Below, piece after piece: positions 1-64,000 of a stretch of DNA of 64,000 nucleotides. Position numbers and translations under genes: made by a program. Location: contig NZ_JAUSXN010000001.1 of NCBI RefSeq assembly GCF_030816015.1, positions 5,642,001 to 5,706,000 of the forward strand, read 5' to 3'. Position 1 is the first letter of the stretch. Each line of letters begins with the position of its first letter. Origin of the DNA: Pedobacter sp. W3I1 (lineage in GTDB: Bacteria; Bacteroidota; Bacteroidia; Sphingobacteriales; Sphingobacteriaceae). The notes beneath the pieces are model-generated. The model had not been told where the DNA came from and did not search any database. It was given only the letters and a program-made list of their open reading frames with translations.

Positions 1-555
1 ATTGCCAAACAGAATCACAAAATCTTTAATAAAAATCCAGAATAGCGAATAGGTAGTATAAGCCAATGGTGCATACAGGTGTTGGTAAGCATGAAACCAA
101 TAATGTTTACTGTCAGGTACCACACGGATCAGCTTTGATATTTTAAGGTCGGAATCATAGTCTTCTACATTTGGCGCATAATGATGAGAATTAACATGGC
201 GCAGTTTCCATGCCTCGGCATGCGCACCAACCAATGTATAAATAGCCACAAAGCAGATATGGTTAAGCCGCCTGCTTTTAAAAATGGTATTGTGTGAAAA
301 ATCGTGCGAAAAGTTAAAGGCAAAAAGCAATGCAATAAAACCATATACCATAAAACAGCCAATAAAACCAATTGGGTTAACCGTACGGTATAAAGCTAAA
401 TAGGACAATAAGGTGAGCAAGAAATACACAACGAATTTAGCTGCAATTATCCTCATAAAAGCAGATTTATCAATTACCAGCTCCTGTGCTACACGTTTGT
501 ATATTGCTTTTAGCAACTGACTATCAGCCGCTACATAGATATGTTTATCCTTCAT
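1..555 (-). CDS. Fatty acid desaturase, C-terminus cut by window edge
   Basis: Membrane di-iron fatty acid desaturase that would introduce a double bond into an acyl chain. Reading the minus strand from the ATG at 555 gives 185 uninterrupted codons to the window edge. Visible are a first histidine box HDFSH (residues 84-88), a second box HVNSHH (120-125), and hydrophobic segments at about 40-57 and 62-82. The third box would lie outside the window. The ATG lies inside the end of the upstream desaturase gene (11-bp overlap), so the two are probably co-translated. Both proteins share the HDxxH and HxxNxHH box pattern, so they look like paralogues that could act on different positions or substrates. 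Family assignment is secure; regiospecificity cannot be read from the sequence. Confidence 0.88.
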   Translation of the reverse strand, partial: MKDKHIYVAADSQLLKAIYKRVAQELVIDKSAFMRIIAAKFVVYFLLTLLSYLALYRTVNPIGFIGCFMVYGFIALLFAFNFSHDFSHNTIFKSRRLNHICFVAIYTLVGAHAEAWKLRHVNSHHYAPNVEDYDSDLKISKLIRVVPDSKHYWFHAYQHLYAPLAYTTYSLFWIFIKDFVILFGN

Positions 556-1642
556 ATCGCATCGGGATTAGGTGTTCACTTCTGCCCATCATTTTCAAAA
601 ACCTGAAATGTGAGGCTAAAGATTCGCCGTATGACATTTCCATATAAGTAAGCTTGTGCTTTTTAGCCAGCGCTTTAAAAATTGGAATAATATCAAGATA
701 ATGCACATGGCAAACGTTCGGAAGCAGGTGGTGCACCGCATGAGCATTAAAACCACCAAGTGTCCAGTTTAGAAATTTACTTTCTGCATGGTAATCTATT
801 GAAGTAAGCAACTGCAGTTTTGGCCAGCTCATATTCAATTTATTATCTTTATCGGGCATCGGATGAGATACATAATCTGATAAGTGTGCAACGCCTAACA
901 CCGATACAAACAGCAGAGAAATAATGAAATGGTTCAGCAGGAAAGCCATCAGAACTATTGCCCAACCGAAAGGCAATAGATAAATGGGCAAAACGATCAT
1001 ATAACCTATATACAAGAGCTTATATATGACCAGCTTTACCGCTTCAATACGGGGAATCTCCACTTTAATGGTACGGCTCGATAAATTGAACAACATCAGG
1101 GTTTCCCTAAAAAAGAACCAGTTAATAGAATAAAAGAGGTATAGAAACGGCGCATAAATAAACTGATACCGGTGGTACCATTGCAAAGGCTGCGATTCGG
1201 TCATCCTAAACAGGGGATTATTTAGTACATCAATATCACTACCTTCTATATTGGTATATAAATGGTGTGATTCGTTGTGGTTCTTATCCCATACATAAGC
1301 ATTATTGCCCTGCAGATTAAAACTCAACGAAAATAACAACTGATTCCAGAATTTACTTTTAACCGCTACACCATGGGCGGCATCATGCGAAACATTAAAA
1401 GCAGTTAACAAAACCGAAAGTCCCATCAGCAGGTAAAAAACATAGAATGCCAATACCGAATGACTGGTAATCATTAAGGCGTAACACAGGGTATCCATAC
1501 CGAAATACAGGAATATCTTGAAAAACATTTTTGCGTTTCCCGTTTTCCTCAATCCATTCTGTGTAAAATATTGTTCTATTTGCTCATTTAATTCTTTATA
1601 GAATTCGGAGCCTTCATCTTTTATAAATCTTAATTTGTTCAT
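545..1642 (-). CDS. Membrane fatty acid desaturase (DesA/linoleoyl-CoA desaturase-like)
   Basis: Integral membrane fatty acid desaturase of 365 residues. All three histidine boxes that bind the di-iron centre are present: HDAAH (86-90), HNESHH (122-127) and HAVHH (301-305). The hydrophobic stretches at about 45-82, 160-180 and 205-250 fit the usual four-helix architecture with the boxes on the cytoplasmic side. Length matches the COG3239 family. It is the first gene of a pair with the partial desaturase at 1-555 and is divergent from the regulator gene at 1848, with a 205-bp gap carrying a perfect palindrome. A role in membrane fluidity (cold or lipid response) is inferred from the family. 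Substrate is unknown. Confidence 0.93.
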   Translation of the reverse strand: MNKLRFIKDEGSEFYKELNEQIEQYFTQNGLRKTGNAKMFFKIFLYFGMDTLCYALMITSHSVLAFYVFYLLMGLSVLLTAFNVSHDAAHGVAVKSKFWNQLLFSLSFNLQGNNAYVWDKNHNESHHLYTNIEGSDIDVLNNPLFRMTESQPLQWYHRYQFIYAPFLYLFYSINWFFFRETLMLFNLSSRTIKVEIPRIEAVKLVIYKLLYIGYMIVLPIYLLPFGWAIVLMAFLLNHFIISLLFVSVLGVAHLSDYVSHPMPDKDNKLNMSWPKLQLLTSIDYHAESKFLNWTLGGFNAHAVHHLLPNVCHVHYLDIIPIFKALAKKHKLTYMEMSYGESLASHFRFLKMMGRSEHLIPMRYEG

Positions 1643-1756
1643 AATAGTGTGTTTTAATTCCTAATCAAATCTAAAACACCTCACAATGCTAAATTATCCT
1701 TAAAGATTATCTGATATCAAAAAATCATCCTTTAAAGCAATTTACAAGCAAACAAT

Positions 1757-1777
1757 ATGATTATAAATTATAATCAT
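1757..1777. promoter_or_regulatory. 21-bp perfect palindrome between desaturase and regulator genes
   Basis: The 21 bases read identically on both strands apart from the central A: arms ATGATTATAA and TTATAATCAT. The site lies 115 bp upstream of the desaturase ATG and 71 bp upstream of the regulator ATG. It is a good candidate operator for the regulator encoded next to it. Binding is an inference. Confidence 0.5.
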
Positions 1778-1847
1778 TAAATTAACAGTCGACAATAACC
1801 CTTTCGATTATTAAAAACCTCACTATTTCATTTATAAATTAATCTTT

Positions 1848-2807
1848 ATGAATAATCAACAAGCATTATTTTTTCAGGCAATCAAGTCAGCCCTGCCCGA
1901 GTACCAAAACCTGGCGTTGAGTGTAGCCGAAGAATTAGGAATAAGTACCAATGAAGCCTATAAGAAAATCAGGGGCGACAGTAACCTTACTTTCAAGCAA
2001 ATCATTAGGCTTTCTGATTGTTTTGATGTCCCATTCCTGTACAGTCCGAAACAATCATTATCGGTTACCTTTAGCTATTTAAGTGTAAATGAAGATTTAG
2101 ATATGATTGGCTATCTCCGGAATTTATTGGAGAACATTAAGGCTATTAAGAACAGCCATAAAAAACACATTACCATCACTACCGACGACATTCCTTTATT
2201 TCACTTTTTTAAGTATCCCGAACTTACTAGTTTTAAACTCTTCTTTTGGGCAAATAGTGCCAATAATCTCGAAATGCCGTTCAGTTCTTCCTTCCTATCC
2301 GATGAGATTATTAAAATTTCGCAAGAGCTGCACGCCACCTATCTGGAGATACCGAGTACCGAAATATGGTCTAAAGATACCGTAACAGGCACACTTGAAC
2401 AGATCAGATATGCATTCGAAGCCGGACACCTTACCGATACCGAGCTGGCTGTGAAAGTTGTAGAACAGGTAAGGTATTGCCTCACCGATATGAATATGTA
2501 CGCCATTAGCAGCAAAAAAACCATCGACCCAAACCATACCTTTAACTGGTACAATTGCGATGTACTGGGAAGCATCGCTTACCTGGTCGATTTTAAAGAC
2601 CGCATGGCCTGCTACAACAGGTTTAATACTTTTAATTATTTAAGAACCGAAGACCAGGCCTATTGCAAACAAACCAAACAATGGATGCAGGGCCTGATGA
2701 TGAAATCGGTTTCTTTTAGCGGCCAGGGCGAAAAACACCGTAATAAATATCTGTATAATGCCTTTGCTGAATGCGATAAATTGTTGAGGGAGATTACTAA
2801 TGGTTAA
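1848..2807 (+). CDS. Helix-turn-helix regulator-like protein divergent from desaturases
   Basis: A 319-residue cytoplasmic protein with no signal peptide or membrane helices. Residues about 18-60 (LSVAEELGISTNEAYKKIRG, then LTFKQIIRLSDCFDVP) look like a Cro/C1-type helix-turn-helix in which the recognition helix follows GIS. The remaining 250 residues form a helical domain I cannot assign, similar in layout to Bacteroidota regulators annotated as BetR-like or hypothetical. It is transcribed away from the desaturase pair and the shared intergenic region contains a long palindrome, so it probably controls the desaturases and itself. It converges with the copper oxidase gene, only 14 bp between stop codons. 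The regulator role is inferred from the HTH-like segment and context. Confidence 0.7.
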   Translation: MNNQQALFFQAIKSALPEYQNLALSVAEELGISTNEAYKKIRGDSNLTFKQIIRLSDCFDVPFLYSPKQSLSVTFSYLSVNEDLDMIGYLRNLLENIKAIKNSHKKHITITTDDIPLFHFFKYPELTSFKLFFWANSANNLEMPFSSSFLSDEIIKISQELHATYLEIPSTEIWSKDTVTGTLEQIRYAFEAGHLTDTELAVKVVEQVRYCLTDMNMYAISSKKTIDPNHTFNWYNCDVLGSIAYLVDFKDRMACYNRFNTFNYLRTEDQAYCKQTKQWMQGLMMKSVSFSGQGEKHRNKYLYNAFAECDKLLREITNG

Positions 2808-2821
2808 TCTGAAACACTACA

Positions 2822-5107
2822 TCAATAATTAAGCGTTAAACCTGCACCAAAACCCATATCACTATCATAGTGAGCAGAAATACCCATGTATTTAGTGGCA
2901 ATAAATTTAAGTCCGCCCATAAATTCTTTATCGCTGTTTACCATAAAATTTCCTCTTAAGCGCTTAGAAATCGGTATATCTTCCCGCATTAACTGCAAGC
3001 GGACATTACCATCGTGGTACACTTCTGCCTGCGCGATTACCAGCATGGGTAAGGTATAGGCAAGTCCCACACTAAACATACTTCTGTTATCTTTTGTGCT
3101 TTTTTGGCCAAAAATATTGCTTTCCTGCTCACCAGCTTCCATTTTCCGGTAGCGCCAATCGAATCCCACAAAAGGCATTAGCCACTGCATTCTATCTATG
3201 TACCGGCCAATATGGGTTTCGGTTTCAAAGCCGTGCATTTTATTGTAACCTAAGCGCCATTCGGCGCCAATGCTCCAGCGGGTATTTGCCAACATGGCCA
3301 TACCGTCGTTTCCATTGCTGGCAAAATCATTTTCGGCCATAAAATGAAACATCCTGTCATCGGCAAAAAGTTTTCGCTGCGCCAGTTTAAGATCCGGAAT
3401 TTCGGGGTTTAATGGCGAGTTTTCATAGCTGAAAATTTTACCCATGCCGCTCATCATGTGGTACAAAATATGGCAGTGAAAAAACCAATCGCCACTTTCA
3501 GATGCGCTAAACTCAATGGTATCGCGCTCCATGGGCATGATATCGAGCACATTTTTTAAAGGTGCATAATCGCCCTGGCCGTTAATTACCCTAAAATCGT
3601 GCCCATGCAGGTGCATAGGATGGCGCATCATACTGTTGTTATATAAAATGATCCTTAGGTTTTCGCCTTTTTTGATGAGAATTTTATCTTCTTCGGAGAT
3701 GGTTTTATTGTCCAAAGTCCAAACATAACGGTTCATATTGCCCGTTAACTGAAACTCCATTTGCTGGGTTGGCGCTTTAGGCAAAACCGTTTTTTCAGGC
3801 GAGCGCAACATATCGTAGTTCAATGTTGTTATGGGACCTTTCATGCCTTTATCATTACCCATATTATGACCTTTGTGTGCATCAGCTGTATCTGTACCAG
3901 CATCATCCAGTTCAGCATACATTATGACATTCATATCCATCACCTGGTTCTGCATTTTCATACCGTCCATCTGTACCAGATTACCGTTCATATCCATCAT
4001 TTCGTTCATCATTTTCATGCCTTCGAAATATTTCAGTTTAGGTAATTTCTGAGCAAATACTTTCTGCCCGCTACCCAGCCATAAAGAGGCAGATTTGGTA
4101 CGATCTTCAGGCGTTACCAAAAACTCGTAGCTTTTATTTTCAGGGATGGTTACTATTACATCATAAGTTTCTGATACAGCAATAATCAGTCTGTCTACTT
4201 CTACAGGCGCTACATCATTACCATCATTAGCCACCACCGTTATTTTACCTCCTGCATAAGTGAGCCAAAAATAGGTAGATGCCCCTCCGTTAGCAATACG
4301 CAATCTTATCTTGTCACCTGCCTTAAGATTGTTTGGTACCTGATATTGATTTTTCCCGTTTACTAAAAATGCTTCGTAATATACATCACTCACATCCATA
4401 GCGGTCATTCGTTTCAGTTCGTTGGTTAGCTTGGTTTTAAAGTGCCCGCCTTTTATGGCCTCAACATAACTTTGTGTGGTACCTTTTTTTATCGCGAACC
4501 AATCATTGGCATTATGTAATCTTCTGTCAACTTCGTGAGGTTTCATATTGGTCCACTCACTTAAAACAACAGGTACTGAAGGGATAGCCAGCTCTTTTCT
4601 TTTATTCAAAATCATAGTGCCATACATCCCTATTTGCTCCTGCAAACCCGAGTGGCTATGGTACCAATGGGTACCGTTCTGTATAATAGGAAAACGGTAA
4701 ACATGGGTTTTATTGGGCTCAATAGGCATTTGTGTTAAATAAGGAACCCCATCATATTGATTAGGGAGAAATAGCCCATGCCAATGTAGGGAAGTTGACT
4801 CTTTTAGCTTATTGTGCACATGTATTTCTGCTGTATCGCCCTCGGTAAAGGTTAACGTTGGCATCGGTATTTGGCCATTAACCGCAATGGCCCTTTTAGG
4901 TTTTCCACCAAAAGTTACTGTTGTATCGGCAATGTACAAATCATAGCGTACAACCTTTGGCAGCCTGTTATTGCCTGAAATTTCGATATCACTTGCTTTT
5001 TGTGTGGTTTTTTTTGGGGCAGCTGCTTTTACCTCGTTGTGCTGATGTTGGGCAAAAGCAAAACTACTAAGCAAAATACTAAGGCAACAAACTAAAATAA
5101 ACTTCAT
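2822..5107 (-). CDS. Periplasmic multicopper oxidase with C-terminal barrel-like domain
   Basis: Exported copper oxidase (CopA/CueO-like) of 761 residues; it would oxidise Cu(I) or phenolics with oxygen. A signal peptide ends near residue 20 (SFAFAQ). The copper ligands are all visible: HWHG (108-111), WYHSHSG (148-154), HPMHLHGH (496-503) and HCHILYHMMSGM (544-555, giving the type 1 His-Met pair). Residues 363-423 form a Met/His/Asp-rich loop typical of cuprous ion binding. Unusually, about 190 residues follow the last cupredoxin domain: alternating amphipathic strands rich in Trp/Tyr/Phe ending in GLTLNY, resembling an outer-membrane protein such as CopB. The neighbour just upstream is a DUF3347 copper-associated protein (15-bp gap), which supports a copper detoxification operon. 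Oxidase function is secure; the tail function is inferred. Confidence 0.93.
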   Translation of the reverse strand: MKFILVCCLSILLSSFAFAQHQHNEVKAAAPKKTTQKASDIEISGNNRLPKVVRYDLYIADTTVTFGGKPKRAIAVNGQIPMPTLTFTEGDTAEIHVHNKLKESTSLHWHGLFLPNQYDGVPYLTQMPIEPNKTHVYRFPIIQNGTHWYHSHSGLQEQIGMYGTMILNKRKELAIPSVPVVLSEWTNMKPHEVDRRLHNANDWFAIKKGTTQSYVEAIKGGHFKTKLTNELKRMTAMDVSDVYYEAFLVNGKNQYQVPNNLKAGDKIRLRIANGGASTYFWLTYAGGKITVVANDGNDVAPVEVDRLIIAVSETYDVIVTIPENKSYEFLVTPEDRTKSASLWLGSGQKVFAQKLPKLKYFEGMKMMNEMMDMNGNLVQMDGMKMQNQVMDMNVIMYAELDDAGTDTADAHKGHNMGNDKGMKGPITTLNYDMLRSPEKTVLPKAPTQQMEFQLTGNMNRYVWTLDNKTISEEDKILIKKGENLRIILYNNSMMRHPMHLHGHDFRVINGQGDYAPLKNVLDIMPMERDTIEFSASESGDWFFHCHILYHMMSGMGKIFSYENSPLNPEIPDLKLAQRKLFADDRMFHFMAENDFASNGNDGMAMLANTRWSIGAEWRLGYNKMHGFETETHIGRYIDRMQWLMPFVGFDWRYRKMEAGEQESNIFGQKSTKDNRSMFSVGLAYTLPMLVIAQAEVYHDGNVRLQLMREDIPISKRLRGNFMVNSDKEFMGGLKFIATKYMGISAHYDSDMGFGAGLTLNY

Positions 5108-5122
5108 TTTGCGGTTTGTGTT

Positions 5123-5599
5123 TTATTTAAGTACTTCGGCAACCTTACCACAAGTTAACATTTTGTTACCATAATATGGATTTTTTATCGCCTCTCCTTC
5201 GCTTAACCAATAGCTTTTTTTCATCGGACAATAAGCGTAATAAATAGGCTTATCGCTAAGTTTTACTGCTTTTACCAGGGCATAAAAATTGGTCGACAGG
5301 GAGGCGAAATGATCTCTTTGTTGTTCAATATCTTTACTATCGGCAATGTGCCCGGCATCAACTAATATTTTATCACGCCATACTTTCGAAGCATTGGTTT
5401 TTTCGCTGGCTTTTATGGCGTTAATTAATACAGTAGCCTTGGTGCCTACCACGCTTGCATTGCTACTAATTAAGGCATCTTTAACTTCATAATAAGCCTG
5501 CAAAGGGTTAACCGCTGCTGATTTTTCCTGTGCTGAGGCGCTGCCAGCCATCATTAGTACAAGGACATTGATTGACCATAATTTAAATAACCTTTTCAT
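5123..5599 (-). CDS. DUF3347 domain periplasmic protein (copper-associated)
   Basis: A 158-residue exported protein with a cleavable signal peptide (about 1-23, ending ASA-QE). The body matches DUF3347: an amphipathic N-terminal helix LQAYYEVKDALISSN, then HFASLSTNFYALVKAV, and the conserved YYAYCPMKKSYWLSEGEAI segment, which has Cys and Met close together and a second Cys near the C-terminus (MLTCGKV). In Bacteroidota this domain is often found with copper or heavy-metal efflux genes, as a stand-alone protein or fused to a CusB-like adaptor. It starts the two-gene unit with the multicopper oxidase. The YCPMKK..C pattern suggests metal binding, which is inferred. The molecular role is not established. 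Confidence 0.85.
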   Translation of the reverse strand: MKRLFKLWSINVLVLMMAGSASAQEKSAAVNPLQAYYEVKDALISSNASVVGTKATVLINAIKASEKTNASKVWRDKILVDAGHIADSKDIEQQRDHFASLSTNFYALVKAVKLSDKPIYYAYCPMKKSYWLSEGEAIKNPYYGNKMLTCGKVAEVLK

Positions 5600-5882
5600 T
5601 TTGTGTTTAAGTTAAATGTTAGCAATATATTTCCAGGAACCAGTAGCACGCACTTTTTCACTTTAGCCCGGCAGCTGGATTAAATTTTATTTTAAACAAA
5701 ACTAGCGGCATGGCCTTTCCGGATGTTATACTTTTACGGAAAATGTTTATATAATTATCGCTCTTACGGTTTGGCGTTAAGCGGTTGGGGGTTGGAGTGG
5801 ATTAAGCGACTCTAACAATTAACCTCCCTAACTTAAAAACCCTTCGACTGCACTATCAATGACAGCCCCAATAGAAAGATCT

Positions 5883-5970
5883 TTGCGAGGCACGAAGCAA
5901 TCTTAAAGCGCTCGCTACTAGCGATAGTTGTAAGATTGCTTTGTCGGCTGAAAAGGCCTCCTCGCAATGA
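5883..5970. repeat. Palindromic intergenic repeat (CGAAGCAATCTT type)
   Basis: The left arm reads TTGCGAGGCACGAAGCAATC and the right arm reads AAGATTGCTTTGTCGG, then CCTCCTCGCAATGACC, giving a long imperfect hairpin. Related words (AAGATTGCTTCGGCT, CTCGCAATGACGA) occur at 8600-8640 and AAAGCAATCTTAAAACGATCG at about 18650, so this is one copy of a dispersed family. Confidence 0.7.
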
Positions 5971-6132
5971 CCATTCCTCGACGGAACATAGCACTAACCC
6001 CCTCTGTCATTCATATTGATTTTATACAACAAATTAACCCTCTGGATGACAAATCGCAGTTTTACCCCCACACCTCTCCCATCTTACATCATCCATCTTG
6101 CATTTCTCATAGTACATTTTCCATCTTTACCC

Positions 6133-6140
6133 TATATTTG
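6133..6140 (+). promoter_or_regulatory. -7 promoter element of nth
   Basis: TATATTTG matches the Bacteroidota -7 consensus TAnnTTTG. It ends three bases before the ATG at 6144, so transcription would begin at about the start codon, which implies a leaderless or nearly leaderless message. No convincing -33 TTTG was found. Confidence 0.45.
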
Positions 6141-6143
6141 CAC

Positions 6144-6809
6144 ATGCTTAAAAAAGAACGCTACAAACTTTTTGTAGAACATTTTTCGGCCAAGCAGCCT
6201 GATGCAGAAACCGAGTTACATTATAATAATCCCTATCAGCTTTTAGTAGCGGTAATTCTTTCTGCACAGTGCACCGATAAAAGGGTAAATATGGTAACCC
6301 CTGCACTTTTTCAACGCTTTCCTAATGCCAGGGCTTTAGCCGAAGCTACGCCCGATATTGTTTTCGATTACATCAGAAGTATCAGCTACCCCAACAATAA
6401 GGCAAAACACCTGGTGGGCATGGCTAATATTTTGCTTCACGAATTTAACGACGTGGTGCCTTCAGGAATTGACGATTTACAGAAAATGCCAGGTGTGGGC
6501 CGAAAAACCGCCAATGTAATTGCCTCAGTAATTTACAATGCACCAGCTATGGCGGTTGATACACATGTTTTCCGTGTGGCCAACCGTTTAGGTTTAACTA
6601 ATGGTAAAACCCCATTGGCGGTTGAAAAAGATTTAGTTAAAAACCTGCCCGAACACGACATCCATATTGCACACCACTGGCTTATCCTGCACGGACGTTA
6701 CGTTTGCGTGGCCAGAAACCCCAAATGCGCTATTTGCGAAATTACCTACATGTGCAGGTACTTCGAACGTTTAACCGCTCAAAACGAGAGAGATAAATTA
6801 AAAGCTTAA
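6144..6809 (+). CDS. nth: Endonuclease III (DNA glycosylase/AP lyase)
   Basis: Base-excision repair enzyme that removes oxidised pyrimidines and nicks abasic sites. The 221-residue product has the helix-hairpin-helix LQKMPGVGRKTANVIASV with the catalytic Lys after GVGR. The catalytic Asp is in MAVDTHVFRVANR, and the C-terminal [4Fe-4S] loop has spacing C-x6-C-x2-C-x5-C (CVARNPKCAICEITYMC). The frame stays open 177 bases further upstream, but that extension is low-complexity. The ATG at 6144 gives the usual family N-terminus (MLKKERYKLFVEHF), so it was chosen. It stands alone, upstream of recA. Confidence 0.95.
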   Translation: MLKKERYKLFVEHFSAKQPDAETELHYNNPYQLLVAVILSAQCTDKRVNMVTPALFQRFPNARALAEATPDIVFDYIRSISYPNNKAKHLVGMANILLHEFNDVVPSGIDDLQKMPGVGRKTANVIASVIYNAPAMAVDTHVFRVANRLGLTNGKTPLAVEKDLVKNLPEHDIHIAHHWLILHGRYVCVARNPKCAICEITYMCRYFERLTAQNERDKLKA

Positions 6810-6916
6810 AAAATTATTTTCACTTTACTATTGACATTAGCCAAAAAACTTATAACTTAGCTAAATATATTAGTATTATAAATATTAACATTTGATCATA
6901 TTAGCCGAGAATCGAT

Positions 6917-6924
6917 TATATTTA
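6917..6924 (+). promoter_or_regulatory. Probable -7 promoter element of recA
   Basis: TATATTTA matches TAnnTTTG except at the last base. It lies 9 bp upstream of the first ATG (6933) and 21 bp upstream of the second in-frame ATG (6945), which bears on the start choice. No obvious SOS-box palindrome was seen next to it. Confidence 0.4.
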
Positions 6925-6932
6925 CGCCATCA

Positions 6933-7958
6933 ATGAAAAAAGAAATGAGTACCGCAAATCCAGATAAATTAAAAGCCCTACAACTTACTTTAGATAAACT
7001 AGAGAAATCTTACGGTAAAGGCACCATCATGAAACTTGGCGATACCGCTATTGAACCAATAGATTTTATTTCTACAGGATCAATCAGTTTAGATATTGCT
7101 TTAGGTATAGGTGGTGTACCAAAAGGTCGTGTAATCGAAATTTATGGCCCGGAGTCTTCTGGTAAAACAACTTTAGCTACACATATTATTGCCGAAGCAC
7201 AGAAACAAGGTGGTATTGCTGCTTTTATCGATGCAGAGCATGCTTTTGATCAGTTTTATGCGAAGAAATTAGGTGTAGATACTGATAACCTTTTAATCTC
7301 TCAACCCGATAATGGTGAGCAGGCATTAGAAATAGCCGATAACTTAATCCGTTCAGGTGCTATTGATGTAATTGTGATTGACTCTGTTGCCGCTTTGGTT
7401 CCTAAAAGTGAAATTGAAGGCGAAATGGGCGACAGTAAAATGGGTTTACATGCCCGTTTAATGAGTCAGGCACTACGTAAATTAACCGGAACAATTTCTA
7501 AAACCGGATGTTGCTGTATTTTCATTAACCAGTTACGTGATAAAATTGGTGTGATGTTCGGTAACCCTGAAACCACAACCGGTGGTAATGCTTTGAAATT
7601 CTATGCATCTGTACGCTTAGATATCCGTCGTATTTCACAGATCAAAGATTCTGACGAAGTTTCTGGTAACCGTGTTAAAGTAAAAATTGTTAAAAATAAA
7701 GTAGCTCCACCTTTCCGTATTGCAGAATTTGATGTAATGTTCGGTGAGGGTATTTCTAAAAACGGAGAGATTGTAGATTTAGGTGTTGACTTCGGCATTA
7801 TCAAAAAAGCAGGATCTTGGTACTCTTACGGAGATACCAAACTTGGTCAAGGTAGAGATGCCGTAAAACAACTGTTAAGCGACAACCCTGAACTTGCAGA
7901 AGAATTAGAAATTAAAATTAAAGCCGAAGTAACCGGCGATAAATTGGCTGAGAAATAA
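6933..7958 (+). CDS. recA: RecA recombinase
   Basis: RecA forms ATP-dependent filaments on single-stranded DNA for strand exchange and SOS activation. The 341-residue protein has the Walker A loop GPESSGKTT, Walker [13 protein letters not shown], the L1 loop region around [16 protein letters not shown]2 ([18 protein letters not shown]) and the conserved MFGEGIS and GSWYSYG segments of the C-terminal part. The first ATG at 6933 adds MKKE to a second Met at 6945 that gives the more usual [13 protein letters not shown]. The close promoter element slightly favours 6945. Downstream is a nested palindrome (7990-8111) that may help end transcription. Identity is certain. Confidence 0.98.
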
Positions 7959-7989
7959 GCTGAGCTTAAATTCTAAAAGATTAAAACCC

Positions 7990-8111
7990 GGCTGTATCAT
8001 ATTTGTAAATCTGTTCGGATTTGTCACGTTGAGCTTGTCGAAAACGCCTGAGGGGCATTAAACAGGTCCTTCGACAGGCTCAGGATGACAATCTATATTT
8101 ATGATACAGCC
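7990..8111. repeat. Nested 122-bp palindromic repeat after recA
   Basis: The outer ends are a perfect 12-bp inverted repeat: GGCTGTATCATA at 7990-8001 and TATGATACAGCC at 8100-8111. Inside is a second imperfect pair, GTCACGTTGAGCTTGTCGAA and TTCGACAGGCTCAGGATGAC. The inner unit belongs to the GTCAT..GATGAC family scattered through this window. Confidence 0.75.
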
Positions 8112-8172
8112 TCGTTATGCTTTATAGGTTATACTTATTTCTAGAAGAAGCCTTTGCTAAAAAAGCATAGCT

Positions 8173-8370
8173 TTAGTTTTGACTAAAAACGGCGCTAAAA
8201 TCTTTGGTTACATATACAATTACCAAAAGTGCAGCAATAACCAAAGCACCCAGGATAATTACCCCCCAACTCCCCTTCAGTTTGTTTTTATCATTTCTGA
8301 TCAACCAATATAAAATACCGATCAGCGGTACCGCACAAACAATCCAAAATATTAACGATGCTCCAGTCAT
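8173..8370 (-). CDS. Small two-helix membrane protein
   Basis: A 65-residue protein made almost entirely of two transmembrane helices (about 4-22 and 36-55) joined by a positively charged loop (RNDKNKLKGS), with a short extracytoplasmic tail. The layout resembles the small PLDc_N-type or hypothetical membrane proteins common in Bacteroidota, but no active motif is visible and I do not assign a function. The coding case rests on the clean hydrophobic periodicity and plausible length. It lies alone between two repeat-rich gaps. Confidence 0.6.
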   Translation of the reverse strand: MTGASLIFWIVCAVPLIGILYWLIRNDKNKLKGSWGVIILGALVIAALLVIVYVTKDFSAVFSQN

Positions 8371-8786
8371 ATATATAAATTCAATTTAAAAAAATCTCTT
8401 TGCCAGTTTTCAGTTGGCGGTTTACAATTTTTTGCCACGAAAGCACTGAAACACGGAGTACATTACATGGTTCTCCACTTGGTCGTCATCCCATACACAC
8501 AGTCGTCATCCTAAACTTGTTTTATGTTGTGTTTATTGTTTCAATGGTCTAATAGCTACTTCGTGGTCAGGATCTTACCCAACGGTTAATTATCTTAAAA
8601 GATTGCTTCGGCTCACATAACTCAGCCTCGCAATGACGAACGAGGGGAAAGATCCATGAACAAGCCTTGCGTTTGGGGTTTTGGCGCTTAGCGTCGATTA
8701 ACCAATTTCAACCATTAACCAATTAGGCAATTAATGATGAACTATTTGACCAATGACTAATGAACCAATGACCAATAAACCCTCCC
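8371..8786. repeat. Repeat-rich intergenic stretch
   Basis: No gene seen. Positions about 8503-8575 carry a segment whose reverse complement recurs almost unchanged at about 14600-14676. Positions 8598-8640 carry GATTGCTTCGG..CTCGCAATGACGA, part of the same palindromic family as 5883-5970. Low-complexity words (AACCAATTTCAACCATTAAC and variants) follow up to the tsaD stop. Confidence 0.65.
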
Positions 8787-9789
8787 CTAAAACTCCATGC
8801 GCGCCATTGGCGAAACATCCTGCCCTACAAAATCCTGCTTCAGGTACTTCTGGTAACCTGCAATGGCAATCATGCCCGCATTATCAGTACAATACTGGAA
8901 CGCCGGTATATATATTTTCCAGCCCAGTTCGTCAGCTGTTTGTTGCAGGCCATTTCTTAAACCAGAGTTTGCCGAAACACCTCCTGCAATAGCAATTTTC
9001 TTTAATCCCGTATTGTTTTGCTGCTTTCTTTAACTTGTTCAGCAAAATTTGCACAATACTGTGTTGAACCGATGCACAAATATCATCTAAATTTTCGGCA
9101 ATAAAATTAGGGTTCTCTTTTTCCTGCTTTCTGATAAAATACAGAATAGAAGTTTTAAAACCGCTAAAGCTAAAATTCAGATCGGCAATTTGTGGTTCGG
9201 CAAATTTAAAGGCCAAAGGGTTTCCATGTTGTGCATGTTTATCAATCAGCGGTCCGCCAGGATAAGGCAAGGCTAGTAATTTAGCGGTTTTATCAAAAGC
9301 TTCTCCCGCCGCATCGTCTAATGTTTCGCCAACAATTTCCATATCAAAGTAATCTTTTACCAGTACAATCTGTGTATGTCCGCCTGAAACGGTTAAACAG
9401 ATAAAAGGGAAACTTGGCTTAGGATCATCAATAAAGTGCGCTAAGATGTGCGCATGCATGTGATTGACAGAAATTAAAGGTATATTTAAAGCTAATGCAA
9501 AAGATTTCGCGAAAGAGACGCCAACCAGTAAGGATCCTAAAAGGCCAGGGCCACGTGTAAAAGCTACGGCATCAATGTCTTGTTTTGTAACTTTAGCATT
9601 AATTAAAGCTTGTTGTACGGCAGGTACAATATTTTGTTGATGTACCCTTGAAGCTAATTCAGGTATAACACCACCATAATTTTGATGAATTGTTTGGTTT
9701 GCAATAACATTGGCAGTAATTTTGCCGTTGTTACAAATAGCAACAGATGTATCATCGCAAGAAGACTCGATAGCAAGTATAACAGACAA
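8787..9789 (-). CDS. tsaD: tRNA t6A37 threonylcarbamoyltransferase TsaD, frame broken near the end
   Basis: TsaD transfers the threonylcarbamoyl group to A37 of ANN-decoding tRNAs and is essential in most bacteria. The first 264 codons give the canonical N-terminus MSVILAIESSCDDTSVA, the metal-binding HMHAH (H110, H114) and SGGHTQ. In the frame from 9789 translation then runs into CYCRRCF and a stop at 8932. One base over, the true C-terminus continues: AIAGGVSANSGLRNG, the conserved CTDNAGMIAIAGYQ and a final MARMEF before TAG at 8787-8789. The shift maps to a T4 run at 8996-8999 (A4 on the coding strand), where three bases would restore the frame. With the correction the protein is about 333 residues, normal for TsaD. 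A sequence error is the most economical explanation. Confidence 0.9.
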
Positions 9790-9863
9790 ATTATTAATAT
9801 TTAAGCTGCAAAATTATTAAAAAACTATTTAAAATACTCCTTTGGGTAATCGCATCAATAATT

Positions 9864-12800
9864 TTGCTGCTTGCGCTTCTTATTTTTTCGCTGCAATTTA
9901 AGTCCGTTCAAACTTATTTAGCGCAGAAAACTGCTGCGTACCTGTCAAAAGAGCTCAAAACCACCGTTTCAATTAGAAGTCTTTATATTAAACCCTTTAA
10001 ATCTATCGTACTGGAAGATTTATTGGTATTGGATTTACAAAAAGACACTTTATTGAGAACCCCTCAGTTCATGGTCGATATTAATCAATTATCCATCGAT
10101 AAAAAGATTATCGATATCAATACCATTCAAATCAACAATGGGCGGTTTTTCCTAAAGGATTTCAAAGATAAGTCTTCTAATCTCGATTTCATTATAAACT
10201 ACTTCGATTCTGGTAAACCCACTGTAAAGAAAAAGAAAAGCAAGCCATACGATATCAATATTGGCCGTATTATTTTAAACAAATTTGCCTTCAGGTATAA
10301 AAATTACGGAGCAAAAGATACTACGCAAGGCAAAAGTGTAAACTTCGAGAATATTGATATTAAAGAACTCAGCGGTATTTTTGAGGGGCTCGACACGAAA
10401 AAGCACCTGGTTAAAACCAATATCAAAAACCTAACCTTTAAGGAGCGGAGCGGATTTTACCTGAAAAATCTAACAGCGCAAACTACTATAGACAGTAATG
10501 CTATTGAGCTGAAAAATCTATTGCTCGAAACCAATCAGAGCCGTTTAACCGATTATTACCAAATGCGGTTTAAAAGTTATAAAGATTTTAACCACTACGT
10601 AGATAATGTGCGGATGAAAGCTATTTTTAAAAATAGCCATATCACCTCAAGAGACATTGCATTCTTTGCGCCTGAAATGAACACCATGAAACTCGACCTG
10701 GATGTTGATGGTCAGATTACGGGTTTAGTGAATAACCTTAAAGCCAAAAAACTATCATTAAGAACAGGAAAAGCCACACACATTAAAGGAGATTTTATTA
10801 TAAAGGGACTACCGAAATGGAAAGAGACCTTTATGGACCTCAACATTGAAATGGCGGGGACTAATAAAACCGACCTGGAGGAAGTGCTGGCAGGCATTAC
10901 CAACAGCAAGAAGAAAATTGTTCCTGTAATTGTAAACAAATTTGGCAACATTAACTTTAATGGAAGCTTCACCGGTTTCCAGAACGACTTTATTGCCTAT
11001 GGCGAATTTAAAACCAAACTTGGCCGTATTGTTTCAGATGTGAACATGAAAATCGACAAAAACGATGTTCCATCCTATACCGGGAATGTAAAAAGCTACG
11101 ATTTTAACCTGGGTAATCTGATTGATGAAAAAAGTCTTGGCCGCATCAGTTCTTCTTTATATGTTAAGGGACGTGGTACTGAGCTTAAAGAGTTAACCGA
11201 GAAGATAAACGGCGATATAGACTATATCGATTTTAATAATTACCGATACCACAATGTGAAAATTGATGGAACTTTTAATAAAAAGTATTTCGATGGTAAG
11301 CTAAGCATTAACGATCGCAACGTGAAACTGGTTTTTGATGGCGGGGTAAACCTGAATCCAAAACTGCCTGTATTTAACTTTAATGCTACAATTTCAAAAG
11401 CAAAATTAAAGGCCTTAAAACTCCTGAAAGATTCGTTACAGGTTGATGCTAAATTTACGACCAATTTCTCGGGCACCAACCTGAACAATATATCGGGCAA
11501 ATTATTAATTGAAGAAATCAGACTACAAAACCCGAAAGGCATTTACAGTGTAGATTCGGTACAGTTAATGGCCAACGGTACGGGTGCCAGCCGCGTACTG
11601 GATATCCGGTCAGATATTTTAGATGCCAGCATTAAAGGTGAATATGATTTAAATTCTATTGTTTCGTATTACAAAGCCATTGCCAAAACGTATATCCCTT
11701 CGTTAAAAGCCGATATTATTAAATACAAGAACCAGATTTTTCAGTTTAACCTGAAGGTTAAAAAATTCGAACCGCTTGCGCAGATCTTTCTACCAGGCTT
11801 GGAATTAGAAGAGGGTGCTGTACTAACAGGAGATTTCGATTCGCGCAACAATACCGCAACGCTGAACGGTTTTGTGAAGAAACTAAAATACAATGGCATT
11901 GTGGTAAACAATATTATCCTCGATGAAAATACCACTACACAACAGCTTCAACTGATTGTAACCTCCGATCGTGTGCAGATTAACGATAGTTTATTTATTA
12001 AAGATGTAAACATTTCCAATATCCTGCGGAACGACAGTTTGGCCTTCAACGTAAAAATGTCGAACGCAGACGAAGACAATCAGCTTGATTTAAACGGACT
12101 GGTAGAATTTACCAAAAACCAGGATACCACGGCAAGGTTAAGCGTATTGCCATCGATCTTAAAAATTAATAATGAAGAGTGGCGCATTCAGGAAAAAGTA
12201 CGCATCGTATTAAACAATGGTAAAACCGAAATCAGTAATTTCGATTTAACCAACGGGAAACAGCAACTTACTATTGATGGATTAATTTCGGAAGATCCCA
12301 AAGATTTAATTAGTGTTGGCTTTAAAGATTTTAACTTAAAAACCCTGAATCCTTTTACCAAAGGCTTTGGAGTTAAATTAGGCGGAAACGTTAACGGGGC
12401 AACTGATTTGTATGGCATATTAAAAGCACCCAGGGTAACCGACGATTTAAAGATTGATTCGTTAAACTTTAACGATATCTATATCGGCACCTTAACCGAT
12501 ACTTCATCGTACAGCAACGAGAGCAAAAAAATAAATGTATTTACACGCATCATGGCCGACGGTTCAGAGACTCTTAAACTGACCGGAAATCTAGATCTAA
12601 AAGAAAAAGCGATCGACCTTGCTGTAAAAATGGACGAAAGTAAGCTTACCATTCTCGAGCCTTTTGTTAAACAACTGGTATCCAATTTAAAAGGAAATAT
12701 CTCGGCAGATTTAACCGTAAAAGGTAAATTTGACAAGCCTGAAATTAATGGAAATGTATCGTTAAATAAGGCACAGCTGATGGTGAACTACCTTAAAACC

Positions 12801-14294
12801 ACCTATGTAATTACTGATCAGGTAGAGGTGAATAATAGCGTAATTAAACTCGACGATTTTGAGCTTAAGGACCTGGAAGGCCATGAAGCTACTGCACGCG
12901 GTAGTGTTGATTTAAACGACATTAACTACCCTACATTGAAAGTAACGGTGAATGCAAACAGTTTAATGGCCTTAAACACTACCGCGAAAGACAATTCGGT
13001 ATACTATGGCCGTGCATATGGCACGGGCGTATTTACGTTTACAGGCCCTACCAATAAAATGAAGATCGATATCAAGGCAAAAACGGAGAAAGGAACCGTG
13101 TTTAACTTGCCTCTAAATAGTTCTGAAACCATATCGGATAAAGATTTTATTAATTTTGTAAGCCGCGATTCGACTGTTCTGGTTAAGAAAAAAACCAACT
13201 TTGATGGTTTAACCCTAACCTTCAAATTAACCATCGACCCGAATACCACCGCGAATATATTTACCACCCTGGGTAATTTAAGTGGCAAGGGTAATGCCGA
13301 TCTAAACTTAAACATCAACAGTTTCGGCGATTTCGAAATGTCTGGCGATTATATCATCGAGACCGGAAGTTTCGATTTTACAGCCCAGGAGGTAATCAAC
13401 AAAAAATTCGAAATCAGGCAAGGTGGAACCATCCGCTGGACGGGTAACCCTACTGCCGCACAAATTAACTTAAAAGCAGTATACGCTTTGAGGGCAAGTT
13501 TAAACGACCTTTACAAAGCAGCCAACCGCGATGCCAGCAGCAATGCCAACCAAAGGGTAAATACCGAGGTAGAGATGGGGTTAACGGGTTTACTGTTAAA
13601 ACCAGATATTAAGCTCGATATCAATTTCCCTGCACAACCTTCTATTAAAGAAGAACTGCAAACCTATTTCAGCGATCAGAACAACCTGAACCTGCAGGCT
13701 TTCAGTTTAATTATCAGAAGAAGTTTTGCCCCTGGAAATGGTGGCGAATCGATCGGAAACCAGCTCAGTTCTACCGCAACCAGTACAGCTACAGAGTTGG
13801 TATTTAACCAGTTTAACAATGTACTTTCTTCATTAAACCTAAACTTTGTCGATCTGAACGTACGCTCGTTGAGCGAGGCCAATGCATCGTTTAAATTCTT
13901 TAGTGATCGTTTAATTATTAATGCAGGTATTGTAGATCGAAACAGTGTGAACGATTTTACCGTGATCGATTTCTCTAAAGACAATGTAGGCAGAGAGGTT
14001 GAGGCACTTTTCCTGATTAAAAAAGATGGTAGCTTAACCGTAAAAGCTGCAAATAAACCTCCTACGCAACAGAGTATATTCTTAAACAGCGGGATCAGTT
14101 CAACGGCAAACGTTACCTCTTTTGGTTTGGTGTATACCCAGCAGTTTGATACGTTTAAGGAGTTTATTCAGAAAATTTCTGGCGCTTACCGCCGGAACCT
14201 GAAAAGGAACCAAAGCCAGGTTCCTGTTAAAACGAATAAATCGATTAATAAAGACGCGATTATTAATCAAAGCAAAGGGAACCAACGGAGGTAA
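9864..14294 (+). CDS. tamB: TamB-like translocation/assembly module protein
   Basis: A very large (1476-residue) envelope protein expected to span from the inner membrane to the outer membrane as a long lipid-conducting beta-taco (TamB/AsmA-like, DUF490). The body is a long run of beta-strand repeats rich in Asn/Asp/Lys/Leu. The conserved C-terminal TamB domain is recognisable at about 1150-1400 (DFTAQEVINKKFEIRQGGTI, RWTGNPTAAQINLKAVY). The TTG at 9864 is the first standard start, but it falls inside the membrane anchor. In-frame codons upstream to 9798 encode KKLFKILLWVIASIILL, so the true N-terminus probably begins near 9813 at a non-standard ATT or a misread ATG. It is divergent from tsaD. 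Function is inferred from the family. Confidence 0.88.
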   Translation: MLLALLIFSLQFKSVQTYLAQKTAAYLSKELKTTVSIRSLYIKPFKSIVLEDLLVLDLQKDTLLRTPQFMVDINQLSIDKKIIDINTIQINNGRFFLKDFKDKSSNLDFIINYFDSGKPTVKKKKSKPYDINIGRIILNKFAFRYKNYGAKDTTQGKSVNFENIDIKELSGIFEGLDTKKHLVKTNIKNLTFKERSGFYLKNLTAQTTIDSNAIELKNLLLETNQSRLTDYYQMRFKSYKDFNHYVDNVRMKAIFKNSHITSRDIAFFAPEMNTMKLDLDVDGQITGLVNNLKAKKLSLRTGKATHIKGDFIIKGLPKWKETFMDLNIEMAGTNKTDLEEVLAGITNSKKKIVPVIVNKFGNINFNGSFTGFQNDFIAYGEFKTKLGRIVSDVNMKIDKNDVPSYTGNVKSYDFNLGNLIDEKSLGRISSSLYVKGRGTELKELTEKINGDIDYIDFNNYRYHNVKIDGTFNKKYFDGKLSINDRNVKLVFDGGVNLNPKLPVFNFNATISKAKLKALKLLKDSLQVDAKFTTNFSGTNLNNISGKLLIEEIRLQNPKGIYSVDSVQLMANGTGASRVLDIRSDILDASIKGEYDLNSIVSYYKAIAKTYIPSLKADIIKYKNQIFQFNLKVKKFEPLAQIFLPGLELEEGAVLTGDFDSRNNTATLNGFVKKLKYNGIVVNNIILDENTTTQQLQLIVTSDRVQINDSLFIKDVNISNILRNDSLAFNVKMSNADEDNQLDLNGLVEFTKNQDTTARLSVLPSILKINNEEWRIQEKVRIVLNNGKTEISNFDLTNGKQQLTIDGLISEDPKDLISVGFKDFNLKTLNPFTKGFGVKLGGNVNGATDLYGILKAPRVTDDLKIDSLNFNDIYIGTLTDTSSYSNESKKINVFTRIMADGSETLKLTGNLDLKEKAIDLAVKMDESKLTILEPFVKQLVSNLKGNISADLTVKGKFDKPEINGNVSLNKAQLMVNYLKTTYVITDQVEVNNSVIKLDDFELKDLEGHEATARGSVDLNDINYPTLKVTVNANSLMALNTTAKDNSVYYGRAYGTGVFTFTGPTNKMKIDIKAKTEKGTVFNLPLNSSETISDKDFINFVSRDSTVLVKKKTNFDGLTLTFKLTIDPNTTANIFTTLGNLSGKGNADLNLNINSFGDFEMSGDYIIETGSFDFTAQEVINKKFEIRQGGTIRWTGNPTAAQINLKAVYALRASLNDLYKAANRDASSNANQRVNTEVEMGLTGLLLKPDIKLDINFPAQPSIKEELQTYFSDQNNLNLQAFSLIIRRSFAPGNGGESIGNQLSSTATSTATELVFNQFNNVLSSLNLNFVDLNVRSLSEANASFKFFSDRLIINAGIVDRNSVNDFTVIDFSKDNVGREVEALFLIKKDGSLTVKAANKPPTQQSIFLNSGISSTANVTSFGLVYTQQFDTFKEFIQKISGAYRRNLKRNQSQVPVKTNKSINKDAIINQSKGNQRR

Positions 14295-15110
14295 AGAGGT
14301 TGGTTCATTTGTTGAGTAGTCATTAGTTCATTGGTTCAATAGTTGATTAGTTCGTGCGGAGTCGTCATTCCCAGAGGTTAGCTTTTTAACAAAAAACAAA
14401 GGAGTTGGGTGACAGGTAAGATAAATCGTCATCGACCGCAGTGGAGAGATCTTTTAACATAGTCCAAAGATCTCTCCACTCCGCATTTGCTTCGGTCGAG
14501 ATGACGCCAATTTAGAATCTGTCATTGGTACGCAGGTGGGAATCTTAATGCCATTGCATTCTGGTCTCTTTTAATCGTTATAATCATGTTATATAGATCC
14601 TGACCACGAAGTAGCTATTAGACCATTGAAAACAATAAACAACTAATAAAACAAGTTCAGGAGGACGATCTCGGGAGAATTTATAGATTCAAGACCTGGA
14701 AGTCAAGACTCCAGACTAATTAATTTCTCATTCGCACTTTCATTCTGAACGCAGTGAAGAATCTCCTACCTATAATACACAGAACCACAAATCACAACAT
14801 CGAAACGGTAAATTTATAATCGGCGCCACGCTTACAGATCCTGATCCTCAGATGTCTGATAGGGTGACGAACCGCAGGAGAAATTAACCGAATCAAGACT
14901 TAAATGATCTTATATGTCTTATATGGTAAAACCAAATCCGTTGCTATGGAGTTAACGATAAAGATCCTGAACCAAGTTCAGGAGGACGAGCCGAGGAGAA
15001 ATTAACCGAATCAAGACTTAAATGATTTTATATGGTAAAAACTCAGTGATGGCTATGGAATTACTAAGATCCTGAAACAAGTTCAGGATGACGAATCTCA
15101 GTATACGCAT
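14295..15110. repeat. 816-bp intergenic repeat cluster
   Basis: No gene seen. Four kinds of repeat are visible. (1) A hairpin at about 14427-14508 with arms CATCGACCGCAGTGGAGAGA and its near-complement ending GGTCGAGATGACG. (2) About 14600-14676, an inverted copy of 8503-8575. (3) Two direct copies of GGAGAAATTAACCGAATCAA plus about 25 further bases, starting at 14877 and 14995. (4) Several GATCCTGA..AAGTTCAGGA units around 14965 and 15070. The clutter fits dispersed palindromic repeats, not coding DNA. Confidence 0.75.
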
Positions 15111-15149
15111 AAAAAAAACCAACAATCGAACATCTGTTCAACTGTTGGT
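15111..15149 (-). terminator. Rho-independent terminator of ribBA
   Basis: On the minus strand a stem ACCAACA/TGTTGGT with an inner GAACA/TGTTC stem is followed by eight T residues. It lies about 80 bp past the ribBA stop codon. Confidence 0.8.
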
Positions 15150-15227
15150 CTTGTATAAGTTTTCAATTAGTAATTTCAGTTCGCACAATCCAAACTGTTA
15201 ACTGCAAACTGTTAACTGCCAACTGAA

Positions 15228-16439
15228 TTATCCTTTCATAATCGAATGGCCCATTTTATCTCTTTTGGTCGTTAAATAACGTTCGTTATGTACATTACTT
15301 GCAATTTCGATCGGGATGTTTTCTACCACTTCTAAGCCATAACCAATTAAGCCTGCTCTCTTGGTTGGGTTATTACTCATTAAACGCATTTTACTCACCC
15401 CTTCCGATCGCAGGATCTGCGCACCTACACCATAATCGCGTTCATCGCCTTTAAAGCCTAATTTAATATTCGCTTCTACCGTATCGAAACCGGCATCCTG
15501 TAAGTTATACGAACGTAATTTATTGATCAGCCCGATACCTCTACCCTCCTGGTTCATGTATACCACAATGCCTTTACCTTCTTTTTCAATCATTTCTAAT
15601 GCTTTGTGCAACTGCGGACCACAATCGCAACGGCATGAACCGAAGATATCGCCTGTTACACAAGAGCTGTGTACACGTGCTAAAATAGGTTCGTTGGCAT
15701 TCCATTCGCCTTTAGAAATAGCTAAATGTGTGGCATTGTTATCTAACTGCGTATAGGCTGTCATTTTAAAATCGCCCCAAGCCGTAGGTAAATCGATGCT
15801 AACCTCTTGTTTAATCAAACTATCCATGGTTAAACGGTAGGCGATTAAATCTTCTATTGATATAATTTTTAACTGGTGCTGCTCGGCAATTTTAAATAAA
15901 TCAGGAAGTCTGGCCATTTCGCCATCTTCTTTTAAAATCTCTACCAATAAACCTGCAGGTTTCATGCCGGCTAAACGCGCTAAATCTACCGCAGCTTCTG
16001 TATGACCTGCACGGCGGATTACGCCACCGTCTTTGGCAATTAAAGGAAAAATATGTCCTGGCCTGCCCAACTCTTCAGGGTCGGTTTTAGGATTAACCAA
16101 AGCCAGCATGGTTTTAGAGCGGTCGCTTGCCGAAATCCCCGTGGTACAACCATGGCCAACCAGGTCGACTGAAACTGTAAAATTAGTTTCGTAAGCGGCC
16201 GTATTTTTACCCACCATCAGGTTCAGGTTTAATTCTTTACAACGTTCTTCTGTTAGGGGCGCACAGATTAAACCGCGGCCATAAGTAGCCATAAAATTGA
16301 TAATCTCGGGCGTTGCATTTTCGGCTGCCGTTAAAAAATCACCTTCGTTCTCTCTATTCTCATCATCTACAACAATAATAACTTTACCAGCTTTTATATC
16401 TGCGATGGCCTCTTCTATTGTGTTTAATTTTGTTTGCAT
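15228..16439 (-). CDS. ribBA: Bifunctional RibBA: DHBP synthase / GTP cyclohydrolase II
   Basis: Makes both riboflavin precursors: 3,4-dihydroxy-2-butanone 4-phosphate from ribulose 5-phosphate (RibB half) and the diaminopyrimidine from GTP (RibA half). The RibB half shows [11 protein letters not shown] and [14 protein letters not shown]. The RibA half shows the zinc-binding [18 protein letters not shown] and the [13 protein letters not shown] active-site segment. From [12 protein letters not shown] (ATG at 16437-16439) the protein has 403 residues, the usual length. An upstream in-frame ATG at 16523 would add 28 atypical residues and lies upstream of the likely promoter, so it was rejected. 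No FMN-riboswitch-like fold was recognised in the leader. Confidence 0.97.
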
Positions 16440-16512
16440 TTTATAAACATTATGGGGCAAATGGTGTGTAAGGCGTATTAAAATCAATTTATACCACAAA
16501 CAATAACCCGTA

Positions 16513-16520
16513 CAAATGTA
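16513..16520 (-). promoter_or_regulatory. Probable -7 promoter element of ribBA
   Basis: On the minus strand TACATTTG matches TAnnTTTG exactly, about 75 bp upstream of the ribBA ATG. It also lies inside the small palindrome GTACAAATGTAC. No well-spaced -33 element was found. Confidence 0.4.
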
Positions 16521-16578
16521 CAACCTTATTGAGCAATATTTGGATTAAAATATCATCTGTAAGTAAAGGAAAAGGCGC

Positions 16579-17967
16579 CTATTTTTCCTTCTTTTTAAAT
16601 AGTTTGAGGAAGAGTTGCTTGTAGTAATTTACATCAAATAAGGCCGAATCTACGGTAGCTTTATAGGTTAAAAAGGCCGCCAGAGGCGATAAAACAATTA
16701 CGGCAATCCACATCCCGAAGATTGGGTTCAAATTACCTTCGCGAGCCGACTTTTCGGCCACCGTGGTAATAATGTGGTACACTAAGAAGAAGCAAATGGC
16801 CACCACAACGGGTAAACCCATCCCTCCTTTTCTAATAATGGCACCTAATGGCGCACCAATAAAAAACAACAGGATGCAAGACGCAGCCAGGGTAAATTTA
16901 CGTTGGTACTCTACGGTGGTAAAAATAATTTCGCCGGTTAAATCGGTTTGGCGCGGGCCCCAGTTGGGTACGTGCTGCATAATATTCGCAACCGTATTGT
17001 TTGCATTATCAAGGGCCAGTTTCCGCGATCCGTTAGGAATACTCTTCAGTATTACATCATCAATCTTTTTCGGAACAGCTTTTATACTTGTATAACCTTT
17101 AGTCACATTAAACTGTTTGAAGTTGCTGGTGAGATTGGCAATGGTTCGCATTTTCATGGTATCCAATTGCTTGGTCAGTGAGTCGCGCTTTTTAACAATC
17201 CCTTTCAGGTTTAACATGGGCGTACTGTTTCCAAATGCATTCGGATCGGTGGTACTGCCATCAAAAGACGACATATCGAAACGCGGTGAGGTTTCTTTAA
17301 AACGGTTCCGCGTAAAAATCTGCCGCGGGTTATACATGCCGTTTTTCGAAGATTGCTCTTCGTACTGCACGCCATTTTTAAGGTTAAGCACCAAATATTT
17401 ACCATCGGCGGTTTTGTTCATTTTACCCTCTTTCGCCAGAATTACCTTCGGAATTCCGTTATTCTCGCGGTGATCGTAAATCATGATATTGTGCAAGGTA
17501 CCGTCTTCCTCTTTCGAATCAACACGGATGGCATAACCCGGAATGGCGTTGTTAAAAACCCCTGGTTTGATTAAAAATGAAAGTTTTTTATTCCTGATAT
17601 CGTACAGTAGCGAGCCAAATTTCAGGTTGGCTTTGGGCAGCATATAGTTGGCAAAAAAGAAGGAGGCTATGGTGAGCATCAAAATCACCACAAACAGGGG
17701 GCGCATGGCTTTCTGCAAAGAAATACCTGCCGATTTAATGGCCACCAGCTCATAATTTTCGCCGAGTGTACCAAAAGTCATGATGGAAGAAAGCAGTACC
17801 GATAGTGGCAGCGCCATTGATACATTGGCTGCCGAGGCGTAATACATCAGCTCCAGAATGGTGTACCATTCGAAACCTTTTCCAATTAAATCATCAATCC
17901 ATTTAAACAGAAAAAACATTAATAGAATAAACATCATAACAAAAAATGTTGCTATGAATGGCTTCAC
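16579..17967 (-). CDS. LptF/LptG-type lipopolysaccharide export permease (YjgP/YjgQ family)
   Basis: Inner-membrane subunit of the Lpt ABC exporter that pulls lipopolysaccharide towards the periplasmic bridge. Three N-terminal transmembrane helices (about 4-22, 45-68, 92-115 from the GTG at 17967) precede a periplasmic beta-jellyroll domain (about 130-340) and three C-terminal helices, as expected for the YjgP/YjgQ family. The annotated GTG cuts the cytoplasmic N-terminus. The frame is open further upstream and encodes KKIHLLLIKAFVKPF, the normal beginning, but the only sensible start (GTG at 18002-18004) is one base out of frame across an A8 run. One A too many is likely. LptF versus LptG cannot be decided here. 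Confidence 0.9.
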   Translation of the reverse strand: MKPFIATFFVMMFILLMFFLFKWIDDLIGKGFEWYTILELMYYASAANVSMALPLSVLLSSIMTFGTLGENYELVAIKSAGISLQKAMRPLFVVILMLTIASFFFANYMLPKANLKFGSLLYDIRNKKLSFLIKPGVFNNAIPGYAIRVDSKEEDGTLHNIMIYDHRENNGIPKVILAKEGKMNKTADGKYLVLNLKNGVQYEEQSSKNGMYNPRQIFTRNRFKETSPRFDMSSFDGSTTDPNAFGNSTPMLNLKGIVKKRDSLTKQLDTMKMRTIANLTSNFKQFNVTKGYTSIKAVPKKIDDVILKSIPNGSRKLALDNANNTVANIMQHVPNWGPRQTDLTGEIIFTTVEYQRKFTLAASCILLFFIGAPLGAIIRKGGMGLPVVVAICFFLVYHIITTVAEKSAREGNLNPIFGMWIAVIVLSPLAAFLTYKATVDSALFDVNYYKQLFLKLFKKKEK

Positions 17968-18033
17968 AAATGCTTTTATTAATAGAAGATGTATTTTTTT
18001 TCACCCTACAAAGGTAAACAATACGAAGGTAAT

Positions 18034-18414
18034 TTATGCACCCAATACGCTAATCAGATAATCGATCTGGTTATCCCAGATTAATTTTTTCTCTGCTAGA
18101 AGCTCATCGGTAGTAAAATCAGTAATCGAGAGGGCAACATCATTGGTTAGTTCATCCTGTACAATTTCCATCTCAAAATAACATTGAGGTTCGTCATCAA
18201 GCCACTTAAATTTAACCAGCTTATTTTCTTTAATGGAAACCAGTTTTGCTTTTTGCTGCTCATCATCCCAGGTAAAAGTATACACCTGATCGCGGAAATT
18301 CACATCGTCCGCAAACCATTGCGATAAGCCGTTTGGCTCACTTATAAAACTATACAATATTCTTGGTGACGATCTAACTTCGTACTCTAGTGTAAATTTT
18401 TTCTTTTCTGCCAT
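18034..18414 (-). CDS. START-like domain protein of Bacteroidota type
   Basis: A 126-residue cytoplasmic protein with the START/AHSA1-like helix-grip fold: the N-terminal strand KKFTLEYEVRSSPRILYSFI, the segment GLSQWFADDVNFRD, paired strands FTWDDEQQKAKLVSI and LVKFKWLDD, and a C-terminal helix LIWDNQIDYLISVLG. These single-domain proteins are conserved across Bacteroidota, usually as a core gene of unknown function, and are thought to bind a hydrophobic ligand. It sits upstream of the Lpt permease on the same strand with a 66-bp gap. Identity of the fold is convincing; the ligand is unknown. Confidence 0.85.
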   Translation of the reverse strand: MAEKKKFTLEYEVRSSPRILYSFISEPNGLSQWFADDVNFRDQVYTFTWDDEQQKAKLVSIKENKLVKFKWLDDEPQCYFEMEIVQDELTNDVALSITDFTTDELLAEKKLIWDNQIDYLISVLGA

Positions 18415-19455
18415 GTTAGTACACTACCAGGATAATTTCCGGACTATTTTTTAATATTATTTTTCTAAAGAAAGGTAATTTATTCTATATCTGCAACAAT
18501 ATAATTTTTATTGGTTCCCGGGGGTGGTGCATCGGTTCATTTGCCATTGGTTTAGTGGTTATTGGGGTTAATAGGTTAACTGACTACCGACTCCAACCTA
18601 CCTCCTATTGCGTCATTCCGAGGCCGATCCTTCATCGGGTAAAGCAATCTTAAAACGATCGCTAAGTTCGCTTTCCCCTGTCATTCTGAGCGCAGTGAAG
18701 AACCTCTAAGCTATGAAAACCAGGCCTCAAATAAACCAAAACCAAAGCGAGAATTATTAATGGGCAATGCCTATCACCATACAGATCCTTCATTACATTC
18801 AGGATGACAAACCACGTGGTAATCGGCGCTAGATGACTAATCGCTTAATTCACACCAAACGCCTACCGCCAAACGCAAACCCCTTTAAACGACTCAAGAC
18901 TACCGCCTCTGGACTCCAGACTAATTCCTTTACCCATTCCCTACCTTTTCTTTACCCTTTCTCTACACCAGGTTAACCCCATGTTAACCCTTTGCTTACC
19001 AATTCTTTACCTTGGCGTTACCTAATTTATTACCTAAAAGGTAAAGGATTCGCGAATATCAGCTATGGAAAAAGTTACCTTGGGGATGACTTGGTAGCAC
19101 CAGGGGGTAATCAATCTTTGAAACCATCAATTTTATGAGCACAAATGGCCAGCTGAAATATCTTTCGTACATACCGTAAGCAATAGGCTTGATCATATGC
19201 TAAGACCAGGAATGCGGTTAATTCTGCGGTATCCGCCGAAATACTGCCCTTTGTTGTGTTATTAATTTCTAAAAACAGGCTCCCTTAAGGCCTAAAATGA
19301 CGATTACAGCCTCTTAAAAACAATCAAATTTACTGAGCAATAGTACTTTAAAGTATTTTTCACATTTCTTTTTAATAGAATGTATATTTATTCTATATTT
19401 GCAACTCTTAAAAATAACCACATCGATATTTACATTATTTAGTAAATATGAACCC
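18415..19455. repeat. 1-kb intergenic stretch with dispersed repeats
   Basis: No gene seen. Positions about 18610-18830 carry repeat modules: CGTCATTCCGAGGCCGATCC, AAAGCAATCTTAAAACGATCG, GTCATTCTGAGCGCAGTGAA and GATCCTTCATTACATTCAGG. Low-complexity pyrimidine-rich sequence follows at 18930-19040 (repeats of TTTACC and TTAACCC words). The tRNA promoter lies at the right end. Confidence 0.6.
19394..19401 (+). promoter_or_regulatory. -7 promoter element of the tRNA-Met gene
   Basis: TATATTTG, an exact TAnnTTTG match, 54 bp upstream of the tRNA. A similar word (TGTATATTTATTC) lies directly upstream. Confidence 0.5.
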
Positions 19456-19529
19456 GGCGGGGTAGCTCAGATGGTTAGAGCGCAGGATTCATAACCCTGA
19501 GGTCGGCAGTTCGATCCTGCTCCCCGCTA
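19456..19529 (+). tRNA. tRNA-Met (anticodon CAT)
   Basis: 74 nt that fold as a cloverleaf. The acceptor arm pairs GGCGGGG with CCCCGCT (one G-T at the tip), the D-arm is GCTC..GAGC, and the anticodon arm is CAGGA-TTCATAA-CCCTG with anticodon CAT. The T-arm is GGCAG-TTCGATC-CTGCT, and A73 is followed by no encoded CCA. The lack of three consecutive G-C pairs at the base of the anticodon loop argues against the initiator tRNA. Elongator Met is most likely, and an Ile2 (lysidine) identity cannot be excluded by eye. A degenerate copy of its 3' half lies at 31001-31046. Confidence 0.95.
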
Positions 19530-19532
19530 CAT

Positions 19533-19570
19533 AAGGAAACACTTGTAATTATAGTGTTTCCTTTTTTTTT
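19533..19570 (+). terminator. Terminator of the tRNA-Met gene
   Basis: Perfect 11-bp stem AAGGAAACACT/AGTGTTTCCTT with a 9-base loop, followed by seven more T residues. Confidence 0.9.
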
Positions 19571-19675
19571 ACCAATAAAAATCTGTGGCTCAAATTATTA
19601 CTATTCGGCCAAATCGTGTTCGACAATCACTAAAAACTTCTTAAACTTTTTTCTAATGCAGTCTAAAAAATAGCT

Positions 19676-19889
19676 TCATATACTTGTAGATGCCGATTTT
19701 AGCGAGTTCGACTTCTCCTTTGGGTTATGGCTATTTTCAGCTTTTTCATCTTTCCCATAATTCCTTGCGATCAGATAAAAAAATCCAAGATTACGTCAGC
19801 TTCTCTTTCATCAACTTCAATGCCGTTCTTGGCCAAAATAGAGTTGCCCTTTTAACCGAAATATTTTTCTCGATAAAGTTAGTTTCCAT
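19676..19889 (-). pseudogene. Decayed small helical protein gene, two frameshifts
   Basis: On the minus strand, an ATG at 19889 starts METNFIEKNISVK. One frame over the sequence continues as KGNSILAKNGIEVDEREADV and ILDF, and one frame over again as YLIARNYGKDEKAE, ending in TGA at 19676. Joining the three pieces gives a protein of about 70 residues resembling the short AKNGIEV..EAxxILDFLYxxA proteins frequent beside mobile DNA in Bacteroidota and often mislabelled PTS IIBC. Family recall is from memory and not verified. Each shift sits in a homopolymer (A4 and T7 on the coding strand). It may be a true pseudogene or another site of sequence error. Confidence 0.55.
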
Positions 19890-20012
19890 AAATAGACATT
19901 TTTGTTCAATTAAATTCCGGTTATTAATTAGATAAATAGCATACAATATATTGCTCAGCACTTGTCCGTCAGCCTCACTTTTGGTAATGCAATGTTAGCG
20001 GAGGTATCTTTC

Positions 20013-20471
20013 TTAAATTAACCACCTCGGAGTCTTCTTTTTATATTCTAAGTATGGTTGGCCAAACCACTGTTCCATCAATTTCTCTTCTCGTAATACA
20101 AATTGTGTTTGCACGAGGATAAAGAATATGGGAACTACAAGCACAGGTGAAAATGTCCCTAAAAGTACCGCAATACCGATCAGCATTGTGGTTAACCCCA
20201 AATACATTGGGTTTCTTGTGTACTTAAAAGGTCCTGTAGTGACAATTAAAGTTGCTTTAGCGCCGGGACGAGGATTTGTTCCTAATCTTCGGAAATATAA
20301 GCCGCTCCCAAGACTGAGAGAAAATCCTAAAACAAGAAATATGATACCAAGGTATCTCCAAGGGTAATGCAACCAGCGTCCGATTGGAATAAATGAACTG
20401 AGTAATATCATCACAATTAATCCTATAAGAAAATAAATTGGAGGAGGAATACGAGGTATTGAAGTGTTCAT
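20013..20471 (-). CDS. Isoprenylcysteine carboxyl methyltransferase-like membrane protein
   Basis: A 152-residue integral membrane methyltransferase of the ICMT/PEMT superfamily. Four or five hydrophobic helices are visible (about 10-28, 36-54, 93-125). The C-terminal signature of the family is clear: TTGPFKYTRNPMYLGLTTML, then REEKLMEQWFGQPYLEYKKK and a terminal Trp, which form the S-adenosylmethionine pocket. The ATG at 20469-20471 is chosen because the 50 residues encoded upstream in frame look unlike any helix and lie in a palindromic region. The substrate in bacteria is unknown; annotations range from lipid to small-molecule methylation. It is the distal gene of the leftward accessory segment beside tRNA-Met. 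Confidence 0.85.
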   Translation of the reverse strand: MNTSIPRIPPPIYFLIGLIVMILLSSFIPIGRWLHYPWRYLGIIFLVLGFSLSLGSGLYFRRLGTNPRPGAKATLIVTTGPFKYTRNPMYLGLTTMLIGIAVLLGTFSPVLVVPIFFILVQTQFVLREEKLMEQWFGQPYLEYKKKTPRWLI

Positions 20472-20640
20472 GATGATTTGATTATAAATTCCTTGCTGCT
20501 GACGATTAACGGCTTGCGGTAACCCGTGTTCTGTCTGCCGCAGCTTAGGCCGAATGATGAATTTATCTAAAAGTCTTATTCTACTGCTCAGTACCGTTCG
20601 GTCAACCTGGATATGCAGCACAAAAGCGAACTACTACTGA

Positions 20641-20687
20641 TGCAGCGTTTGGCCCAGCCACAACGCCAAACCGCATGTTACGTGCAG
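20641..20687. repeat. attC-like hairpin between two accessory genes
   Basis: Inverted arms GTTTGGC (20647-20653) and GCCAAAC (20665-20671) enclose CCAGCCACAAC, flanked by TGCAGC and CGCATGTTACGTGCAG. Both leftward genes here are followed, about 20-35 bp after their stop codons, by a TAACATxGC word (20680 region and about 19990), as in integron cassettes. Core-site matches to RYYYAAC/GTTRRRY are imperfect. Confidence 0.35.
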
Positions 20688-20702
20688 CTTTTATTGTTAT
20701 TT

Positions 20703-21611
20703 TTAAAATTCTTCTTCTACCAAAGCGTTATTTAAAAACACGCCTGTGTTACTCCCTGTTGATACAGCATATGGTACAGAACGAAGAGGATTGGTACTGT
20801 CTCCACAAGCGAATATATTGTCTACTGTTGTTTTCTGAAATGCATCTACTTTGACAAGTCCCTGTTCTGACAATTCACAGCCCAATGATTCGGGGATTTT
20901 ACAGTGTTGTTCAAAAGGAGGTCTTGAATAGATAACTTTTAGTTGAAAAGTTGTATTATCTGAAAAAACTATTTCTTCAACTACTCCGTCTTTGTGTTTC
21001 AATGAGGTGATTTCCTTTTCAACTATTGAAATATTGTGTCTTTTGATTTCGTCAGTTTGCTCCTGTGTCAGTTCCGGTTTTCCATTGGTAAATATCGTCA
21101 GATCCTTTGTCCAGTTACGAATAAGCCGAGCCAGATGAAATGCACCATATCCATTTGCAAAAATCCCTGTTTTTTGATTCCTTACTTCATATCCGTGGCA
21201 ATAGGGACAATGAAGCACTGTAATTCCCCAACATTCAGAAAACCCCTCGATGTTTGGCATTTTATCTTTTAACCCTGTTGCGAAAACCAGTTTTTCAGCA
21301 GAAAATATTTTTCCTGATTGAGTTGAAATCTCAAATCCCTTATCGGTTTTTGTACTCTTAACGGCAAGGTCAGTTATGAATTTTACCGTGTCGTATTTCA
21401 ACACTTCATTTTTTGCTTTTTCCGCAATAACACTTGGTTTTTCTCCGTCTTGCGTAATGAAGTTATGCGAGTGAGGTGTTTGTCGGTTACAAGGCAAACC
21501 GCTGTCAATGATCAGAACATTTCTTAATGCTCGTCCCAAAGCCATCGCTGCCGAAAGTCCTGCATAGCTTCCGCCAACTATGATTACGTCAAAATTTTTG
21601 TTATCCGTCAT
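20703..21611 (-). CDS. Thioredoxin reductase-like FAD/NAD(P) oxidoreductase
   Basis: A 302-residue pyridine nucleotide-disulfide oxidoreductase of the small TrxB-like class. The FAD-binding fold begins VIIVGGSYAGLSAAMALGRA, the ATG motif is at LVFATGLKDKMPN, and the redox-type CPYCHGYE (C135/C138) sits where thioredoxin reductases keep their active disulfide. The C-terminal FAD motif is NIFACGDSTNPLRSVPYA. Many such Bacteroidota proteins act on small disulfides or unknown substrates. Immediately upstream, the same frame encodes a further hydrophobic stretch (GGLALSVLALPLSL) preceded by a TAA, which may be a lost signal peptide. It lies downstream of the efflux operon, 134 bp after the SDR gene. 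Confidence 0.9.
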   Translation of the reverse strand: MTDNKNFDVIIVGGSYAGLSAAMALGRALRNVLIIDSGLPCNRQTPHSHNFITQDGEKPSVIAEKAKNEVLKYDTVKFITDLAVKSTKTDKGFEISTQSGKIFSAEKLVFATGLKDKMPNIEGFSECWGITVLHCPYCHGYEVRNQKTGIFANGYGAFHLARLIRNWTKDLTIFTNGKPELTQEQTDEIKRHNISIVEKEITSLKHKDGVVEEIVFSDNTTFQLKVIYSRPPFEQHCKIPESLGCELSEQGLVKVDAFQKTTVDNIFACGDSTNPLRSVPYAVSTGSNTGVFLNNALVEEEF

Positions 21612-21745
21612 TTCGTTAAAATTTGAAAATGTTGTTAATGATAAAGGTAAAGCTAATACTGATAAAGCAAGTCCCCCTTATTTAATTAGTTCTTGTCTTG
21701 ATATTTCTTTCGGTCCGGTCATTTGTTTTTTAGACTTGTGCAATA

Positions 21746-22522
21746 TCACTTGGCACTTGCCAGCTTCATCTTTACTTTCATCATCACCGAGTCTGGCAGT
21801 ATTCCTGCTAAAATAGAATTAAACCGGTTTTGAAAACCGACAATTTTCTTTCCTTTTCCGTGTAGCAAAAGATTCACTCCTTCGGTAGCCACTGTCTTTA
21901 CTGGGGTAGGCTTATTGGATTTCAGCAGATTGGTCTCCCTCATTTCCGGCGAAACAAAAGCGGTTTCGGTTGTACCGGGAGCCAGTGTGGTAACCACTAC
22001 GCCGGTTCCTTCCAGTTCGGCGGCAAGTGTCTGTGAAAAGGCTAAGACAAAAGCCTTGGTAGCGGAATAGACCGACATATAAGGGAAAGGCAAATATGCA
22101 AGCACTGAAGACACGTTCATAATCCTGCCTGACTTTCGGGCTGCCATGTCTTTTGCAAACAATTTGGTAAGGATAACTAGGCTGCTGATATTGAGATCAA
22201 TCATTTCCAACTCCTTTTCCAGTGAGGTTTCCAGAAAACTTCCATAGTCGCCCAATCCTGCATTGTTAACCAAATGAGATACCTGATAGCCGCCTCTCTT
22301 GATATCATCAAATAACTGAGCCGCTTGCTCTGTTCTGCCTAAGTCTTTGGGTATGTAGTGCACATCAATTCCGTATCTGATAGTTAATTCCTGCTGCATA
22401 GCTAGCAGCTTATCCTCGTTGCGGGCAGTGAGGATTAGATTGTATTCTAAAGCCGCAAGCTGTTGGGCCATTTCGTAACCAATTCCAGATGATGCTCCGG
22501 TTATTAGAATGTATTGTTTCAT
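21746..22522 (-). CDS. Short-chain dehydrogenase/reductase
   Basis: Classical SDR of 258 residues that would reduce or oxidise a carbonyl/alcohol with NAD(P)(H). It has the nucleotide motif TGASSGIG near the N-terminus, an Arg in LTARNEDKL that suggests NADPH preference, the NNAG motif (HLVNNAGLGDYG), and a catalytic Ser and YSATK (Tyr-x3-Lys). The catalytic region reads MNVSSVLAYLPFPYMSVYSATK. It is the last gene of the efflux operon, 22 bp after the RND pump, so it may detoxify a compound the pump exports. That link is inferred from context only. Confidence 0.92.
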   Translation of the reverse strand: MKQYILITGASSGIGYEMAQQLAALEYNLILTARNEDKLLAMQQELTIRYGIDVHYIPKDLGRTEQAAQLFDDIKRGGYQVSHLVNNAGLGDYGSFLETSLEKELEMIDLNISSLVILTKLFAKDMAARKSGRIMNVSSVLAYLPFPYMSVYSATKAFVLAFSQTLAAELEGTGVVVTTLAPGTTETAFVSPEMRETNLLKSNKPTPVKTVATEGVNLLLHGKGKKIVGFQNRFNSILAGILPDSVMMKVKMKLASAK

Positions 22523-22544
22523 TTTGTTCTCTTTTTATGAATGA

Positions 22545-25500
22545 TTAAATACTTTCAATGGAAGGTGGTATAAGCTTATACATAACAGGCGTCACAATTC
22601 TTGAAAGAATGGTTGAACTGATCAATCCACCGATCAGCACAATCGCCAATGGAGCGATAAGTGGATTGGGATTCCAGGCAAGGGGAATTAATCCGCAAAT
22701 AGCTGTTATGGACGTCAGCACAACCGGTAAGAAACGGGTTTCTCCTGCTTTATTAATTGCATCGTCTATACTATATCCTTCAGCCCGTAACTGGTTGGTA
22801 AAATCAACGAGTAACAGCGAATTCTTGACTTGTATACCGGACAAGCCAATGAAACCAATGATAGAAACCATTGACATCGGATTGCCGGTGATCAATAGCA
22901 TTATAATACCGCCCAAAATCCCCAGTGGAATAATAGATAGTACAATGATGATGCCTTTGAACGTTTTAAATTGTAGTAATAGAACTCCAACAAAAAGGAA
23001 TGTACTTAACAGGATAACCGACAGGAAATTCCCACCAAGTGTATCACCTTCCGATTCCGCTTCACCCGATAGCTTGTAATAGTAGCCTGGCGGCATTTTA
23101 AGTTTGTCGAGTTGCGGAACAATGTCCTTGAGTATATCGTTCGCATATACACCTTCCTTGGTTAGAGAGGTAACCTTTGCGAAACGGGATTTATTGAAAT
23201 GATTGATGGCTGTAGGCGATGTCTCAAAGGAAATGGCTGCGATCTGACTGACCAATACCGGAACACCTTGTATATTATTTACATACAGGTTTTTGAATGC
23301 ATCCAAATTTGAGAATTTATCCCTGGTAAGCGTCAAAACAACATTGCGTGAATCACCTCTGTCATCTATATAGTCACCCACGGTTAATCCCGCTACGGCA
23401 ATTCGAATTACTTTATCAATATCACTTGTTAGCACACCTAACGTGCGGGCTTTTTCTTTGTTTATTTCTATTTTAACATCCGACTTGTAGGTGTTTAGTT
23501 CATTATTGATGTAAACAGTTCCTGGATGTTTGCGTAACAGATCTTCCACTTTAAAGGAAAGCTCACGCAACTTATTTGGGTCTTCACCAAATACTCTTAC
23601 AACTATGTTGGCTTCTATCGGGGGGCCCTGTTCAAAATCTTTCACTTCAATTTTGGCATAAGGAAAATCTTTAAACTTTTCCCTTAGCTGCTTAACCAAC
23701 TCTACTTTAGCGTGAGGACTTGCCTCATTATCCATCTGTACAAAAATCTGGGCAAAGTCGGGCTTAACATCCTGTTGGTGTACGTTGTAATATATTTGAG
23801 GGTTTCCTTTGCCCACATTGCTTGTATAATATACAATCTGTTTGTGTTGCTTTAGTTCATTTTCTACAAGTTTAGTCACACGATCACTTTCAGGAATAGC
23901 AGCCTGCAATGGCATTTTGATATTGATCAGGAACATTGGCTTTTCAGAAGTGGGGAAAAGTTTGAATCCTGCTTTTGTAAATAAGAAAAAAGCGAAAACA
24001 CTAAGTATTAATGATATTCCAATGGTTGTTTTAGGATATTTTAAAGCTCGTGGCATAATACCGCGATAACTGTAGGTGAGAAATTTTTGCAGGTGCTTCA
24101 GAAAAAAATTGCCTTCCCCATCTGTGTGTGTTTTCAATAACCGGCTTCCCATGAAAGGGACGAGCGTTAAAGCCACAATCATTGATGCAAGCACACTGGT
24201 GATAACAGCCATAGGCAGGCTGCGCATAAATTCACCGGCTGAATCCGGCAGGAAGGCAAGAGGCAAAAATGCAATTACCAAAGTGGCTGTGCATCCAGCA
24301 ACTGCTACACCTATTTGTTTAGTGCCTTTCAGAACAGCATCCATTCGTGAATGTCCTTCCCTAAGCCATCTTTCTATATTTTCAACAACTACGATACTGT
24401 CATCCACCAACAATCCCAAAGCCACAACGAGCCCAACAATACTAAGTTGGTTTAATGAATACCCTAATAGATTCAGTGCTATAAGCGCTATTGCTAACGA
24501 AAGCGGAATAGAAATCATTACAATGAGTGATGCCCTAAATCCTAAAGGCAATAAGGTAATAACTACCAAAACAATGGCTAAGGTAAAGTCAAATCCAAGA
24601 TGTCCTAAACGCTGCGAAACCATAGTACCCTGATCAAAAGTTTTGACAAGCTGAATATTGGCAGACAATCTTTTAGAAAATTCTTCCACTATCGGCAAAA
24701 ACTCTTCCTGCACTTTCGTTATGTTAACATTGTCTTTCATGGCTGCGGTAACCAGTACACTACGATGCCCATTCACCCGTGTAATATGGTTGACCGTTTC
24801 GCTTTTATAACTTACATCCGCCACATCCTTCAAATAAACAATCTTTCCATTGGCGTTGTAGATAACGGTATTGGCAACGTCCTCAGTGCTCTTAAACTTA
24901 CCGCTGGTCTTTACATTAAAAACTTTACTCTCAAGGTTGACGCTTCCACCGGGAATATCCGCTGCTTCACTTTGTAAACTGCCTACAACTATATTGAGCG
25001 GAATTTTCATTTGCGCCAGCTTATCCAATTGCACATCAACACGGATTTCCTGTTCCGGCATTCCGGAATACTTGACTTCTTTCAGGTTTGTTATTTTCTC
25101 CAGGTGTGTTTTCAGGATATCAGCTTCATCTCTCAACAATTTATCGGAAGCGTTGTCCGAAACCAATGCAACCTGTAAAATCTTGACATCGGAAGAAGAA
25201 ATTTTTTCTGTTTTGATCAAATAGATATCCTTAGGGAGCGCACTATTTTTTAAGGCGTTTATTTCTGTTGATATCTCCTGGTATTTATTGTCTATATCAA
25301 CGCCATATTTAAATTTCACCTGGAATGCCGCTACACCATCCTCAATTGTAGTAAGTATTTTGTCAATGTTCTCCAGACCGTAAATTTTATTTTCAATTGG
25401 TTTTACCACCTGCTCTTCCATATCTTTAGGACTTGTGCCCGGATAGATCACAGTTATAAGATATTCGGGTGGATGTATAGTTGGGTCTTCCGAACGGGGC

Positions 25501-25595
25501 ATTGTAAACAAAGTAAGTACACCAACTACTGCAAACAGCAGAAATATAATGAGGGTGAACTGATAATTTTTGACGGCAAAATTTGTAATCTTCAT
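22545..25595 (-). CDS. RND efflux pump, inner-membrane permease
   Basis: Proton-driven resistance-nodulation-division transporter of 1016 residues, usual length for the AcrB/MexB/CzcA superfamily. Twelve membrane helices fall in two sets (about 10-30 and 335-530; 535-555 and 845-1005) around two large periplasmic loops. The TM4 motif VALGLLVDDSIVVVENIER contains the two Asp residues of the proton relay. The second half repeats the pattern (PMSMVSIIGFIGLSGIQVKN). Details such as GTSPKDMEEQVVKPIENKIYG are typical of the broad multidrug group and argue against a dedicated metal pump. It is encoded 11 bp after the adaptor gene in the tetR-tolC-HlyD-RND-SDR unit. Confidence 0.96.
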   Translation of the reverse strand: MKITNFAVKNYQFTLIIFLLFAVVGVLTLFTMPRSEDPTIHPPEYLITVIYPGTSPKDMEEQVVKPIENKIYGLENIDKILTTIEDGVAAFQVKFKYGVDIDNKYQEISTEINALKNSALPKDIYLIKTEKISSSDVKILQVALVSDNASDKLLRDEADILKTHLEKITNLKEVKYSGMPEQEIRVDVQLDKLAQMKIPLNIVVGSLQSEAADIPGGSVNLESKVFNVKTSGKFKSTEDVANTVIYNANGKIVYLKDVADVSYKSETVNHITRVNGHRSVLVTAAMKDNVNITKVQEEFLPIVEEFSKRLSANIQLVKTFDQGTMVSQRLGHLGFDFTLAIVLVVITLLPLGFRASLIVMISIPLSLAIALIALNLLGYSLNQLSIVGLVVALGLLVDDSIVVVENIERWLREGHSRMDAVLKGTKQIGVAVAGCTATLVIAFLPLAFLPDSAGEFMRSLPMAVITSVLASMIVALTLVPFMGSRLLKTHTDGEGNFFLKHLQKFLTYSYRGIMPRALKYPKTTIGISLILSVFAFFLFTKAGFKLFPTSEKPMFLINIKMPLQAAIPESDRVTKLVENELKQHKQIVYYTSNVGKGNPQIYYNVHQQDVKPDFAQIFVQMDNEASPHAKVELVKQLREKFKDFPYAKIEVKDFEQGPPIEANIVVRVFGEDPNKLRELSFKVEDLLRKHPGTVYINNELNTYKSDVKIEINKEKARTLGVLTSDIDKVIRIAVAGLTVGDYIDDRGDSRNVVLTLTRDKFSNLDAFKNLYVNNIQGVPVLVSQIAAISFETSPTAINHFNKSRFAKVTSLTKEGVYANDILKDIVPQLDKLKMPPGYYYKLSGEAESEGDTLGGNFLSVILLSTFLFVGVLLLQFKTFKGIIIVLSIIPLGILGGIIMLLITGNPMSMVSIIGFIGLSGIQVKNSLLLVDFTNQLRAEGYSIDDAINKAGETRFLPVVLTSITAICGLIPLAWNPNPLIAPLAIVLIGGLISSTILSRIVTPVMYKLIPPSIESI

Positions 25596-25606
25596 ATCTG
25601 TTATTA

Positions 25607-26653
25607 TTACCTGATGATTTTTATTGTAGATTTTTCGTTGAGATAGGCACTATTGGATACCACAATTTCTTTCACTCCTTCAAGTCCATCTTTTAGATAA
25701 ACCTGTTGATTGTCGAACCTTGAAATAATTACCGGAATTTTCCTGACCTTATTGGCTCCATCAGGTGTGAATACGAATGCCTTATCACCATCCGCTTCTA
25801 CTAACGATCCATATGGGATAACCTTGACATTTTCATCCTGGTTTGTAGCTATCTCCGCTTTGCCAAACATGCCCACTGCCGGTTTTATGTCGTTTAATTT
25901 CAATTTCAGTTCTACCTGAAAGGAGCCAAGTGTAGGATCTGCCGCTTGTGATTTACGAAATACGAAGGCCTCAAATTTCTTATCAGCATACCCATCCAGC
26001 GTCACTGTTGCCGTTTGTCCAGGATTGATCGTTGCCCACTCCCGGTCAGTTACGCCAATTTTAAGTATGTAGTTGTTATTTTGCTTTGTTTCGTTAATGG
26101 CTAGCACTGGCATACCAGGCCCGATCACTTCCCCTTCACTGGCTATCTTCTGGCTCACAAAACCATCAGATGCAGCATAGATTTGGGCATAGCGCAGGTT
26201 AAAGGCGGTTGCCTCACTGGTTTTTTTTGCGACATCCAGTGCCGTCTTGGTATTCTGAAGCTGTTCAAGTGTAAATACACTGTCCCTGTAAAGGTTTACC
26301 GCTCTGGCGTAATCCCGTGCAGCCTTGTCCACACCCAGATTTGCCTGTGCCAGGCCGGCCGCGACTTCGGTAGTGTTCAATGTGGCAAGCAACTGTCCTT
26401 TTTTAAAGAACTGCCCCTCATCAACCAGTATGCTCCTGATTACCCCGCCAATCTTAAATGAATAATTGGCCTCATTTTCTGTAGCAACCAGGCCAGTGGC
26501 CTGGATTGACTTGGTTGAACCAAATAAGGAAACTGGGGCAACCCTCACCGAAATGATATCCGGCTGGCCCAGGGGATTTGTATTTTTTGGCTTTTCCTTG
26601 CAGGCGAACAAAATGGATGTAAGCGCAATTAATGTAAGTTGGATCTTCTTCAT
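25607..26653 (-). CDS. RND efflux periplasmic adaptor (HlyD/AcrA family)
   Basis: Membrane fusion protein of 348 residues that bridges the RND pump and the TolC-like channel. It begins with a lipoprotein signal (LTLIALTSILFACKEKP, Cys at about 18). The split lipoyl domain (SFKIGGVIRSILVDEGQFFK and DGFVSQKIASEGEVIGPGMP) flanks a short alpha-hairpin (about 95-150), followed by beta-barrel and membrane-proximal domains. It is encoded between the channel gene (5-bp gap) and the pump gene (11-bp gap), so a tripartite complex is a safe inference. Confidence 0.95.
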   Translation of the reverse strand: MKKIQLTLIALTSILFACKEKPKNTNPLGQPDIISVRVAPVSLFGSTKSIQATGLVATENEANYSFKIGGVIRSILVDEGQFFKKGQLLATLNTTEVAAGLAQANLGVDKAARDYARAVNLYRDSVFTLEQLQNTKTALDVAKKTSEATAFNLRYAQIYAASDGFVSQKIASEGEVIGPGMPVLAINETKQNNNYILKIGVTDREWATINPGQTATVTLDGYADKKFEAFVFRKSQAADPTLGSFQVELKLKLNDIKPAVGMFGKAEIATNQDENVKVIPYGSLVEADGDKAFVFTPDGANKVRKIPVIISRFDNQQVYLKDGLEGVKEIVVSNSAYLNEKSTIKIIR

Positions 26654-26658
26654 GTTAT

Positions 26659-28032
26659 TTATTGTAGGTTAAAGCTGGCATTCGCACGCTCAATTGCCGT
26701 GAACGATACCCAGGTATCAAATAATGCAATGTTGGATTGTAGCTGGGCATCTACCCACTGATTCTGGGCATCAAGCAGCTCAATATATATGGCCATCCCC
26801 TCCTTATAAAGTTTGGTCATGTCGTTATAATAGGTCTGGCTGGTCTTTAGCTGTGACTGTGCCGCCTTATACTGTGCGACAGCACTTTGCAGGTTTGCCC
26901 TGCGCACATTCAGTTCGGTAAGTAGTTGCTGTGCCACGTGATCGGTCTGTGCCGATGTGGCCTGTTCACTGGCAATGGACTGCCTGATCTTATAATTGTT
27001 TCGTCCAGAAGAGAACAGATTCCATTCCAATGAAACCCCCAGTAGATAATATCGGCTCTTGTCGTTAAACTTCCAGTCGAAACCCTGTGATCCCAGATCC
27101 AGCGAGGTACCGATTTTTGGTATGAGATAGGATTTAGCAAGACCGGTAAGGTTTTGGTTGATCCCTTTGGCGATCTCCAGTTTTGCCAGTTCCTCACGGC
27201 TGCTTACATCACCTATCAACAGATTGTCCTGTGCTGGCAACGATGGAACGTCATCGGTCAGGATTGTATCGGTCAGTGGTCTGTTCAAAAGGAAATTGAA
27301 GTAGTATCGGGCAGCTTCCTCTGTTTTTTGGGCAGCTATAAGCGATGCATTTATCTTTGACACTTCATTCTGGCTACGGATCACCGCCGTACGGTTGATC
27401 TTGTTGTTGTTGAAGAGGCTCTGGTTTACCCTTTCACCCTCTTCGAGCAGTTTCAGAAATGATTGATAGATACGGATGGCATTGGTGGCCTTGAGATAAT
27501 TATAATATGCCGTCTTGATTTCCTTGACCAATTCACGTTTGTACATGAGCACTTCTGCTTTCTGAATATCCACCTGTTGGGATTTAATCCTTTTGTTATA
27601 CACCAGCTCTGCATTTAGGATGGGAAGGCTCGTGCGGAACTTGGCATCGTAGAAGTTATCGGGGTTCAGTAGTATGCTCTGGTTCTGGAGTTGTGGAAAG
27701 GAATTGCTCCCGGTAAGCTGGTTCAGTGTGGCATAGGCGGCATTAAAAAGATCACCTGTTGGGAAGTCGATAGTCCTTCCCCCATCGGCCTTTGTATAGG
27801 TGGTCGAGAAGGTTACACTTGGAAGGAACATGCTTTTTGCCTCTTGGAGCGCATAGATGCTCCTTTTCAGCAGAAATTCCTGCTCTTTGATGCTTTCATT
27901 TGAAACCAGCCCCTGTTGGATATAGCTGTTCAATTGCTTCTGGGCGCTTGATTGTTTCGCCATGAAAATCATGCAAAATAGCAGCACGCCGAAAGTTGTT
28001 TTTTTTGGTAAATCTTTAAATATATTAATCAT
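26659..28032 (-). CDS. TolC-family outer membrane efflux protein
   Basis: Outer membrane channel of the tripartite pump, 457 residues from the ATG at 28030-28032. That start gives a signal peptide MINIFKDLPKKTTFGVLLFC ending near SSAQ; an earlier in-frame GTG at 28050 would add six residues and overlap a putative TetR half-site. The mature protein is a repeat of long amphipathic helices and short strands (for example KREVLMYKRELVKEIKTAYY-like stretches, and LTELNVRRANLQSAVAQYKA), with the C-terminal half ending in a region that mentions LDAQNQWVDAQLQSNIA, typical of TolC. It is second in the operon after the TetR gene. Confidence 0.94.
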   Translation of the reverse strand: MINIFKDLPKKTTFGVLLFCMIFMAKQSSAQKQLNSYIQQGLVSNESIKEQEFLLKRSIYALQEAKSMFLPSVTFSTTYTKADGGRTIDFPTGDLFNAAYATLNQLTGSNSFPQLQNQSILLNPDNFYDAKFRTSLPILNAELVYNKRIKSQQVDIQKAEVLMYKRELVKEIKTAYYNYLKATNAIRIYQSFLKLLEEGERVNQSLFNNNKINRTAVIRSQNEVSKINASLIAAQKTEEAARYYFNFLLNRPLTDTILTDDVPSLPAQDNLLIGDVSSREELAKLEIAKGINQNLTGLAKSYLIPKIGTSLDLGSQGFDWKFNDKSRYYLLGVSLEWNLFSSGRNNYKIRQSIASEQATSAQTDHVAQQLLTELNVRRANLQSAVAQYKAAQSQLKTSQTYYNDMTKLYKEGMAIYIELLDAQNQWVDAQLQSNIALFDTWVSFTAIERANASFNLQ

Positions 28033-28045
28033 TGTAATAAAATAA

Positions 28046-28058
28046 AACACTGTTCAAA
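28046..28058. promoter_or_regulatory. TetR half-operator between tetR and tolC
   Basis: AACACTGTTCAAA repeats most of the palindrome found in the tetR promoter (TTGAACACTGTTCAA). It lies 14 bp upstream of the tolC ATG, so the regulator may also bind inside the operon. Confidence 0.4.
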
Positions 28059-28076
28059 TTTTGGTTAAAAAAAAAG

Positions 28077-28685
28077 CTAGCCTTTTTCCAGTAGGGCAAC
28101 AAAGCTTGCGTAGCCGTTCTCCATCAGTTCCTTGTTGGTCTTGTTTTCAAAACTGACCGTCCTGTCCTTACAGAAAAGTGCGCAGATGCCATGGGTAACA
28201 GACAGAATCATAAAGGTTAGGTACTCCGTATCCATATCTTTAAAGCGACCAGCATTTTGGCACTCAATTACCAGATCATGTATGTGCTTTATTGCTTCCT
28301 TCGCAATCTGGAAACCGCTATCTTCTGAATTTTTTATGGGTTCTTCTACCAGGAACATCAGGTTATAATAATCCCTGTTCTCTTGGGCAAATTCAATAAA
28401 CACCATGCCTAGGGCCTTCAAGCGCTCAAATGGATCTTTTACAGAGTCAAGTACCCGAAATTGTTTGAGCAATAAAGCAAATCCTTCCTTATGAAGATGT
28501 TGAAAGATTTCGCCCTTATCCTTGAAATGGAAATAGATCATTCCCGCACTATAGCTGATCTCACTGGCAATATTACGCATACTGGTCTGTTGATAGCCGT
28601 TCTGAAGAAATACCTTTCTCGCACCATTCAAGATGCGTTGTCGCATTTCCTGTTTCTCTTTTTGCTTTCTTTCTATTATGCCCAT
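28077..28685 (-). CDS. TetR-family transcriptional regulator
   Basis: A 202-residue repressor with a typical N-terminal TetR DNA-binding domain: RQRILNGARKVFLQNGYQQT, then SMRNIASEISYSAGMIYFHF containing the recognition helix, followed by KDKGEIFQHL. The all-helical C-terminal half would bind the inducer, presumably a pump substrate. It is the promoter-proximal gene of the efflux operon, co-oriented with tolC (44-bp gap), and its own promoter contains a 15-bp palindrome placed between the -33 and -7 elements, so autorepression of the entire operon is likely. The inducer is unknown. Confidence 0.94.
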   Translation of the reverse strand: MGIIERKQKEKQEMRQRILNGARKVFLQNGYQQTSMRNIASEISYSAGMIYFHFKDKGEIFQHLHKEGFALLLKQFRVLDSVKDPFERLKALGMVFIEFAQENRDYYNLMFLVEEPIKNSEDSGFQIAKEAIKHIHDLVIECQNAGRFKDMDTEYLTFMILSVTHGICALFCKDRTVSFENKTNKELMENGYASFVALLEKG

Positions 28686-28747
28686 GGATAAAATAATTTG
28701 TAAAGATAGGGATCGAATCTAGCAAATCTCTCCTTTCATCTTCAACA

Positions 28748-28799
28748 TGTCAAATTATTTGACACTACAAACGTATTGAACACTGTTCAAAAACACAAA
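28748..28799 (-). promoter_or_regulatory. Promoter of the efflux operon with embedded operators
   Basis: On the minus strand TTTG (28799-28796) and TACGTTTG (28775-28768) are separated by 20 bp, matching the Bacteroidota -33/-7 layout. The palindrome TTGAACACTGTTCAA (28776-28790) fills the spacer, and a second inverted repeat TGTCAAATTATTTGACA (28748-28764) begins just past the -7 element. Confidence 0.6.
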
Positions 28800-29369
28800 T
28801 ATTAGTATATAACTATATTGCATTTTACGTAATCATGACAAATTGTCGCCATTATAAATCTCAAATTATACAGAAATCTAAATATTTGTTCCATGATGAC
28901 TGATTTATGGCTGGGTATAATAACAAAATCTGTTACGCACTGGGCATGAACCTCTTAAACACCAATGGTTTTCAATGCAATTTTCGCCACTATTGAAAAG
29001 AAATAAGTTGTACCGCTAAATCGTTCCTTCTAAATGTTAACTGATTAATTAACAACATAAGATGATGAAGTGGGTATTTCAGGGAAAATGACCGCGTGTT
29101 CCGTTTTCAAAGTGACACTGCATTTTTCAGTAAAATACATAAAAACTGAAAATGAATTAAGGTTGATCAACAAATACTAATATTATTAAACGCTTACAAA
29201 CTTTCCAGTCCATAAATAAAATTTTAATCTAAATCTCCTTCCAGACGCTTATGTTCTTGCATCCATTTGCTTACCTTAATAGGTTTCCGTACTGCTTTTT
29301 GATAGTCACTTGATTATATCCAAAATTTACATGATTCGCCGAATACAATGCTGTATAAAAAACCTGATT
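28800..29369. other. 570-bp gap, no gene recognised
   Basis: AT-rich sequence with no convincing frame on either strand. A segment at about 29088-29130 (GACCGCGTGTTCCGTTTTCA, then AAGTGACACTGCA) resembles the ends of Bacteroidota IS elements, possibly IS21 type, but no transposase is present. Confidence 0.4.
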
Positions 29370-30203
29370 TTACGGCAATTTAGAAATCAACAAATTAATT
29401 TTTTCAATTATAAGACCTGGGTTGTCTATCATAATAAAATGCCCGGAATTTGTATCCGGGATATGAGTAAAGTCCGTAACACCGCTTTTTAACAATTCGT
29501 GGGCGTTATACAGATCCTGAGTGTTTCCCGTTGAACCGGGATCTGATTTCATCCCAGTCAAAACAACCACTGGAACATTCGGCAGATTGGGTAAGGTTGT
29601 CATGTATTGTGCATCTTCAATTAATTGTCTGGTTTCTTTCGTTCCGCCAAAATCTGGACCATTACTGCTATTGATGGAATTATAAAGTATATCCTCCGCC
29701 TCCTGTGTAAGACGAAGAACATTTTCGTGTGAGGGATCAACGAACAATAATGCTGCAATCATACCTGGGTTTTTAATGGCAAAATCCCTTATAACCATGC
29801 CTCCTAAAGAATGACCAACCAATATCACTTTTCGTCCATTAGCGTATTTGTCTACTACTGATTGGAGCTCAATTCTAAGTCTATTGATATCCCTTGGTGT
29901 ATGATCAATAGTAGATTTTCCATAGCCGGCCCTGTCATAAATCACCACATCCATTTTAGCACCAATATCTTCAGCAACTCTCTTGGTTTGCCATATTGAA
30001 TGGTCATTGCCAAGCCCTGATTCAAAAACAACCAGATATTTGCTGTTTGATCCAATGGAATAGGTTGCCAGGTTGTGCGTACTTAATTGCAATATACTTT
30101 CATGAAAAGACACTTCCGGTGATTTGTCTTTTTTGCAGGACACTAAGATAAACAGGACTGTTAAAAACGCAAAAAGCTTATACATGATTTTTTTTACAAA
30201 CAT
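29370..30203 (-). CDS. Alpha/beta-hydrolase lipoprotein
   Basis: A 277-residue alpha/beta-hydrolase with a lipoprotein signal (LFAFLTVLFILVSCKKDK, lipid-bearing Cys near residue 23), so it is probably anchored in the periplasm or outer membrane. The nucleophile elbow GHSLGG carries the catalytic Ser, the acid is likely in LLFVDPSHENV or a later strand, and the His lies in SGHFIMIDNPG. An oxyanion segment is FESGLGNDHSIW. Relatives include proline iminopeptidases, haloperoxidases and carboxylesterases, so substrate cannot be given. It is a single gene between the efflux operon and the DUF7668 gene. Confidence 0.9.
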   Translation of the reverse strand: MFVKKIMYKLFAFLTVLFILVSCKKDKSPEVSFHESILQLSTHNLATYSIGSNSKYLVVFESGLGNDHSIWQTKRVAEDIGAKMDVVIYDRAGYGKSTIDHTPRDINRLRIELQSVVDKYANGRKVILVGHSLGGMVIRDFAIKNPGMIAALLFVDPSHENVLRLTQEAEDILYNSINSSNGPDFGGTKETRQLIEDAQYMTTLPNLPNVPVVVLTGMKSDPGSTGNTQDLYNAHELLKSGVTDFTHIPDTNSGHFIMIDNPGLIIEKINLLISKLP

Positions 30204-30361
30204 AATATTTTAAGCCAATAACCAGAAAGCCAACTTTGCATTGGAAACAATAGAGGAGCCAGAAATTCCGCAAATTATCACACTCTTGCATAAATATAAA
30301 AAAGGACTAGAACAGGAAGCTTTGATTTGGCTTTAATGGAGTAGTTTTACTAGCTATTACT

Positions 30362-30502
30362 TCTTCTTTCGATATTGTCCTTCAATGCGATTGGCGACTG
30401 ATTTTTTCGAAGTGTACGATAGCTTCGCAATGGTCGTAAAGGGTCGACAAGATGCGCCTCGACCCTACTGAGAAAAAGCTCATCGAAAGATGGGCTTTTT
30501 TT
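30362..30502. repeat. Remnant module with terminator, copy 1
   Basis: Shares with 33078-33204 a segment whose minus strand encodes STLYDHCEAIVHFEK, followed on the plus strand by the near-identical GAAA-tetraloop terminator. Copies at 33078 and 40565 encode STLFEHCEAVVNFEK and STLFEHGEAIVNFEK. These look like decayed copies of a short ORF tail. Confidence 0.55.
30476..30502 (+). terminator. GAAA-tetraloop terminator, copy 1
   Basis: Nine-pair stem AAGCTCATC/GATGGGCTT capped by GAAA and followed by five further T residues. The same hairpin recurs at 31054 and 33178. Confidence 0.8.
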
Positions 30503-30619
30503 GTTTAAGATATATTAGGCTTGAATCAAGCTTAACTAAATAATTAATTCACATTCGCCAAGGAATTGCCCTATTTCTCAAAGAATGCACTGGTTAGAAG
30601 CTCTCCGTATGAGCTATCC

Positions 30620-30943
30620 CTATAGCATCCTAATGTCATCGATACTATATTTCTTTTGTTTCGAATTAATCGTACACTTTAGCGTTAGATCACTTCTCAT
30701 TCCATCGAACCATAAATCAAAATCCACTCCGAGCTCATCCGGATTATTCGTTGGATAGGCTGTAATTTCGTCGAACAAACTAGAGGGTGGCATTGTCATC
30801 TGACCATAACCATCGATGGCTGATGCCATTTCTTCAGCAGTTATCCTTTGATCAAGATCATTTAACCACAAAAGATTAAATTCTCCATTGATCAGTAACT
30901 CAACAATACTTTTTACCTTTTCTCTAATAAAGCTATATGTCAT
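30620..30943 (-). CDS. DUF7668 domain protein
   Basis: A 107-residue cytoplasmic protein that resembles DUF7668: VKSIVELLINGEFNLLWLND, ITAEEMASAIDGYGQMTMPP, then the acidic core GVDFDLWFDGMRSDLTLKCT and the terminal SIDDIRML. The ATG at 30941-30943 starts MTYSFIREKVK; an upstream in-frame ATG at 30973 would add ten residues of no family character. Function of the domain is not known; its members are often found near toxin or contact-dependent inhibition loci as possible immunity proteins, which I cannot support here because no toxin gene is visible nearby. Confidence 0.7.
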   Translation of the reverse strand: MTYSFIREKVKSIVELLINGEFNLLWLNDLDQRITAEEMASAIDGYGQMTMPPSSLFDEITAYPTNNPDELGVDFDLWFDGMRSDLTLKCTINSKQKKYSIDDIRML

Positions 30944-31000
30944 ATTACTTTCTAATATAGGAAAATTGAACAAGTTGAATAATTTAGATTTTTATTAAAA

Positions 31001-31046
31001 GATTCATAAACCTTAAGGTCGGCAGTTCAATCCTGCTCCCCGCTAC
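31001..31046 (+). repeat. Degenerate copy of the tRNA-Met 3' half (att-like)
   Basis: Matches the anticodon-loop-to-3'-end part of the tRNA at 19456-19529: GATTCATAAACCTTAAGGTC followed by GGCAGTTCAATCCTGCTCCC and CGCTAC. There are about four differences over 46 bp, and the 5' half is absent. This is what integration into a tRNA gene leaves at the far end of an island. Confidence 0.85.
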
Positions 31047-31053
31047 TGATCAA

Positions 31054-31080
31054 AAGCTCATCGAAAGATGGGCTTTTTTT
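31054..31080 (+). terminator. GAAA-tetraloop terminator, copy 2
   Basis: Identical stem and loop to the one at 30476 (AAGCTCATC-GAAA-GATGGGCTT with T run), directly after the tRNA fragment. Confidence 0.8.
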
Positions 31081-31426
31081 GTTTAAGGGTGCATTGAGTG
31101 AGTTTTCTATCGCATTAAAAGTATTTTCTGCTTACTTCAAATATAACCATTTCTGTTTACGACCGTTTTTTGATAATTTGTAGTTTAATCAAATATGAAC
31201 TTTAATCCAGGCTTAAATCATTTTAGTGCAATGGTAAACAGTTTCTTCAACTAATTTACAGAATTATTTTTAGATGTTTTATTAAAAGGATCTACTTTAT
31301 TAAGCCTACATGCTCATTTTCAGATAGATAATCCTGCCCCCTCAGACCTATACTCAAATTAGCAGTAAGCAATTCGTACAATTCTGTAAAACTCTTAAAA
31401 CAAAAAATCAGTTTTTTATGTTTTAT

Positions 31427-31464
31427 ATTGATATATCAATTATATTTGCATCAATATAATTGAT
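31427..31464 (+). promoter_or_regulatory. MarR promoter flanked by two palindromes
   Basis: ATTGATATATCAAT (31427-31440) is a perfect palindrome, TATATTTG (31441-31448) is an exact -7 element, and ATCAAT-ATA-ATTGAT (31450-31464) is a second palindrome ending at the ATG. Autoregulation by the MarR protein is very likely, and the message would have almost no leader. Confidence 0.65.
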
Positions 31465-31902
31465 ATGAATAACAAAAACCCAACAGCAACAGTACTTTAT
31501 TTGATTGAACAAGCAATTAAGGAGTATAGGAAAATATCACAGAGGAATATCTCAAAAATTGTAAAAGATATTACAATAGATCAATGTCTAGTCTTAATAA
31601 TCCTTAACAAGGATGACAAAATTTCTCAAAATGAATTGGCAAATCTTGTATTTAAGGATAATGCATCCATCACGAGAATGATAGAATTAATGGTTAAAAA
31701 AGATTATCTAAATAGAACTATTCATAAAGAAGATAGAAGGAAATTTAATCTTGAAATAACCGAAAAAGGAAAAAAAACGCTAGAATTAATAAACCCAATT
31801 GCAAAACTAAATAGAGAAACGGCACTAAATGGTCTGTCGTTAGAAGAGATTAATTTACTCGAAAAAACATTAAATAAAATAATTACTAATTGTAAAATCT
31901 AA
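31465..31902 (+). CDS. MarR-family transcriptional regulator
   Basis: A 145-residue winged-helix regulator. The DNA-binding core is ISQNELANLVFKDNASITRM, then IELMVKKDYLNR and the wing KEDRRKFNLEITEKGKKTLE. The N- and C-terminal helices would form the dimer interface. It is transcribed with the S41 peptidase gene (3-bp gap) from a promoter bracketed by two palindromes. The pair is strikingly AT-rich compared with the genes on either side, which suggests recent transfer. Confidence 0.93.
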   Translation: MNNKNPTATVLYLIEQAIKEYRKISQRNISKIVKDITIDQCLVLIILNKDDKISQNELANLVFKDNASITRMIELMVKKDYLNRTIHKEDRRKFNLEITEKGKKTLELINPIAKLNRETALNGLSLEEINLLEKTLNKIITNCKI

Positions 31903-31905
31903 GAA

Positions 31906-32940
31906 ATGAAAAAAGTATTTAATCTATTATTAATCTACGTTGTAATCTGCTTCAACTCAAAAGCGAATGCCCAGGATTTTACAGAACGAAATAAACAAAT
32001 ATTGGAAATAGCAGATAACATTAATGAATATTACATTTTTGAAGATGTTGCAAATCAACTTTCTAAAAAATTAAAATCAGAAATAGATCTTAAAACTTTT
32101 GACAATCTTACTGATGCAGAATTTGCAAAATCGCTCTCCTCCTATTTAACAAAAAACGGAAATGATTTACATTTCAATGTATTATACCGTCCAGGTAAAG
32201 AAGAAGAAAAAGCAGTCAATGAAAAGGAATTGCTAAAAAAATACGATGCTATTAATAAACAGTGGAATTATGGTTTTGATAAAGTGATGAGATTAGATGG
32301 GAATATCGGTTATATTGAATATACCGGATTTCCCGAAGGAAATAAATCTGCTCAACAAATTTTAGTTGCTACAATGAATTTTGTCTCAAATACAAATGCT
32401 TTGATTATAGATTTAAGAAACAATCGAGGCGGTGATGGCAAAATGGTAAGGCTATTTTTAAGTTATTTTTTTAATGAAAGAATTAAATTAAGTGAGATTT
32501 ACACCAGATATAATAATAAAACCGAAGAGAAGTACACATATAAAAAAGTAAATGGCAAAAAGTATTTAGATAAACCAGTATACCTCCTTGTAAACAATAA
32601 TACCATTTCTGCCGCTGAAGCATTAGCATATAATTTACAGCAAAATAAAATTGCAAAGGTAATTGGAGATAAAACCTATGGAGCAGCAAATCCTGTAAAA
32701 GTATTTTTTATTGGCAAAAAATATCAGTTATTCATCCCAATATCAGTTGAAAAAAATGCGGTCACAAAAACGAATTGGGAGCATACAGGTATTAATGTTG
32801 ATGAAAAAGTAAATTCTGAAAAAGCATTAATAAAAGCGCAAATTATAGCACTTAAAAATCTGTTAAAATCAAACACAAAAACAGAATTAACGGAAAATGA
32901 AATTAAAGAAAAGATTTTGAAATTAGAAAAACAATTGTAG
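31906..32940 (+). CDS. Exported S41-family peptidase
   Basis: A 344-residue tail-specific protease relative with a signal peptide (about 1-22, ending KANAQ). An N-terminal helical part (24-90) precedes the S41 core. ALIIDLRNNRGGDG is the family's strand-turn motif, the catalytic Ser is expected in LVNNNTISAAEAL (S235), and GDKTYGAANP (K256 region) follows. No PDZ domain was seen, so it is more like the short tricorn/IRBP-type group than CtpA. It is the effector gene of a MarR-controlled two-gene unit. The physiological substrate is unknown. Confidence 0.9.
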   Translation: MKKVFNLLLIYVVICFNSKANAQDFTERNKQILEIADNINEYYIFEDVANQLSKKLKSEIDLKTFDNLTDAEFAKSLSSYLTKNGNDLHFNVLYRPGKEEEKAVNEKELLKKYDAINKQWNYGFDKVMRLDGNIGYIEYTGFPEGNKSAQQILVATMNFVSNTNALIIDLRNNRGGDGKMVRLFLSYFFNERIKLSEIYTRYNNKTEEKYTYKKVNGKKYLDKPVYLLVNNNTISAAEALAYNLQQNKIAKVIGDKTYGAANPVKVFFIGKKYQLFIPISVEKNAVTKTNWEHTGINVDEKVNSEKALIKAQIIALKNLLKSNTKTELTENEIKEKILKLEKQL

Positions 32941-33077
32941 GCCAATTTTTCCTATTGCTAACCAGGGTTTGGCAAAATGGGGGCAGAGTTACTAAATTAT
33001 CTCCAAAAAGCCAAAGTAACCAAAATAATGTATGAAGATAAGCACCTCAATTATTTACCCATTTTTATTTTTTCTGT

Positions 33078-33204
33078 ATTGTCCCGCTACCTTGTTTTCC
33101 AGTACTTTTTCAAAATTCACGACTGCTTCACAATGTTCAAAAAGGGTCGAACTTCAGCGGATTGACTCTACTGATTAAAGCTCATCGAAAGATGGGCTTT
33201 TTTT
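33078..33204. repeat. Remnant module with terminator, copy 3
   Basis: Same organisation as 30362-30502. On the minus strand an open stretch encodes STLFEHCEAVVNFEKVLENK, then VAGQYRKNKNG and a stop. It is followed on the plus strand by the shared terminator. Confidence 0.55.
33178..33204 (+). terminator. GAAA-tetraloop terminator, copy 3
   Basis: AAGCTCATC-GAAA-GATGGGCTT plus T run, the third copy of the hairpin in under 3 kb. Confidence 0.8.
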
Positions 33205-33405
33205 GGTTAAAAATCTGCTGAACATGTTGATTTTTGGGGGAGATGCTAAGACGAGTTAGATTAGCGAATAATTTCCACTTAGTTAGTCAATATCCATTGG
33301 GTTAATGTTTATCTTTCGAACCTGTTACCTGCTCCGATAAAGAGAAAAAAATTAATAAAGAAAATCAACAATTCTTAAGAATTGGAAAATCTAAAATGAT
33401 AAGTT

Positions 33406-35472
33406 ATGAAATTAATCGCTAAAATATCTGTTTGCCTGGTATTGATGATGGGACTATCCATCACGCTTTATGCACAATCAAAACAACAGGCTGTTAAATT
33501 GGTATTGCGCTCAACACCATGGACATTTACCGGAGGATCTGCGCTCAGTACGCTTTCGTCAAAAACAAGAAGCGTAATTTTCAAATCCCCGTCAGACAGC
33601 AGTAGCTTTACCATAAAATTACTGGTTAATCTTAAAGCAGGAAGTGCGAATAAGACCCTTATTGACATCCCTGAAGTGTTAAAAGTGACTATGTTTCAGC
33701 ACGACGCAAAAGATCGAAAACGTCAAAACTATCCTGCCTATTTATTGCCAGATGGTTCTGATCCAGTGTTAGAAGCGTCTCTTCGGCTTCATTCTTTAAC
33801 GGAGCCTAATGGTCCACGGGATATGTCTATCGGTATTCCCTTAGCGATGTTAGAAAAACTAAATGGAGAACATGAGCTCGTGCTTCATTTTTCCGGAGTT
33901 CGGTGGACGCTATACGTTGATAATGAGCTTCTTGATAATGACTTTCCCATAGGATATCCAAAATGGGGCGAACAAAGCACCTGGAGCATAGATCCTTCCG
34001 TTGTTTTAAAAGCGGAAATTTTTTTCCCCGGAATGCAGCCACAAAGAGTGGCTTTGAAAAAACCCAGAACTGTGGCTGAAATTCAATACTGGACACCTCA
34101 GGGACATAATGCCTGGGTGGGAGATGTTGCTACTTTCTTTTACAAGGGACGTTACCATTTATTCTATTTATTTGACCGCCGTGGTCACGCCAGCAAATTT
34201 GGAAAAGGAGGTCATTATTTTGAGCACCTCTCCACCACTGATTTTAAAACCTGGGTTGAACACGATGCCGCCACACCTATAGAGGAACAATGGGAGATGT
34301 TTGGAACTGGTACACCTTTTATCTTTGACAATAAACTTTGTATCAGTTACGGATTGCATACCACACGGATCTACCCTAAGGAACAAACCATGTTGCCTTT
34401 ACAGTGGGATTACTACAATAAACATGGCATTACGGGCTCTTTCCGATACGACACCATTCCTGGCTATCCTGCCGGATCCACCTATTCCATTAGTGAAGAT
34501 GGAATCAGTAATTTTAAGAAATCAAAAATCTTATTTCATCCTTGCGAAAATCCTAGTGTTTATACGGATCCGGAGGGACGCTTGCGCATGTTGGCGAATT
34601 ATGGAGCAAAAGGGACGTGGGAATCTAAGTCCATTAATGGTGGCTGGCAATCCGTAAATCCAAACTTCCCTCCTGGCGGCGATTGTACATTTTTCTTTCG
34701 CTGGCAAAATTATGACTACGTTATTGGTGGTTTTACCGGTTTTTGGTCAAAACCAGCAGGTGCAACAGAGGACAAATTTGTAGATGGTGTTAAAGCAGGG
34801 CTTGACTTTTACAATGGAATGAATGTGCCAGCCGTAACAGAAATAAGCAACGGCCGGTTTTTGCTGGCTGGCTGGATTCCAATAGCAGTTTGGGGTGGAA
34901 CACTAGCTATACATGAAATGGTACAGGCGCCAGACGGCAGAATTGGAACAAAGTGGATGAACGAGATCATACCTGCAATCCAAAAAGAAAGGTTACTGTC
35001 AAAAGAAATTAAAAAAACTTCCACATTTCCTACAGGTTCTTCTTCATTCCTATTGACCTTCGACGTAGAACCTGGCACCGAATTAAATGGAAAACTAGGC
35101 GCACTTTTTCTAGGCGCAGGCAATGAAGACCATGCTTCTGAAGTTCAAATCAGTCCAAACTATAAAAGGGCGCAATATGGAAATGGACAGCTTCAGAATT
35201 TTTCTGGTACGGAGAAATCCTTACATGAGGGGGGATCGCCAAACAGTGTGCGTAATTATGCTATTGAAAATTTGTCTGGTACAGATAAACCGTTTACAGT
35301 TCGAATGATTGTTAAATATGAAGACAAATTTGGCGGATCATTAATTGATACTGAAATTGCTGGTCAGCGCACGATGATTTCTTTCCGTCCCGATTTAAAA
35401 GTTGAAAACTTGCTATTAAGGTCGGAAAAAAGCGTTATTAAAAATGTGAAAATTGCCTCACTTAAAAATTAG
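33406..35472 (+). CDS. Secreted GH32/GH43-like beta-propeller protein with N-terminal lectin-like domain
   Basis: A 688-residue exported protein (signal peptide about 1-23, ending LYAQ). Residues about 30-210 look like a concanavalin-type beta-sandwich (VIFKSPSDSSSFTIKLLVNL, ELVLHFSGVRWTLYVDNELL). From about 225 a five-bladed propeller of the GH32/GH43 superfamily begins: YWTPQGHNAWVGDVATFFYK, GRYHLFYLFDRRGHASKFGK, then STTDFKTWVEH. The usual GH32 WMNDPNG is replaced by PQGHNAWVGD, in which the Asp could be the nucleophile or base. A candidate acid is the Glu in CENPSVYTDPEGR. A third beta-sandwich follows at about 540-688. A fructosidase or arabinofuranosidase-type activity is possible but not shown. 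It stands alone. Confidence 0.75.
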   Translation: MKLIAKISVCLVLMMGLSITLYAQSKQQAVKLVLRSTPWTFTGGSALSTLSSKTRSVIFKSPSDSSSFTIKLLVNLKAGSANKTLIDIPEVLKVTMFQHDAKDRKRQNYPAYLLPDGSDPVLEASLRLHSLTEPNGPRDMSIGIPLAMLEKLNGEHELVLHFSGVRWTLYVDNELLDNDFPIGYPKWGEQSTWSIDPSVVLKAEIFFPGMQPQRVALKKPRTVAEIQYWTPQGHNAWVGDVATFFYKGRYHLFYLFDRRGHASKFGKGGHYFEHLSTTDFKTWVEHDAATPIEEQWEMFGTGTPFIFDNKLCISYGLHTTRIYPKEQTMLPLQWDYYNKHGITGSFRYDTIPGYPAGSTYSISEDGISNFKKSKILFHPCENPSVYTDPEGRLRMLANYGAKGTWESKSINGGWQSVNPNFPPGGDCTFFFRWQNYDYVIGGFTGFWSKPAGATEDKFVDGVKAGLDFYNGMNVPAVTEISNGRFLLAGWIPIAVWGGTLAIHEMVQAPDGRIGTKWMNEIIPAIQKERLLSKEIKKTSTFPTGSSSFLLTFDVEPGTELNGKLGALFLGAGNEDHASEVQISPNYKRAQYGNGQLQNFSGTEKSLHEGGSPNSVRNYAIENLSGTDKPFTVRMIVKYEDKFGGSLIDTEIAGQRTMISFRPDLKVENLLLRSEKSVIKNVKIASLKN

Positions 35473-35963
35473 AGAACCTTCATTCAACTAAGTGCGGACT
35501 TACCTTTTTGAAAGTAATTGAGTTTTTTTGTGATTATGCTCAGTGTTCAAAATATAGACTTTATCGTCTGAAATAACTTGTGAGTGTTGGAAATCAGCTA
35601 ATTAATGGCCTATATAAATTTGCATTTGTCAGTTTCAACGTAAATACTATACATATGTCCTGGCAGGATTAAAGAAGTTGTAATTCGCCACCAGTTCGCA
35701 AGTCTTAGTGCCACGGCCCAAAACAATGGCCAGACTTGTGCTTTATTTAAATTAATCTCTTTGCGAAAGCCTTAATTGATGCTAGTAAGGGCCAGGAAAG
35801 GTATTAGAAGCGGAAGCCACAAACTGCATACGCTGGCTATGGCTCATCCATCCAGATTTTCTTTTGTTTTTATTGCGAACGGAGAAAAATTTATCCGCAC
35901 ATCAACTTTCTTTTAAACTCATCAAAATCTTTGGGTTAGGGAAAACTACTTATTACCACAATA
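35473..35963. other. 491-bp gap with a MITE-like copy
   Basis: No gene recognised. The right half contains the MITE-like element copy a (35691 onward). The remainder is AT-rich with no convincing frame. Confidence 0.5.
35691..35790. mobile_element. MITE-like element copy a (right end lost)
   Basis: Left end CCAGTTCGCAAGTCTTAGTG and interior GGCCAGACTTGTGCTTTATT, TAAATTAATC match copy c (48975-49123) closely. No clear right inverted repeat is found. Confidence 0.5.
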
Positions 35964-36323
35964 TCATTTCATTAAAACTTTATGTTTTGCACCCCAATTT
36001 TCTAACTGGCGCCAAATCGGAATTAAATCGCTTGCAATTTCTGTAAGTTCATAATCTACTCGTGGTGGAACTTCCGCATAAACGGTACGTTTTACCAATC
36101 CTTCTTTTTCCATGTCACGCAATTGAAGTGTGAGCATTCTCTCCGTAATGCCTGGAATTTGTTTTCTTATTTCACTAAATCTCAACTTACCTTCTTCCAA
36201 TTTACACAAGATGATTAACTTCCACCGCCCACCTATTTTACAGACAGCATACGTCAAATTGCATCCCTCGGTAATGCATTTCTCGTTTTGCATATTGGTT
36301 GAATTTTCTTTCCTGACTCCCAT
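35964..36323 (-). CDS. HxlR-family transcriptional regulator
   Basis: A 119-residue winged-helix regulator of the HxlR/MarR-like type: CNLTYAVCKIGGRWKLIILC, KLRFSEIRKQIPGITERMLT, LQLRDMEKEGLVKRTVYAEV and PPRVDYELTEIASDLIPIW are all diagnostic. Many HxlR members sense reactive electrophiles or hypochlorite through Cys residues; this one has Cys at CNLTYAVCK and CKLEE. It diverges from the hydrolase-MFS pair across 96 bp that contain two inverted repeats. Confidence 0.95.
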   Translation of the reverse strand: MGVRKENSTNMQNEKCITEGCNLTYAVCKIGGRWKLIILCKLEEGKLRFSEIRKQIPGITERMLTLQLRDMEKEGLVKRTVYAEVPPRVDYELTEIASDLIPIWRQLENWGAKHKVLMK

Positions 36324-36324
36324 T

Positions 36325-36361
36325 ACTTACAAATTTGTTAGTACCATACATTTGAATGTAT
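36325..36361. promoter_or_regulatory. Two inverted repeats in the HxlR/hydrolase intergenic region
   Basis: ACTTACAAATTTGTTAGT (36325-36342) is palindromic except for one mismatched pair, and ATACAT-TTGA-ATGTAT (36346-36361) has perfect arms. They lie directly upstream of the HxlR ATG, so they are likely HxlR operators. Confidence 0.5.
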
Positions 36362-36419
36362 ACCGTGCAAAAATAAAGATTACCCAATAAATTTGTGGTC
36401 TATTTTACAATAAAAAAGA

Positions 36420-37334
36420 ATGAAATTATCAGAACAAGTACAAAAGGTATTGACGAAAATACAAAATATTGAAGTACCGGAGGGTCTAAGCCCCTGGGAA
36501 GCAGGAAGAGTTTTTTATGAAAAATTTATACCACTAGCAGGAGAAAAAGAAACTGTTTTTAAAATCGATGAAAAAGAATTAACCAATAATGCGCATTCGA
36601 TCAGGCTAAGAATTTATCGGCCGAATGATCATGACCGATCACCTTTTATCATTTATTTTCATGGAGGCTGGTTCAATGCCGGAAATCTTGAAACCCACGA
36701 TACTCCGTTACGCCAGCTAGCCAACTTGTCACAGGCGGTTATCATTGCGATAGATTACCGGCTTGCACCGGAACATGCCTTTCCGGCTGGCTTAAATGAT
36801 TGTGAGTTTGCCGTGAAATGGATTATTGAAAATGCATCTTTTCTTAATCTCAATCCAACTAAAATAACTATAGCAGGAGACAGTGCAGGAGGTACTCTGG
36901 CAGCTACAATTACCAGAAAATTTCGTAAAAACATAAATGCTCAACTACTTATTTATCCTGTAACAGATAATTCTTTGAAAACACCTTCCTGGAAAGAGTT
37001 TCAAAATGGTCCTCTATTAGATTTAAAAGGGGGCATTCAGGCCTGGGACTGGTATTTATCCGGATCAGCGGACCGGAACAATCCAGATGCCGTTCCACTA
37101 CTGGCAGATGATTTACAGAATTTACCCCCAACTTTTGTTGCAGTCGCCGAATATGACCCTTTGAGAGATGAGGGTATTCTTTATGCTGAAAAACTCAAAG
37201 CAAACGGCATAAACATTAACCTGAAGCTGTACAAGGGGACAACCCACGGTTTCTTTCAAATGGGTGGTTTTATTGATGACACAAAAGTTTTAATGCAGGA
37301 TATGGCCGAATTTATTAAAACTCAAAATTCTTAA
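36420..37334 (+). CDS. Alpha/beta-hydrolase, hormone-sensitive lipase type
   Basis: A 304-residue cytoplasmic esterase/lipase of the HSL-like (GDSAGG) group. The oxyanion-hole motif is FHGGW, the nucleophile motif is GDSAGGTLAA, the acid lies in AEYDPLRDEGILY and the His in GTTHGFFQMGG. Length and order match family members that hydrolyse short acyl esters. It precedes an MFS exporter by 2 bp and diverges from an HxlR regulator, so the two genes may form a detoxification pair for one ester-bearing compound. That is an inference from context. Confidence 0.92.
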   Translation: MKLSEQVQKVLTKIQNIEVPEGLSPWEAGRVFYEKFIPLAGEKETVFKIDEKELTNNAHSIRLRIYRPNDHDRSPFIIYFHGGWFNAGNLETHDTPLRQLANLSQAVIIAIDYRLAPEHAFPAGLNDCEFAVKWIIENASFLNLNPTKITIAGDSAGGTLAATITRKFRKNINAQLLIYPVTDNSLKTPSWKEFQNGPLLDLKGGIQAWDWYLSGSADRNNPDAVPLLADDLQNLPPTFVAVAEYDPLRDEGILYAEKLKANGININLKLYKGTTHGFFQMGGFIDDTKVLMQDMAEFIKTQNS

Positions 37335-37336
37335 TC

Positions 37337-38479
37337 ATGAAAAAATACGCGTACATCGGTTGTCTTGGTTTTTTGGCAGTAATTACAACTGAATTTGGTA
37401 TCATAGGCATTTTGCCACAAGTTGCTGAACATTACCAGATTAGCATCGATAAGGCAGGGTATTTATTAAGTGCCTTTGCTTTGGTTATCGCCTTGACCGG
37501 TCCTTTTATGACTTTATTGGCATCGGGTTTTAACCGTAAAAAAGTTATGCTTACCGCTATCTTTATTTTTCTAATAACAGGCATTGTATCATCTTTTTCA
37601 CCGCCTTTCTGGCTGTTGATGGTAGTTAGAATATTACCTGCATTCCTGCAACCTGTTTATATTGCCACTGCTTTGGCTGTTGCAATTTCAAGGGCAGATA
37701 AAAACCGCGAAAACGAACTGATGAGTATCGTATTCAGCGGTGTTGCTATTGCCATGGTTACCACCGTTCCGATTGCCACTTTCCTGGCAAGTTTAAGGTC
37801 TTGGGAATACTCTTTCGTAGTGCAGGCAATCGTGAGTTTTGTGGCCTTAACAGGAATTTTCTTTCTGTTGCCCTCAATGCCCGTAAAAGAAAAAAAATCT
37901 TACGGAAGCCAGTTGAAAATATTGACGAAACCTACTTTTATCATCAGTACCGCAATGAACTTTTTTATGATTACGGCCTGGTTCTCAACATATAGTTATT
38001 TTGCCGAGTATCTGAACAAAGCAAAAGGTATGGACAATACAATGGTCAGCTACATGCTGTTTGTATTTGGCGTTATCGGGGTATTCTCCAATTGGGTTGC
38101 AGGAAAAATGCTGAACAAGAACATAGCAAAAACTACCGCTTTTTTCCTGTCGGGAACTATTCTGATCCCCATATTATTGCATTTCTCAGGCGGAGATACA
38201 ATAGCGACCATTATCGCCATTGGAATATGGGGTTTTCTTTATTCACCAAGTTTTCTAAACGCTTCTACTTATATGATTTCATCCGCGCCCGATAGTTTGG
38301 AATTTGCCAACAGTTTAGCAACTTCATTCGGCAATTTGGGGGTAACGTTGGGAACAACCTTAGGCGGCTGGATGATCATTACAAAAGGTGTGGAATATAA
38401 TCCGTGGATAGGATTGATTTTCGGTATTTTGGCATTTCTCATGATAGCGTTAAGAAGTTTTTTGGAAGAGAAACACTAG
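37337..38479 (+). CDS. MFS drug efflux transporter
   Basis: A 380-residue major facilitator with twelve predicted transmembrane helices. The N-terminal half begins GCLGFLAVITTEFGIIGILP with the DHA1-like TEFxIIGILP motif. The cytoplasmic loop between TM2 and TM3 has SGFNRKKVMLTAI, and a mirror motif follows in the second half. These features match the AraJ/YdhP drug:proton antiporter group. It is co-transcribed with the hydrolase (2-bp gap), and the substrate is unknown. Confidence 0.92.
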   Translation: MKKYAYIGCLGFLAVITTEFGIIGILPQVAEHYQISIDKAGYLLSAFALVIALTGPFMTLLASGFNRKKVMLTAIFIFLITGIVSSFSPPFWLLMVVRILPAFLQPVYIATALAVAISRADKNRENELMSIVFSGVAIAMVTTVPIATFLASLRSWEYSFVVQAIVSFVALTGIFFLLPSMPVKEKKSYGSQLKILTKPTFIISTAMNFFMITAWFSTYSYFAEYLNKAKGMDNTMVSYMLFVFGVIGVFSNWVAGKMLNKNIAKTTAFFLSGTILIPILLHFSGGDTIATIIAIGIWGFLYSPSFLNASTYMISSAPDSLEFANSLATSFGNLGVTLGTTLGGWMIITKGVEYNPWIGLIFGILAFLMIALRSFLEEKH

Positions 38480-38635
38480 ACGCAAGAAAAGGCAGTTGCG
38501 AAAACCTTAGATAATTTTTAGAAACACTTAATAATAAGGAAGATTCTTTCCATCGGAACAAGCAAAAAAGTTGGGGATTAATTCCAGGCATAAAGTTTAG
38601 TTCATCTGAACAAGAAGAATTTCACATTCTAGCTA
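38480..38635. other. Short gap, no feature
   Basis: Nothing recognised between the convergent MFS and small-lipoprotein genes. Confidence 0.4.
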
Positions 38636-38830
38636 CTACTGCACCTTTTTACTACTTGTCCTCGTCGAATCTGCTTTACTGGTATCTTTCTTTTCTGCAG
38701 CTTTATCGTTACGGCCCGCTTTTACTGATCCGCTTCCAGGATGGGAATCCGCTGGGCTGTTCTGTCCGGAAGTACAGTTGGTTAGCAGTAAGGTTATTGG
38801 AATAAAAATAAGTTTGATATACTTTTTCAT
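38636..38830 (-). CDS. Small lipoprotein with a charged tail
   Basis: A 64-residue lipoprotein: a positive N-terminus MKKYIKLI, a hydrophobic stretch FIPITLLL, and a lipobox LLTNC with Cys at about 19. The rest is a low-complexity, hydrophilic, Lys/Ser/Asp-rich tail (KAAEKKDTSKADSTRTSSKK). The ATG at 38828-38830 was chosen because it makes a canonical type II signal; an ATG 51 bases upstream would not. No function can be assigned. Confidence 0.65.
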   Translation of the reverse strand: MKKYIKLIFIPITLLLTNCTSGQNSPADSHPGSGSVKAGRNDKAAEKKDTSKADSTRTSSKKVQ

Positions 38831-39033
38831 GGCATGTGCTTTTCTTATACGACAACTGGCATACTGCATGGTTTGCACCAAATAAAAATCACGTAGTCAG
38901 CACATGTGCCAGGTATTCCACACAGCAGGTAGCACTCATACCACTAAGTAGAATCAGCTTGAATAAAAAAAAAGGGCAGCAAAAAATAAGCTGAAAGTTT
39001 TATTTTTGAGGATTCTCCTCAAGAACTCTAAAG

Positions 39034-39621
39034 ATGGATAATTTTCAAGCGCTGTTCGATTACGTTCAAAAATTTTCTGGCAAAACGCTTTCAGCAGACG
39101 ATAAGCAAATATTTATCGCACATTTCAAACCTAAAAAAATCCGGAAGCGACAATACTTTTTACAGGAAGGCGATGTATGTAAATATACCGGATTCATTGT
39201 GAAAGGCGCAGCCAAGACGTTTACGATAGATGAAAAAGGACATGAGCATATATTAAAATTAAGCATTGAAAACTGGTGGTTAGCTGATTTTGAAAGTTTT
39301 TACAAGTTGACACCAAGCCGCTTTAACATAGAAGCGCTGGAAGACATGGAGATCTTACAAATAACCCATAGCATGGTAGAGGAATTCATAAAACCTATTC
39401 CTGCCTTTTCAGCAATGCAGAACGTGCTGAGTCAAAACAACACCATAGCTGCTCAGAAAAGAATGCAATCTTCCATCAGTCAAACCGGTGAAGAACGATT
39501 TCAAGAACTTGTTAACGATTATCCGCACTTTATACAGCGGTTTCCGCAAAACTTAATTGCTTCCTACCTGGGTTTAACACCGGAAACCTTGAGCCGGATC
39601 AGGAAGAACGCCTCAAAATAA
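39034..39621 (+). CDS. Crp/Fnr-family regulator (cyclic-nucleotide-binding-like)
   Basis: A 195-residue regulator with an N-terminal cNMP-binding-type jelly roll (KIRKRQYFLQEGDVCKYTGF, VKGAAKTFTIDEKGHEHILK, WWLADFESFYKLTPSRFNIE) and a C-terminal winged helix (GLTPETLSRIRKNASK recognition helix at the end). The phosphate-binding cassette of true cAMP binders is missing, as is common in Bacteroidota members that instead regulate stress or redox genes. A TATTTTTG -7 element precedes it at 39001-39008. It lies 92 bp upstream of an SDR gene on the same strand and probably controls it. Confidence 0.93.
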   Translation: MDNFQALFDYVQKFSGKTLSADDKQIFIAHFKPKKIRKRQYFLQEGDVCKYTGFIVKGAAKTFTIDEKGHEHILKLSIENWWLADFESFYKLTPSRFNIEALEDMEILQITHSMVEEFIKPIPAFSAMQNVLSQNNTIAAQKRMQSSISQTGEERFQELVNDYPHFIQRFPQNLIASYLGLTPETLSRIRKNASK

Positions 39622-39713
39622 CTTGATCTTTGTCAAGCCTATTTAATGACTTTTGATAAGATGCAGTTCGTGGCGCAAGTGCATCTTTGGACTAACATTA
39701 AATAGTAAAGATC

Positions 39714-40466
39714 ATGAGTAAATTAAAAAACAAAGTAGCCGTAATTACGGGCGGCAATAGCGGTATTGGATTTGGTATTGCTGAAGCATTTAAAAGTGAA
39801 GGCGCTGCCGGAGCTATTGTGGGTAGAAATCACCTAACTTTAGAACTTGCTGCTGCTCAACTGGGCAATGATTTTATAGCCATCAATGCAGATGTAACTA
39901 ACTTTGCCGATTTAGAAAGAGTTTTTAAAAATACAGCCGAAAAATTTGGCAAAATAGATGTACTGGTAGCCAACGCCGGTGCAGGAACAACCGGAACAGT
40001 GGCAGATGTGAGCGAAGCTGACTACAACAAAACCATGGACCTTAATCTGAAAAGCGTTTACTTCACTGTACAAAAAGCCTTACCTTATATGAATGATGGC
40101 GGGTCTATCATTCTTATCGGGTCAAATGCCGCACATCGGGCATATCCATCATTTGGGCTTTACGGCGCTGCAAAAGCTGCAGTGATCTTTTTGGCGAAAA
40201 GCTTTTCAAATGACTTGTTAGCAAGAAAGATAAGGGTAAATGTAATCACACCGGGTACTACAGACACACCTGCATTTGATAAGTTCGTTCCTGCAGAACA
40301 AATAGAGGCTGTGAAAACACAATTTGCCAGTGTGATGCCGATAGGCAGGATCGGGCAGCCGTCTGACATTGGTAAAACAGCGGTTTTCCTCGCTTCTGAA
40401 GATTCTTCATTCTTGCTTGGCGCCGAACTTCTTGTTGATGGTGGCATGACCTACTTAGCTAAGTAA
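39714..40466 (+). CDS. Short-chain dehydrogenase/reductase
   Basis: Classical SDR of 250 residues. The Rossmann motif is TGGNSGIGFGIA, the NAxA variant of the NNAG motif reads LVANAGAG, the catalytic Tyr-x3-Lys lies in YGAAKAAVIFLAKS, and the C-terminal segment ASEDSSFLLGAELLVDGGMT is typical of the oxidoreductase group that includes glucose and 3-oxoacyl reductases. The regulator of the Crp type upstream is the probable controller. The substrate is unknown. A hairpin (TCCCTGGTA/TACCAGGGA) lies just after the stop. Confidence 0.93.
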   Translation: MSKLKNKVAVITGGNSGIGFGIAEAFKSEGAAGAIVGRNHLTLELAAAQLGNDFIAINADVTNFADLERVFKNTAEKFGKIDVLVANAGAGTTGTVADVSEADYNKTMDLNLKSVYFTVQKALPYMNDGGSIILIGSNAAHRAYPSFGLYGAAKAAVIFLAKSFSNDLLARKIRVNVITPGTTDTPAFDKFVPAEQIEAVKTQFASVMPIGRIGQPSDIGKTAVFLASEDSSFLLGAELLVDGGMTYLAK

Positions 40467-40474
40467 TTTCTTAT

Positions 40475-40506
40475 TCCCTGGTATGCATTCAAACTCGTAC
40501 CAGGGA
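40475..40506 (+). terminator. Hairpin after the SDR gene
   Basis: Perfect nine-base arms TCCCTGGTA and TACCAGGGA with a 14-base loop, nine bases after the stop. A T run is lacking, so its strength is uncertain. Confidence 0.5.
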
Positions 40507-41244
40507 TTACCAAATGTTAATGAATCGGTAATAAAATATTGAGAATGTTATGCATCTGTGTAATTCAGTGCTATTTCAACCTTGTTTCTCCATGCTTTTT
40601 CAAAATTCACTATTGCTTCACCGTGTTCAAAAAGGGTTGAACATGGCGGGATAACCATATTTGGCACGCGCCATCAGGGGAGCCGTCTGTTTAAATATAA
40701 CTTTGGTGTTCTCCTGAGTGAAGGACAACAAGTTAAATGGAAATAACTACAAAGAACGGGCAATCCATGCAGAGACGGTTTGAACCAAACTCGCGAGAAA
40801 ATAAGGACCGTTATCCTTGGTCATTTCGTTTTTGAGGCCTGCTCAACTTTGGCGTCATGTACCATCAAAAATATCGTAAAAGAAAATGCCGTATTGGTGA
40901 AGAAGCTGTTTGAGGAAGTCGCCGAAAACTACCAGTTTTTCGAAATTTGCAAACGGTACGTTTTTGTGTGACATACTCAGAACAAATGCCAATTGACCTG
41001 AACATTCACCTTAAACAGGTACATCCCTTTTCAAAACAGGTATTTACACCAGCAACTTTTAGCGCATTTATTGGGTTTTATATTTCAGCTGCTAATGTAA
41101 TTCAACAAACGGAATCAGCGTTGATGACTGTTTTATTAACACCATGGTTCCTTAAGCATCCTGATGTTACATGGGCAGATGGGTCGTGAAGCAGCAGTAG
41201 AACGTGTAAAATCAATCAATATTTTTTAACTAAATTCTTAATCT
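40507..41244. other. 738-bp gap with gene debris
   Basis: No intact gene. At 40565-40645 lies a remnant copy of the repeated module of 30362 (minus strand STLFEHGEAIVNFEK). Open stretches at 40780-40971 and 40947-41189 are too short and unlike known proteins to accept; VKKLFEEVAENYQFFEICKR might be a piece of an IS200-type transposase, which is only a guess. Confidence 0.4.
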
Positions 41245-42123
41245 ATGTTTTATCATGACAACAACCTGCAGTACAAGGTTCGGGTAGACAAACCTAATCC
41301 TGCATTTGCAAAACTATTGCAGCAAGCTATCGGCGGCATTGAAGGAGAGATCAGGGTTTGCCTACAGTACTTATTTCAGGCATGGGGAAATCGCGGACCA
41401 AATAAATACCGCGACATGCTTTTAGACACCGGGACTGAAGAAATCTCCCACATTGAAATGCTTTGTACCGCTGTAGCATTGAATCTGGATGGCGCTACCC
41501 ATGAGCTGAAAGATAAAATTGCCGGGGAAAATCCGATTGTCAGCAATATCCTTGGCGGGATGGATCCTCGCCAGGTTTTATCTTCGGGTTTAGCTGCTAT
41601 GGCCGTAGACAGTAACGGTGTACCTTTCAATGGATCGTGGGTGGTAGGTAGCGGAAACATTGCAGCCGATATGTATGCAAACGTGATGGCTGAATCAACA
41701 GGGAGGGTTTTAGCAACCAGACTTTACGAACTGACCGACGATTCAGGAATGAAGGACATGCTTTCTTTTTTGATTACCAGAGATGCCATGCACCAAAATC
41801 AATGGCTTGCTGTACTGGAAGATTTGGGTGGTGTAGGCGAGAATTTACCCATTCCTAATACTTTTCCAAGAGAAAACCATGTGCCTGGATTTGATTATGC
41901 TTTCGTATCAACCAATATCGAAAAGCCTGGAGAGTCACAGGGCAGGTGGTCAAGTGGGCCATCAATTGATGGAAAAGGTGAGTTCCATGTACTTACCGCT
42001 CAGCCTGGTCCTCCGATTCCGGATTTGGGTATTCCAGATGTGAAAGGTTATGCACAGCAGCAGCAAATGACTGGTGGGGATAAAGGATTGATTGAGAATA
42101 TTAAAGATACCATCCTACCTTAA
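41245..42123 (+). CDS. Manganese catalase
   Basis: Non-haem catalase of 292 residues that dismutates hydrogen peroxide at a di-manganese centre. The four-helix ferritin-like core shows GIEGEIRVCLQYLFQAWG, EEISHIEMLCTAVAL, YANVMAESTGRVLATRLYEL and TRDAMHQNQWLAVLEDLG, which carry the Glu and His metal ligands in the usual order (for example E66 and H69). The C-terminal part, rich in Gly/Pro, is the usual extended tail. It is the first of a run of stress-type genes. No N-terminal signal was seen, so it is cytoplasmic. Confidence 0.95.
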   Translation: MFYHDNNLQYKVRVDKPNPAFAKLLQQAIGGIEGEIRVCLQYLFQAWGNRGPNKYRDMLLDTGTEEISHIEMLCTAVALNLDGATHELKDKIAGENPIVSNILGGMDPRQVLSSGLAAMAVDSNGVPFNGSWVVGSGNIAADMYANVMAESTGRVLATRLYELTDDSGMKDMLSFLITRDAMHQNQWLAVLEDLGGVGENLPIPNTFPRENHVPGFDYAFVSTNIEKPGESQGRWSSGPSIDGKGEFHVLTAQPGPPIPDLGIPDVKGYAQQQQMTGGDKGLIENIKDTILP

Positions 42124-42135
42124 AAACTCCATCAC

Positions 42136-42179
42136 CTGATTGCGCAAACTTAGGCCGAAACCTGAGTTTGCGCAATCAG
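42136..42179. terminator. Long hairpin after the catalase gene
   Basis: Arms CTGATTGCGCAAACTTAGG and CCTGAGTTTGCGCAATCAG pair over 19 bases with one mismatch around a CCGAAA loop, 12 bases after the stop. No T run follows, so it may be a bidirectional stop or an RNA-stabilising stem. Confidence 0.6.
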
Positions 42180-42318
42180 TTCTAGCTCAATAGGAATACC
42201 TGAATAAAACAATTTTGAAAGGATGTTAAAATAGGCCCGATTCCGCACTGAAAAATACATTTATCTGCTAATTAATCCCTCCAGCCTGGATGGAGGCGCA
42301 AAACAGAAATTTTTTAAG

Positions 42319-43380
42319 ATGAAAATCAAATACATAAACAGCATGGCCAGGGCCAACTTTTTAGCGAAGCGAAATCTATTTTTGTACGGGGGATTTGCGG
42401 CATTGTTAGGCATAATATGCAGTGGCTGTGCTACCTCTGCGCCTGGCATTGGCTTACAGAAGAAAATAGCGCAGAAAACATATGTGATTATTGGTGCTTC
42501 AAGCGGATTTGGCAGAGGAGTGGCAGAAAAACTGGGCAGTTACGGCGCAAAAGTGATCATAGCTGCTCGAAGGGGTGAGGCCCTGGAAGAGGTGGCACAC
42601 ACGGTCCGGTCTAATGGCGGAACCGCGATCACTATGCCAATGGATATCAGCAAGCCAGCAGATCTGGCCAAAATTCAGGCACTTGCCCTTAAAGAATTTG
42701 GCCATGTTGATGTATGGATTAACATGGCGGGTGTAGGTGCCATCGGGAGATTTTGGGAAATTCCCATAGCAGATCAGGCGAGGATTGTAGAAATAAATCT
42801 CACGGGATTTATTTATGCAAGTCACGCCGCGATCACGATCTTCAAAAATCAGGGTTTTGGAACATTGATAAACATGGGCTCAATTGAAAGTATCAATCCA
42901 CTTGCTTATCATGCTTCTTATTCAGCTACAAAAGCCGGCGTCCTGAATCTTTCTAAAACAATCGGTCAAGAGCTGAGGCTGGCGGGTTATGACCGAATTA
43001 AGGTAGTTACAATTGAGCCCTGGGCTGTAGACACTCCATTCTGGCGTCATGCCGCCAATTACAGTGGCGGAACGCCGAGAATGGCCGCTATAGATCCGCC
43101 GTCTAAAGTAGTTAATGCGGTCATCCGTGCCTCAATCAGGCCAAGAAGAGAACTTAGCGTTGGATGGAAAGCCAAAGGGGCTAAATTTTCGCATTGGCTT
43201 TTGCCGGGATTTACCGAACGTATTTCTGCAAACATCGCTCACCGCTACCAGATCAGAAAGGCACCACCTGCGGATACGACTTCTGGTTCAGTTTTTAAAC
43301 CAATGAAGGAAGGTACCGGCGTTGACGATGGCGTACGAAAGCGAATAAAAAAAGAAAAGGAACTGCAACATAAGCATTAG
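42319..43380 (+). CDS. Lipoprotein-anchored short-chain dehydrogenase
   Basis: A 353-residue SDR with an unusual N-terminus: a basic stretch, a hydrophobic helix GGFAALLGIICSGCATS and a lipobox IICSGC that would lipidate the protein. The SDR body follows: IGASSGFGRGVAEKLGSYGA, an IN-MAG variant of the cofactor loop (VWINMAGVGAIG), catalytic YSATK in HASYSATKAGVLNLSK and a C-terminal extension rich in Arg/Lys. A lipidated SDR would act at a membrane surface, unusual for a cytosolic NAD(P) enzyme. The ATG at 42319 is taken; one at 42343 (MARANF) is a possible alternative. It lies in the stress-gene block. Confidence 0.85.
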   Translation: MKIKYINSMARANFLAKRNLFLYGGFAALLGIICSGCATSAPGIGLQKKIAQKTYVIIGASSGFGRGVAEKLGSYGAKVIIAARRGEALEEVAHTVRSNGGTAITMPMDISKPADLAKIQALALKEFGHVDVWINMAGVGAIGRFWEIPIADQARIVEINLTGFIYASHAAITIFKNQGFGTLINMGSIESINPLAYHASYSATKAGVLNLSKTIGQELRLAGYDRIKVVTIEPWAVDTPFWRHAANYSGGTPRMAAIDPPSKVVNAVIRASIRPRRELSVGWKAKGAKFSHWLLPGFTERISANIAHRYQIRKAPPADTTSGSVFKPMKEGTGVDDGVRKRIKKEKELQHKH

Positions 43381-43501
43381 CTGTTTGCCTTTCTATATTC
43401 CCTCTCCGGGGCAACGGCCAGTTGCCGCTCCTGGCCATTTGAGATACAATGGTGATAAAGTATTCATGCAATGAATGACACCTGGCAGCATAACAGGGCA
43501 T

Positions 43502-44119
43502 TTAACCAGCTTTGTTCTGTTTAATCTTGCTTCCTAATACATTTAAAAGTTCCTGTTCTTTTTTAACTCTGGGTAGCTCATCTTTTACGAAGTTTTTAAC
43601 CCGCTGTTGTCTGGCATTTGCTGCAGCCTGGTAGGCTTTAATGTTTTTATTCAGCTCTGCTGATAAGTAATTATAAAATTGCCGGTCGAAGACAACACCT
43701 GCTTGCCGGGATAACCAGCGGAGCGAATCAATTTGTTCGGTACGTAAGTCTTCATTTAAAAGCACTTTGTTTTTATTGCAAAAGCTCTCCAGATTTTTCT
43801 TTTGAAACCGAACCCGATCCCTGGCATTTTTAGCGTAGGCTTTCACATCCGCATTGCCCTTTGAAGACAAGGCAACAGTGAGCAAGCTATCCTGAATAAC
43901 CAGCGCCTGGCTGGCATCTTTTAAATAATCTGCAGCGTCTTCTTCCATATTTGTTTCAAAAGTCTCAACCCCACCAACATGATCTTTAACTGCAGTATCG
44001 TTTGAAACACTATCTTTTTCCATTGATGACCGCTTATCGGCCATGTTGCAACCCAAACTCAGACTTGCCACTGCAGTGATGGCAATTACAGATGTAAATT
44101 TGAAAGTTCTTCTAATCAT
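43502..44119 (-). CDS. DUF4142 domain lipoprotein-like protein
   Basis: A 205-residue exported protein. The N-terminal hydrophobic stretch SVIAITAVASLSLGC with Cys at about 24 looks like a lipobox. The body is the helical DUF4142 domain: DYLKDASQALVIQDSLLTVA, SSKGNADVKAYAKNARDRVR and AAANARQQRVKNFVKDELPR. DUF4142 proteins are ferritin-like helical bundles expected to help outer envelope stress tolerance. It lies next to the lipoprotein SDR and the catalase, in opposite orientation. Confidence 0.85.
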   Translation of the reverse strand: MIRRTFKFTSVIAITAVASLSLGCNMADKRSSMEKDSVSNDTAVKDHVGGVETFETNMEEDAADYLKDASQALVIQDSLLTVALSSKGNADVKAYAKNARDRVRFQKKNLESFCNKNKVLLNEDLRTEQIDSLRWLSRQAGVVFDRQFYNYLSAELNKNIKAYQAAANARQQRVKNFVKDELPRVKKEQELLNVLGSKIKQNKAG

Positions 44120-44387
44120 AACATTTTGTTTTTTTACTAGTAAAACAAGCTCTTTTAGGTATTGTTGACCCAGATGCCCTGCAAAAGAAAAAACAGGTAC
44201 ATTTCCAGGATTTGCAGGTATTTAACTTTTCATAGCATCTCCATTTGGCATAAATGCAATCCCGTCGGTGTAGGCGCCTACATATACTTTGAACATAACC
44301 AGGTAACCAACCCGAACTGAACAGCAGGTTTAATCAGCACTGCTCTATTTATGTAATTTGTTTCCCCTCCATATTATCAAACCAAAA
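44120..44387. other. 268-bp gap, no gene seen
   Basis: No convincing frame or structured element found here. Confidence 0.4.
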
Positions 44388-46103
44388 TTATCCTTTAAGC
44401 CAAAGCCGTCCATAGGGCTCCATTTTCAGCCTCCCGTTCTCTCCGGCCTGCCAACTACCAACAAGCACCTTTTGTTTTCCGGTAAGTGGAAGCGTTACTT
44501 CGGTGGCTTTATCACCAAAATTATGGATGATAGTGATTTTTCCAGATGGGGTCTTATACGCAATGGCCAGGACCGCATCATTTCCCAAATCCAACACCTG
44601 CCAATCCGAAACGCCCAGTTCGGGCAGGGATTTGCGTACCGATATCAGCAATTTTATAAAATTCAGTAAAGACTCTTTATCTGATAATTGCGAGGCAACG
44701 TTAACTTTCTGATAGGCATATTCTCCCATGGAAACGACAGGCCTAAAGGTTTTCTGTGCAGTACTGAACCCGGCATTTTCCATACTATTCCATTGCATCG
44801 GGGTGCGTACAGACAGTCTTTCAGCCAAAGTCAGATCATCACCCATCCCAATTTCCTCTCCCGAGCGGATCACCGGCGCCCCTGGTAACGAATAAAGTAT
44901 GCTATAAGCCATTTTAATCCGTTCCGGATTGTGCAGCATCGGCGCCAGACGCCGCCTAATGCCCCGCTTGTAAAGCTGCATATTAGCTTCCGGTCCAAAT
45001 TTCTCATAAACTTTATTGCGCTGAGATTTACTCAGCCTTCCCAAATCAATCTCATCATGGTTCCGCAAAAAATAGGCCCATTGTGAGTGTGGGGGCTTTA
45101 GTCTGGTTTCATTCAATGCCCTGATCAGTGTACCGGTTTTTCCTGTAGCCATAGAATAAAACAGGTACTGATTGACATAAAAGTTGAACATCATCTGCAA
45201 CCGCTCGCCTTTTTCCCCGAAATAGTCTATATTTTCCTTTGGTTCTACATTAGCCTCTCCTAAAAGAAGGGTCTGGTTATCAATTGACTTTGCTCCCCTA
45301 ACGATTGAATCCAGTACACCGAACATCTTGGCCGGTTTTGCCGCTCCAGATTCAGGTACATCGATGATGAAAGGCACAGCATCAAGTCTAAAACCCTTTA
45401 TACCTTTTGCAGACCAGAACCGCAAAATCTTGATCGCTTCCTGCTGTACCTCCCTATTCCGGTAGTTCAGGTCAGGCTGAAAATCATAAAAGCGGTGAAA
45501 ATAGTACCTACCTGCTACCTCATCATAAGACCATGTTTCGCTCTGGAATCCTTCAAAAACCATCCCCTCATCAAAATCCCGAGGCTTGGTTTTTGACCAA
45601 ACATATCTGGAACGGTATTTCACGCTACTATCCGAACGTGCTTTTTTATACCAGGGGTGCTCAATGGAGGTATGGTTAAGTACCATATCCATAATGATCT
45701 TGATATTATGCTTTTTTGCCTCAGATATAAAACCGTCAAAATCGGCCATGGTCCCAAGTCTTGGGTCGATACCATAATAATCACTCACATCATAGCCGTC
45801 ATCTTTGTCAGGAGTTGGCTGGAACGGAGAGAGCCACAGCACCTCTATCCCCAATGAATCCAGATAGGATAGTTTTTCAGCCAGCCCTTTAAAATCTCCT
45901 ATCCCATCACCATCACTGTCATTAAAAACGTCAACGTCCAGATTGTACACGATACTATTGCGGTACCATTCATCAGGAACTGATGCTGAGAATTCTTTGG
46001 TTTCGTGCCTGCAGGAAACCATACCGAAAAGACAAAGAAAAAGCACTATTTTGTGATTTAACAGGAATCCATGCTGATCTATAATCTTCATAACCGAATG
46101 CAT
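44388..46103 (-). CDS. GH13 alpha-glucosidase/trehalose-type lipoprotein
   Basis: A 571-residue secreted or surface glycoside hydrolase family 13 enzyme that would act on alpha-glucosidic bonds. A lipobox (LFGMVSC, Cys31) follows the signal. Core motifs: IDPRLGTMADFDGFI and MDMVLNHTS (region I), GFRLDAVP (nucleophile D241), LLGEANVE (acid E283) and FLRNHDEIDL (D350). A C-terminal beta domain ends in LEVTLPLTGKQKVLVGSW-like strands. It overlaps the stop of the small upstream gene by one base (TAATG), which supports the ATG at 46101-46103 and translational coupling. Trehalose synthase, alpha-amylase and oligo-1,6-glucosidase groups remain possible. Confidence 0.92.
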   Translation of the reverse strand: MHSVMKIIDQHGFLLNHKIVLFLCLFGMVSCRHETKEFSASVPDEWYRNSIVYNLDVDVFNDSDGDGIGDFKGLAEKLSYLDSLGIEVLWLSPFQPTPDKDDGYDVSDYYGIDPRLGTMADFDGFISEAKKHNIKIIMDMVLNHTSIEHPWYKKARSDSSVKYRSRYVWSKTKPRDFDEGMVFEGFQSETWSYDEVAGRYYFHRFYDFQPDLNYRNREVQQEAIKILRFWSAKGIKGFRLDAVPFIIDVPESGAAKPAKMFGVLDSIVRGAKSIDNQTLLLGEANVEPKENIDYFGEKGERLQMMFNFYVNQYLFYSMATGKTGTLIRALNETRLKPPHSQWAYFLRNHDEIDLGRLSKSQRNKVYEKFGPEANMQLYKRGIRRRLAPMLHNPERIKMAYSILYSLPGAPVIRSGEEIGMGDDLTLAERLSVRTPMQWNSMENAGFSTAQKTFRPVVSMGEYAYQKVNVASQLSDKESLLNFIKLLISVRKSLPELGVSDWQVLDLGNDAVLAIAYKTPSGKITIIHNFGDKATEVTLPLTGKQKVLVGSWQAGENGRLKMEPYGRLWLKG

Positions 46104-46360
46104 TAAAGATTCTGCTTAATTTTGGTTTTAGGGTGTTTGACCGGCCCGCGCCCACTGGTATCCTTTTTTGCACCAACGCTTTTCAGGCTGTCATGCTTTG
46201 GCCATTTACTGGATCTTGCATTATATTTATTAGCCCCTGGAACAGTTTTTTTGATTAGCGTATCATCGGTACTCCGTTGTCTGGTTCCGGTTGGAACCTG
46301 ACAGAACCCTGAGGCACAAAAGGCCATCAAAACAAGAAAAAAATAAGGGAATTTAATCAT
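46103..46360 (-). CDS. Small secreted basic protein upstream of GH13 enzyme
   Basis: An 85-residue exported protein: signal peptide MIKFPYFFLVLMAFCASGFC with a probable cleavage before QVPTGTR. The mature part is short, basic and probably disordered (GANKYNARSSKWPKHDSLKS, GRGPVKHPKTKIKQNL). The stop and the GH13 start overlap in TAATG, so the two are co-translated. The product has no recognisable fold. It may be a small surface or binding partner, which is a guess. Confidence 0.65.
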   Translation of the reverse strand: MIKFPYFFLVLMAFCASGFCQVPTGTRQRSTDDTLIKKTVPGANKYNARSSKWPKHDSLKSVGAKKDTSGRGPVKHPKTKIKQNL

Positions 46361-46970
46361 AATCGAAATTTGAGGCTATCAGCAGATAGCGTGAAACAAA
46401 TAGACTTACTAAAAAACCAGTGATCACAATTAGCGCGCTGTTAATAATATCGGAAGAGCTCCTTATGGCGGATGACCGAGATCAACCTTTTGGTAAACTC
46501 TTTATCGCTTTACCAGTTTTTATTAAAAACATTATTTGTAGGTGCCTGGTTTTAACATTATCCTTTAATTGCCAGTGCCGAAGGATGTAACAGATTAGAG
46601 CGGCATATATCCGATATAGATCTCGGCCGCTAGCTTACAGCTTACCCAGTAAATATATAGCCGCTCAGATTCAGTTTAACAAGTATTTCCCTGATATCAC
46701 CGATACCATCCGCGTTGCTGTTTTTTAAACGATCTTGGATAATCTGATAGACGACATTCCCTGTCACTGATTTGATTTTATACATGCGTTAGCTAATACG
46801 ATAAAGCATTTGAACATAACAGTTCGAGGCCTATGCAGTTTGGAAGCGAAATACCGTCTCACGCAACGTTTAATACCTGTGTTATATTTAAATAGAGGGC
46901 ATAAACTACCTGAAATCCAAAAGAATAAAACCAGCCTCCCGTCCTGCCAGTTTTCTAATAAAAAAAGATT
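46361..46970. other. 610-bp gap with a GH13 relic
   Basis: No intact gene. A relic of an alpha-glucosidase N-terminus lies at 46642-46785. The remaining sequence has no convincing frame. Confidence 0.5.
46642..46785 (-). pseudogene. GH13 N-terminal relic
   Basis: From an ATG at 46785 the minus strand reads MYKIKSVTGNVVYQIIQDRL, KNSNADGIGDIREILVKLNL and stops at TAA 46642-46644. VVYQI..RLKNSNADGIGDI matches the conserved N-terminus of GH13 oligosaccharidases ([23 protein letters not shown]). Only about 47 residues remain, so it is a non-functional fragment. Confidence 0.6.
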
Positions 46971-47168
46971 ATGGAACAAGAGAAAAGCAATGCCAGAAGG
47001 GATAGGATCTCCATAGCAGAAAACAATGATGACAAGCGCAGAGAATTCCATCAGCAGGATAGCGCTCAGGTAGCTCCAAAGGATCGGGGCCGTCCAAAAG
47101 AGGTTACGGGCACCATCGCCAACCTGAAATGGAAGGTGCCATCAAACGGGATCGCAGGCCTATTATAA
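46971..47168 (+). CDS. Small hydrophilic protein with AT-hook-like motif
   Basis: A 65-residue hydrophilic protein, MEQEKSNARRDRISIAENND and a DRGRPKEVTG segment that resembles an AT-hook core (RGRPK), ending in hydrophobic IAGLL. It is followed eight bases later by a strong rho-independent terminator, which is good evidence for a transcribed unit even though the protein is small and unrecognised. It is flanked on the right by a MITE-like element. The DNA-binding idea is only suggested by the RGRPK motif. Confidence 0.6.
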   Translation: MEQEKSNARRDRISIAENNDDKRREFHQQDSAQVAPKDRGRPKEVTGTIANLKWKVPSNGIAGLL

Positions 47169-47175
47169 CCTGATT

Positions 47176-47201
47176 GCAGCGGTAAAACCGCTGCTTTTTT
47201 T
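47176..47201 (+). terminator. Terminator of the small AT-hook-like gene
   Basis: GCAGCGGT/ACCGCTGC stem (eight pairs) with a three-base loop and a T7 run. Confidence 0.88.
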
Positions 47202-47205
47202 GTAC

Positions 47206-47370
47206 TACCCCAATCTAGCGCAAGTTTAGTGCCCTGGCCTAAAACAACGGCCAGTCTTGTGCCTTCGTTAAATTAACAAATTACTAAATAGAAAATTTTA
47301 CTATTTAAATATGGTGATGCACATCACTCAGACCAGTTCCTATGCACTAAGACTTGCGCTAGTGGGGGTA
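47206..47370. mobile_element. MITE-like element copy b, complete
   Basis: Terminal inverted repeats: left TACCCCAATCTAGCGCAAGT-TTAGTGCC and right (reverse complement) TACCCCCACTAGCGCAAGT-CTTAGTGCATA. Total about 165 bp, interior has AT-rich words ATTTAAATATGG and GATGCACATCACTC. The element has no ORF. Related copies lie at 35691, 48975, 51052 and 53668. It is the best preserved member. Confidence 0.75.
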
Positions 47371-47400
47371 AAATGTAAATAAACTAAATATCGAATTACA

Positions 47401-48642
47401 TTAATAAGATACCAGGGTGGTTACGCTTGAAGCCGCGAGGTTAATCCCGAAGCTTCCCCCCGTGACAGCAAAACTGTTGGCACCCAGGTTGGTTGTACTG
47501 GTGGTGAAGTAACGATCAAATCCACTTACGCTGATGCCGCTGTAGCCAAATGTTTGATAGGTTACTGCGTTATTTTGGTTTACGATTACAATAACCAGTT
47601 TAGATCCGCTTTTGTATGCGGTTACGTAAACCCCTGGGGTTGGATTGGAGGTACAGGATATTTTGCTATATCCGGGGCGTACATAACGGGCATAATGCGC
47701 CATCACATAACCTACTTTCTGGATATTGCCACTTTCACTCATTGGACCGTAGCTTCTTCTGATGTACCACCACACATAGGCACTCCAGCCGGCATTCATA
47801 CAATCGTGGATTTCTTTGGCAGCATTCATGGCATTTGCCCAGTCATCACCACTAATGCTGGAATTGGTATAATGTTCTGTCATCCAAACCGGTTTACCCA
47901 CATTCCCTAAGTTATAAGGCGTTTTGCCATAGATGTGCCCGCAAATAAAACTGGTTTTAGATTTGGCTGTGGCATTGCTGAGGTAGGTATTGATGTAAGT
48001 TTGATTCATCTGAAAAGGTTCTGGTGCCATAATGGGGGCACCGCAATTGTTACCTTGTGCGGCTACAAAATCAGCCACTTCTGATGCCGTCAGTTCCATT
48101 GATTCATAATTTACCTTATAATCTGGTTCATTGGTAGGACTAATGGCTGCGAGCCCTCCAACAGCACTATTAAAAGCACTTAAATGTGCAGCATAAGCAC
48201 CATAAGAGGCGGTATTAATTTTACCACCTACAACGCTGTTATTTGTTTTAATAGAAGCGGGTGCAGACCATGCCGATGCAATAGCCGATCCGCCGAATGA
48301 TTTACAGGCATCAATAGTTGCTTTTTCAGCGGCGAATTCTGAACTGGAATTGGGCACTCGTACCCGCACGATACTCAAACCTATACCATTTGTTGGTGAG
48401 AAAGCTGTGGTTCTTTGTGTGCTTGTTAAATCTCCCGTCCAGGCAACAATATTTGCTCCGCCAAAGCCTTTAATGGTTTGCTGTACTGTTGATGCATCAA
48501 TAGATGCAGTTCCTTCTACTGTTGCCTTTTTTGAAGAATCCGCTTGCATATTGACGTTTTTATCCGACATGTCAGTCTCATTTTTTGAACAACCAGCCAT
48601 TATAAGCGCAATTGCAAATACACTAAATAGTTTTTTTTTCAT
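47401..48642 (-). CDS. GH30_8-type glucuronoxylanase lipoprotein
   Basis: A 413-residue endo-xylanase of family GH30 (subfamily 8, XynC-like) that cuts glucuronoxylan next to methylglucuronic acid branches. A lipobox (IALIMAGC, Cys18) puts it on the cell surface. The TIM-barrel signature is complete: acid/base E172 in SPTNEPDY, nucleophile E256 in WMTEHYTN, and the aromatic/Arg loop YVWWYIRRSYGPM that in the family contacts the glucuronic acid. A C-terminal beta-sandwich (about 340-413) follows. It is an isolated gene with a MITE-like element downstream, 5 kb from a SusC/SusD-type locus, with which it would cooperate on xylan. Confidence 0.93.
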   Translation of the reverse strand: MKKKLFSVFAIALIMAGCSKNETDMSDKNVNMQADSSKKATVEGTASIDASTVQQTIKGFGGANIVAWTGDLTSTQRTTAFSPTNGIGLSIVRVRVPNSSSEFAAEKATIDACKSFGGSAIASAWSAPASIKTNNSVVGGKINTASYGAYAAHLSAFNSAVGGLAAISPTNEPDYKVNYESMELTASEVADFVAAQGNNCGAPIMAPEPFQMNQTYINTYLSNATAKSKTSFICGHIYGKTPYNLGNVGKPVWMTEHYTNSSISGDDWANAMNAAKEIHDCMNAGWSAYVWWYIRRSYGPMSESGNIQKVGYVMAHYARYVRPGYSKISCTSNPTPGVYVTAYKSGSKLVIVIVNQNNAVTYQTFGYSGISVSGFDRYFTTSTTNLGANSFAVTGGSFGINLAASSVTTLVSY

Positions 48643-49186
48643 GTGATTTTTTTTGGTTAGATAAATATTATTCGCATAAAATTAGCCATTACATTGTTTT
48701 GTAAATGGATACATTAGCCAATTTTCTAGCAAATATGTTTAACTCTTAAGGGCTTTACTTTGTACAATTTTGTACATCTATCGTGAGTAAATAATTAAAT
48801 TTAATTCATCATATCATCATAAAAAGTACATCTTCCACACAAATGTTCTATAATGGAATGGAGATTCAACAAAAAAAATTAATCAGACATAAATCACTAC
48901 TAAATAAATACATTTAATAAAAATTAAGTTTACAAGCTAACTCACCGAATTTAGAATGATTAGATCAAAGCCGCAGCTGGCGAAGTCTTAACGCCATGTC
49001 CTCAAAAAAAGGCCAGACTTGTGCTTTATTTAAATTAATCGCTTTGTGAAAGATTTAATTGATTATTACTCTGTATGCACAAGTCATCCAGCACATTACC
49101 CTTTCACTATGACTTGCGCTATCAGGAAGTATGCCCGGGAGTAACCAAAAACAAAGACAGATTAATGAAGTCGAATTTACACTAAG
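48643..49186. other. 544-bp gap with a MITE-like copy
   Basis: No gene recognised. The GH30 leader (CTAACCAAAAA motif at about 48650-48662) lies at the left end and MITE-like copy c occupies 48975-49123. Confidence 0.5.
48975..49123. mobile_element. MITE-like element copy c
   Basis: Left end GCTGGCGAAGTCTTAACGCC, interior GGCCAGACTTGTGCTTTATT and TAAATTAATCGCTTTGTGAA (near-identical to copy a), right end TGACTTGCGCTATC. The two ends are an imperfect inverted repeat. Confidence 0.6.
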
Positions 49187-49551
49187 GTGCGTGATCTGAT
49201 GGAGCAGTCTAAAGCACTGAGGCGAAGCAGCGATCAGCAGATGGAGTACCTGACGCAGCTCATGAAGGAAGCGAAACGGACGCTGAGCAGAAATATTTCT
49301 TCAAGAATTTCAGCAAGCAGTTTAAAAAAAAAGAAGCGGAGAAAAATCATCCCGATCTTTCCCCGCTCATCTAAATTAACGCTCTCGGTATCTAATACGA
49401 TCAACAACTTCATTTATTATATGCCTTGGTAATTTTTTGCAAGATTACGTATTTACCGCATCAAAAAACAGGTAGAAATGCCAGTTAAATCCCAGATTTT
49501 ATTGAAACTGTTTTTAGCTGCTAAATGTTTTTCTTAGACAAAATCACAACT
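49187..49551. other. 365-bp gap, no accepted gene
   Basis: An open stretch at 49187-49432 would encode an Arg/Lys/Ser-rich 81-residue product with no family character and no start signal, so it is not accepted. A hairpin AGCGGAGAAA/TTTCCCCGCT lies at 49335-49367. Confidence 0.4.
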
Positions 49552-49944
49552 ATGGAAAATACACCAGAAAACGCTGAGCAGCTTTTGCCGGAACAGCAGC
49601 AGGAACAAGCAACCAAAAATTCCTCCCTGGTATCCGATGGGCCTGTTAGCAAAAGTGAGGGAACAGCGCGCAATGACCTAACTGATGCAAGCGCTGAAAA
49701 CAGTGAAGAAAATGCAGGAATCGGCTTTGGCGGCATACCCCAAGAAACAGATGCTATAACCGCAAGCGATAACTTAACTAACCAAGGCGCTTCAAGGGAT
49801 CAGGACGCAGAAACAGACATTTCTAAAGGCCAGGATCAGGAAGAACCCGGCAGCGGTCTTGATGACGGAGATCTGGATACCGATGTAATAGCTGAAGATA
49901 ATGAAGAACTGGAGCAGGCCAGAGAATCAGATGCAACTGACTAA
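49552..49944 (+). CDS. Acidic disordered protein
   Basis: A 130-residue, strongly acidic, Glu/Asp/Ser/Gln-rich protein without hydrophobic core: MENTPENAEQLLPEQQQEQA to DDGDLDTDVIAEDNEELEQA. Such compositions point to intrinsic disorder, as in stress- or desiccation-type or membrane-associated linker proteins. The chosen ATG (49552) avoids a hydrophobic nine-residue upstream extension. It precedes the next gene by 11 bp on the same strand and is presumably co-expressed. No family recognised. Confidence 0.6.
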   Translation: MENTPENAEQLLPEQQQEQATKNSSLVSDGPVSKSEGTARNDLTDASAENSEENAGIGFGGIPQETDAITASDNLTNQGASRDQDAETDISKGQDQEEPGSGLDDGDLDTDVIAEDNEELEQARESDATD

Positions 49945-49955
49945 ACTAAAAGAAG

Positions 49956-50534
49956 ATGGAAAATTCACAAAACCAAAGGGTGTCGCCTACCTCAAAAAAG
50001 CAATTTCGTGAGGATGATCTGGATATTGTAAAAGGTGCCAAGGAGACCGATCAGCTTGAACAGATGCAACAAAGCGCCAAAGATAATCCGGCGCCAGAAA
50101 GAGACAAGGCAGGTACCCCGGCCGCTTTCACTGTTGATAAGGGTGAACGGCCTGTCCATGCAAATCACCCGATAGGCAAACCAATATCCGCTAAAGGCCA
50201 TGCGTTAATTGACTATGCACTTGTCGCAAGCTTACTGGTTTTACCATCCTTACTTAGCTTGAACAAAAAAACAAAGCGCACCTTTGCAGCTGAAGCATTG
50301 ATTTTATTACCTTATATTGCTTTAACCAGGCAACCCCTGGCTGTGAAAGGGTTGATCCCATTTAATACACACGGTAAAATTGATCTGTTAAATGTTGGTC
50401 AATTTGCATTGCAAAGCTTTTTCAGACCATTTCGTAAATCGAAAAAAGAACTGATGTTTAATATTGCCTTAACAGCTTTAGTGGGCCTGAATGTGATGCT
50501 CACCAATTGGAAACAGGGTAACGAAGCAAAATAA
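49956..50534 (+). CDS. Membrane protein with disordered N-terminus
   Basis: A 192-residue protein. Residues 1-75 are hydrophilic and charged; residues about 76-185 contain four hydrophobic segments (YALVASLLVLPSLLSL, AAEALILLPYIALT, VGQFALQSFF, NIALTALVGLNVMLT) separated by basic loops (NKKTKRTF, RPFRKSKKE). The conserved-looking GHALIDYALVA core recalls SPW/DUF-type four-helix membrane proteins of Bacteroidota, but I do not assign a function. It forms a unit with the acidic protein upstream and is followed by a hairpin (CGGGGAA/TTCCCCG). Confidence 0.65.
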   Translation: MENSQNQRVSPTSKKQFREDDLDIVKGAKETDQLEQMQQSAKDNPAPERDKAGTPAAFTVDKGERPVHANHPIGKPISAKGHALIDYALVASLLVLPSLLSLNKKTKRTFAAEALILLPYIALTRQPLAVKGLIPFNTHGKIDLLNVGQFALQSFFRPFRKSKKELMFNIALTALVGLNVMLTNWKQGNEAK

Positions 50535-50682
50535 TTATACCGCTATACTTGGCTAGATTATTCAAAAGGTCACCTGCGGGTGCACCAAAAAAACGGGGAA
50601 TGACCATTTCTGATCTTTCCCCGCTCATTTCAACAAAGGCTTGTATTTAAATACAACAGCCGGATATTGTTATAACTGCTTT

Positions 50683-50844
50683 TTAACCTTTTGTCTTTTT
50701 CTCAATCTCCTTCCGCTGATTCGAACCATCTTTTTTAGCATCCCTAATGTCCGATGTTTTCACACCTAGTTTTTCAGCTTCGTATTTAAGTTCGTGTGGC
50801 TGATTCGATACCGAATTCCTTTCCACTTTTGTTCCTCTTGGCAT
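50683..50844 (-). CDS. Small DUF3606-like protein
   Basis: A 53-residue basic protein (MPRGTKVERNSVSNQPHELK, then YEAEKLGVKTSDIRDAKKDG). The tail resembles DUF3606 (an HxxxYWAxxxGVSxxxLxxAV helix pair), as in small stress-type proteins that occur near DUF892, catalase and DUF4142 genes. The ATG at 50842-50844 was taken because 13 residues upstream look out of family. Function unknown. Confidence 0.65.
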   Translation of the reverse strand: MPRGTKVERNSVSNQPHELKYEAEKLGVKTSDIRDAKKDGSNQRKEIEKKTKG

Positions 50845-51307
50845 AATTGTTCCTTTCTTTGGTAAATGATAATATGATAACAATGCTAAAGAAAGGATGG
50901 TTTTAATGAAAGGTGCTGAGATGCAGATTGACTATCGCGACTTTGAAGCTTCCAGTCTTTTTATCAACTATTCCGGCATGAGTTTTTAATTTTTCTGATA
51001 ACAGATAACAGACCTTTATTGTTTAACTCCTTGAATTCTTAAGATATGGTCCTATCTAGCGCATTATAGTGCCCCGGCTCTGAACAATGGCCAGACTTGT
51101 GGTTTCATTAAATTTTATTATTTAAATATCGTAGATACACATTCATCCTGCCCGCTTGCCCTATGCACTAAGAATGAGCAGTGAGGGTTGTGCTCTAATT
51201 AAATTAACAAATTATTCTCATTAGAAATTTATTAACTGGTGCCTTCTCACAAGATGTAAACAAGATTTTAGTAAACACGAAGGGAGTTGATGGGCGTACG
51301 ATCTGCA
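50845..51307. other. 463-bp gap with a MITE-like copy
   Basis: No gene recognised. MITE-like copy d occupies 51052-51188; the rest is AT-rich. Confidence 0.5.
51052..51188. mobile_element. MITE-like element copy d
   Basis: Left end TATCTAGCGCATTATAGTGC, interior CAATGGCCAGACTTGTGGTT and TTTAAATATCGTAGATACAC, right end TATGCACTAAGAATGAGCAG. Shares the b/e-type interior (ATTTAAATATCGTA). Confidence 0.6.
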
Positions 51308-51835
51308 TTAATTGGTTATGTATTTCGAGGAGATTAGTAACAGCAAAGTACGGTCTGCCTTGGCCTCATCGTAATTTTCTTTTAAGAGCTGGTTAATATG
51401 CTTATTTTTGAGTTTAACAGCCGCCATCTGTAGAATCTGAAAGGACGCCATTTCAACACTTTCAATGTTTTGCAGATAGAAAATAATTGATAGGTCACGG
51501 AGTTCAGGTTCGCCAATCTGTTCATTAATTGCTTCGAAAGCATCTTGAATAAGGCCGATTAATCCGTGAGTACTTCCCCTGGAAACTTCAGCGTCCAGTA
51601 GCGAGTAGATGACTTCCATCCTTGCGATCTGTTTTTCTACATCCGCAACAGTCTCATTAATTGCATTCTTTAGATCGGCAAACTCTACTTCGTTTGCTAG
51701 AGTTGGCAGTTTAGATACCAAATGGAGCTTAGCACCATATATACGGTCAAGATGCTTGATAAAAAAAACTTTAAGCTTATCGGAGCCAAGGTTAATTTTC
51801 TTCCAGGAGCGGGATTTTCCATGTGTTTCAGACAT
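51308..51835 (-). CDS. DUF892 (YciE/YciF-type) ferritin-like protein
   Basis: A 175-residue helical protein of the DUF892 family (YciE/YciF). The diagnostic helices LKVFFIKHLDRIYGAKLHLV, VEKQIARMEVIYSLLDAEVS and FYLQNIESVEMASFQILQMA are visible. The family has a ferritin-like four-helix bundle and is induced by stress; its enzymatic role is not settled. It is co-oriented with and 17 bp downstream of a response regulator, which probably shares its transcript. Confidence 0.88.
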   Translation of the reverse strand: MSETHGKSRSWKKINLGSDKLKVFFIKHLDRIYGAKLHLVSKLPTLANEVEFADLKNAINETVADVEKQIARMEVIYSLLDAEVSRGSTHGLIGLIQDAFEAINEQIGEPELRDLSIIFYLQNIESVEMASFQILQMAAVKLKNKHINQLLKENYDEAKADRTLLLLISSKYITN

Positions 51836-51852
51836 AATAGCACTTTATAGTA

Positions 51853-52215
51853 CTAAGTTATGAATTCTTTCACTTTTTCAAGAAGTTTATTGATGTCAAA
51901 TGGTTTGTTCACATAACCATTTGCCCCACATGTGCTTGCCCGCTGATGGACATCATGCTCAGCAGAGACCAGTAGCACCGGAATATCGTTAAGCTCCAGC
52001 TCACGCTTAATTTCCGCACAAATTTCATCCCCGGTTTTGGAAAATCCAACAATCCTTACATCCAAAAGAATGAGGTCGGGACCAATTAGCTTCACCTGAT
52101 CAGCAGTGGTGCCCGTATTTTGAAGCACAACCTCATATCCCTCTTCTGCAAAAAGAATATCTAAAATAGAAAGGATATCCTCATCATCATCGATCACTAA
52201 TATACGTTTAGCCAT
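51853..52215 (-). CDS. Single-domain response regulator
   Basis: A 120-residue CheY-like receiver. The acidic pocket is IDDDEDIL, the phosphorylated Asp lies in LILLDVRIVG, the switch Thr/Ser in LLVSAEHD and the conserved Lys in NKPFDINKL. There is no output domain, so it acts by protein contacts or phosphotransfer. It precedes the DUF892 gene. The PAS-AraC regulator lies upstream on the same strand. A cognate kinase was not found in the window. Confidence 0.93.
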   Translation of the reverse strand: MAKRILVIDDDEDILSILDILFAEEGYEVVLQNTGTTADQVKLIGPDLILLDVRIVGFSKTGDEICAEIKRELELNDIPVLLVSAEHDVHQRASTCGANGYVNKPFDINKLLEKVKEFIT

Positions 52216-52274
52216 TTGGATAGTTATATGGTTACATAATGTTTATCAAAATTTCAGTGCCAACGTCCAACCAC

Positions 52275-53108
52275 TTATAATAATTCGGCAACCCGGATGC
52301 CATAAACCTCGTAGAAAAGCCTGTTAAAATGACCTCTGGAACTGTAGCCTGCTATACTTGCTATTTCCTTGACTGAGCGGTATTTACCTGACGCAATCGC
52401 CTCCCATGCCAGTTGCAAACGGATGATCCTTACCAGCTTATTTGGCGTAATGCCCAATATACTGTGCACCCTTCGAAAAAGCTGCCGCTGGCTAATCGCC
52501 AAAGCATCGCTGATCAGATCGAGATTAAGTTCAGTTTTCGCAGCATTCTGGCGAACAATAGTTTCCAGGCTGTTAAGCCAGAACTGGTCCGACTGGGAAG
52601 GCTCTTCAATCATCTTCTGTCCATCATCTGCCTTAAATGCAACAAAAGTCCTGTTTACAGCAGGCCTATGCTGTTTGAAACGATTATGATGGTCATCATT
52701 GATCATACCGAGGATGGAAGAAATCCGTTCATATTCTTCCAACTGCCTGCGGTAGGTAATATCCTTTGCAATAGCAAAGACCAAGTTGTCCCTTTTGATC
52801 GGTACCGATGTCCAGCTCAGCCATATCACGCTACCATCCTTGGCAACGTACCTGTTCTCAAAGTTAAGCAACGAACGCCCTTCCAAAAGCGCAGCCCCTT
52901 TTTCTGCCGTCCGTTCCCTATCATCATGATGGATAAAATCGTTTATCGGCGAAGCAAATAGTTCATCCTCCGTATAACCAAGCACATTGCAAACCGCCGG
53001 GTTGATTTTTTTGAAATACCCATCAAATCCCACAACGCACAACAAGTCGGGTGCAACTTCAAAGAAATACTCCAGGTCAAAAACCTTTTGAGATTTTAAC
53101 TTGCCCAT
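52275..53108 (-). CDS. PAS domain AraC-type regulator
   Basis: A 277-residue regulator. An N-terminal PAS domain (about 10-130: PDLLCVVGFDGYFKKINPAV, YTEDELFASPINDFIHHDDR, VAKDGSVIWLSWTSVPIKRD) is followed by a linker and a C-terminal AraC double HTH (about 185-277: LISDALAISQRQLFRRVHSI, then LQLAWEAIASGKYRSVKEIA and GYSSRGHFNRLFYEVYGI). The PAS fold would bind a small ligand or sense redox. Its upstream gap has a 10-bp inverted repeat (53154-53223). It is likely monocistronic upstream of the response regulator and DUF892 genes. Confidence 0.93.
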   Translation of the reverse strand: MGKLKSQKVFDLEYFFEVAPDLLCVVGFDGYFKKINPAVCNVLGYTEDELFASPINDFIHHDDRERTAEKGAALLEGRSLLNFENRYVAKDGSVIWLSWTSVPIKRDNLVFAIAKDITYRRQLEEYERISSILGMINDDHHNRFKQHRPAVNRTFVAFKADDGQKMIEEPSQSDQFWLNSLETIVRQNAAKTELNLDLISDALAISQRQLFRRVHSILGITPNKLVRIIRLQLAWEAIASGKYRSVKEIASIAGYSSRGHFNRLFYEVYGIRVAELL

Positions 53109-53153
53109 TCCATATTCTGGCTCATATCCTTACCTTTAAATAATTGTTGTTTG

Positions 53154-53223
53154 TTGACATAATTGAAATACAAATCTTATCCAAATTGTTTTTAATTCAA
53201 TACTAACGTATTGATTATGTCAA
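53154..53223. promoter_or_regulatory. Widely spaced inverted repeat upstream of the PAS-AraC gene
   Basis: TTGACATAAT (53154-53163) and ATTATGTCAA (53214-53223) are perfect 10-bp inverted copies 50 bp apart, with ATAC/GTAT partly continuing the pairing. The spacing, about five helical turns, fits looping by an AraC-type dimer. Confidence 0.4.
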
Positions 53224-53533
53224 TTTTGCGAACACATTCGGCAGCTCTGTGACCAAGTCAATAAAATTGCAATTCCATGCCTATAGACCTATTGAAAATA
53301 ATATGTCCGATTGACTTGCTCAAATACCAAAGAGTTATATACCTTCAGTTCTATTATCTTGCAAAAAAATGTTAAAATTACTGCTACAATTTGCCCTTTC
53401 CGCTCTTGAATCCAAGGTGACCAGCCATCGGCAAAAAAGGAAATGCCGTTCTCCAAAATGCTTCAGCGGAAAACCTGCTCATCTGGTTAGAGCAAATCGT
53501 GTTGTGCGTTAGTATAGAGAATTTCCGCTCAAA

Positions 53534-53662
53534 GGTAATCAGGGAAAGTATGATGTGTAGACCTATTATCCAAAACCTGGTGCTACCGATGCAGAAACCA
53601 CAATAACAGTGTTTAATGGTAAAGAAAGTAAGACTATTTTAATTAAAGATACAGAAGTTAAC
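53534..53662 (+). pseudogene. Golvesin-like domain fragment
   Basis: One frame reads GNQGKYDV, stop, TYYPKPGATDAETTITVFNG, then KESKTILIKDTEVN. This resembles the golvesin-like C-terminal domain of xanthan-lyase-type or FAD-dependent oxidoreductase proteins (GxYxVYxYYPK..ATxxATxTVFDGK). A TAG replaces the expected Tyr codon. The fragment ends within a few bases of MITE-like copy e. Family recall is from memory. Confidence 0.45.
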
Positions 53663-53667
53663 CTATA

Positions 53668-53790
53668 TTTCTGTGCTTTCGTTAAATTAACAAATTCTTT
53701 CAATAGAAAATTTAATAGTTAAATATCGTAAATGCACATTCATCCAGCCCACTGTCTTATGCGCTAAGACTTACGCCAGTGAGGGGGGTA
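53668..53790. mobile_element. MITE-like element copy e (left end lost)
   Basis: Begins in the interior (TCTGTGCTTTCGTTAAATTA) and continues with TTAAATATCGTAAATGCACA and CATCCAGCCC to the right end TATGCGCTAAGACTTACGCC followed by GGGGGGTA. The left inverted repeat is missing. Confidence 0.6.
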
Positions 53791-53798
53791 GGATAAAA

Positions 53799-53832
53799 GC
53801 AGATAAGCCCGATTAATATCGGGCTTATCTGC
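53799..53832 (-). terminator. Terminator of the SusC/SusD operon
   Basis: Perfect 15-bp stem GCAGATAAGCCCGAT/ATCGGGCTTATCTGC with loop TAAT, 17 bp past the SusD stop. On the minus strand it is followed by TTTTATCC. Confidence 0.85.
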
Positions 53833-53848
53833 AAGAAAAATATAAAAT

Positions 53849-55357
53849 TTAATACCCTGGATTTTGAATAAGGTTCTGGTTTCCAAGTTGGTTGTCAGGA
53901 ATAGGGAACAATAGGTACTTGGCCTCACTTGCAGGTTTTTCCTGCCATGCGGCCAGGAATTTCCCGAAGCGGATCAGATCCTGTCTCCTGAAGCCTTCCC
54001 AATAAAGTTCCCTTCCCCTTTCATCAAGGAGATTGTCTAAGGTTAGGCTCGTAAATGCCGAAGCGCCTCTTGTGGTTCTGATCAGATTAACGGTAATGAG
54101 CGCCTGTGCCGCCTGCGAGGTGCGCAACTGTGCTTCTGCTTTCATTAATAATACGTCAGCATAGCGGAAATAAACCCAATCATTATCCGGTTTTTTCGAT
54201 CCGGTATTGGCATAATCAATAGGATATTTGATCACCCTTATGCCGGCAACTTCCAGGTGGTTGGGATCACGTTCTATAATGCTTACCTCAGGCGTAAAGG
54301 CTAAAGGATTTCCTTTTCTGTCTTTCAGTGCAGTACCGTTCTGATCAAATTGTTGGCCTACCAAAAAACCTACCCTGATTCCAGAGACGTTGGTTTGCCC
54401 GGTATAATTCCCACCCCTTCTTGTATCGGTCGCTTCAAATTTATTATAAAAGTTAGATAGTGTAGAAAAGCCGTTATAGCCGTTCGGGTTCTGATTATAG
54501 TGTGTGGTGCATTTCCACATCCCATCCAGGTCGCTTCCTGAAGAACCTGCGATATTTTGTGCGGTAAATATATTTTCTTTCGATAAAATATCATTGGTGG
54601 GTGCAAAATTATCGAAGTAACCTGCCGTCAGTGTATAACCTCCTGTAGCAATTTCGTCGGCGAGCGATATTACTTTTGCCATATCAGCAGCATCAAAAGT
54701 TGGTGCAGTGCGGTTTAAAAATGCGCCCTTGTTCAGGTATACTTTCATCAGAAGTGTTCTGGCGGCATTCTTGTTTGCAATATTTGCAGGTCCGGTAGGC
54801 AAATCCGGGATAATTGCCGTCAGCTCACTGATCAGATAACTCAACTCATCAGCCGCATTTCTAACCCTTGATGGCTTGGTTACGTCTTCACCTGCATCCC
54901 GGTAAGGCACCTGTCCCCAGCCATCCAATATGGAAAACTGGGCGAATGCACGTAAGAAACGGGCCTGTGCTGCCTGGCTTGGAGTTGGACTGCTACCCAA
55001 AACGCTTGTTGCAACATAACTGATACTGTTTAAGTCCCTAAATACGTCCGATATCCTGGAATGGTCTGGTGCCCATTTATGCAGGTGCAGCGCACGCCAG
55101 GCACCGTTGTCATCCCAATCGCCTGCCCGTGTGGGTACAATGGTCTCATCTGAGGTTACTTCCTGCAGGGCAGACCAGTTCCATGGGGCCTGATAGGGAC
55201 CAACCATGGCCGCATAACTCGCGCCCAAAACACTGGCAACATTTCCTGATGTTACCCCCGAATTGCCTACCTGACCATTCAGGTCTTCGTTTAGTTTGGT
55301 ACAGCCCGATAAACCCAGGGCAACCACTACAAAACTGATAATACATTTATTTTTCAT
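53849..55357 (-). CDS. SusD/RagB-type nutrient-binding outer membrane lipoprotein
   Basis: A 502-residue SusD-family surface glycan-binding protein. A lipoprotein signal (VVALGLSGC, Cys19) precedes the TPR-like helical domain and the starch-binding-type insertions. C-terminal features match the family: VYFRYADVLLMKAEAQLRTS, NLIRTTRGASAFTSL, LLDERGRELYWEGFRRQDLI and RFGKFL. It is encoded 18 bp downstream of the SusC gene, and the two would form the lidded TonB-dependent uptake complex. Ligand identity is inferred from the surrounding xylan-type enzymes. Confidence 0.93.
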   Translation of the reverse strand: MKNKCIISFVVVALGLSGCTKLNEDLNGQVGNSGVTSGNVASVLGASYAAMVGPYQAPWNWSALQEVTSDETIVPTRAGDWDDNGAWRALHLHKWAPDHSRISDVFRDLNSISYVATSVLGSSPTPSQAAQARFLRAFAQFSILDGWGQVPYRDAGEDVTKPSRVRNAADELSYLISELTAIIPDLPTGPANIANKNAARTLLMKVYLNKGAFLNRTAPTFDAADMAKVISLADEIATGGYTLTAGYFDNFAPTNDILSKENIFTAQNIAGSSGSDLDGMWKCTTHYNQNPNGYNGFSTLSNFYNKFEATDTRRGGNYTGQTNVSGIRVGFLVGQQFDQNGTALKDRKGNPLAFTPEVSIIERDPNHLEVAGIRVIKYPIDYANTGSKKPDNDWVYFRYADVLLMKAEAQLRTSQAAQALITVNLIRTTRGASAFTSLTLDNLLDERGRELYWEGFRRQDLIRFGKFLAAWQEKPASEAKYLLFPIPDNQLGNQNLIQNPGY

Positions 55358-55375
55358 GTGCTTACAATTAAAAAA

Positions 55376-58300
55376 TTAAAGAGAAAAATTAACACCAAAG
55401 TTGAAAGTCCTGGCGGTGGGATAAGCAGTATAATCTATACCTGCAGACGGCACACCGCTTACACTTTTGTTTACATTTACCTCCGGATCGAAACCGGTGT
55501 AATTGGTAATTACAAAAAGGTTCTGGCCGTTAACGTAGAGGTTTAAGGATTTGATCGAGGTGCCGATGTTACCAAAGTTATAACTGATGGTTGCATTGGC
55601 CAGTTTTACATAGTCTCCTTTTTCGATATACCTTGACGATGCTGCTATAGGGTTGGCAAGGGATTCTGCTATTGGAAGGTTAACCAGCGCGGATGAAATA
55701 TTACGTGTACCTAAATTTGAGATGGCCAGTACTGAGTTTGCTGTGTTGTTGTAAATGCTCTGTCCGAATGCACCATTGAAATTGGCCGAAAACGAAAATT
55801 TCTTATACCTTACATTTGTACTTAAGCCCAAAATTACCTTTGGGTTTGGGTTGCCCACATAATAATTGGTAAAACCATCATCGGTGTATATAGAAAATCC
55901 ACTGGCATCCAAACCATTATATTGTCTGGTAACCATAGCAAATAGTGGCAGGCCATTTTGGATCACCTCGGTGGTAACTCCACTTAATCCCTGACCATTC
56001 AGCGATCCGGTTTTGATGATCCCCGATATGTTCTGGACTTTATTTTTAATGAAGGTTGCATTACCTCCCAAAGACCATGATACGTTATCGTTTTCGATGA
56101 TCGTTCCATTCAATGTTAGCTCCAGCCCTTTGTTGATAATCTGCCCTGGTAGATTTACCCATGTAGGTACATTGCCGCCGACCGCAGGTACGAACGAAAT
56201 CTGTGGAAATAGCAAATCGTTAGTGGTTTTGTTAAAATAATCGATAGATCCCGTAAGCTTGTTTCCTAAAAAACCAAAATCAGCCCCAATATTTGTCTGT
56301 TTGTCAGATTGCCACTTCAGGTTCGGGTTTGCATTGTTGATGGCTATTAAAGTAGGCTGTCCGTTGGTATTGCCGAAATCATAACGCTGCTGTGCAGATC
56401 CCGATGGAAAATCCTGGTTACCGGTTTTGCCATAACCAACCCTTAGCTTTAGTTGATCTATCCAGACAGCATCGCTAAGAAATGCTTCTTTTTTGATATC
56501 CCAGGCAGCAGCAAATGATGGAAAATAACCATATCGGTTCGACTTTCCGAATTTGGTTGAACCGTCTGCCCTGAAGGTAGCTGTTAAAATATACTTGCTG
56601 TCGTAATTGAAGATCGCCCTTGCAAAGTAAGACTGTAATTCTGTTGTTGGATTGTTAAAAGCTGCGAATATACGGTTTGCAGGAGCGGTAGTCTGGAAGG
56701 CATCGGTATAATCCGCATCGATATCGCCAAAACCAGTAGCGGTATTGATCGTTCCTTTATTGATGAAACTAGAATATTCATAGCCGATGATGGCATTCAG
56801 ATTAAGCTTGCTTACAACTTCTTTGTTAAAATTTAAGGTGTTGGTAAACTGTTGGGTAATGAGTTCGGTCGTTGAATAACTGGCAAAACCGCCAAGAAAA
56901 TTACCGTCGGGCTGTATGCCCTGTAAATTAAGGAAACTCCTTGTCGACGCTCTTCTGATCCCGCTGCTGTAATTTACACCTGCCAACATTCTATATTCCA
57001 GCCAAGGTGTAATTTTGTAATAAGGAGAAACACTGCCCAAAATGGTAGATACTTTGGTCTTATCGTTGTTTGCGGCAAGAGCAGCAAGTGGATTAATGGT
57101 TGTTGAGCCATAATCTATAAATAAACTGCCATCGGGTTTATAAAATGACTGTGTTGGGTTCCATGACAAGGCCTGGCTGATCAAACTGCCAGTAAAGCCT
57201 GCATCGGTGGTAATAGGAGCAATATTCTCTAAGTACTGGTTGCTGATCATGTTAACATCCAATCCTAGTTTTTTACTGTTCAGAAATTTAAAATTACCAT
57301 TAAAGCCCGCGCTGTACTTTTTAAAATCGGTCGATTTGATAATCCCCTGCTGATCCTGATAGCCCAGAGAGGCACGGAAAGTATTTCCGTTGCTGCCACC
57401 GCTGATGCCAACAGCATAATTCTGGTTGTAAGCCGTACGCGTAATGGCATCCAATGCATCCACACTATTGCCGAAATCACCAGTGGTGAGGTTGTATTTT
57501 TTCAAGGCTGCCCGGTATTCATCCCCGCTTAAAACATCTACCTTTCTGGCAATACTGCCTACACCTGCTGATGCGCTGATATCAATTTTAGTTTCTCCCG
57601 ATTTTCCTCTTTTAGTGGTAATCAGCACTACGCCATAAGCTGCACGTGAACCATAAATTGCCGTTGCCGATGCATCTTTTAAGATTTCCATCGATTCGAT
57701 ATCGGCAGGGTTTATAAAGTTTAAAGGATTTCCATCAGGAGTGGTTCCGGTACCTGCACTGGCAGTTAAACCTGCAACACCGGCATTGGTTGATGGTCTG
57801 GCCGACCTTCCATCCAATGCGACACCATCTACCACATACAGCGGCTGTCCGGTACCGGTTATAGCAGAATTCCCCCTGATGCGTACTGTTGAGGCACCAC
57901 CTGGCTGACCGCTGTTATTGATCATTTGTACACCGGCAACTTTGCCCTGAATTAACTGATCCGGAGCGTTTAAAGGTCCTTTGTTAAAATCCTTTGCCGA
58001 AACAGTTGTAGCCGCACCGGTTAAATCGCTTTTCCTTACTGAAGCGTAACCTATAACAACTACTGCTTCCAGATTATTTAAGGATGCCATAGTGATATTG
58101 ATTACCGTTTGGTTATTAATGCTTACAGTTTGTGTTTCCATACCGACAAAGCTGAAAACGAGCTGTGTGGAGCCTGAGGGAACAGTAATGGCATATTTTC
58201 CCTCAGCATCTGTCTGTGCTTTTGCGGTACCTGGTTTCACTTGAATGGTTACACCGGCCATTGGCAATTTATCGCTGTCGAGCACAGTGCCCTTAATTAC

Positions 58301-58429
58301 ACTTTGTGCAAAAGCTGGTGCGCTGAGCAGCAGCATGCAGCAACTTATCATCATAAGTTTCTGCAAAAAATACAATTTCTGTTTGTTGGATAAAACAGCC
58401 CAATTGCTTTTTGGTAAAGTAATATTCAT
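55376..58429 (-). CDS. SusC/RagA-type TonB-linked outer membrane transporter
   Basis: A 1017-residue TonB-dependent transporter. The signal peptide ends near FAQ (about 42). A carboxypeptidase-like beta-sandwich (SVIKGTVLDSDKLPMAGVTI, VSFVGMETQTVSIN) comes first, then the plug (about 125-260: VRGNSAITGTGQPLYVVDGV, KDASATAIYGSRAAYGVVLI, TTKRGKSGETKIDI) and a 22-strand barrel that ends in FNFGVNFSL. The N-terminal part is the diagnostic SusC domain order. It precedes SusD in one operon and would import oligosaccharides. Promoter-leader motif CTAACCAAAAA lies upstream (58440-58451). Confidence 0.96.
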   Translation of the reverse strand: MNITLPKSNWAVLSNKQKLYFLQKLMMISCCMLLLSAPAFAQSVIKGTVLDSDKLPMAGVTIQVKPGTAKAQTDAEGKYAITVPSGSTQLVFSFVGMETQTVSINNQTVINITMASLNNLEAVVVIGYASVRKSDLTGAATTVSAKDFNKGPLNAPDQLIQGKVAGVQMINNSGQPGGASTVRIRGNSAITGTGQPLYVVDGVALDGRSARPSTNAGVAGLTASAGTGTTPDGNPLNFINPADIESMEILKDASATAIYGSRAAYGVVLITTKRGKSGETKIDISASAGVGSIARKVDVLSGDEYRAALKKYNLTTGDFGNSVDALDAITRTAYNQNYAVGISGGSNGNTFRASLGYQDQQGIIKSTDFKKYSAGFNGNFKFLNSKKLGLDVNMISNQYLENIAPITTDAGFTGSLISQALSWNPTQSFYKPDGSLFIDYGSTTINPLAALAANNDKTKVSTILGSVSPYYKITPWLEYRMLAGVNYSSGIRRASTRSFLNLQGIQPDGNFLGGFASYSTTELITQQFTNTLNFNKEVVSKLNLNAIIGYEYSSFINKGTINTATGFGDIDADYTDAFQTTAPANRIFAAFNNPTTELQSYFARAIFNYDSKYILTATFRADGSTKFGKSNRYGYFPSFAAAWDIKKEAFLSDAVWIDQLKLRVGYGKTGNQDFPSGSAQQRYDFGNTNGQPTLIAINNANPNLKWQSDKQTNIGADFGFLGNKLTGSIDYFNKTTNDLLFPQISFVPAVGGNVPTWVNLPGQIINKGLELTLNGTIIENDNVSWSLGGNATFIKNKVQNISGIIKTGSLNGQGLSGVTTEVIQNGLPLFAMVTRQYNGLDASGFSIYTDDGFTNYYVGNPNPKVILGLSTNVRYKKFSFSANFNGAFGQSIYNNTANSVLAISNLGTRNISSALVNLPIAESLANPIAASSRYIEKGDYVKLANATISYNFGNIGTSIKSLNLYVNGQNLFVITNYTGFDPEVNVNKSVSGVPSAGIDYTAYPTARTFNFGVNFSL

Positions 58430-58560
58430 CGTTGATTTATTTTTGGTTAGAAAAATTTAATTGACCATATAAAGGTGATCGGTTAAACTAGGGGGATTTG
58501 TTTTTTCTGCTCTTGTTCATGATGTTTAGTTTTAGTTAGTTGAGAATATATTGTATTTAT

Positions 58561-58830
<270 letters not shown>

Positions 58831-59124
58831 TCATATTCTGGAATACAACTTTGTTAAATTACTAAAAATGTAGTACATGTAAGCATGTATTGTATTTATT
58901 GATCTAACTGCCCGTCATTTTTTCTTTGTCTATTTAAAAGCGAAATAATGGCCTTGGTGATCGGAATATGTCTATCATCCACGTTCGCCTGTCGAAGTTT
59001 ACTGAGGTTCTTTTTAAAGGAAATGCCGATATCGAAATGAGAATCATACATGCAAAAAGTTCTCAAGAAGGGGAACTTAGTGTACTAAACGGGCTTTCTA
59101 TCCTGTTAAAAAGGATTTTGCCAT

Positions 59125-59379
59125 TTTTTAAGTGATGAAATGCTAGCCGGGGCAATGAAGGCCCTACAGAGAAAAGGGCTTAAAGTTCCAGAAGATATTG
59201 GCGTTATCGCAATCAGTGCTAGGGTGATTCCTCAGCTTTTCTATCCGGAAATTACCTATGCTGAAACAAATGGGTTCAAATTGGGTAATTAGCTTTTGCC
59301 AGGATGATAAAATGCATTGCAGGAGTTCCTAGCGCAAACCATTATTGATCAATCAATACTGGTATCTGGAGGTTCATTG
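59125..59379 (+). pseudogene. LacI-family regulator, C-terminal relic
   Basis: The plus strand encodes FLSDEMLAGAMKALQRKGLK, VPEDIGVIAIS and FYPEITYAETNGFKLGN, then a stop and, one frame on, AQTIIDQSILVSGGSL. This is the LacI/PurR ligand-binding C-terminus (DExAxGAxxALxxxGxxVPEDVxVIGF..LTT..xxxG). The DNA-binding part is not found. It probably once regulated this polysaccharide locus. Confidence 0.6.
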
Positions 59380-59436
59380 TGATCTTGAATGAATGGGAGT
59401 AAATTAGCGTTTATACTGAAGAGGAGAGGTACAGCC

Positions 59437-59730
59437 TTAGCTGCTAGATATTTTCGAAATAACACTGCGATTGAGCAAACTTGTCCAGATCCTTTCCAGT
59501 AACACTTGTGAGGCTTTTAAGCACCGATTTTCTTCCTTATCGATAAGGTGTATTTTGGCAAAAGTGGTTTCTTCCCCACTTTGGAGGTAAAGGAATTTAA
59601 CCCGATAGTTTTTCAATTTAAAAAGCATTCGTATTAAGCTTTGGAAGCTCATTAGATTAATTAGGTACCCTTGAACCATCATCAGCATCTCTTTAATCGG
59701 CCGTACAGACACCCTAGAATAGAAGATCAT
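59437..59730 (-). pseudogene. Possible fragment of a hybrid two-component regulator
   Basis: A 97-residue open stretch; EMLMMVQGYLINLMSFQSLI, LFKLKNYRVKFLYLQ and KEENRCLKASQVLLERIWTS vaguely recall the receiver C-terminus and linker before the HTH of Bacteroidota hybrid sensors. It has no start context or domain integrity. I list it only as a candidate relic. Confidence 0.25.
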
Positions 59731-60039
59731 TGCGAACCGTCGATTTCTTCTTGTAGACTAAGACCAGGTTTTATTACAATCTGGCCAAAAGCCTGGTTTA
59801 ACAGTAGCCCTAGATCTTACTAATCAGGACACTGACTGTATAATTTATAGAAAACCTTAAGCAAGCAGACAAATACGCCTTTTCTTAACGACCTACCTTA
59901 TTTATCCATTTTGACAGCAGCACCACATGTGTTTTTATAAGAATAAAATATTTACTCTTCACTGTTGCCTTTGATCTGCCCATCCCGTTATAACAGATAA
60001 CAAGATTCAATTACACATAAATAATCTGAAAAAAAAATC

Positions 60040-60375
60040 ATGAACACTTTGAAACAAAAACATCATTTCAGGAACATTAGCATCTTTGGCGCTGATTGCA
60101 TTAAGTTTTACTTCATGTAAAAAAGATGCAAAAGTCTCCCCTGTAAGCTGTGCGAGCGTTGCCGTTTTACATGCCTCACCAGGATCACCAGACTACACCG
60201 TTAACCTTAACGGTAAGGCTATGTTAAAAGATCCGATCACTTATGGTTCATTTGTCAATTATAGCTTGGTTAATGCCGGAGCAAACGAATTCAGTATGAT
60301 CAAAAAAGGAGAAATGGTAATAAGCGGAAAAACATCCTTTCCTTTTAAGAAAGATGTTTCTTATCCGAATCCAGG
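60040..60375 (+). pseudogene. DUF4397-type lipoprotein, broken
   Basis: ATG at 60040 begins MNTLKQK, then the frame slips at an A5 run (60056-60060) and continues as NIISGTLASLALIALSFTSC (lipobox TSC), KKDAKV.., SVAVLHASPGSPDYTVNLNG and NYSLVNAGANEFSMIKKGE. VAVLHASPGSPDYTVNLNG is the DUF4397 opening motif. The rest degenerates near KKDVSYPNPG and the open frame runs on into antisense of the GH43 gene. The domain is known, but its function is not. Confidence 0.6.
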
Positions 60376-60460
60376 CTGGCTAAAAAGGTTTGACGGGTTA
60401 AATAAATATATAACCAGTACAAAAATTGAATATTTAATCGATCGGATCATTCTCTTTATT

Positions 60461-62380
60461 TTAGTGCGTAGGTTTTACAGGCACAATATTTCCCTGTTCG
60501 TCAAAATACATCCGGTCAATGCAAACCTCGCGATTAAAGCCTGCCGCATCGCCCATTTTTATTCCATCGGGATAACTAAATCTATGGTAAACAATATACC
60601 ACTCATCTTTTCCCGGAATTTGTAACACCGAATTATGGCCCGTTCCGTAAATACCCCTGGATGGGTCTTTTTGAAGAATCAGGTTATTTTCTGAAATCTT
60701 AATAGGTCCTGTGGGAGAACTTGATGTACCATAACGTACGCGATAATTCTCACTTCTAGTATCCTCATCAGACCATAAGAAATAATAAGTTCCCTTACGG
60801 TAAAATACATAGGTACCTTCTCTAAAAGTTTTATCCGTTTGGAGGACTTTGGTTGTATTGGCTTTTAGGGATACCATATCTTTATTCAGCTCAGCTACCG
60901 CGAGGTATCCATTTCCCCAATATAAATAACTTGCACCTGTTTTAGGGTCGGTAAACACAGCTGGATCAATCTCCTGTCCGCCTTTTATCCCCTCAGGTTT
61001 AAAATTAATCAGCGGTTTTCCAGAATCCATAAACGGGCCTGTCGGGAGATCTGATACAGCTACACCGATTTTTTGTGCTGCTGTAAAATAATAGTAATAT
61101 TTGTAATTACCTTTTATCTTTTTCTCTGCGATAGTGGGAGCCCATGCATTGCGTTTGCCCCAGGTAACATCTTTTTTCAGATCAAGAATAACGCCTTCAT
61201 CTTTCCAGTTAACCAGATCTGTAGAAGAAAAAGTTTTAAAATAAGTACCTCCCCAACCGTCGAAGCCATCACTGGTTGGATAGATATAATATTTCTTAGT
61301 TTTATTGGAATATAACACATCCGGATCTGCATAAAAGCCATCCAGTAAAGGATTCTTTTTTAGTTTCAACTCCATGCCTTGAGGCACGCCCCATCGGGTA
61401 GTAAGTGCAGTTAATTCTTTACGGGATAAAGGGATAATCGTTCCGTGCCGTGGATGAAAATCCATTTTCACCTCGTGGTCAATCACTTTGAATTTGTCCA
61501 GATCATAACTTTCGCAAAACTGATACTTTCCTTTGCCATAAACATCGTACATCAGTATGTATTTTTCCGAGCCGTTTAATTTGAATATACCCGAACCTTC
61601 TACAGCGTCTGTTGTCTGCTGTTTATATCCTGCCTGCTCAATCCATTTCCCTGAAACCAGTGAATCAGTAAGTGCAAGTTTTATCCCATTTCCATTGCCT
61701 TCGGTTTTATAAAACAGGTAAAACAACCCGTTTTTGTTGATGATATCGCCATCAATGCAGGATTTGCCATTTTTCGGATGAAACAGTATGGCAGGTTCAG
61801 ATTCAAAATCGGTAAAATCATTATTGGCATAAGCATAGTAAATGATATCCGGACCAGTGCCATGCTGCATCGACAAATAGACCAAGTATTTTCCTTTTGC
61901 CGGATCGTAAATGGTCTGAGGAGCCCAAACCCGTTTTAAATTTTCATTTCCTTTAAAACGTTTCTGTATGTTGATCACAGTATGTTTCCAGTTCAACAGG
62001 TCATCCGATTTCATCATAATCAATGCCCGATTGGAATCCCATCCTTTGGAGGAGGTCATATCGGTGAGTACCATGTAAAAAGATTTCCCATCCTGCGCAC
62101 GAAGGATGTGCGGGTCGCGTACACCTCCGGTAGAACTGATAATTTTTGAATCCAGAACAGGCTGGTTATTATTTAACGCACGGTAATTGTATCCATCGGT
62201 ACTGATGGCAAAGCAGACCGCCTCATCCTGCACTGCATTACCCTTAAAGTAGGTAAACAGGTATCCTGCAAAATCTTTTTCTGCCGGACCAGATTTATAG
62301 TCCTGACCGGATAAGTTTCCGATAAAAGCTATATGTAATAAAGCAAGGAGAATCAGGCGTTGACATCGAAGACTTTTCAT
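60461..62380 (-). CDS. Tandem GH43-type beta-propeller glycosidase
   Basis: A 639-residue secreted protein (signal peptide about 1-25, ending LSGQ) with two five-bladed propeller units. The first (about 30-310) has GGVRDPHILRAQDGKSFYMV and ends VEGSGIFKLNGSEKYILMYD. The second (about 345-635) has the GH43 catalytic pattern: GFYADPDVLYSNKTKKYYIY (base Asp), the middle Asp region KGGQEIDPAVFTDPKTGASY and acid Glu in FREGTYVFYRKGTYYFLWSD. The second unit matches arabinofuranosidase/xylosidase enzymes; the first may be inactive or have another specificity. It belongs to the xylan-type locus and has its own transcription unit, followed by gene debris. Confidence 0.88.
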   Translation of the reverse strand: MKSLRCQRLILLALLHIAFIGNLSGQDYKSGPAEKDFAGYLFTYFKGNAVQDEAVCFAISTDGYNYRALNNNQPVLDSKIISSTGGVRDPHILRAQDGKSFYMVLTDMTSSKGWDSNRALIMMKSDDLLNWKHTVINIQKRFKGNENLKRVWAPQTIYDPAKGKYLVYLSMQHGTGPDIIYYAYANNDFTDFESEPAILFHPKNGKSCIDGDIINKNGLFYLFYKTEGNGNGIKLALTDSLVSGKWIEQAGYKQQTTDAVEGSGIFKLNGSEKYILMYDVYGKGKYQFCESYDLDKFKVIDHEVKMDFHPRHGTIIPLSRKELTALTTRWGVPQGMELKLKKNPLLDGFYADPDVLYSNKTKKYYIYPTSDGFDGWGGTYFKTFSSTDLVNWKDEGVILDLKKDVTWGKRNAWAPTIAEKKIKGNYKYYYYFTAAQKIGVAVSDLPTGPFMDSGKPLINFKPEGIKGGQEIDPAVFTDPKTGASYLYWGNGYLAVAELNKDMVSLKANTTKVLQTDKTFREGTYVFYRKGTYYFLWSDEDTRSENYRVRYGTSSSPTGPIKISENNLILQKDPSRGIYGTGHNSVLQIPGKDEWYIVYHRFSYPDGIKMGDAAGFNREVCIDRMYFDEQGNIVPVKPTH

Positions 62381-62422
62381 TTTTGATGGCTAGATTTTTT
62401 TAAGGTTCTGTATGAATTAAAT

Positions 62423-62450
62423 AGGGTGCGGTTAAGAGAACCCGCACCCT
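62423..62450 (-). terminator. Terminator after the DUF3823 gene
   Basis: Perfect arms AGGGTGCGG (62423-62431) and CCGCACCCT (62442-62450) with a 10-base loop, 9 bp past the DUF3823 stop. The following T tract is weak. Confidence 0.6.
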
Positions 62451-62458
62451 TTCTGCTA

Positions 62459-63145
62459 TTATTTTAAAGCTATTTTTTGTACCTGGGTATAGTAATATTC
62501 TCCTGCAGCGGTAGATTTAACCCCCAATCTGGCATATACATAATCCAACGATTTCAAATTATCGGGCAACGCTCCTGAAGATATTTCAATCTGTTGGCCA
62601 AGCACAACACTGCTTATGTTCGCGTCTACCCGAACTTCACGTTGTACCTGATCGGTCAAAATCGATTTTCCAAGATAGAGCCGTACAAACTCCAGATTTG
62701 CAGTTTGCACTACTTTATTAACCACCAGCTTTGCAATGATGTTATCTCCGGATTTTTGAAAAGACTCACCTGTGATGGTAAAATAAGGCGTAACAGGAAC
62801 ATCAAGATTGGTATCCCCCTTTACCTCTATCCTTACCGTATCTGTAGCCTGCTGCAACCAGGGTGCATCCGCTCTGCGTACCAACTTGTACTGGCCATCA
62901 AACAGTTTTGCCGAAAAAGTTCCATCCTGATTAAGATATACCGTAATGGGTGATTTAAGTGGATAACCATCCTGCCACAACTCTAACTGAGGGCCGTTGT
63001 TACGTACGCCAACCACTCTTCCCTGATAAACCACTTTTCCTGCAAGGGTTACTTCAGGGGCCTCAAAATTATCATATTCACAGCCTGCCAGCAATATACT
63101 AGTTGTTGCAGCAAATATCATTAAGAATTTAAATTTCATATTCAT
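62459..63145 (-). CDS. DUF3823 lipoprotein of a SusC/SusD locus
   Basis: A 228-residue lipoprotein (lipobox ILLAGC, Cys21). The N-terminal domain is DUF3823 (VTLAGKVVYQGRVVGVRNNG, PQLELWQDGYPLKSPITVYL, FSAKLFDGQYKLVRRADAPW), a transthyretin-like fold; the C-terminal domain (about 125-228) is a second beta-sandwich (VVNKVVQTANLEFVRLYLGK). These proteins regularly follow SusD in glycan loci, usually as extra surface binding lipoproteins. It is encoded 5 bp after the second SusD gene, so the two are co-translated. Confidence 0.9.
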   Translation of the reverse strand: MNMKFKFLMIFAATTSILLAGCEYDNFEAPEVTLAGKVVYQGRVVGVRNNGPQLELWQDGYPLKSPITVYLNQDGTFSAKLFDGQYKLVRRADAPWLQQATDTVRIEVKGDTNLDVPVTPYFTITGESFQKSGDNIIAKLVVNKVVQTANLEFVRLYLGKSILTDQVQREVRVDANISSVVLGQQIEISSGALPDNLKSLDYVYARLGVKSTAAGEYYYTQVQKIALK

Positions 63146-63150
63146 AAAAA

Positions 63151-63999
63151 TTAGTTGAATGGATTTCTGACAATTTTTGGATTGTTGTTTAACACATCCT
63201 GAGCGATTGAAGAATAATAATTGGCCAGTCGGAAAAATCTTGCCCTGCGGAAACGGCTTGGCCTGATGCGTTCATAAATATATTTGCCATTATCAGGATG
63301 CCCTGGTCTTACCACTCTGTATCCGTAAAGTCCCCTAACCACTGCATTGGGATCATTTTCAGAACCGTCCCAAACAATATGCGCGATACGCCATCTTTTT
63401 AGATCAAAATAACGATGATCTTCAAAAGCAAGTTCTACACGCCGCTCATTACGGATAATATCTGTCGTTAGTGCACCAAGGCTATTTGCAGGAAATCCGG
63501 CACGGGCCCTTATCGAATTAACATATCCAAGGCCTTCAGGTCTCCCCAGTTCAAAGGCCGCCTCTGCGGCATTAAGGTAAATTTCCCCTAAACGAAACCA
63601 TGGCCACCAGTTTGATGCACCGGTACCCCTTGTACTTGCTGCCGAAGCGTCACTTACAAATTTCCGGATGTAAAATCCGGTATTACTTACATCCATGGCA
63701 TCATCTTTTGGTCCGTCAAATCCAGTCCAAAGCTGCCCATCGGTATAGTTTTTACCCAATTCTGCTGAAGTAGTTAGCTGATAGGTTCCATTGTTCCAAA
63801 CCGCAACACCTGCCTGTATTCTTACTGGATTATTTTTGAAGTTTGTACCAGGGTAAATTACCGTTCCAAATAAACGGGCATCCTTACCTGCAAAAATATC
63901 CATCATACCTGTATAGGTAATGTAGTTACCAGCTGCATCTTTGTCACGAAGCGTACCTTTAGATCCATCTAAATAGTTGAAACTTTCTACAAAGCTCAG
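63151..63999 (-). CDS. Second SusD/RagB-type protein, N-terminus outside window
   Basis: The C-terminal 282 residues of a SusD-family surface glycan-binding lipoprotein; the frame is open to the window edge, so the start lies beyond 64000. Clear family motifs: WWPWFRLGEIYLNAAEAAFE, VNSIRARAGF, IIRNERRVELAFEDHRYFDL, KRWRIAHIVWDGSENDP and the C-terminal QDVLNNNPKIVRNPFN. The fragment order SusD then DUF3823 implies that a second SusC lies just outside. It belongs to the same or a sister polysaccharide locus. Confidence 0.92.
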   Translation of the reverse strand: MSFVESFNYLDGSKGTLRDKDAAGNYITYTGMMDIFAGKDARLFGTVIYPGTNFKNNPVRIQAGVAVWNNGTYQLTTSAELGKNYTDGQLWTGFDGPKDDAMDVSNTGFYIRKFVSDASAASTRGTGASNWWPWFRLGEIYLNAAEAAFELGRPEGLGYVNSIRARAGFPANSLGALTTDIIRNERRVELAFEDHRYFDLKRWRIAHIVWDGSENDPNAVVRGLYGYRVVRPGHPDNGKYIYERIRPSRFRRARFFRLANYYSSIAQDVLNNNPKIVRNPFN

Positions 64000-64000
64000 T

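Follow-up and report, generated by a model that had tools for sequence, protein, structure and literature searches.

A GH32-like protein family in Bacteroidota that keeps the nucleophile and replaces the other two catalytic residues

GH32 and GH68 enzymes have a textbook fixed catalytic triad, and their RDP motif binds O3 and O4 of fructose and tunes the acid/base. A gene of the soil bacterium Pedobacter sp. W3I1 raises the question of what becomes of a protein of this kind when the triad is altered. It lies in a 64,000-nucleotide stretch of contig NZ_JAUSXN010000001.1 (positions 5,642,001 to 5,706,000, forward strand; the window), in which the first-pass annotation had proposed a possible new glycoside hydrolase group, with a GH32/GH43-like propeller between two beta-sandwiches and the NDPNG catalytic loop replaced. 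The reading frame exists as described and is not a chance opening, since 17 other loci (L031-L044, L075-L077) hold a frame of the same family, 688-697 aa long. Its features, in window positions, are as follows.

33406-35472, + strand: open reading frame of the target protein, ATG start, 688 aa
33406-33477, + strand: signal peptide, residues 1-24, MKLIAKISVCLVLMMGLSITLYAQ, called by eye, without a lipobox Cys
33478-34065, + strand: N-terminal beta-sandwich, concanavalin A/LamG-like, residues ~25-220, from a model with pLDDT 77.5
34078-34974, + strand: five-bladed propeller of GH32/clan GH-J type, residues 225-523, from profile and fold matches
34114-34125, + strand: WVGD, with D240 in the GH32 nucleophile column, by alignment, 18/18 orthologs
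34375-34479, + strand: insert-bearing stretch, residues ~324-358, from alignment gaps in companions and other GH32
34546-34554, + strand: ENP (E381-N382-P383) at the RDP transition-state-stabiliser motif, by alignment, 18/18 orthologs
34681-34686, + strand: DC (D426-C427) at the EC acid/base motif, by alignment, 18/18 orthologs
34978-35469, + strand: C-terminal beta-sandwich as in GH32, residues ~525-688, mostly high pLDDT, within the GH32 fold match

With a signal peptide that lacks a lipobox Cys, the window copy would be periplasmic or secreted. A lipobox-like Cys, counted by eye at the N-termini, occurs at this site in 11 of the 18 orthologs, among them all seven from PUL-linked loci. Both blades singled out in the first pass are present, as YHLFY at residues 250-254 and STTDFKTWVEH at 276-286.

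We compared the protein with known families by profile and by fold. The single relevant Pfam match was the GH32 N-terminal domain PF00251 at residues 236-321, which scored 20.2 bits in hmmscan and 22.3 in a six-frame search against a cut-off of 22.1; orthologs scored 21.9, and 23.2 and 23.0 in the six-frame search (G031 and G035). NCBIfam gave one match only, at E 0.64 and far under its cut-off, and the best PDB sequence match was a beta-fructofuranosidase (E 0.028). The first-pass statement that the protein fitted no named family was therefore fair at the sequence level, where the assignment is borderline. A profile of 17 sequences (the window protein, 14 orthologs and two of the companion GH32-like proteins described below) found its best solved relatives in BT1760 entries and a Thermotoga beta-fructosidase (E 1.4e-6 to 1.7e-5). 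AlphaFold2 on this alignment gave a model of modest confidence (pLDDT 58, pTM 0.61) in which a propeller is followed by a beta-sandwich, as in GH32 and clan GH-J, and whose best VIA-align match was the levanase BT1760 (Z 25.7, rmsd 3.7, 403 aligned, model residues 223-687). The best 50 VIA-align rows were all sucrose or fructan enzymes, judged by their titles, as were the top Foldseek rows, where GH43 xylosidases first appeared at rank 32. The Pfam search listed three families at E up to 1, none of them PF04616 (GH43), and its HMMER filters drop weak matches. A GH43 origin was thus not supported by profile or fold, bearing in mind that absence from a match list excludes nothing, and the evidence favoured the GH32 part of the proposed GH32/GH43-like propeller. 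As modelled, the fold is not new and matches GH32, clan GH-J, rather than GH43.

The N-terminal part, modelled alone (residues 24-222, 15 sequences), matched the N-terminal part of NanB sialidase with Z 12.3 and CBM40 and other lectin-like domains with Z about 11-12, and CBM66 and galectins were among its Foldseek rows; receptor-binding domains of clostridial neurotoxins were also among the fold matches. By its modelled ConA/LamG-like fold it is a probable sugar-binding module, although a Z of 11-12 may perhaps reflect just a common sandwich and so carry no information on function. Within the propeller, the insert at ~324-358 corresponds to gaps in 9/9 companions and, at four listed columns, in 50-54 of 54 other GH32 rows; residues 317-357 of the full-length model have pLDDT below 50.

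The first pass had placed the novelty at the nucleophile, where PQGHNAWVGD does stand at residues 231-240. The catalytic residue itself is not replaced. BT1760, whose catalytic residues are Asp41 (nucleophile), Asp169 and Glu221 according to passages of PMC6560043, has FVGD at this place, which aligns with the WVGD of the target and puts D240 in the Asp41 column, and nine companions have GD. We therefore rejected the loss of NDPNG as a novelty, and with it the reason first given for a family without a name. The real departures, overlooked in the first pass and stronger than the WVGD change, are in the RDP and EC motifs.

We counted these motifs in 81 rows (18 target, nine companion and 54 other), taken from GH32 search matches above 100 bits and 380-800 aa long, a selection that leaves out weak or odd GH32 relatives. 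All 18 target sequences carry the Asp nucleophile expected in the first blade of GH32 enzymes (WMNDPNG or a variant), ENP where GH32 has RDP, with its stabiliser Asp and conserved Arg, and DC where GH32 has the Glu acid/base in EC. Among the 63 other rows, RDP was found in 61 of 61 filled columns and EC in 62 of 62; the companions had the nucleophile Asp, RDP and EC in 9/9 each, and the 54 other rows, where filled, had them in 49/49, 52/52 and 53/53, with five columns empty at the nucleophile, two at RDP and one at EC. Two of the three catalytic residues are thus changed in the target and the nucleophile Asp is kept. The RDP arginine is changed as well, a residue described in part of PMC3360783 as completely conserved across clan GH-J. 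The first-pass annotation had named firm placement in a family with intact catalytic residues as the outcome that would speak against a new group; half of this was found, a GH32 fold, together with two altered catalytic residues and an altered RDP Arg. The target is GH32-like by fold and ancestry; judged by the residues tested, it ought not to be classed within GH32.

These counts depend on the register of the alignment, and an ordinary GH32 fructanase could have been misread, for example if TDP (387-389) were the true RDP motif. Propellers are repetitive, and hhalign against six canonical GH32 sequences alone gave a probability of 43% with a register that slipped after the first blade, which counts against the ENP and DC assignments. 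However, the MAFFT sets, HMMER against BT1760 and hhalign against the companion profiles (99.1% probability, E 1.7e-18) concur in placing ENP on RDP and DC on EC, and the model strands 384-387 and 393-396 would fit the RDP-KVF strand and its partner. We consider such a misreading improbable, the least likely of the explanations weighed here. D257, H261, H270 and R321 are common to target and companion and missing in most other GH32 rows.

A second possibility that the altered site raises is changed chemistry on fructan, such as transfer, the making or opening of an anhydride, or a reaction of inverting or lyase-like type, with D240 and E381/D426 in new roles. The fold is common to levan fructotransferase (4fff, Z 23.5), and the RDP Arg and Asp are replaced together with the acid/base residue, both of which agree with such a change; any product is nevertheless hypothetical and, to our knowledge, the known GH32 fructotransferases keep their catalytic triad. 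We regard this reading as quite unlikely.

Comparison with known systems set the target apart from each of them. The endo-levanase BT1760 (GH32; PDB 6r3r, 7znr, 8a9y) shares the propeller and C-terminal sandwich (Z 25.4-25.7), VGD at the nucleophile and, with seven of the 18 target loci, levan-type SusCD partners; it is a surface lipoprotein, as stated in part of PMC7618045, and 11 of the 18 target orthologs may be so too. BT1760 has the RDP Asp D169 and E221 where the target has ENP and DC, and the target has an extra N-terminal ConA-like domain and is only 13-14% identical over the structural match. The companions (L041:6513-7982 and eight relatives, some outside a PUL) are closest to the target by profile, and unlike it they retain RDP and EC and lack both the N-terminal domain and the ~324-358 insert. 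The canonical GH32 of the own genome (L150:7893-9422, WMNDPNG) belongs to the same fold family but has an intact triad, and its locus includes a PfkB kinase; four further canonical GH32 proteins show 19-22% identity to the target catalytic domain. Plant defective invertases are likewise GH32-derived proteins, which do not split sucrose, but their triad, in the passages available from PMC3713406, is said never to be affected, whereas that of the target is altered. The beta-galactosidase Lac161_ORF10 resembles the target in a clan GH-J-like propeller, an altered RDP motif (KDP) and an unexpected activity of its own; it was grouped with DUF377 and keeps the motif Asp (PMC5342196, in part), a description that sets it apart. 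Among the titles and abstracts listed in searches of open-licence PMC papers, none described this family.

To learn how far the family extends, we scanned genome contigs with a seven-sequence profile, whose patterns reach close relatives only, and found 14 loci in 13 organisms (Pedobacter, with two loci in Pedobacter frigidisoli, a Mucilaginibacter MAG, Flavobacterium franklandianum, Dyadobacter bucti and a Sphingobacteriaceae strain). The family was present in 11 of 251 genomes of the window's own family, with 12 hits at 616-684 bits and the next score at 62, and hence no intermediate between target and companion among them; in a sample of 395 genomes from the class, the own genome was the sole carrier. 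The set of 18 orthologs comprises the window protein, the scan loci and three from the family search (L075-L077); where measured, the others share 67-96% identity with the window protein. Loci L013-L016 (G015, contig 145) are fragments of a second gene copy, some with internal stops, and the intact copy lies on another contig. The presence of orthologs in three families (Sphingobacteriaceae, Flavobacteriaceae and Spirosomataceae) suggests horizontal spread of the gene. A mobile origin was considered and set aside; no relative was found in viral contigs with the six patterns used, nor in plasmids at E 1e-5.

A tree of 334 columns and 64 rows placed the target sequences in one group (100/100) on a long stem, with the companions and BT1760-like rows on the target side of the branch to canonical GH32 (100/100). 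It was built from 64 of the 81 rows, two partial ones and 15 close relatives, chosen by eye, having been removed, and as long branches meet in it (companions with canonical, BT1760-like with target), we claim from it only the unity of each group.

The propeller of the target is under strong purifying selection, and its altered site is maintained. Against L031, L032 and L033, dN/dS was about 0.10, 0.08 and 0.08 in the propeller and between about 0.12 and 0.27 in the sandwiches, with the propeller lowest in each pair; these values refer to the three pairs nearest the window only, some pairs giving no finite dS. Against the more distant L075, the propeller was 82% identical and the sandwiches 53% and 61%. 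Purifying selection would preserve a binding pocket too and is not proof of catalysis. A lineage spread over three Bacteroidota families in which the nucleophile alone is kept would show either a triad rebuilt for another sugar or a fructanase turned binding protein, so that the target may act on an unusual sugar or bind a sugar without cutting it.

The gene neighbourhood bears on both readings. Orthologous SusC and SusD genes adjoin the target gene in seven of 18 loci (L034, L037, L041, L043, L075, L076 and L077), which we refer to as PULs, and 11 loci have neither in the stretch examined; several of these stretches, L031 most of all, are short or stop at a contig end. The nearest orthologs of the window all belong to the latter group, yet show low dN/dS. 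A companion GH32-like gene with the usual triad was present in six of the seven PULs (L041, L043, L075, L076 and L077, and the L037 genome via L021), and the stretch of the remaining one, L034, ends before any companion position. An FGGY kinase also accompanied six of the seven (L034, L037 and L075; L043 via L082; near L076 and L077 by position, G899 and G864) and was not found in the L041 stretch, and a ROK kinase was seen in two (L021 and L041) within the stretches examined. The FGGY kinases at L037:6045-7385 and L075:17129-18454 are about 64% identical across genera. The nearest family of the FGGY proteins is xylulokinase and that of the ROK proteins glucokinase, both matches falling far under the curated cut-offs, and no PfkB was found among nine L021 proteins searched. 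Some of the loci have further genes in common, for a sugar-porter MFS protein, a LacI regulator and a GntR regulator that carries a periplasmic-binding domain. In Dyadobacter the order on one strand is SusC-SusD-MFS-companion-ROK-target. When 14 target-bearing genomes were searched, five had the companion and the same five had the FGGY kinase.

The PUL importers point to the class of substrate. The Dyadobacter SusD matched levan SusD (5lx8, 6z8i, 8aa2) at E 2.2e-147, with the next protein at 1.5e-28, and its SusC matched levan SusC (5t3r, 6z8i, 8a9y) at E 2.8e-276, with the next at 7.6e-149; the title of PDB 8aa2 names the levan utilisation machinery. Judged by sequence, the PUL SusC and SusD are members of the BT1763/BT1762 fructo-oligosaccharide importer family. 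A plain fructan locus in the own genome comprises MFS, PfkB kinase, SusC, SusD and a GH32 with WMNDPNG; its SusC and SusD share 60% identity with their Dyadobacter PUL counterparts, the next own-genome match to the Dyadobacter SusD being 36%. SusD identity to the plain-locus SusD was 58% for L034 and L037 and 48-49% for L043 and L075-L077, and the SusD of these latter four PULs is 47-49% identical to the Dyadobacter and own-genome SusD. BT1762 contacts fructo-oligosaccharide through D41, N43, D67, W85, C298, R368 and Y395, as listed in part of PMC7782687, a numbering that fits the aligned PDB entry. In nine SusD proteins (seven from PULs and two from plain fructan loci), D67, C298-C299 and R368 were kept in 9/9, D41 in 3/9, N43 in 4/9 and W85 and Y395 in 0/9. 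The ligand may therefore differ from that of BT1762. Together these neighbours point to a fructan-like substrate handled with an unusual kinase set, and a fructan-like substrate with a non-standard sugar is plausible, which is as far as we would go; this substrate is read from neighbours that the window's own genome lacks.

The reading we favour, tentatively, is that the target is a secreted or cell-surface retaining ketofuranosidase derived from GH32, with a rebuilt -1 subsite and a fructan-like, non-standard ketoside as putative substrate. The protein's origin would lie in the GH32 fold group around BT1760 and the companions. D240 would attack the anomeric carbon, D426, shorter than Glu, would serve as acid/base, and N382 and E381 at the RDP position may serve to recognise another ketose or a fructose that bears a substituent. 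The N-terminal module would dock the protein on the polymer, the products would enter via SusCD, the companion enzyme may cut the imported products further, and the PUL kinases (FGGY, plus ROK in two loci) would phosphorylate them. In the window genome the target, without PUL or lipobox, would be an enzyme working on its own, either in the periplasm or secreted. We prefer an enzyme because D240 is kept, the carboxylates E381 and D426 are present, and copies with no nearby SusCD are conserved.

A narrower form of this proposal holds that the target founds a putative new family in the GH-J fold, in which Asp serves as acid/base and ENP takes the place of RDP. It would free a ketose other than plain D-fructose, say a ketopentose like xylulose, from a polymer resembling fructan, and so supply a dedicated PUL whose importer is of the levan type and whose FGGY kinase resembles xylulokinase. 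We think this specific version unlikely.

The same site could instead have lost its chemistry. The Glu and the stabiliser Asp are gone, and E221A lowers the activity of BT1760 about 4,000-fold (PMC6560043, in part), so catalysis may simply be dead. The target would then be a pseudoenzyme whose GH32 propeller serves as a fructan-binding pocket, helped by the N-terminal ConA-like module, in a role like that of the surface glycan-binding protein BT1761. Such a role agrees with the replacement of two catalytic residues and the RDP arginine in 18/18, with the lipobox-like Cys (by eye) in all seven PUL loci, as for a surface binding protein, with the second GH32-like enzyme with an intact triad in six of them, and with purifying selection, which also keeps binding pockets. 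D240, however, is present in 18/18 although binding would not need it, the changed site still holds the carboxylates E381 and D426, and copies with no nearby SusCD are strongly conserved; an accessory of the importer would not be expected to persist with low dN/dS where SusCD is missing. As for the features of a surface glycan-binding protein, the lipobox-like Cys occurs in 11/18 by eye and adjoining orthologous SusCD in 7/18, and the window copy has neither. The ROK kinase in only two of seven PULs and the weaker importer match in four of seven slightly weaken the enzyme reading and slightly raise that of binding, which we hold to be a real possibility, less probable than a rebuilt enzyme.

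The window copy itself stands alone, with no PUL beside it, and its genome had no companion at E 1e-20 and no FGGY kinase at E 1e-60. An operon was considered and is not evident in the window, where the closest genes with an annotation encode an S41 peptidase and an alpha/beta hydrolase. Just upstream of the target gene, a 29-base hairpin occurs in three exact copies within 2.7 kb (30475-30503, 31053-31081 and 33177-33205; mean 0.00 in shuffles), of which the one at 33177 is terminator-like, and the copies sit inside degenerate 52-nt and 74-nt repeats. The last two copies flank a MarR-like ORF (by eye) and the S41 peptidase. Searches of the repeat region for tRNAs and Rfam families found neither, and in the rest of the genome a 26-base core of the hairpin matched once more, with two mismatches. 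These repeats are possibly duplicated insertion sites. Elsewhere in the window, a 1476-aa ORF with a TTG start lies at 9864-14294 (+ strand), and a separate PUL-like cluster at 53849-63906 (- strand) contains a SusC/SusD pair, a DUF3823 protein and, at the edge of the window, a second SusD; it also codes for a protein of 639 aa in which two stretches are GH43 and another is GH32N-like.

Follow-up and report, generated by a model that had tools for sequence, protein, structure and literature searches.

Short intergenic repeats of Pedobacter sp. W3I1 are probably gene-less derivatives of a RAYT transposon found in related Pedobacter

What are the five short repeats that lie between accessory genes of Pedobacter sp. 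W3I1, and which enzyme could have spread them? They are found in a stretch of 64 kb (hereafter the window; C1:5642001-5706000) of a genome that forms a single contig of 6.40 Mb. A preliminary description, made from the sequence of the window, had presented them as a MITE-like family of five copies sharing both terminal inverted repeats and a conserved internal word. The family itself is real, as GCGCAAGTCTTAGTGC with up to three mismatches occurs at 5 sites in the window against 0.32 expected by chance and a family profile recovered all five copies with E-values from 1e-37 to 1e-20. Both ends are present in three copies on the plus strand, namely copy b (47210..47372; left unit 47212-47270, right unit 47317-47370; E 3e-37), copy c (48973..49128, E 4e-35) and the degenerate but complete copy d (51051..51190, E 3e-27). 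The other two, also on the plus strand, are truncated. Copy a (35691..35792) retains the left hairpin unit and the left part of the core, is missing the greater part of the right half through deletion and terminates in GCTAGTAAGG, its profile match at 35697-35780 corresponding to model positions 10-93. Copy e (53670..53789) comprises the right two thirds without the left hairpin unit (model positions 48-160, E 6e-25) and also lacks the word GGCCAGACTTGTG, so that neither the two ends nor the internal word are common to all five. The proposed division into two interior subtypes agrees with the identities: copies a and c, which have the same core subtype, are 83% identical over 90 nt, copy e matches b at 81% over 115 nt and d at 79% over 89 nt, and b and c are 68% identical. 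Every copy is intergenic and devoid of any open reading frame or gene, as had been stated. The genes around the repeats (39034-53108) are of stress type and encode Mn catalase, short-chain dehydrogenases, DUF892 and DUF4142 proteins, a response regulator and a PAS/AraC regulator.

Outside the window the profile matched about 15 further genomic places, so the copies are not one-off similarities. These lie at 1181.9 and 1184.2 kb (minus strand), at 1964.3, 1967.1, 1967.7, 1979.7 and 1981.2 kb, at 3339.9, 3340.9 and 3529.5 kb, and at 5380.7, 5392.1 and 5394.3-5395.0 kb; at 5730.7 kb there may be an additional partial copy, for which there is only a pattern match. The whole genome holds about 20 copies and fragments in about seven clusters, dispersed and intergenic, and the description of the copies as non-autonomous mobile elements whose parent transposase lies outside the window is borne out. 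The exact 20-base end CTAGCGCAAGTCTTAGYGCC was found in 30 stretches among 84,980 species genomes, all 30 from Pedobacter, and a repeat search of 119 Pedobacter genomes found the family in 32, with same-strand arrays in several. The repeats are a version, special to the genus Pedobacter, of a known kind of mobile DNA.

A complete copy has an AT-rich core between two hairpin-type units of inverted orientation, one reading CTAGCGCAAGTCTTAGYGC..GACTTGTGC and the other its inverse. Its four arms, GCGCAAGTC and GACTTGTGC in the left unit and GCACAAGTC and GACTTGCGC in the right, are built on one shared 9-mer, and hence either end forms an inverted repeat of its own and the two ends are mutually inverted; some copies, including copy b, have a degenerate inner arm in the right unit. 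We aligned 115 left and 101 right units from across Pedobacter, among them those of copy b and of the copies 5380, 5392, 1967b and 1981 of the same genome; copies c and d fit the full-length profile. The left unit reads CCYATCTAGCGCAAGTCTTAGCGCC..GGCC..GGCCTGACTTGTGCTTT and the outer edge of the right unit CTAGTRAGG. Nearly every aligned unit has CTAG or CTGG at its foot, and the GT[AG]G tag is absent, which means that the elements are not canonical GTAG REPs.

The parent was encountered in related species. In P. ginsenosidimutans KACC 14530 (genome G011, L140:6972-7526 for the RAYT gene) the same two ends enclose a gene for a 184-aa RAYT on the opposite strand, and the full element of the relatives runs from the left unit CCYATCTAGCGCAAGTC..GACTTGTGC through the oppositely oriented RAYT gene to the right unit GCACAAGTC..GACTTGCGCTAGTRAGG. 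The preliminary description had proposed to look for a full-length IS with the same ends; a RAYT-bearing element with these ends exists in related Pedobacter but was not found in the strain's own genome. The P. ginsenosidimutans protein scores 94.4 bits against NF047646 (NCBIfam REP-associated tyrosine transposase, cut-off 80) and 41 bits against PF01797 (cut-off 23), carries the motifs NHVH, YLHNNP (with 84 residues between the two), WRQ and YSSA, and has E. coli TnpA-REP (4ER8) as its sole relative by sequence in the PDB. When this protein was used to search the genus, the matches fell into two groups, one of 13 genes from 11 genomes with 72-100% identity and one of many genes that do not exceed 61%. 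The family ends stand in the correct geometry at all 13 genes of at least 72% identity, two upstream ends at locus borders (G092 1418813 and G050 155193) being taken from the genus-wide repeat listing, and at 2 of the approximately 41 more distant RAYTs examined. The association between ends and RAYT clade (Fisher p 1.2e-11) is best read at the level of the clade, since a few genes were counted twice and related genes were treated as independent. The repeats were also present in 10 of the 11 genomes with this clade against 22 of the 108 others (p 5e-6).

We consider, with a probability of roughly 0.87, that the copies are gene-less REPIN/BIME-like derivatives of a RAYT transposon, either internally deleted forms or REP doublets, which now persist as decaying orphans. 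Y1 HUH enzymes such as TnpA-REP read hairpins in single-stranded DNA, cut at their foot and move DNA without target duplication. By analogy, the RAYT would recognise both units as single-stranded hairpins and cleave at the hairpin foot, and the segment between the units would move as single-stranded DNA whether or not the RAYT gene is inside; deletion of the gene may have given rise to the short forms. Loss of the cognate RAYT from the strain's own genome would then have left the copies behind as decaying orphans. Target-site duplications, which the preliminary description had suggested as a check, were not seen, as the complete copies inspected are not bordered by direct repeats. A clean empty site was not found for copy b in its closest relative, G051, nor for the 5380 and 5392 copies by comparison with other loci; at these two each side derives from a different locus and therefore one boundary can be read at a time. 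At 5380.7 kb the right end interrupts an ORF whose intact form exists elsewhere, which fixes the right boundary of the element at CTAGTGAGG.

The elements might instead be classical MITEs, that is, non-autonomous derivatives of an IS with a DDE transposase and terminal inverted repeats of about 20 bp, and their good outer inverted repeats as well as their short, AT-rich, gene-less and intergenic nature are what such a derivation predicts. However, RAYT was the only transposase found between the family ends among the loci read, target duplication is missing, and each end is an inverted repeat in itself (GCGCAAGTC..GACTTGTGC), a feature that DDE ends do not need. The RAYT-bearing elements have already largely refuted a MITE origin and we regard it as improbable. 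The label MITE-like was thus apt in so far as the elements are non-autonomous and mobile, but the parent in relatives is a RAYT (Y1/HUH, IS200/IS605-like) and not a DDE enzyme; with a RAYT between exactly these ends and no target-site duplication, REPIN/BIME-like is the better name.

Folding was examined as it bears on a second alternative, a conserved structured RNA or a regulatory DNA element maintained under selection. Whole elements fold better than shuffled sequence both as RNA and as DNA (z -3.4 to -5.1), which would favour it, but this is expected of any inverted repeat and the stability stems from the inverted repeats here. In the aligned units the outer arms of the hairpin are paired in 97% of cells but are nearly invariant, position 3 of the outer stem always being a G-T pair, and the inner stem is paired in 69%. 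Covariation across the aligned units was not significant and did not exceed the shuffle control, and as the outer stem hardly varies, covariation is unusable as proof of pairing. Moreover, the copies differ by up to 39% and include two truncated ones, and in G051 the orthologue of copy b has diverged clearly more than the gene next to it, where the DNA is 92% identical. A known regulatory RNA, the outcome that the preliminary description had set against its own reading, did not appear, as no copy was matched by an Rfam family at gathering score and the best match by E-value overlapping a copy was a chance match far below the cut-off. Selection for such a function is therefore quite unlikely, and the five repeats of the window are ordinary remains of mobile DNA, not regulatory elements.

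Derivation from a RAYT transposon further predicts an orientation linked to replication. When tested, 16 of 19 clusters in four genomes followed one rule, by which the sense strand of the element is the C-rich strand (p 0.004), and 15 of 18 did so after removal of one orthologous pair (p 0.008). Counting was manual, and origin and terminus were placed from sampled GC skew; as this skew is coarse and the clusters are partly inherited, the strand bias is supporting evidence only. Integron-like or other site-specific recombination sites, hairpin sites of one orientation that separate accessory genes, would share the single orientation within each cluster and the imperfect palindromes between accessory genes, but are the least credible origin because the family ends pair with a RAYT and not an integrase, the adjoining genes are large and of mixed orientation, replication half and local array growth account for the uniform orientation, and left and right units alternate in arrays, for which reason an attC reading was dropped.

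To return to the RAYT derivation, a cognate RAYT was not found in the strain's own genome by scans for Y1 genes and in the stretches examined, which makes the window copies orphans. None of its ten Y1 transposase genes is flanked by the family ends. The closest homologue (C1:5833357-5833836), and the only one in the relevant part of the RAYT family, is broken, shares 38% identity and has a different repeat, GTCCTCGTTTGTAACGAGGA, on its flanks. Beside one left unit lies a RAYT fragment (C1:3340061-3340180) of a different RAYT with its own repeats, AAGCTGGTGCGAGCTTG, and hence a nested neighbour rather than the parent. This second RAYT (L091:4062-4364; 3340.06-3340.36 kb) is represented by its first 40 residues with about 92% DNA identity to a gene of G057, and it shows that the genome once held another RAYT family too.

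The copies of the genome are mostly 61-85% alike, and copy b is kept in G051 beside the same gene; together these indicate that most copies are old. The pair at 5380.7 and 5392.1 kb, in which the element alone was duplicated, is 99% identical over 148 nt with different flanks, and movement or conversion therefore continued until more recently. The first of the pair (L094:5567-6252; 5380.6-5381.3 kb) lies directly after tRNA-Ser(tga), where it cuts short a reading frame of 139 aa, fuller relatives of which occur elsewhere in the same genome and in G031 and G020; this place is possibly the edge of an island. The second (L094:17020-17075; 5392.02-5392.07 kb) abuts 51 bp of what is apparently one half of a tRNA gene, the other half being absent, and similarity to most Pedobacter genomes ends at precisely this point.

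Other repeats are found among the family as well. In the copy at 5394.3-5395.0 kb (L094:19310-19970) the left hairpin is interrupted by a mobile repeat with the ends CAATGCCATTAAGTTAAG / CTTAACTTAATGACATTG, and a CGTCATTGCGAGG repeat lies inside the core; ends similar to the CAATGCCATTAAGTTAAG / CTTAACTTAATGACATTG pair adjoin the orthologue of copy b in G051. A mosaic array of about 2.7 kb in Pedobacter sp. Leaf176 (G003, L138:6800-9520) contains at least three repeat families, that of the window, CTGGTGCGAGTTTGTAGCTC and CTGGCGCAAGCGTCTCGCTTG. In this array, repeats belonging to different RAYTs seem to have inserted into one another. Sites like CGTCATTGCGAGG occur at 5960, 8626 and 18611 of the window (3 against 0.75 expected) and are perhaps the GTCAT..GATGAC repeats that the preliminary description had set apart from this family; they resemble the CGTC-tagged REPs, which have no known transposase (Di Nocera 2013, PMC3733652).

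Among known systems, IS200/IS605 elements resemble the Pedobacter elements in their Y1 HUH transposase, subterminal hairpins, lack of target-site duplication and replication-tied orientation. They are not known to have terminal inverted repeats, and the Pedobacter RAYT is closer to TnpA-REP than to TnpA-IS200. With REPINs/BIMEs (Bertels and Rainey 2011, PMC3116915) the elements share two inverted palindromic units around a gene-less spacer, an intergenic position, several copies and a RAYT for each family. They differ in being longer (140-165 bp, with units of 45-55 nt), in the foot CTAG/CTGG instead of GT[AG]G and in low copy number; the cognate RAYT flanked by the same units, by which REPINs/BIMEs are recognised, is found in 11 other Pedobacter genomes but not in the strain's own. 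The portions of Quentin et al. 2018 (PMC6006769) that deal with RAYT subclass 2.6 (Bertels group 5) of Bacteroidetes describe proteins of about 180 aa with NHVH, W..Q, Y-H-NNP and a C-terminal YSS, and atypical flanking structures without GT[AG]G that have copies elsewhere in the genome. The Pedobacter RAYT has these motifs and a comparable spacing between HUH and tyrosine (84 residues against a published median of 82), so it would belong to subclass 2.6 as judged by motifs alone; the same portions give no detail on gene-less doublets in Pedobacter. TIRtrons/TIRYTs (Di Nocera et al. 2013, PMC3733652) are likewise RAYT-like genes flanked by long inverted repeats that are not GTAG REPs and have TIR-derived repeat families, but the Pedobacter inverted ends are also internally palindromic and thus stand between REP and TIR.

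In the sections of Quentin et al. (PMC6006769) on REPtrons, these do not appear to transpose as a unit. The Pedobacter RAYT units are less ordinary in this respect, as they occupy about eight gene contexts across 11 species when 1.3 kb of flank is considered, and more than one copy is present in two genomes. On these grounds it is conceivable, though somewhat doubtful, that this RAYT clade is a true insertion sequence which moves with hairpin-type inverted ends and sheds REPIN-like derivatives, and is not domesticated or vertically inherited; rearrangement may also have produced the different contexts. If true, the clade would form a living link between the IS200/IS605 elements on one side and the REP/RAYT system on the other. 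With its ends defined and its partner transposase named, the family serves as a worked case of the RAYT repeats of Bacteroidetes that lack GTAG and are poorly described. As genomes with and without the RAYT are available, it can be tested whether RAYTs move themselves or just their repeats, and what becomes of RAYT repeats after the transposase is lost.
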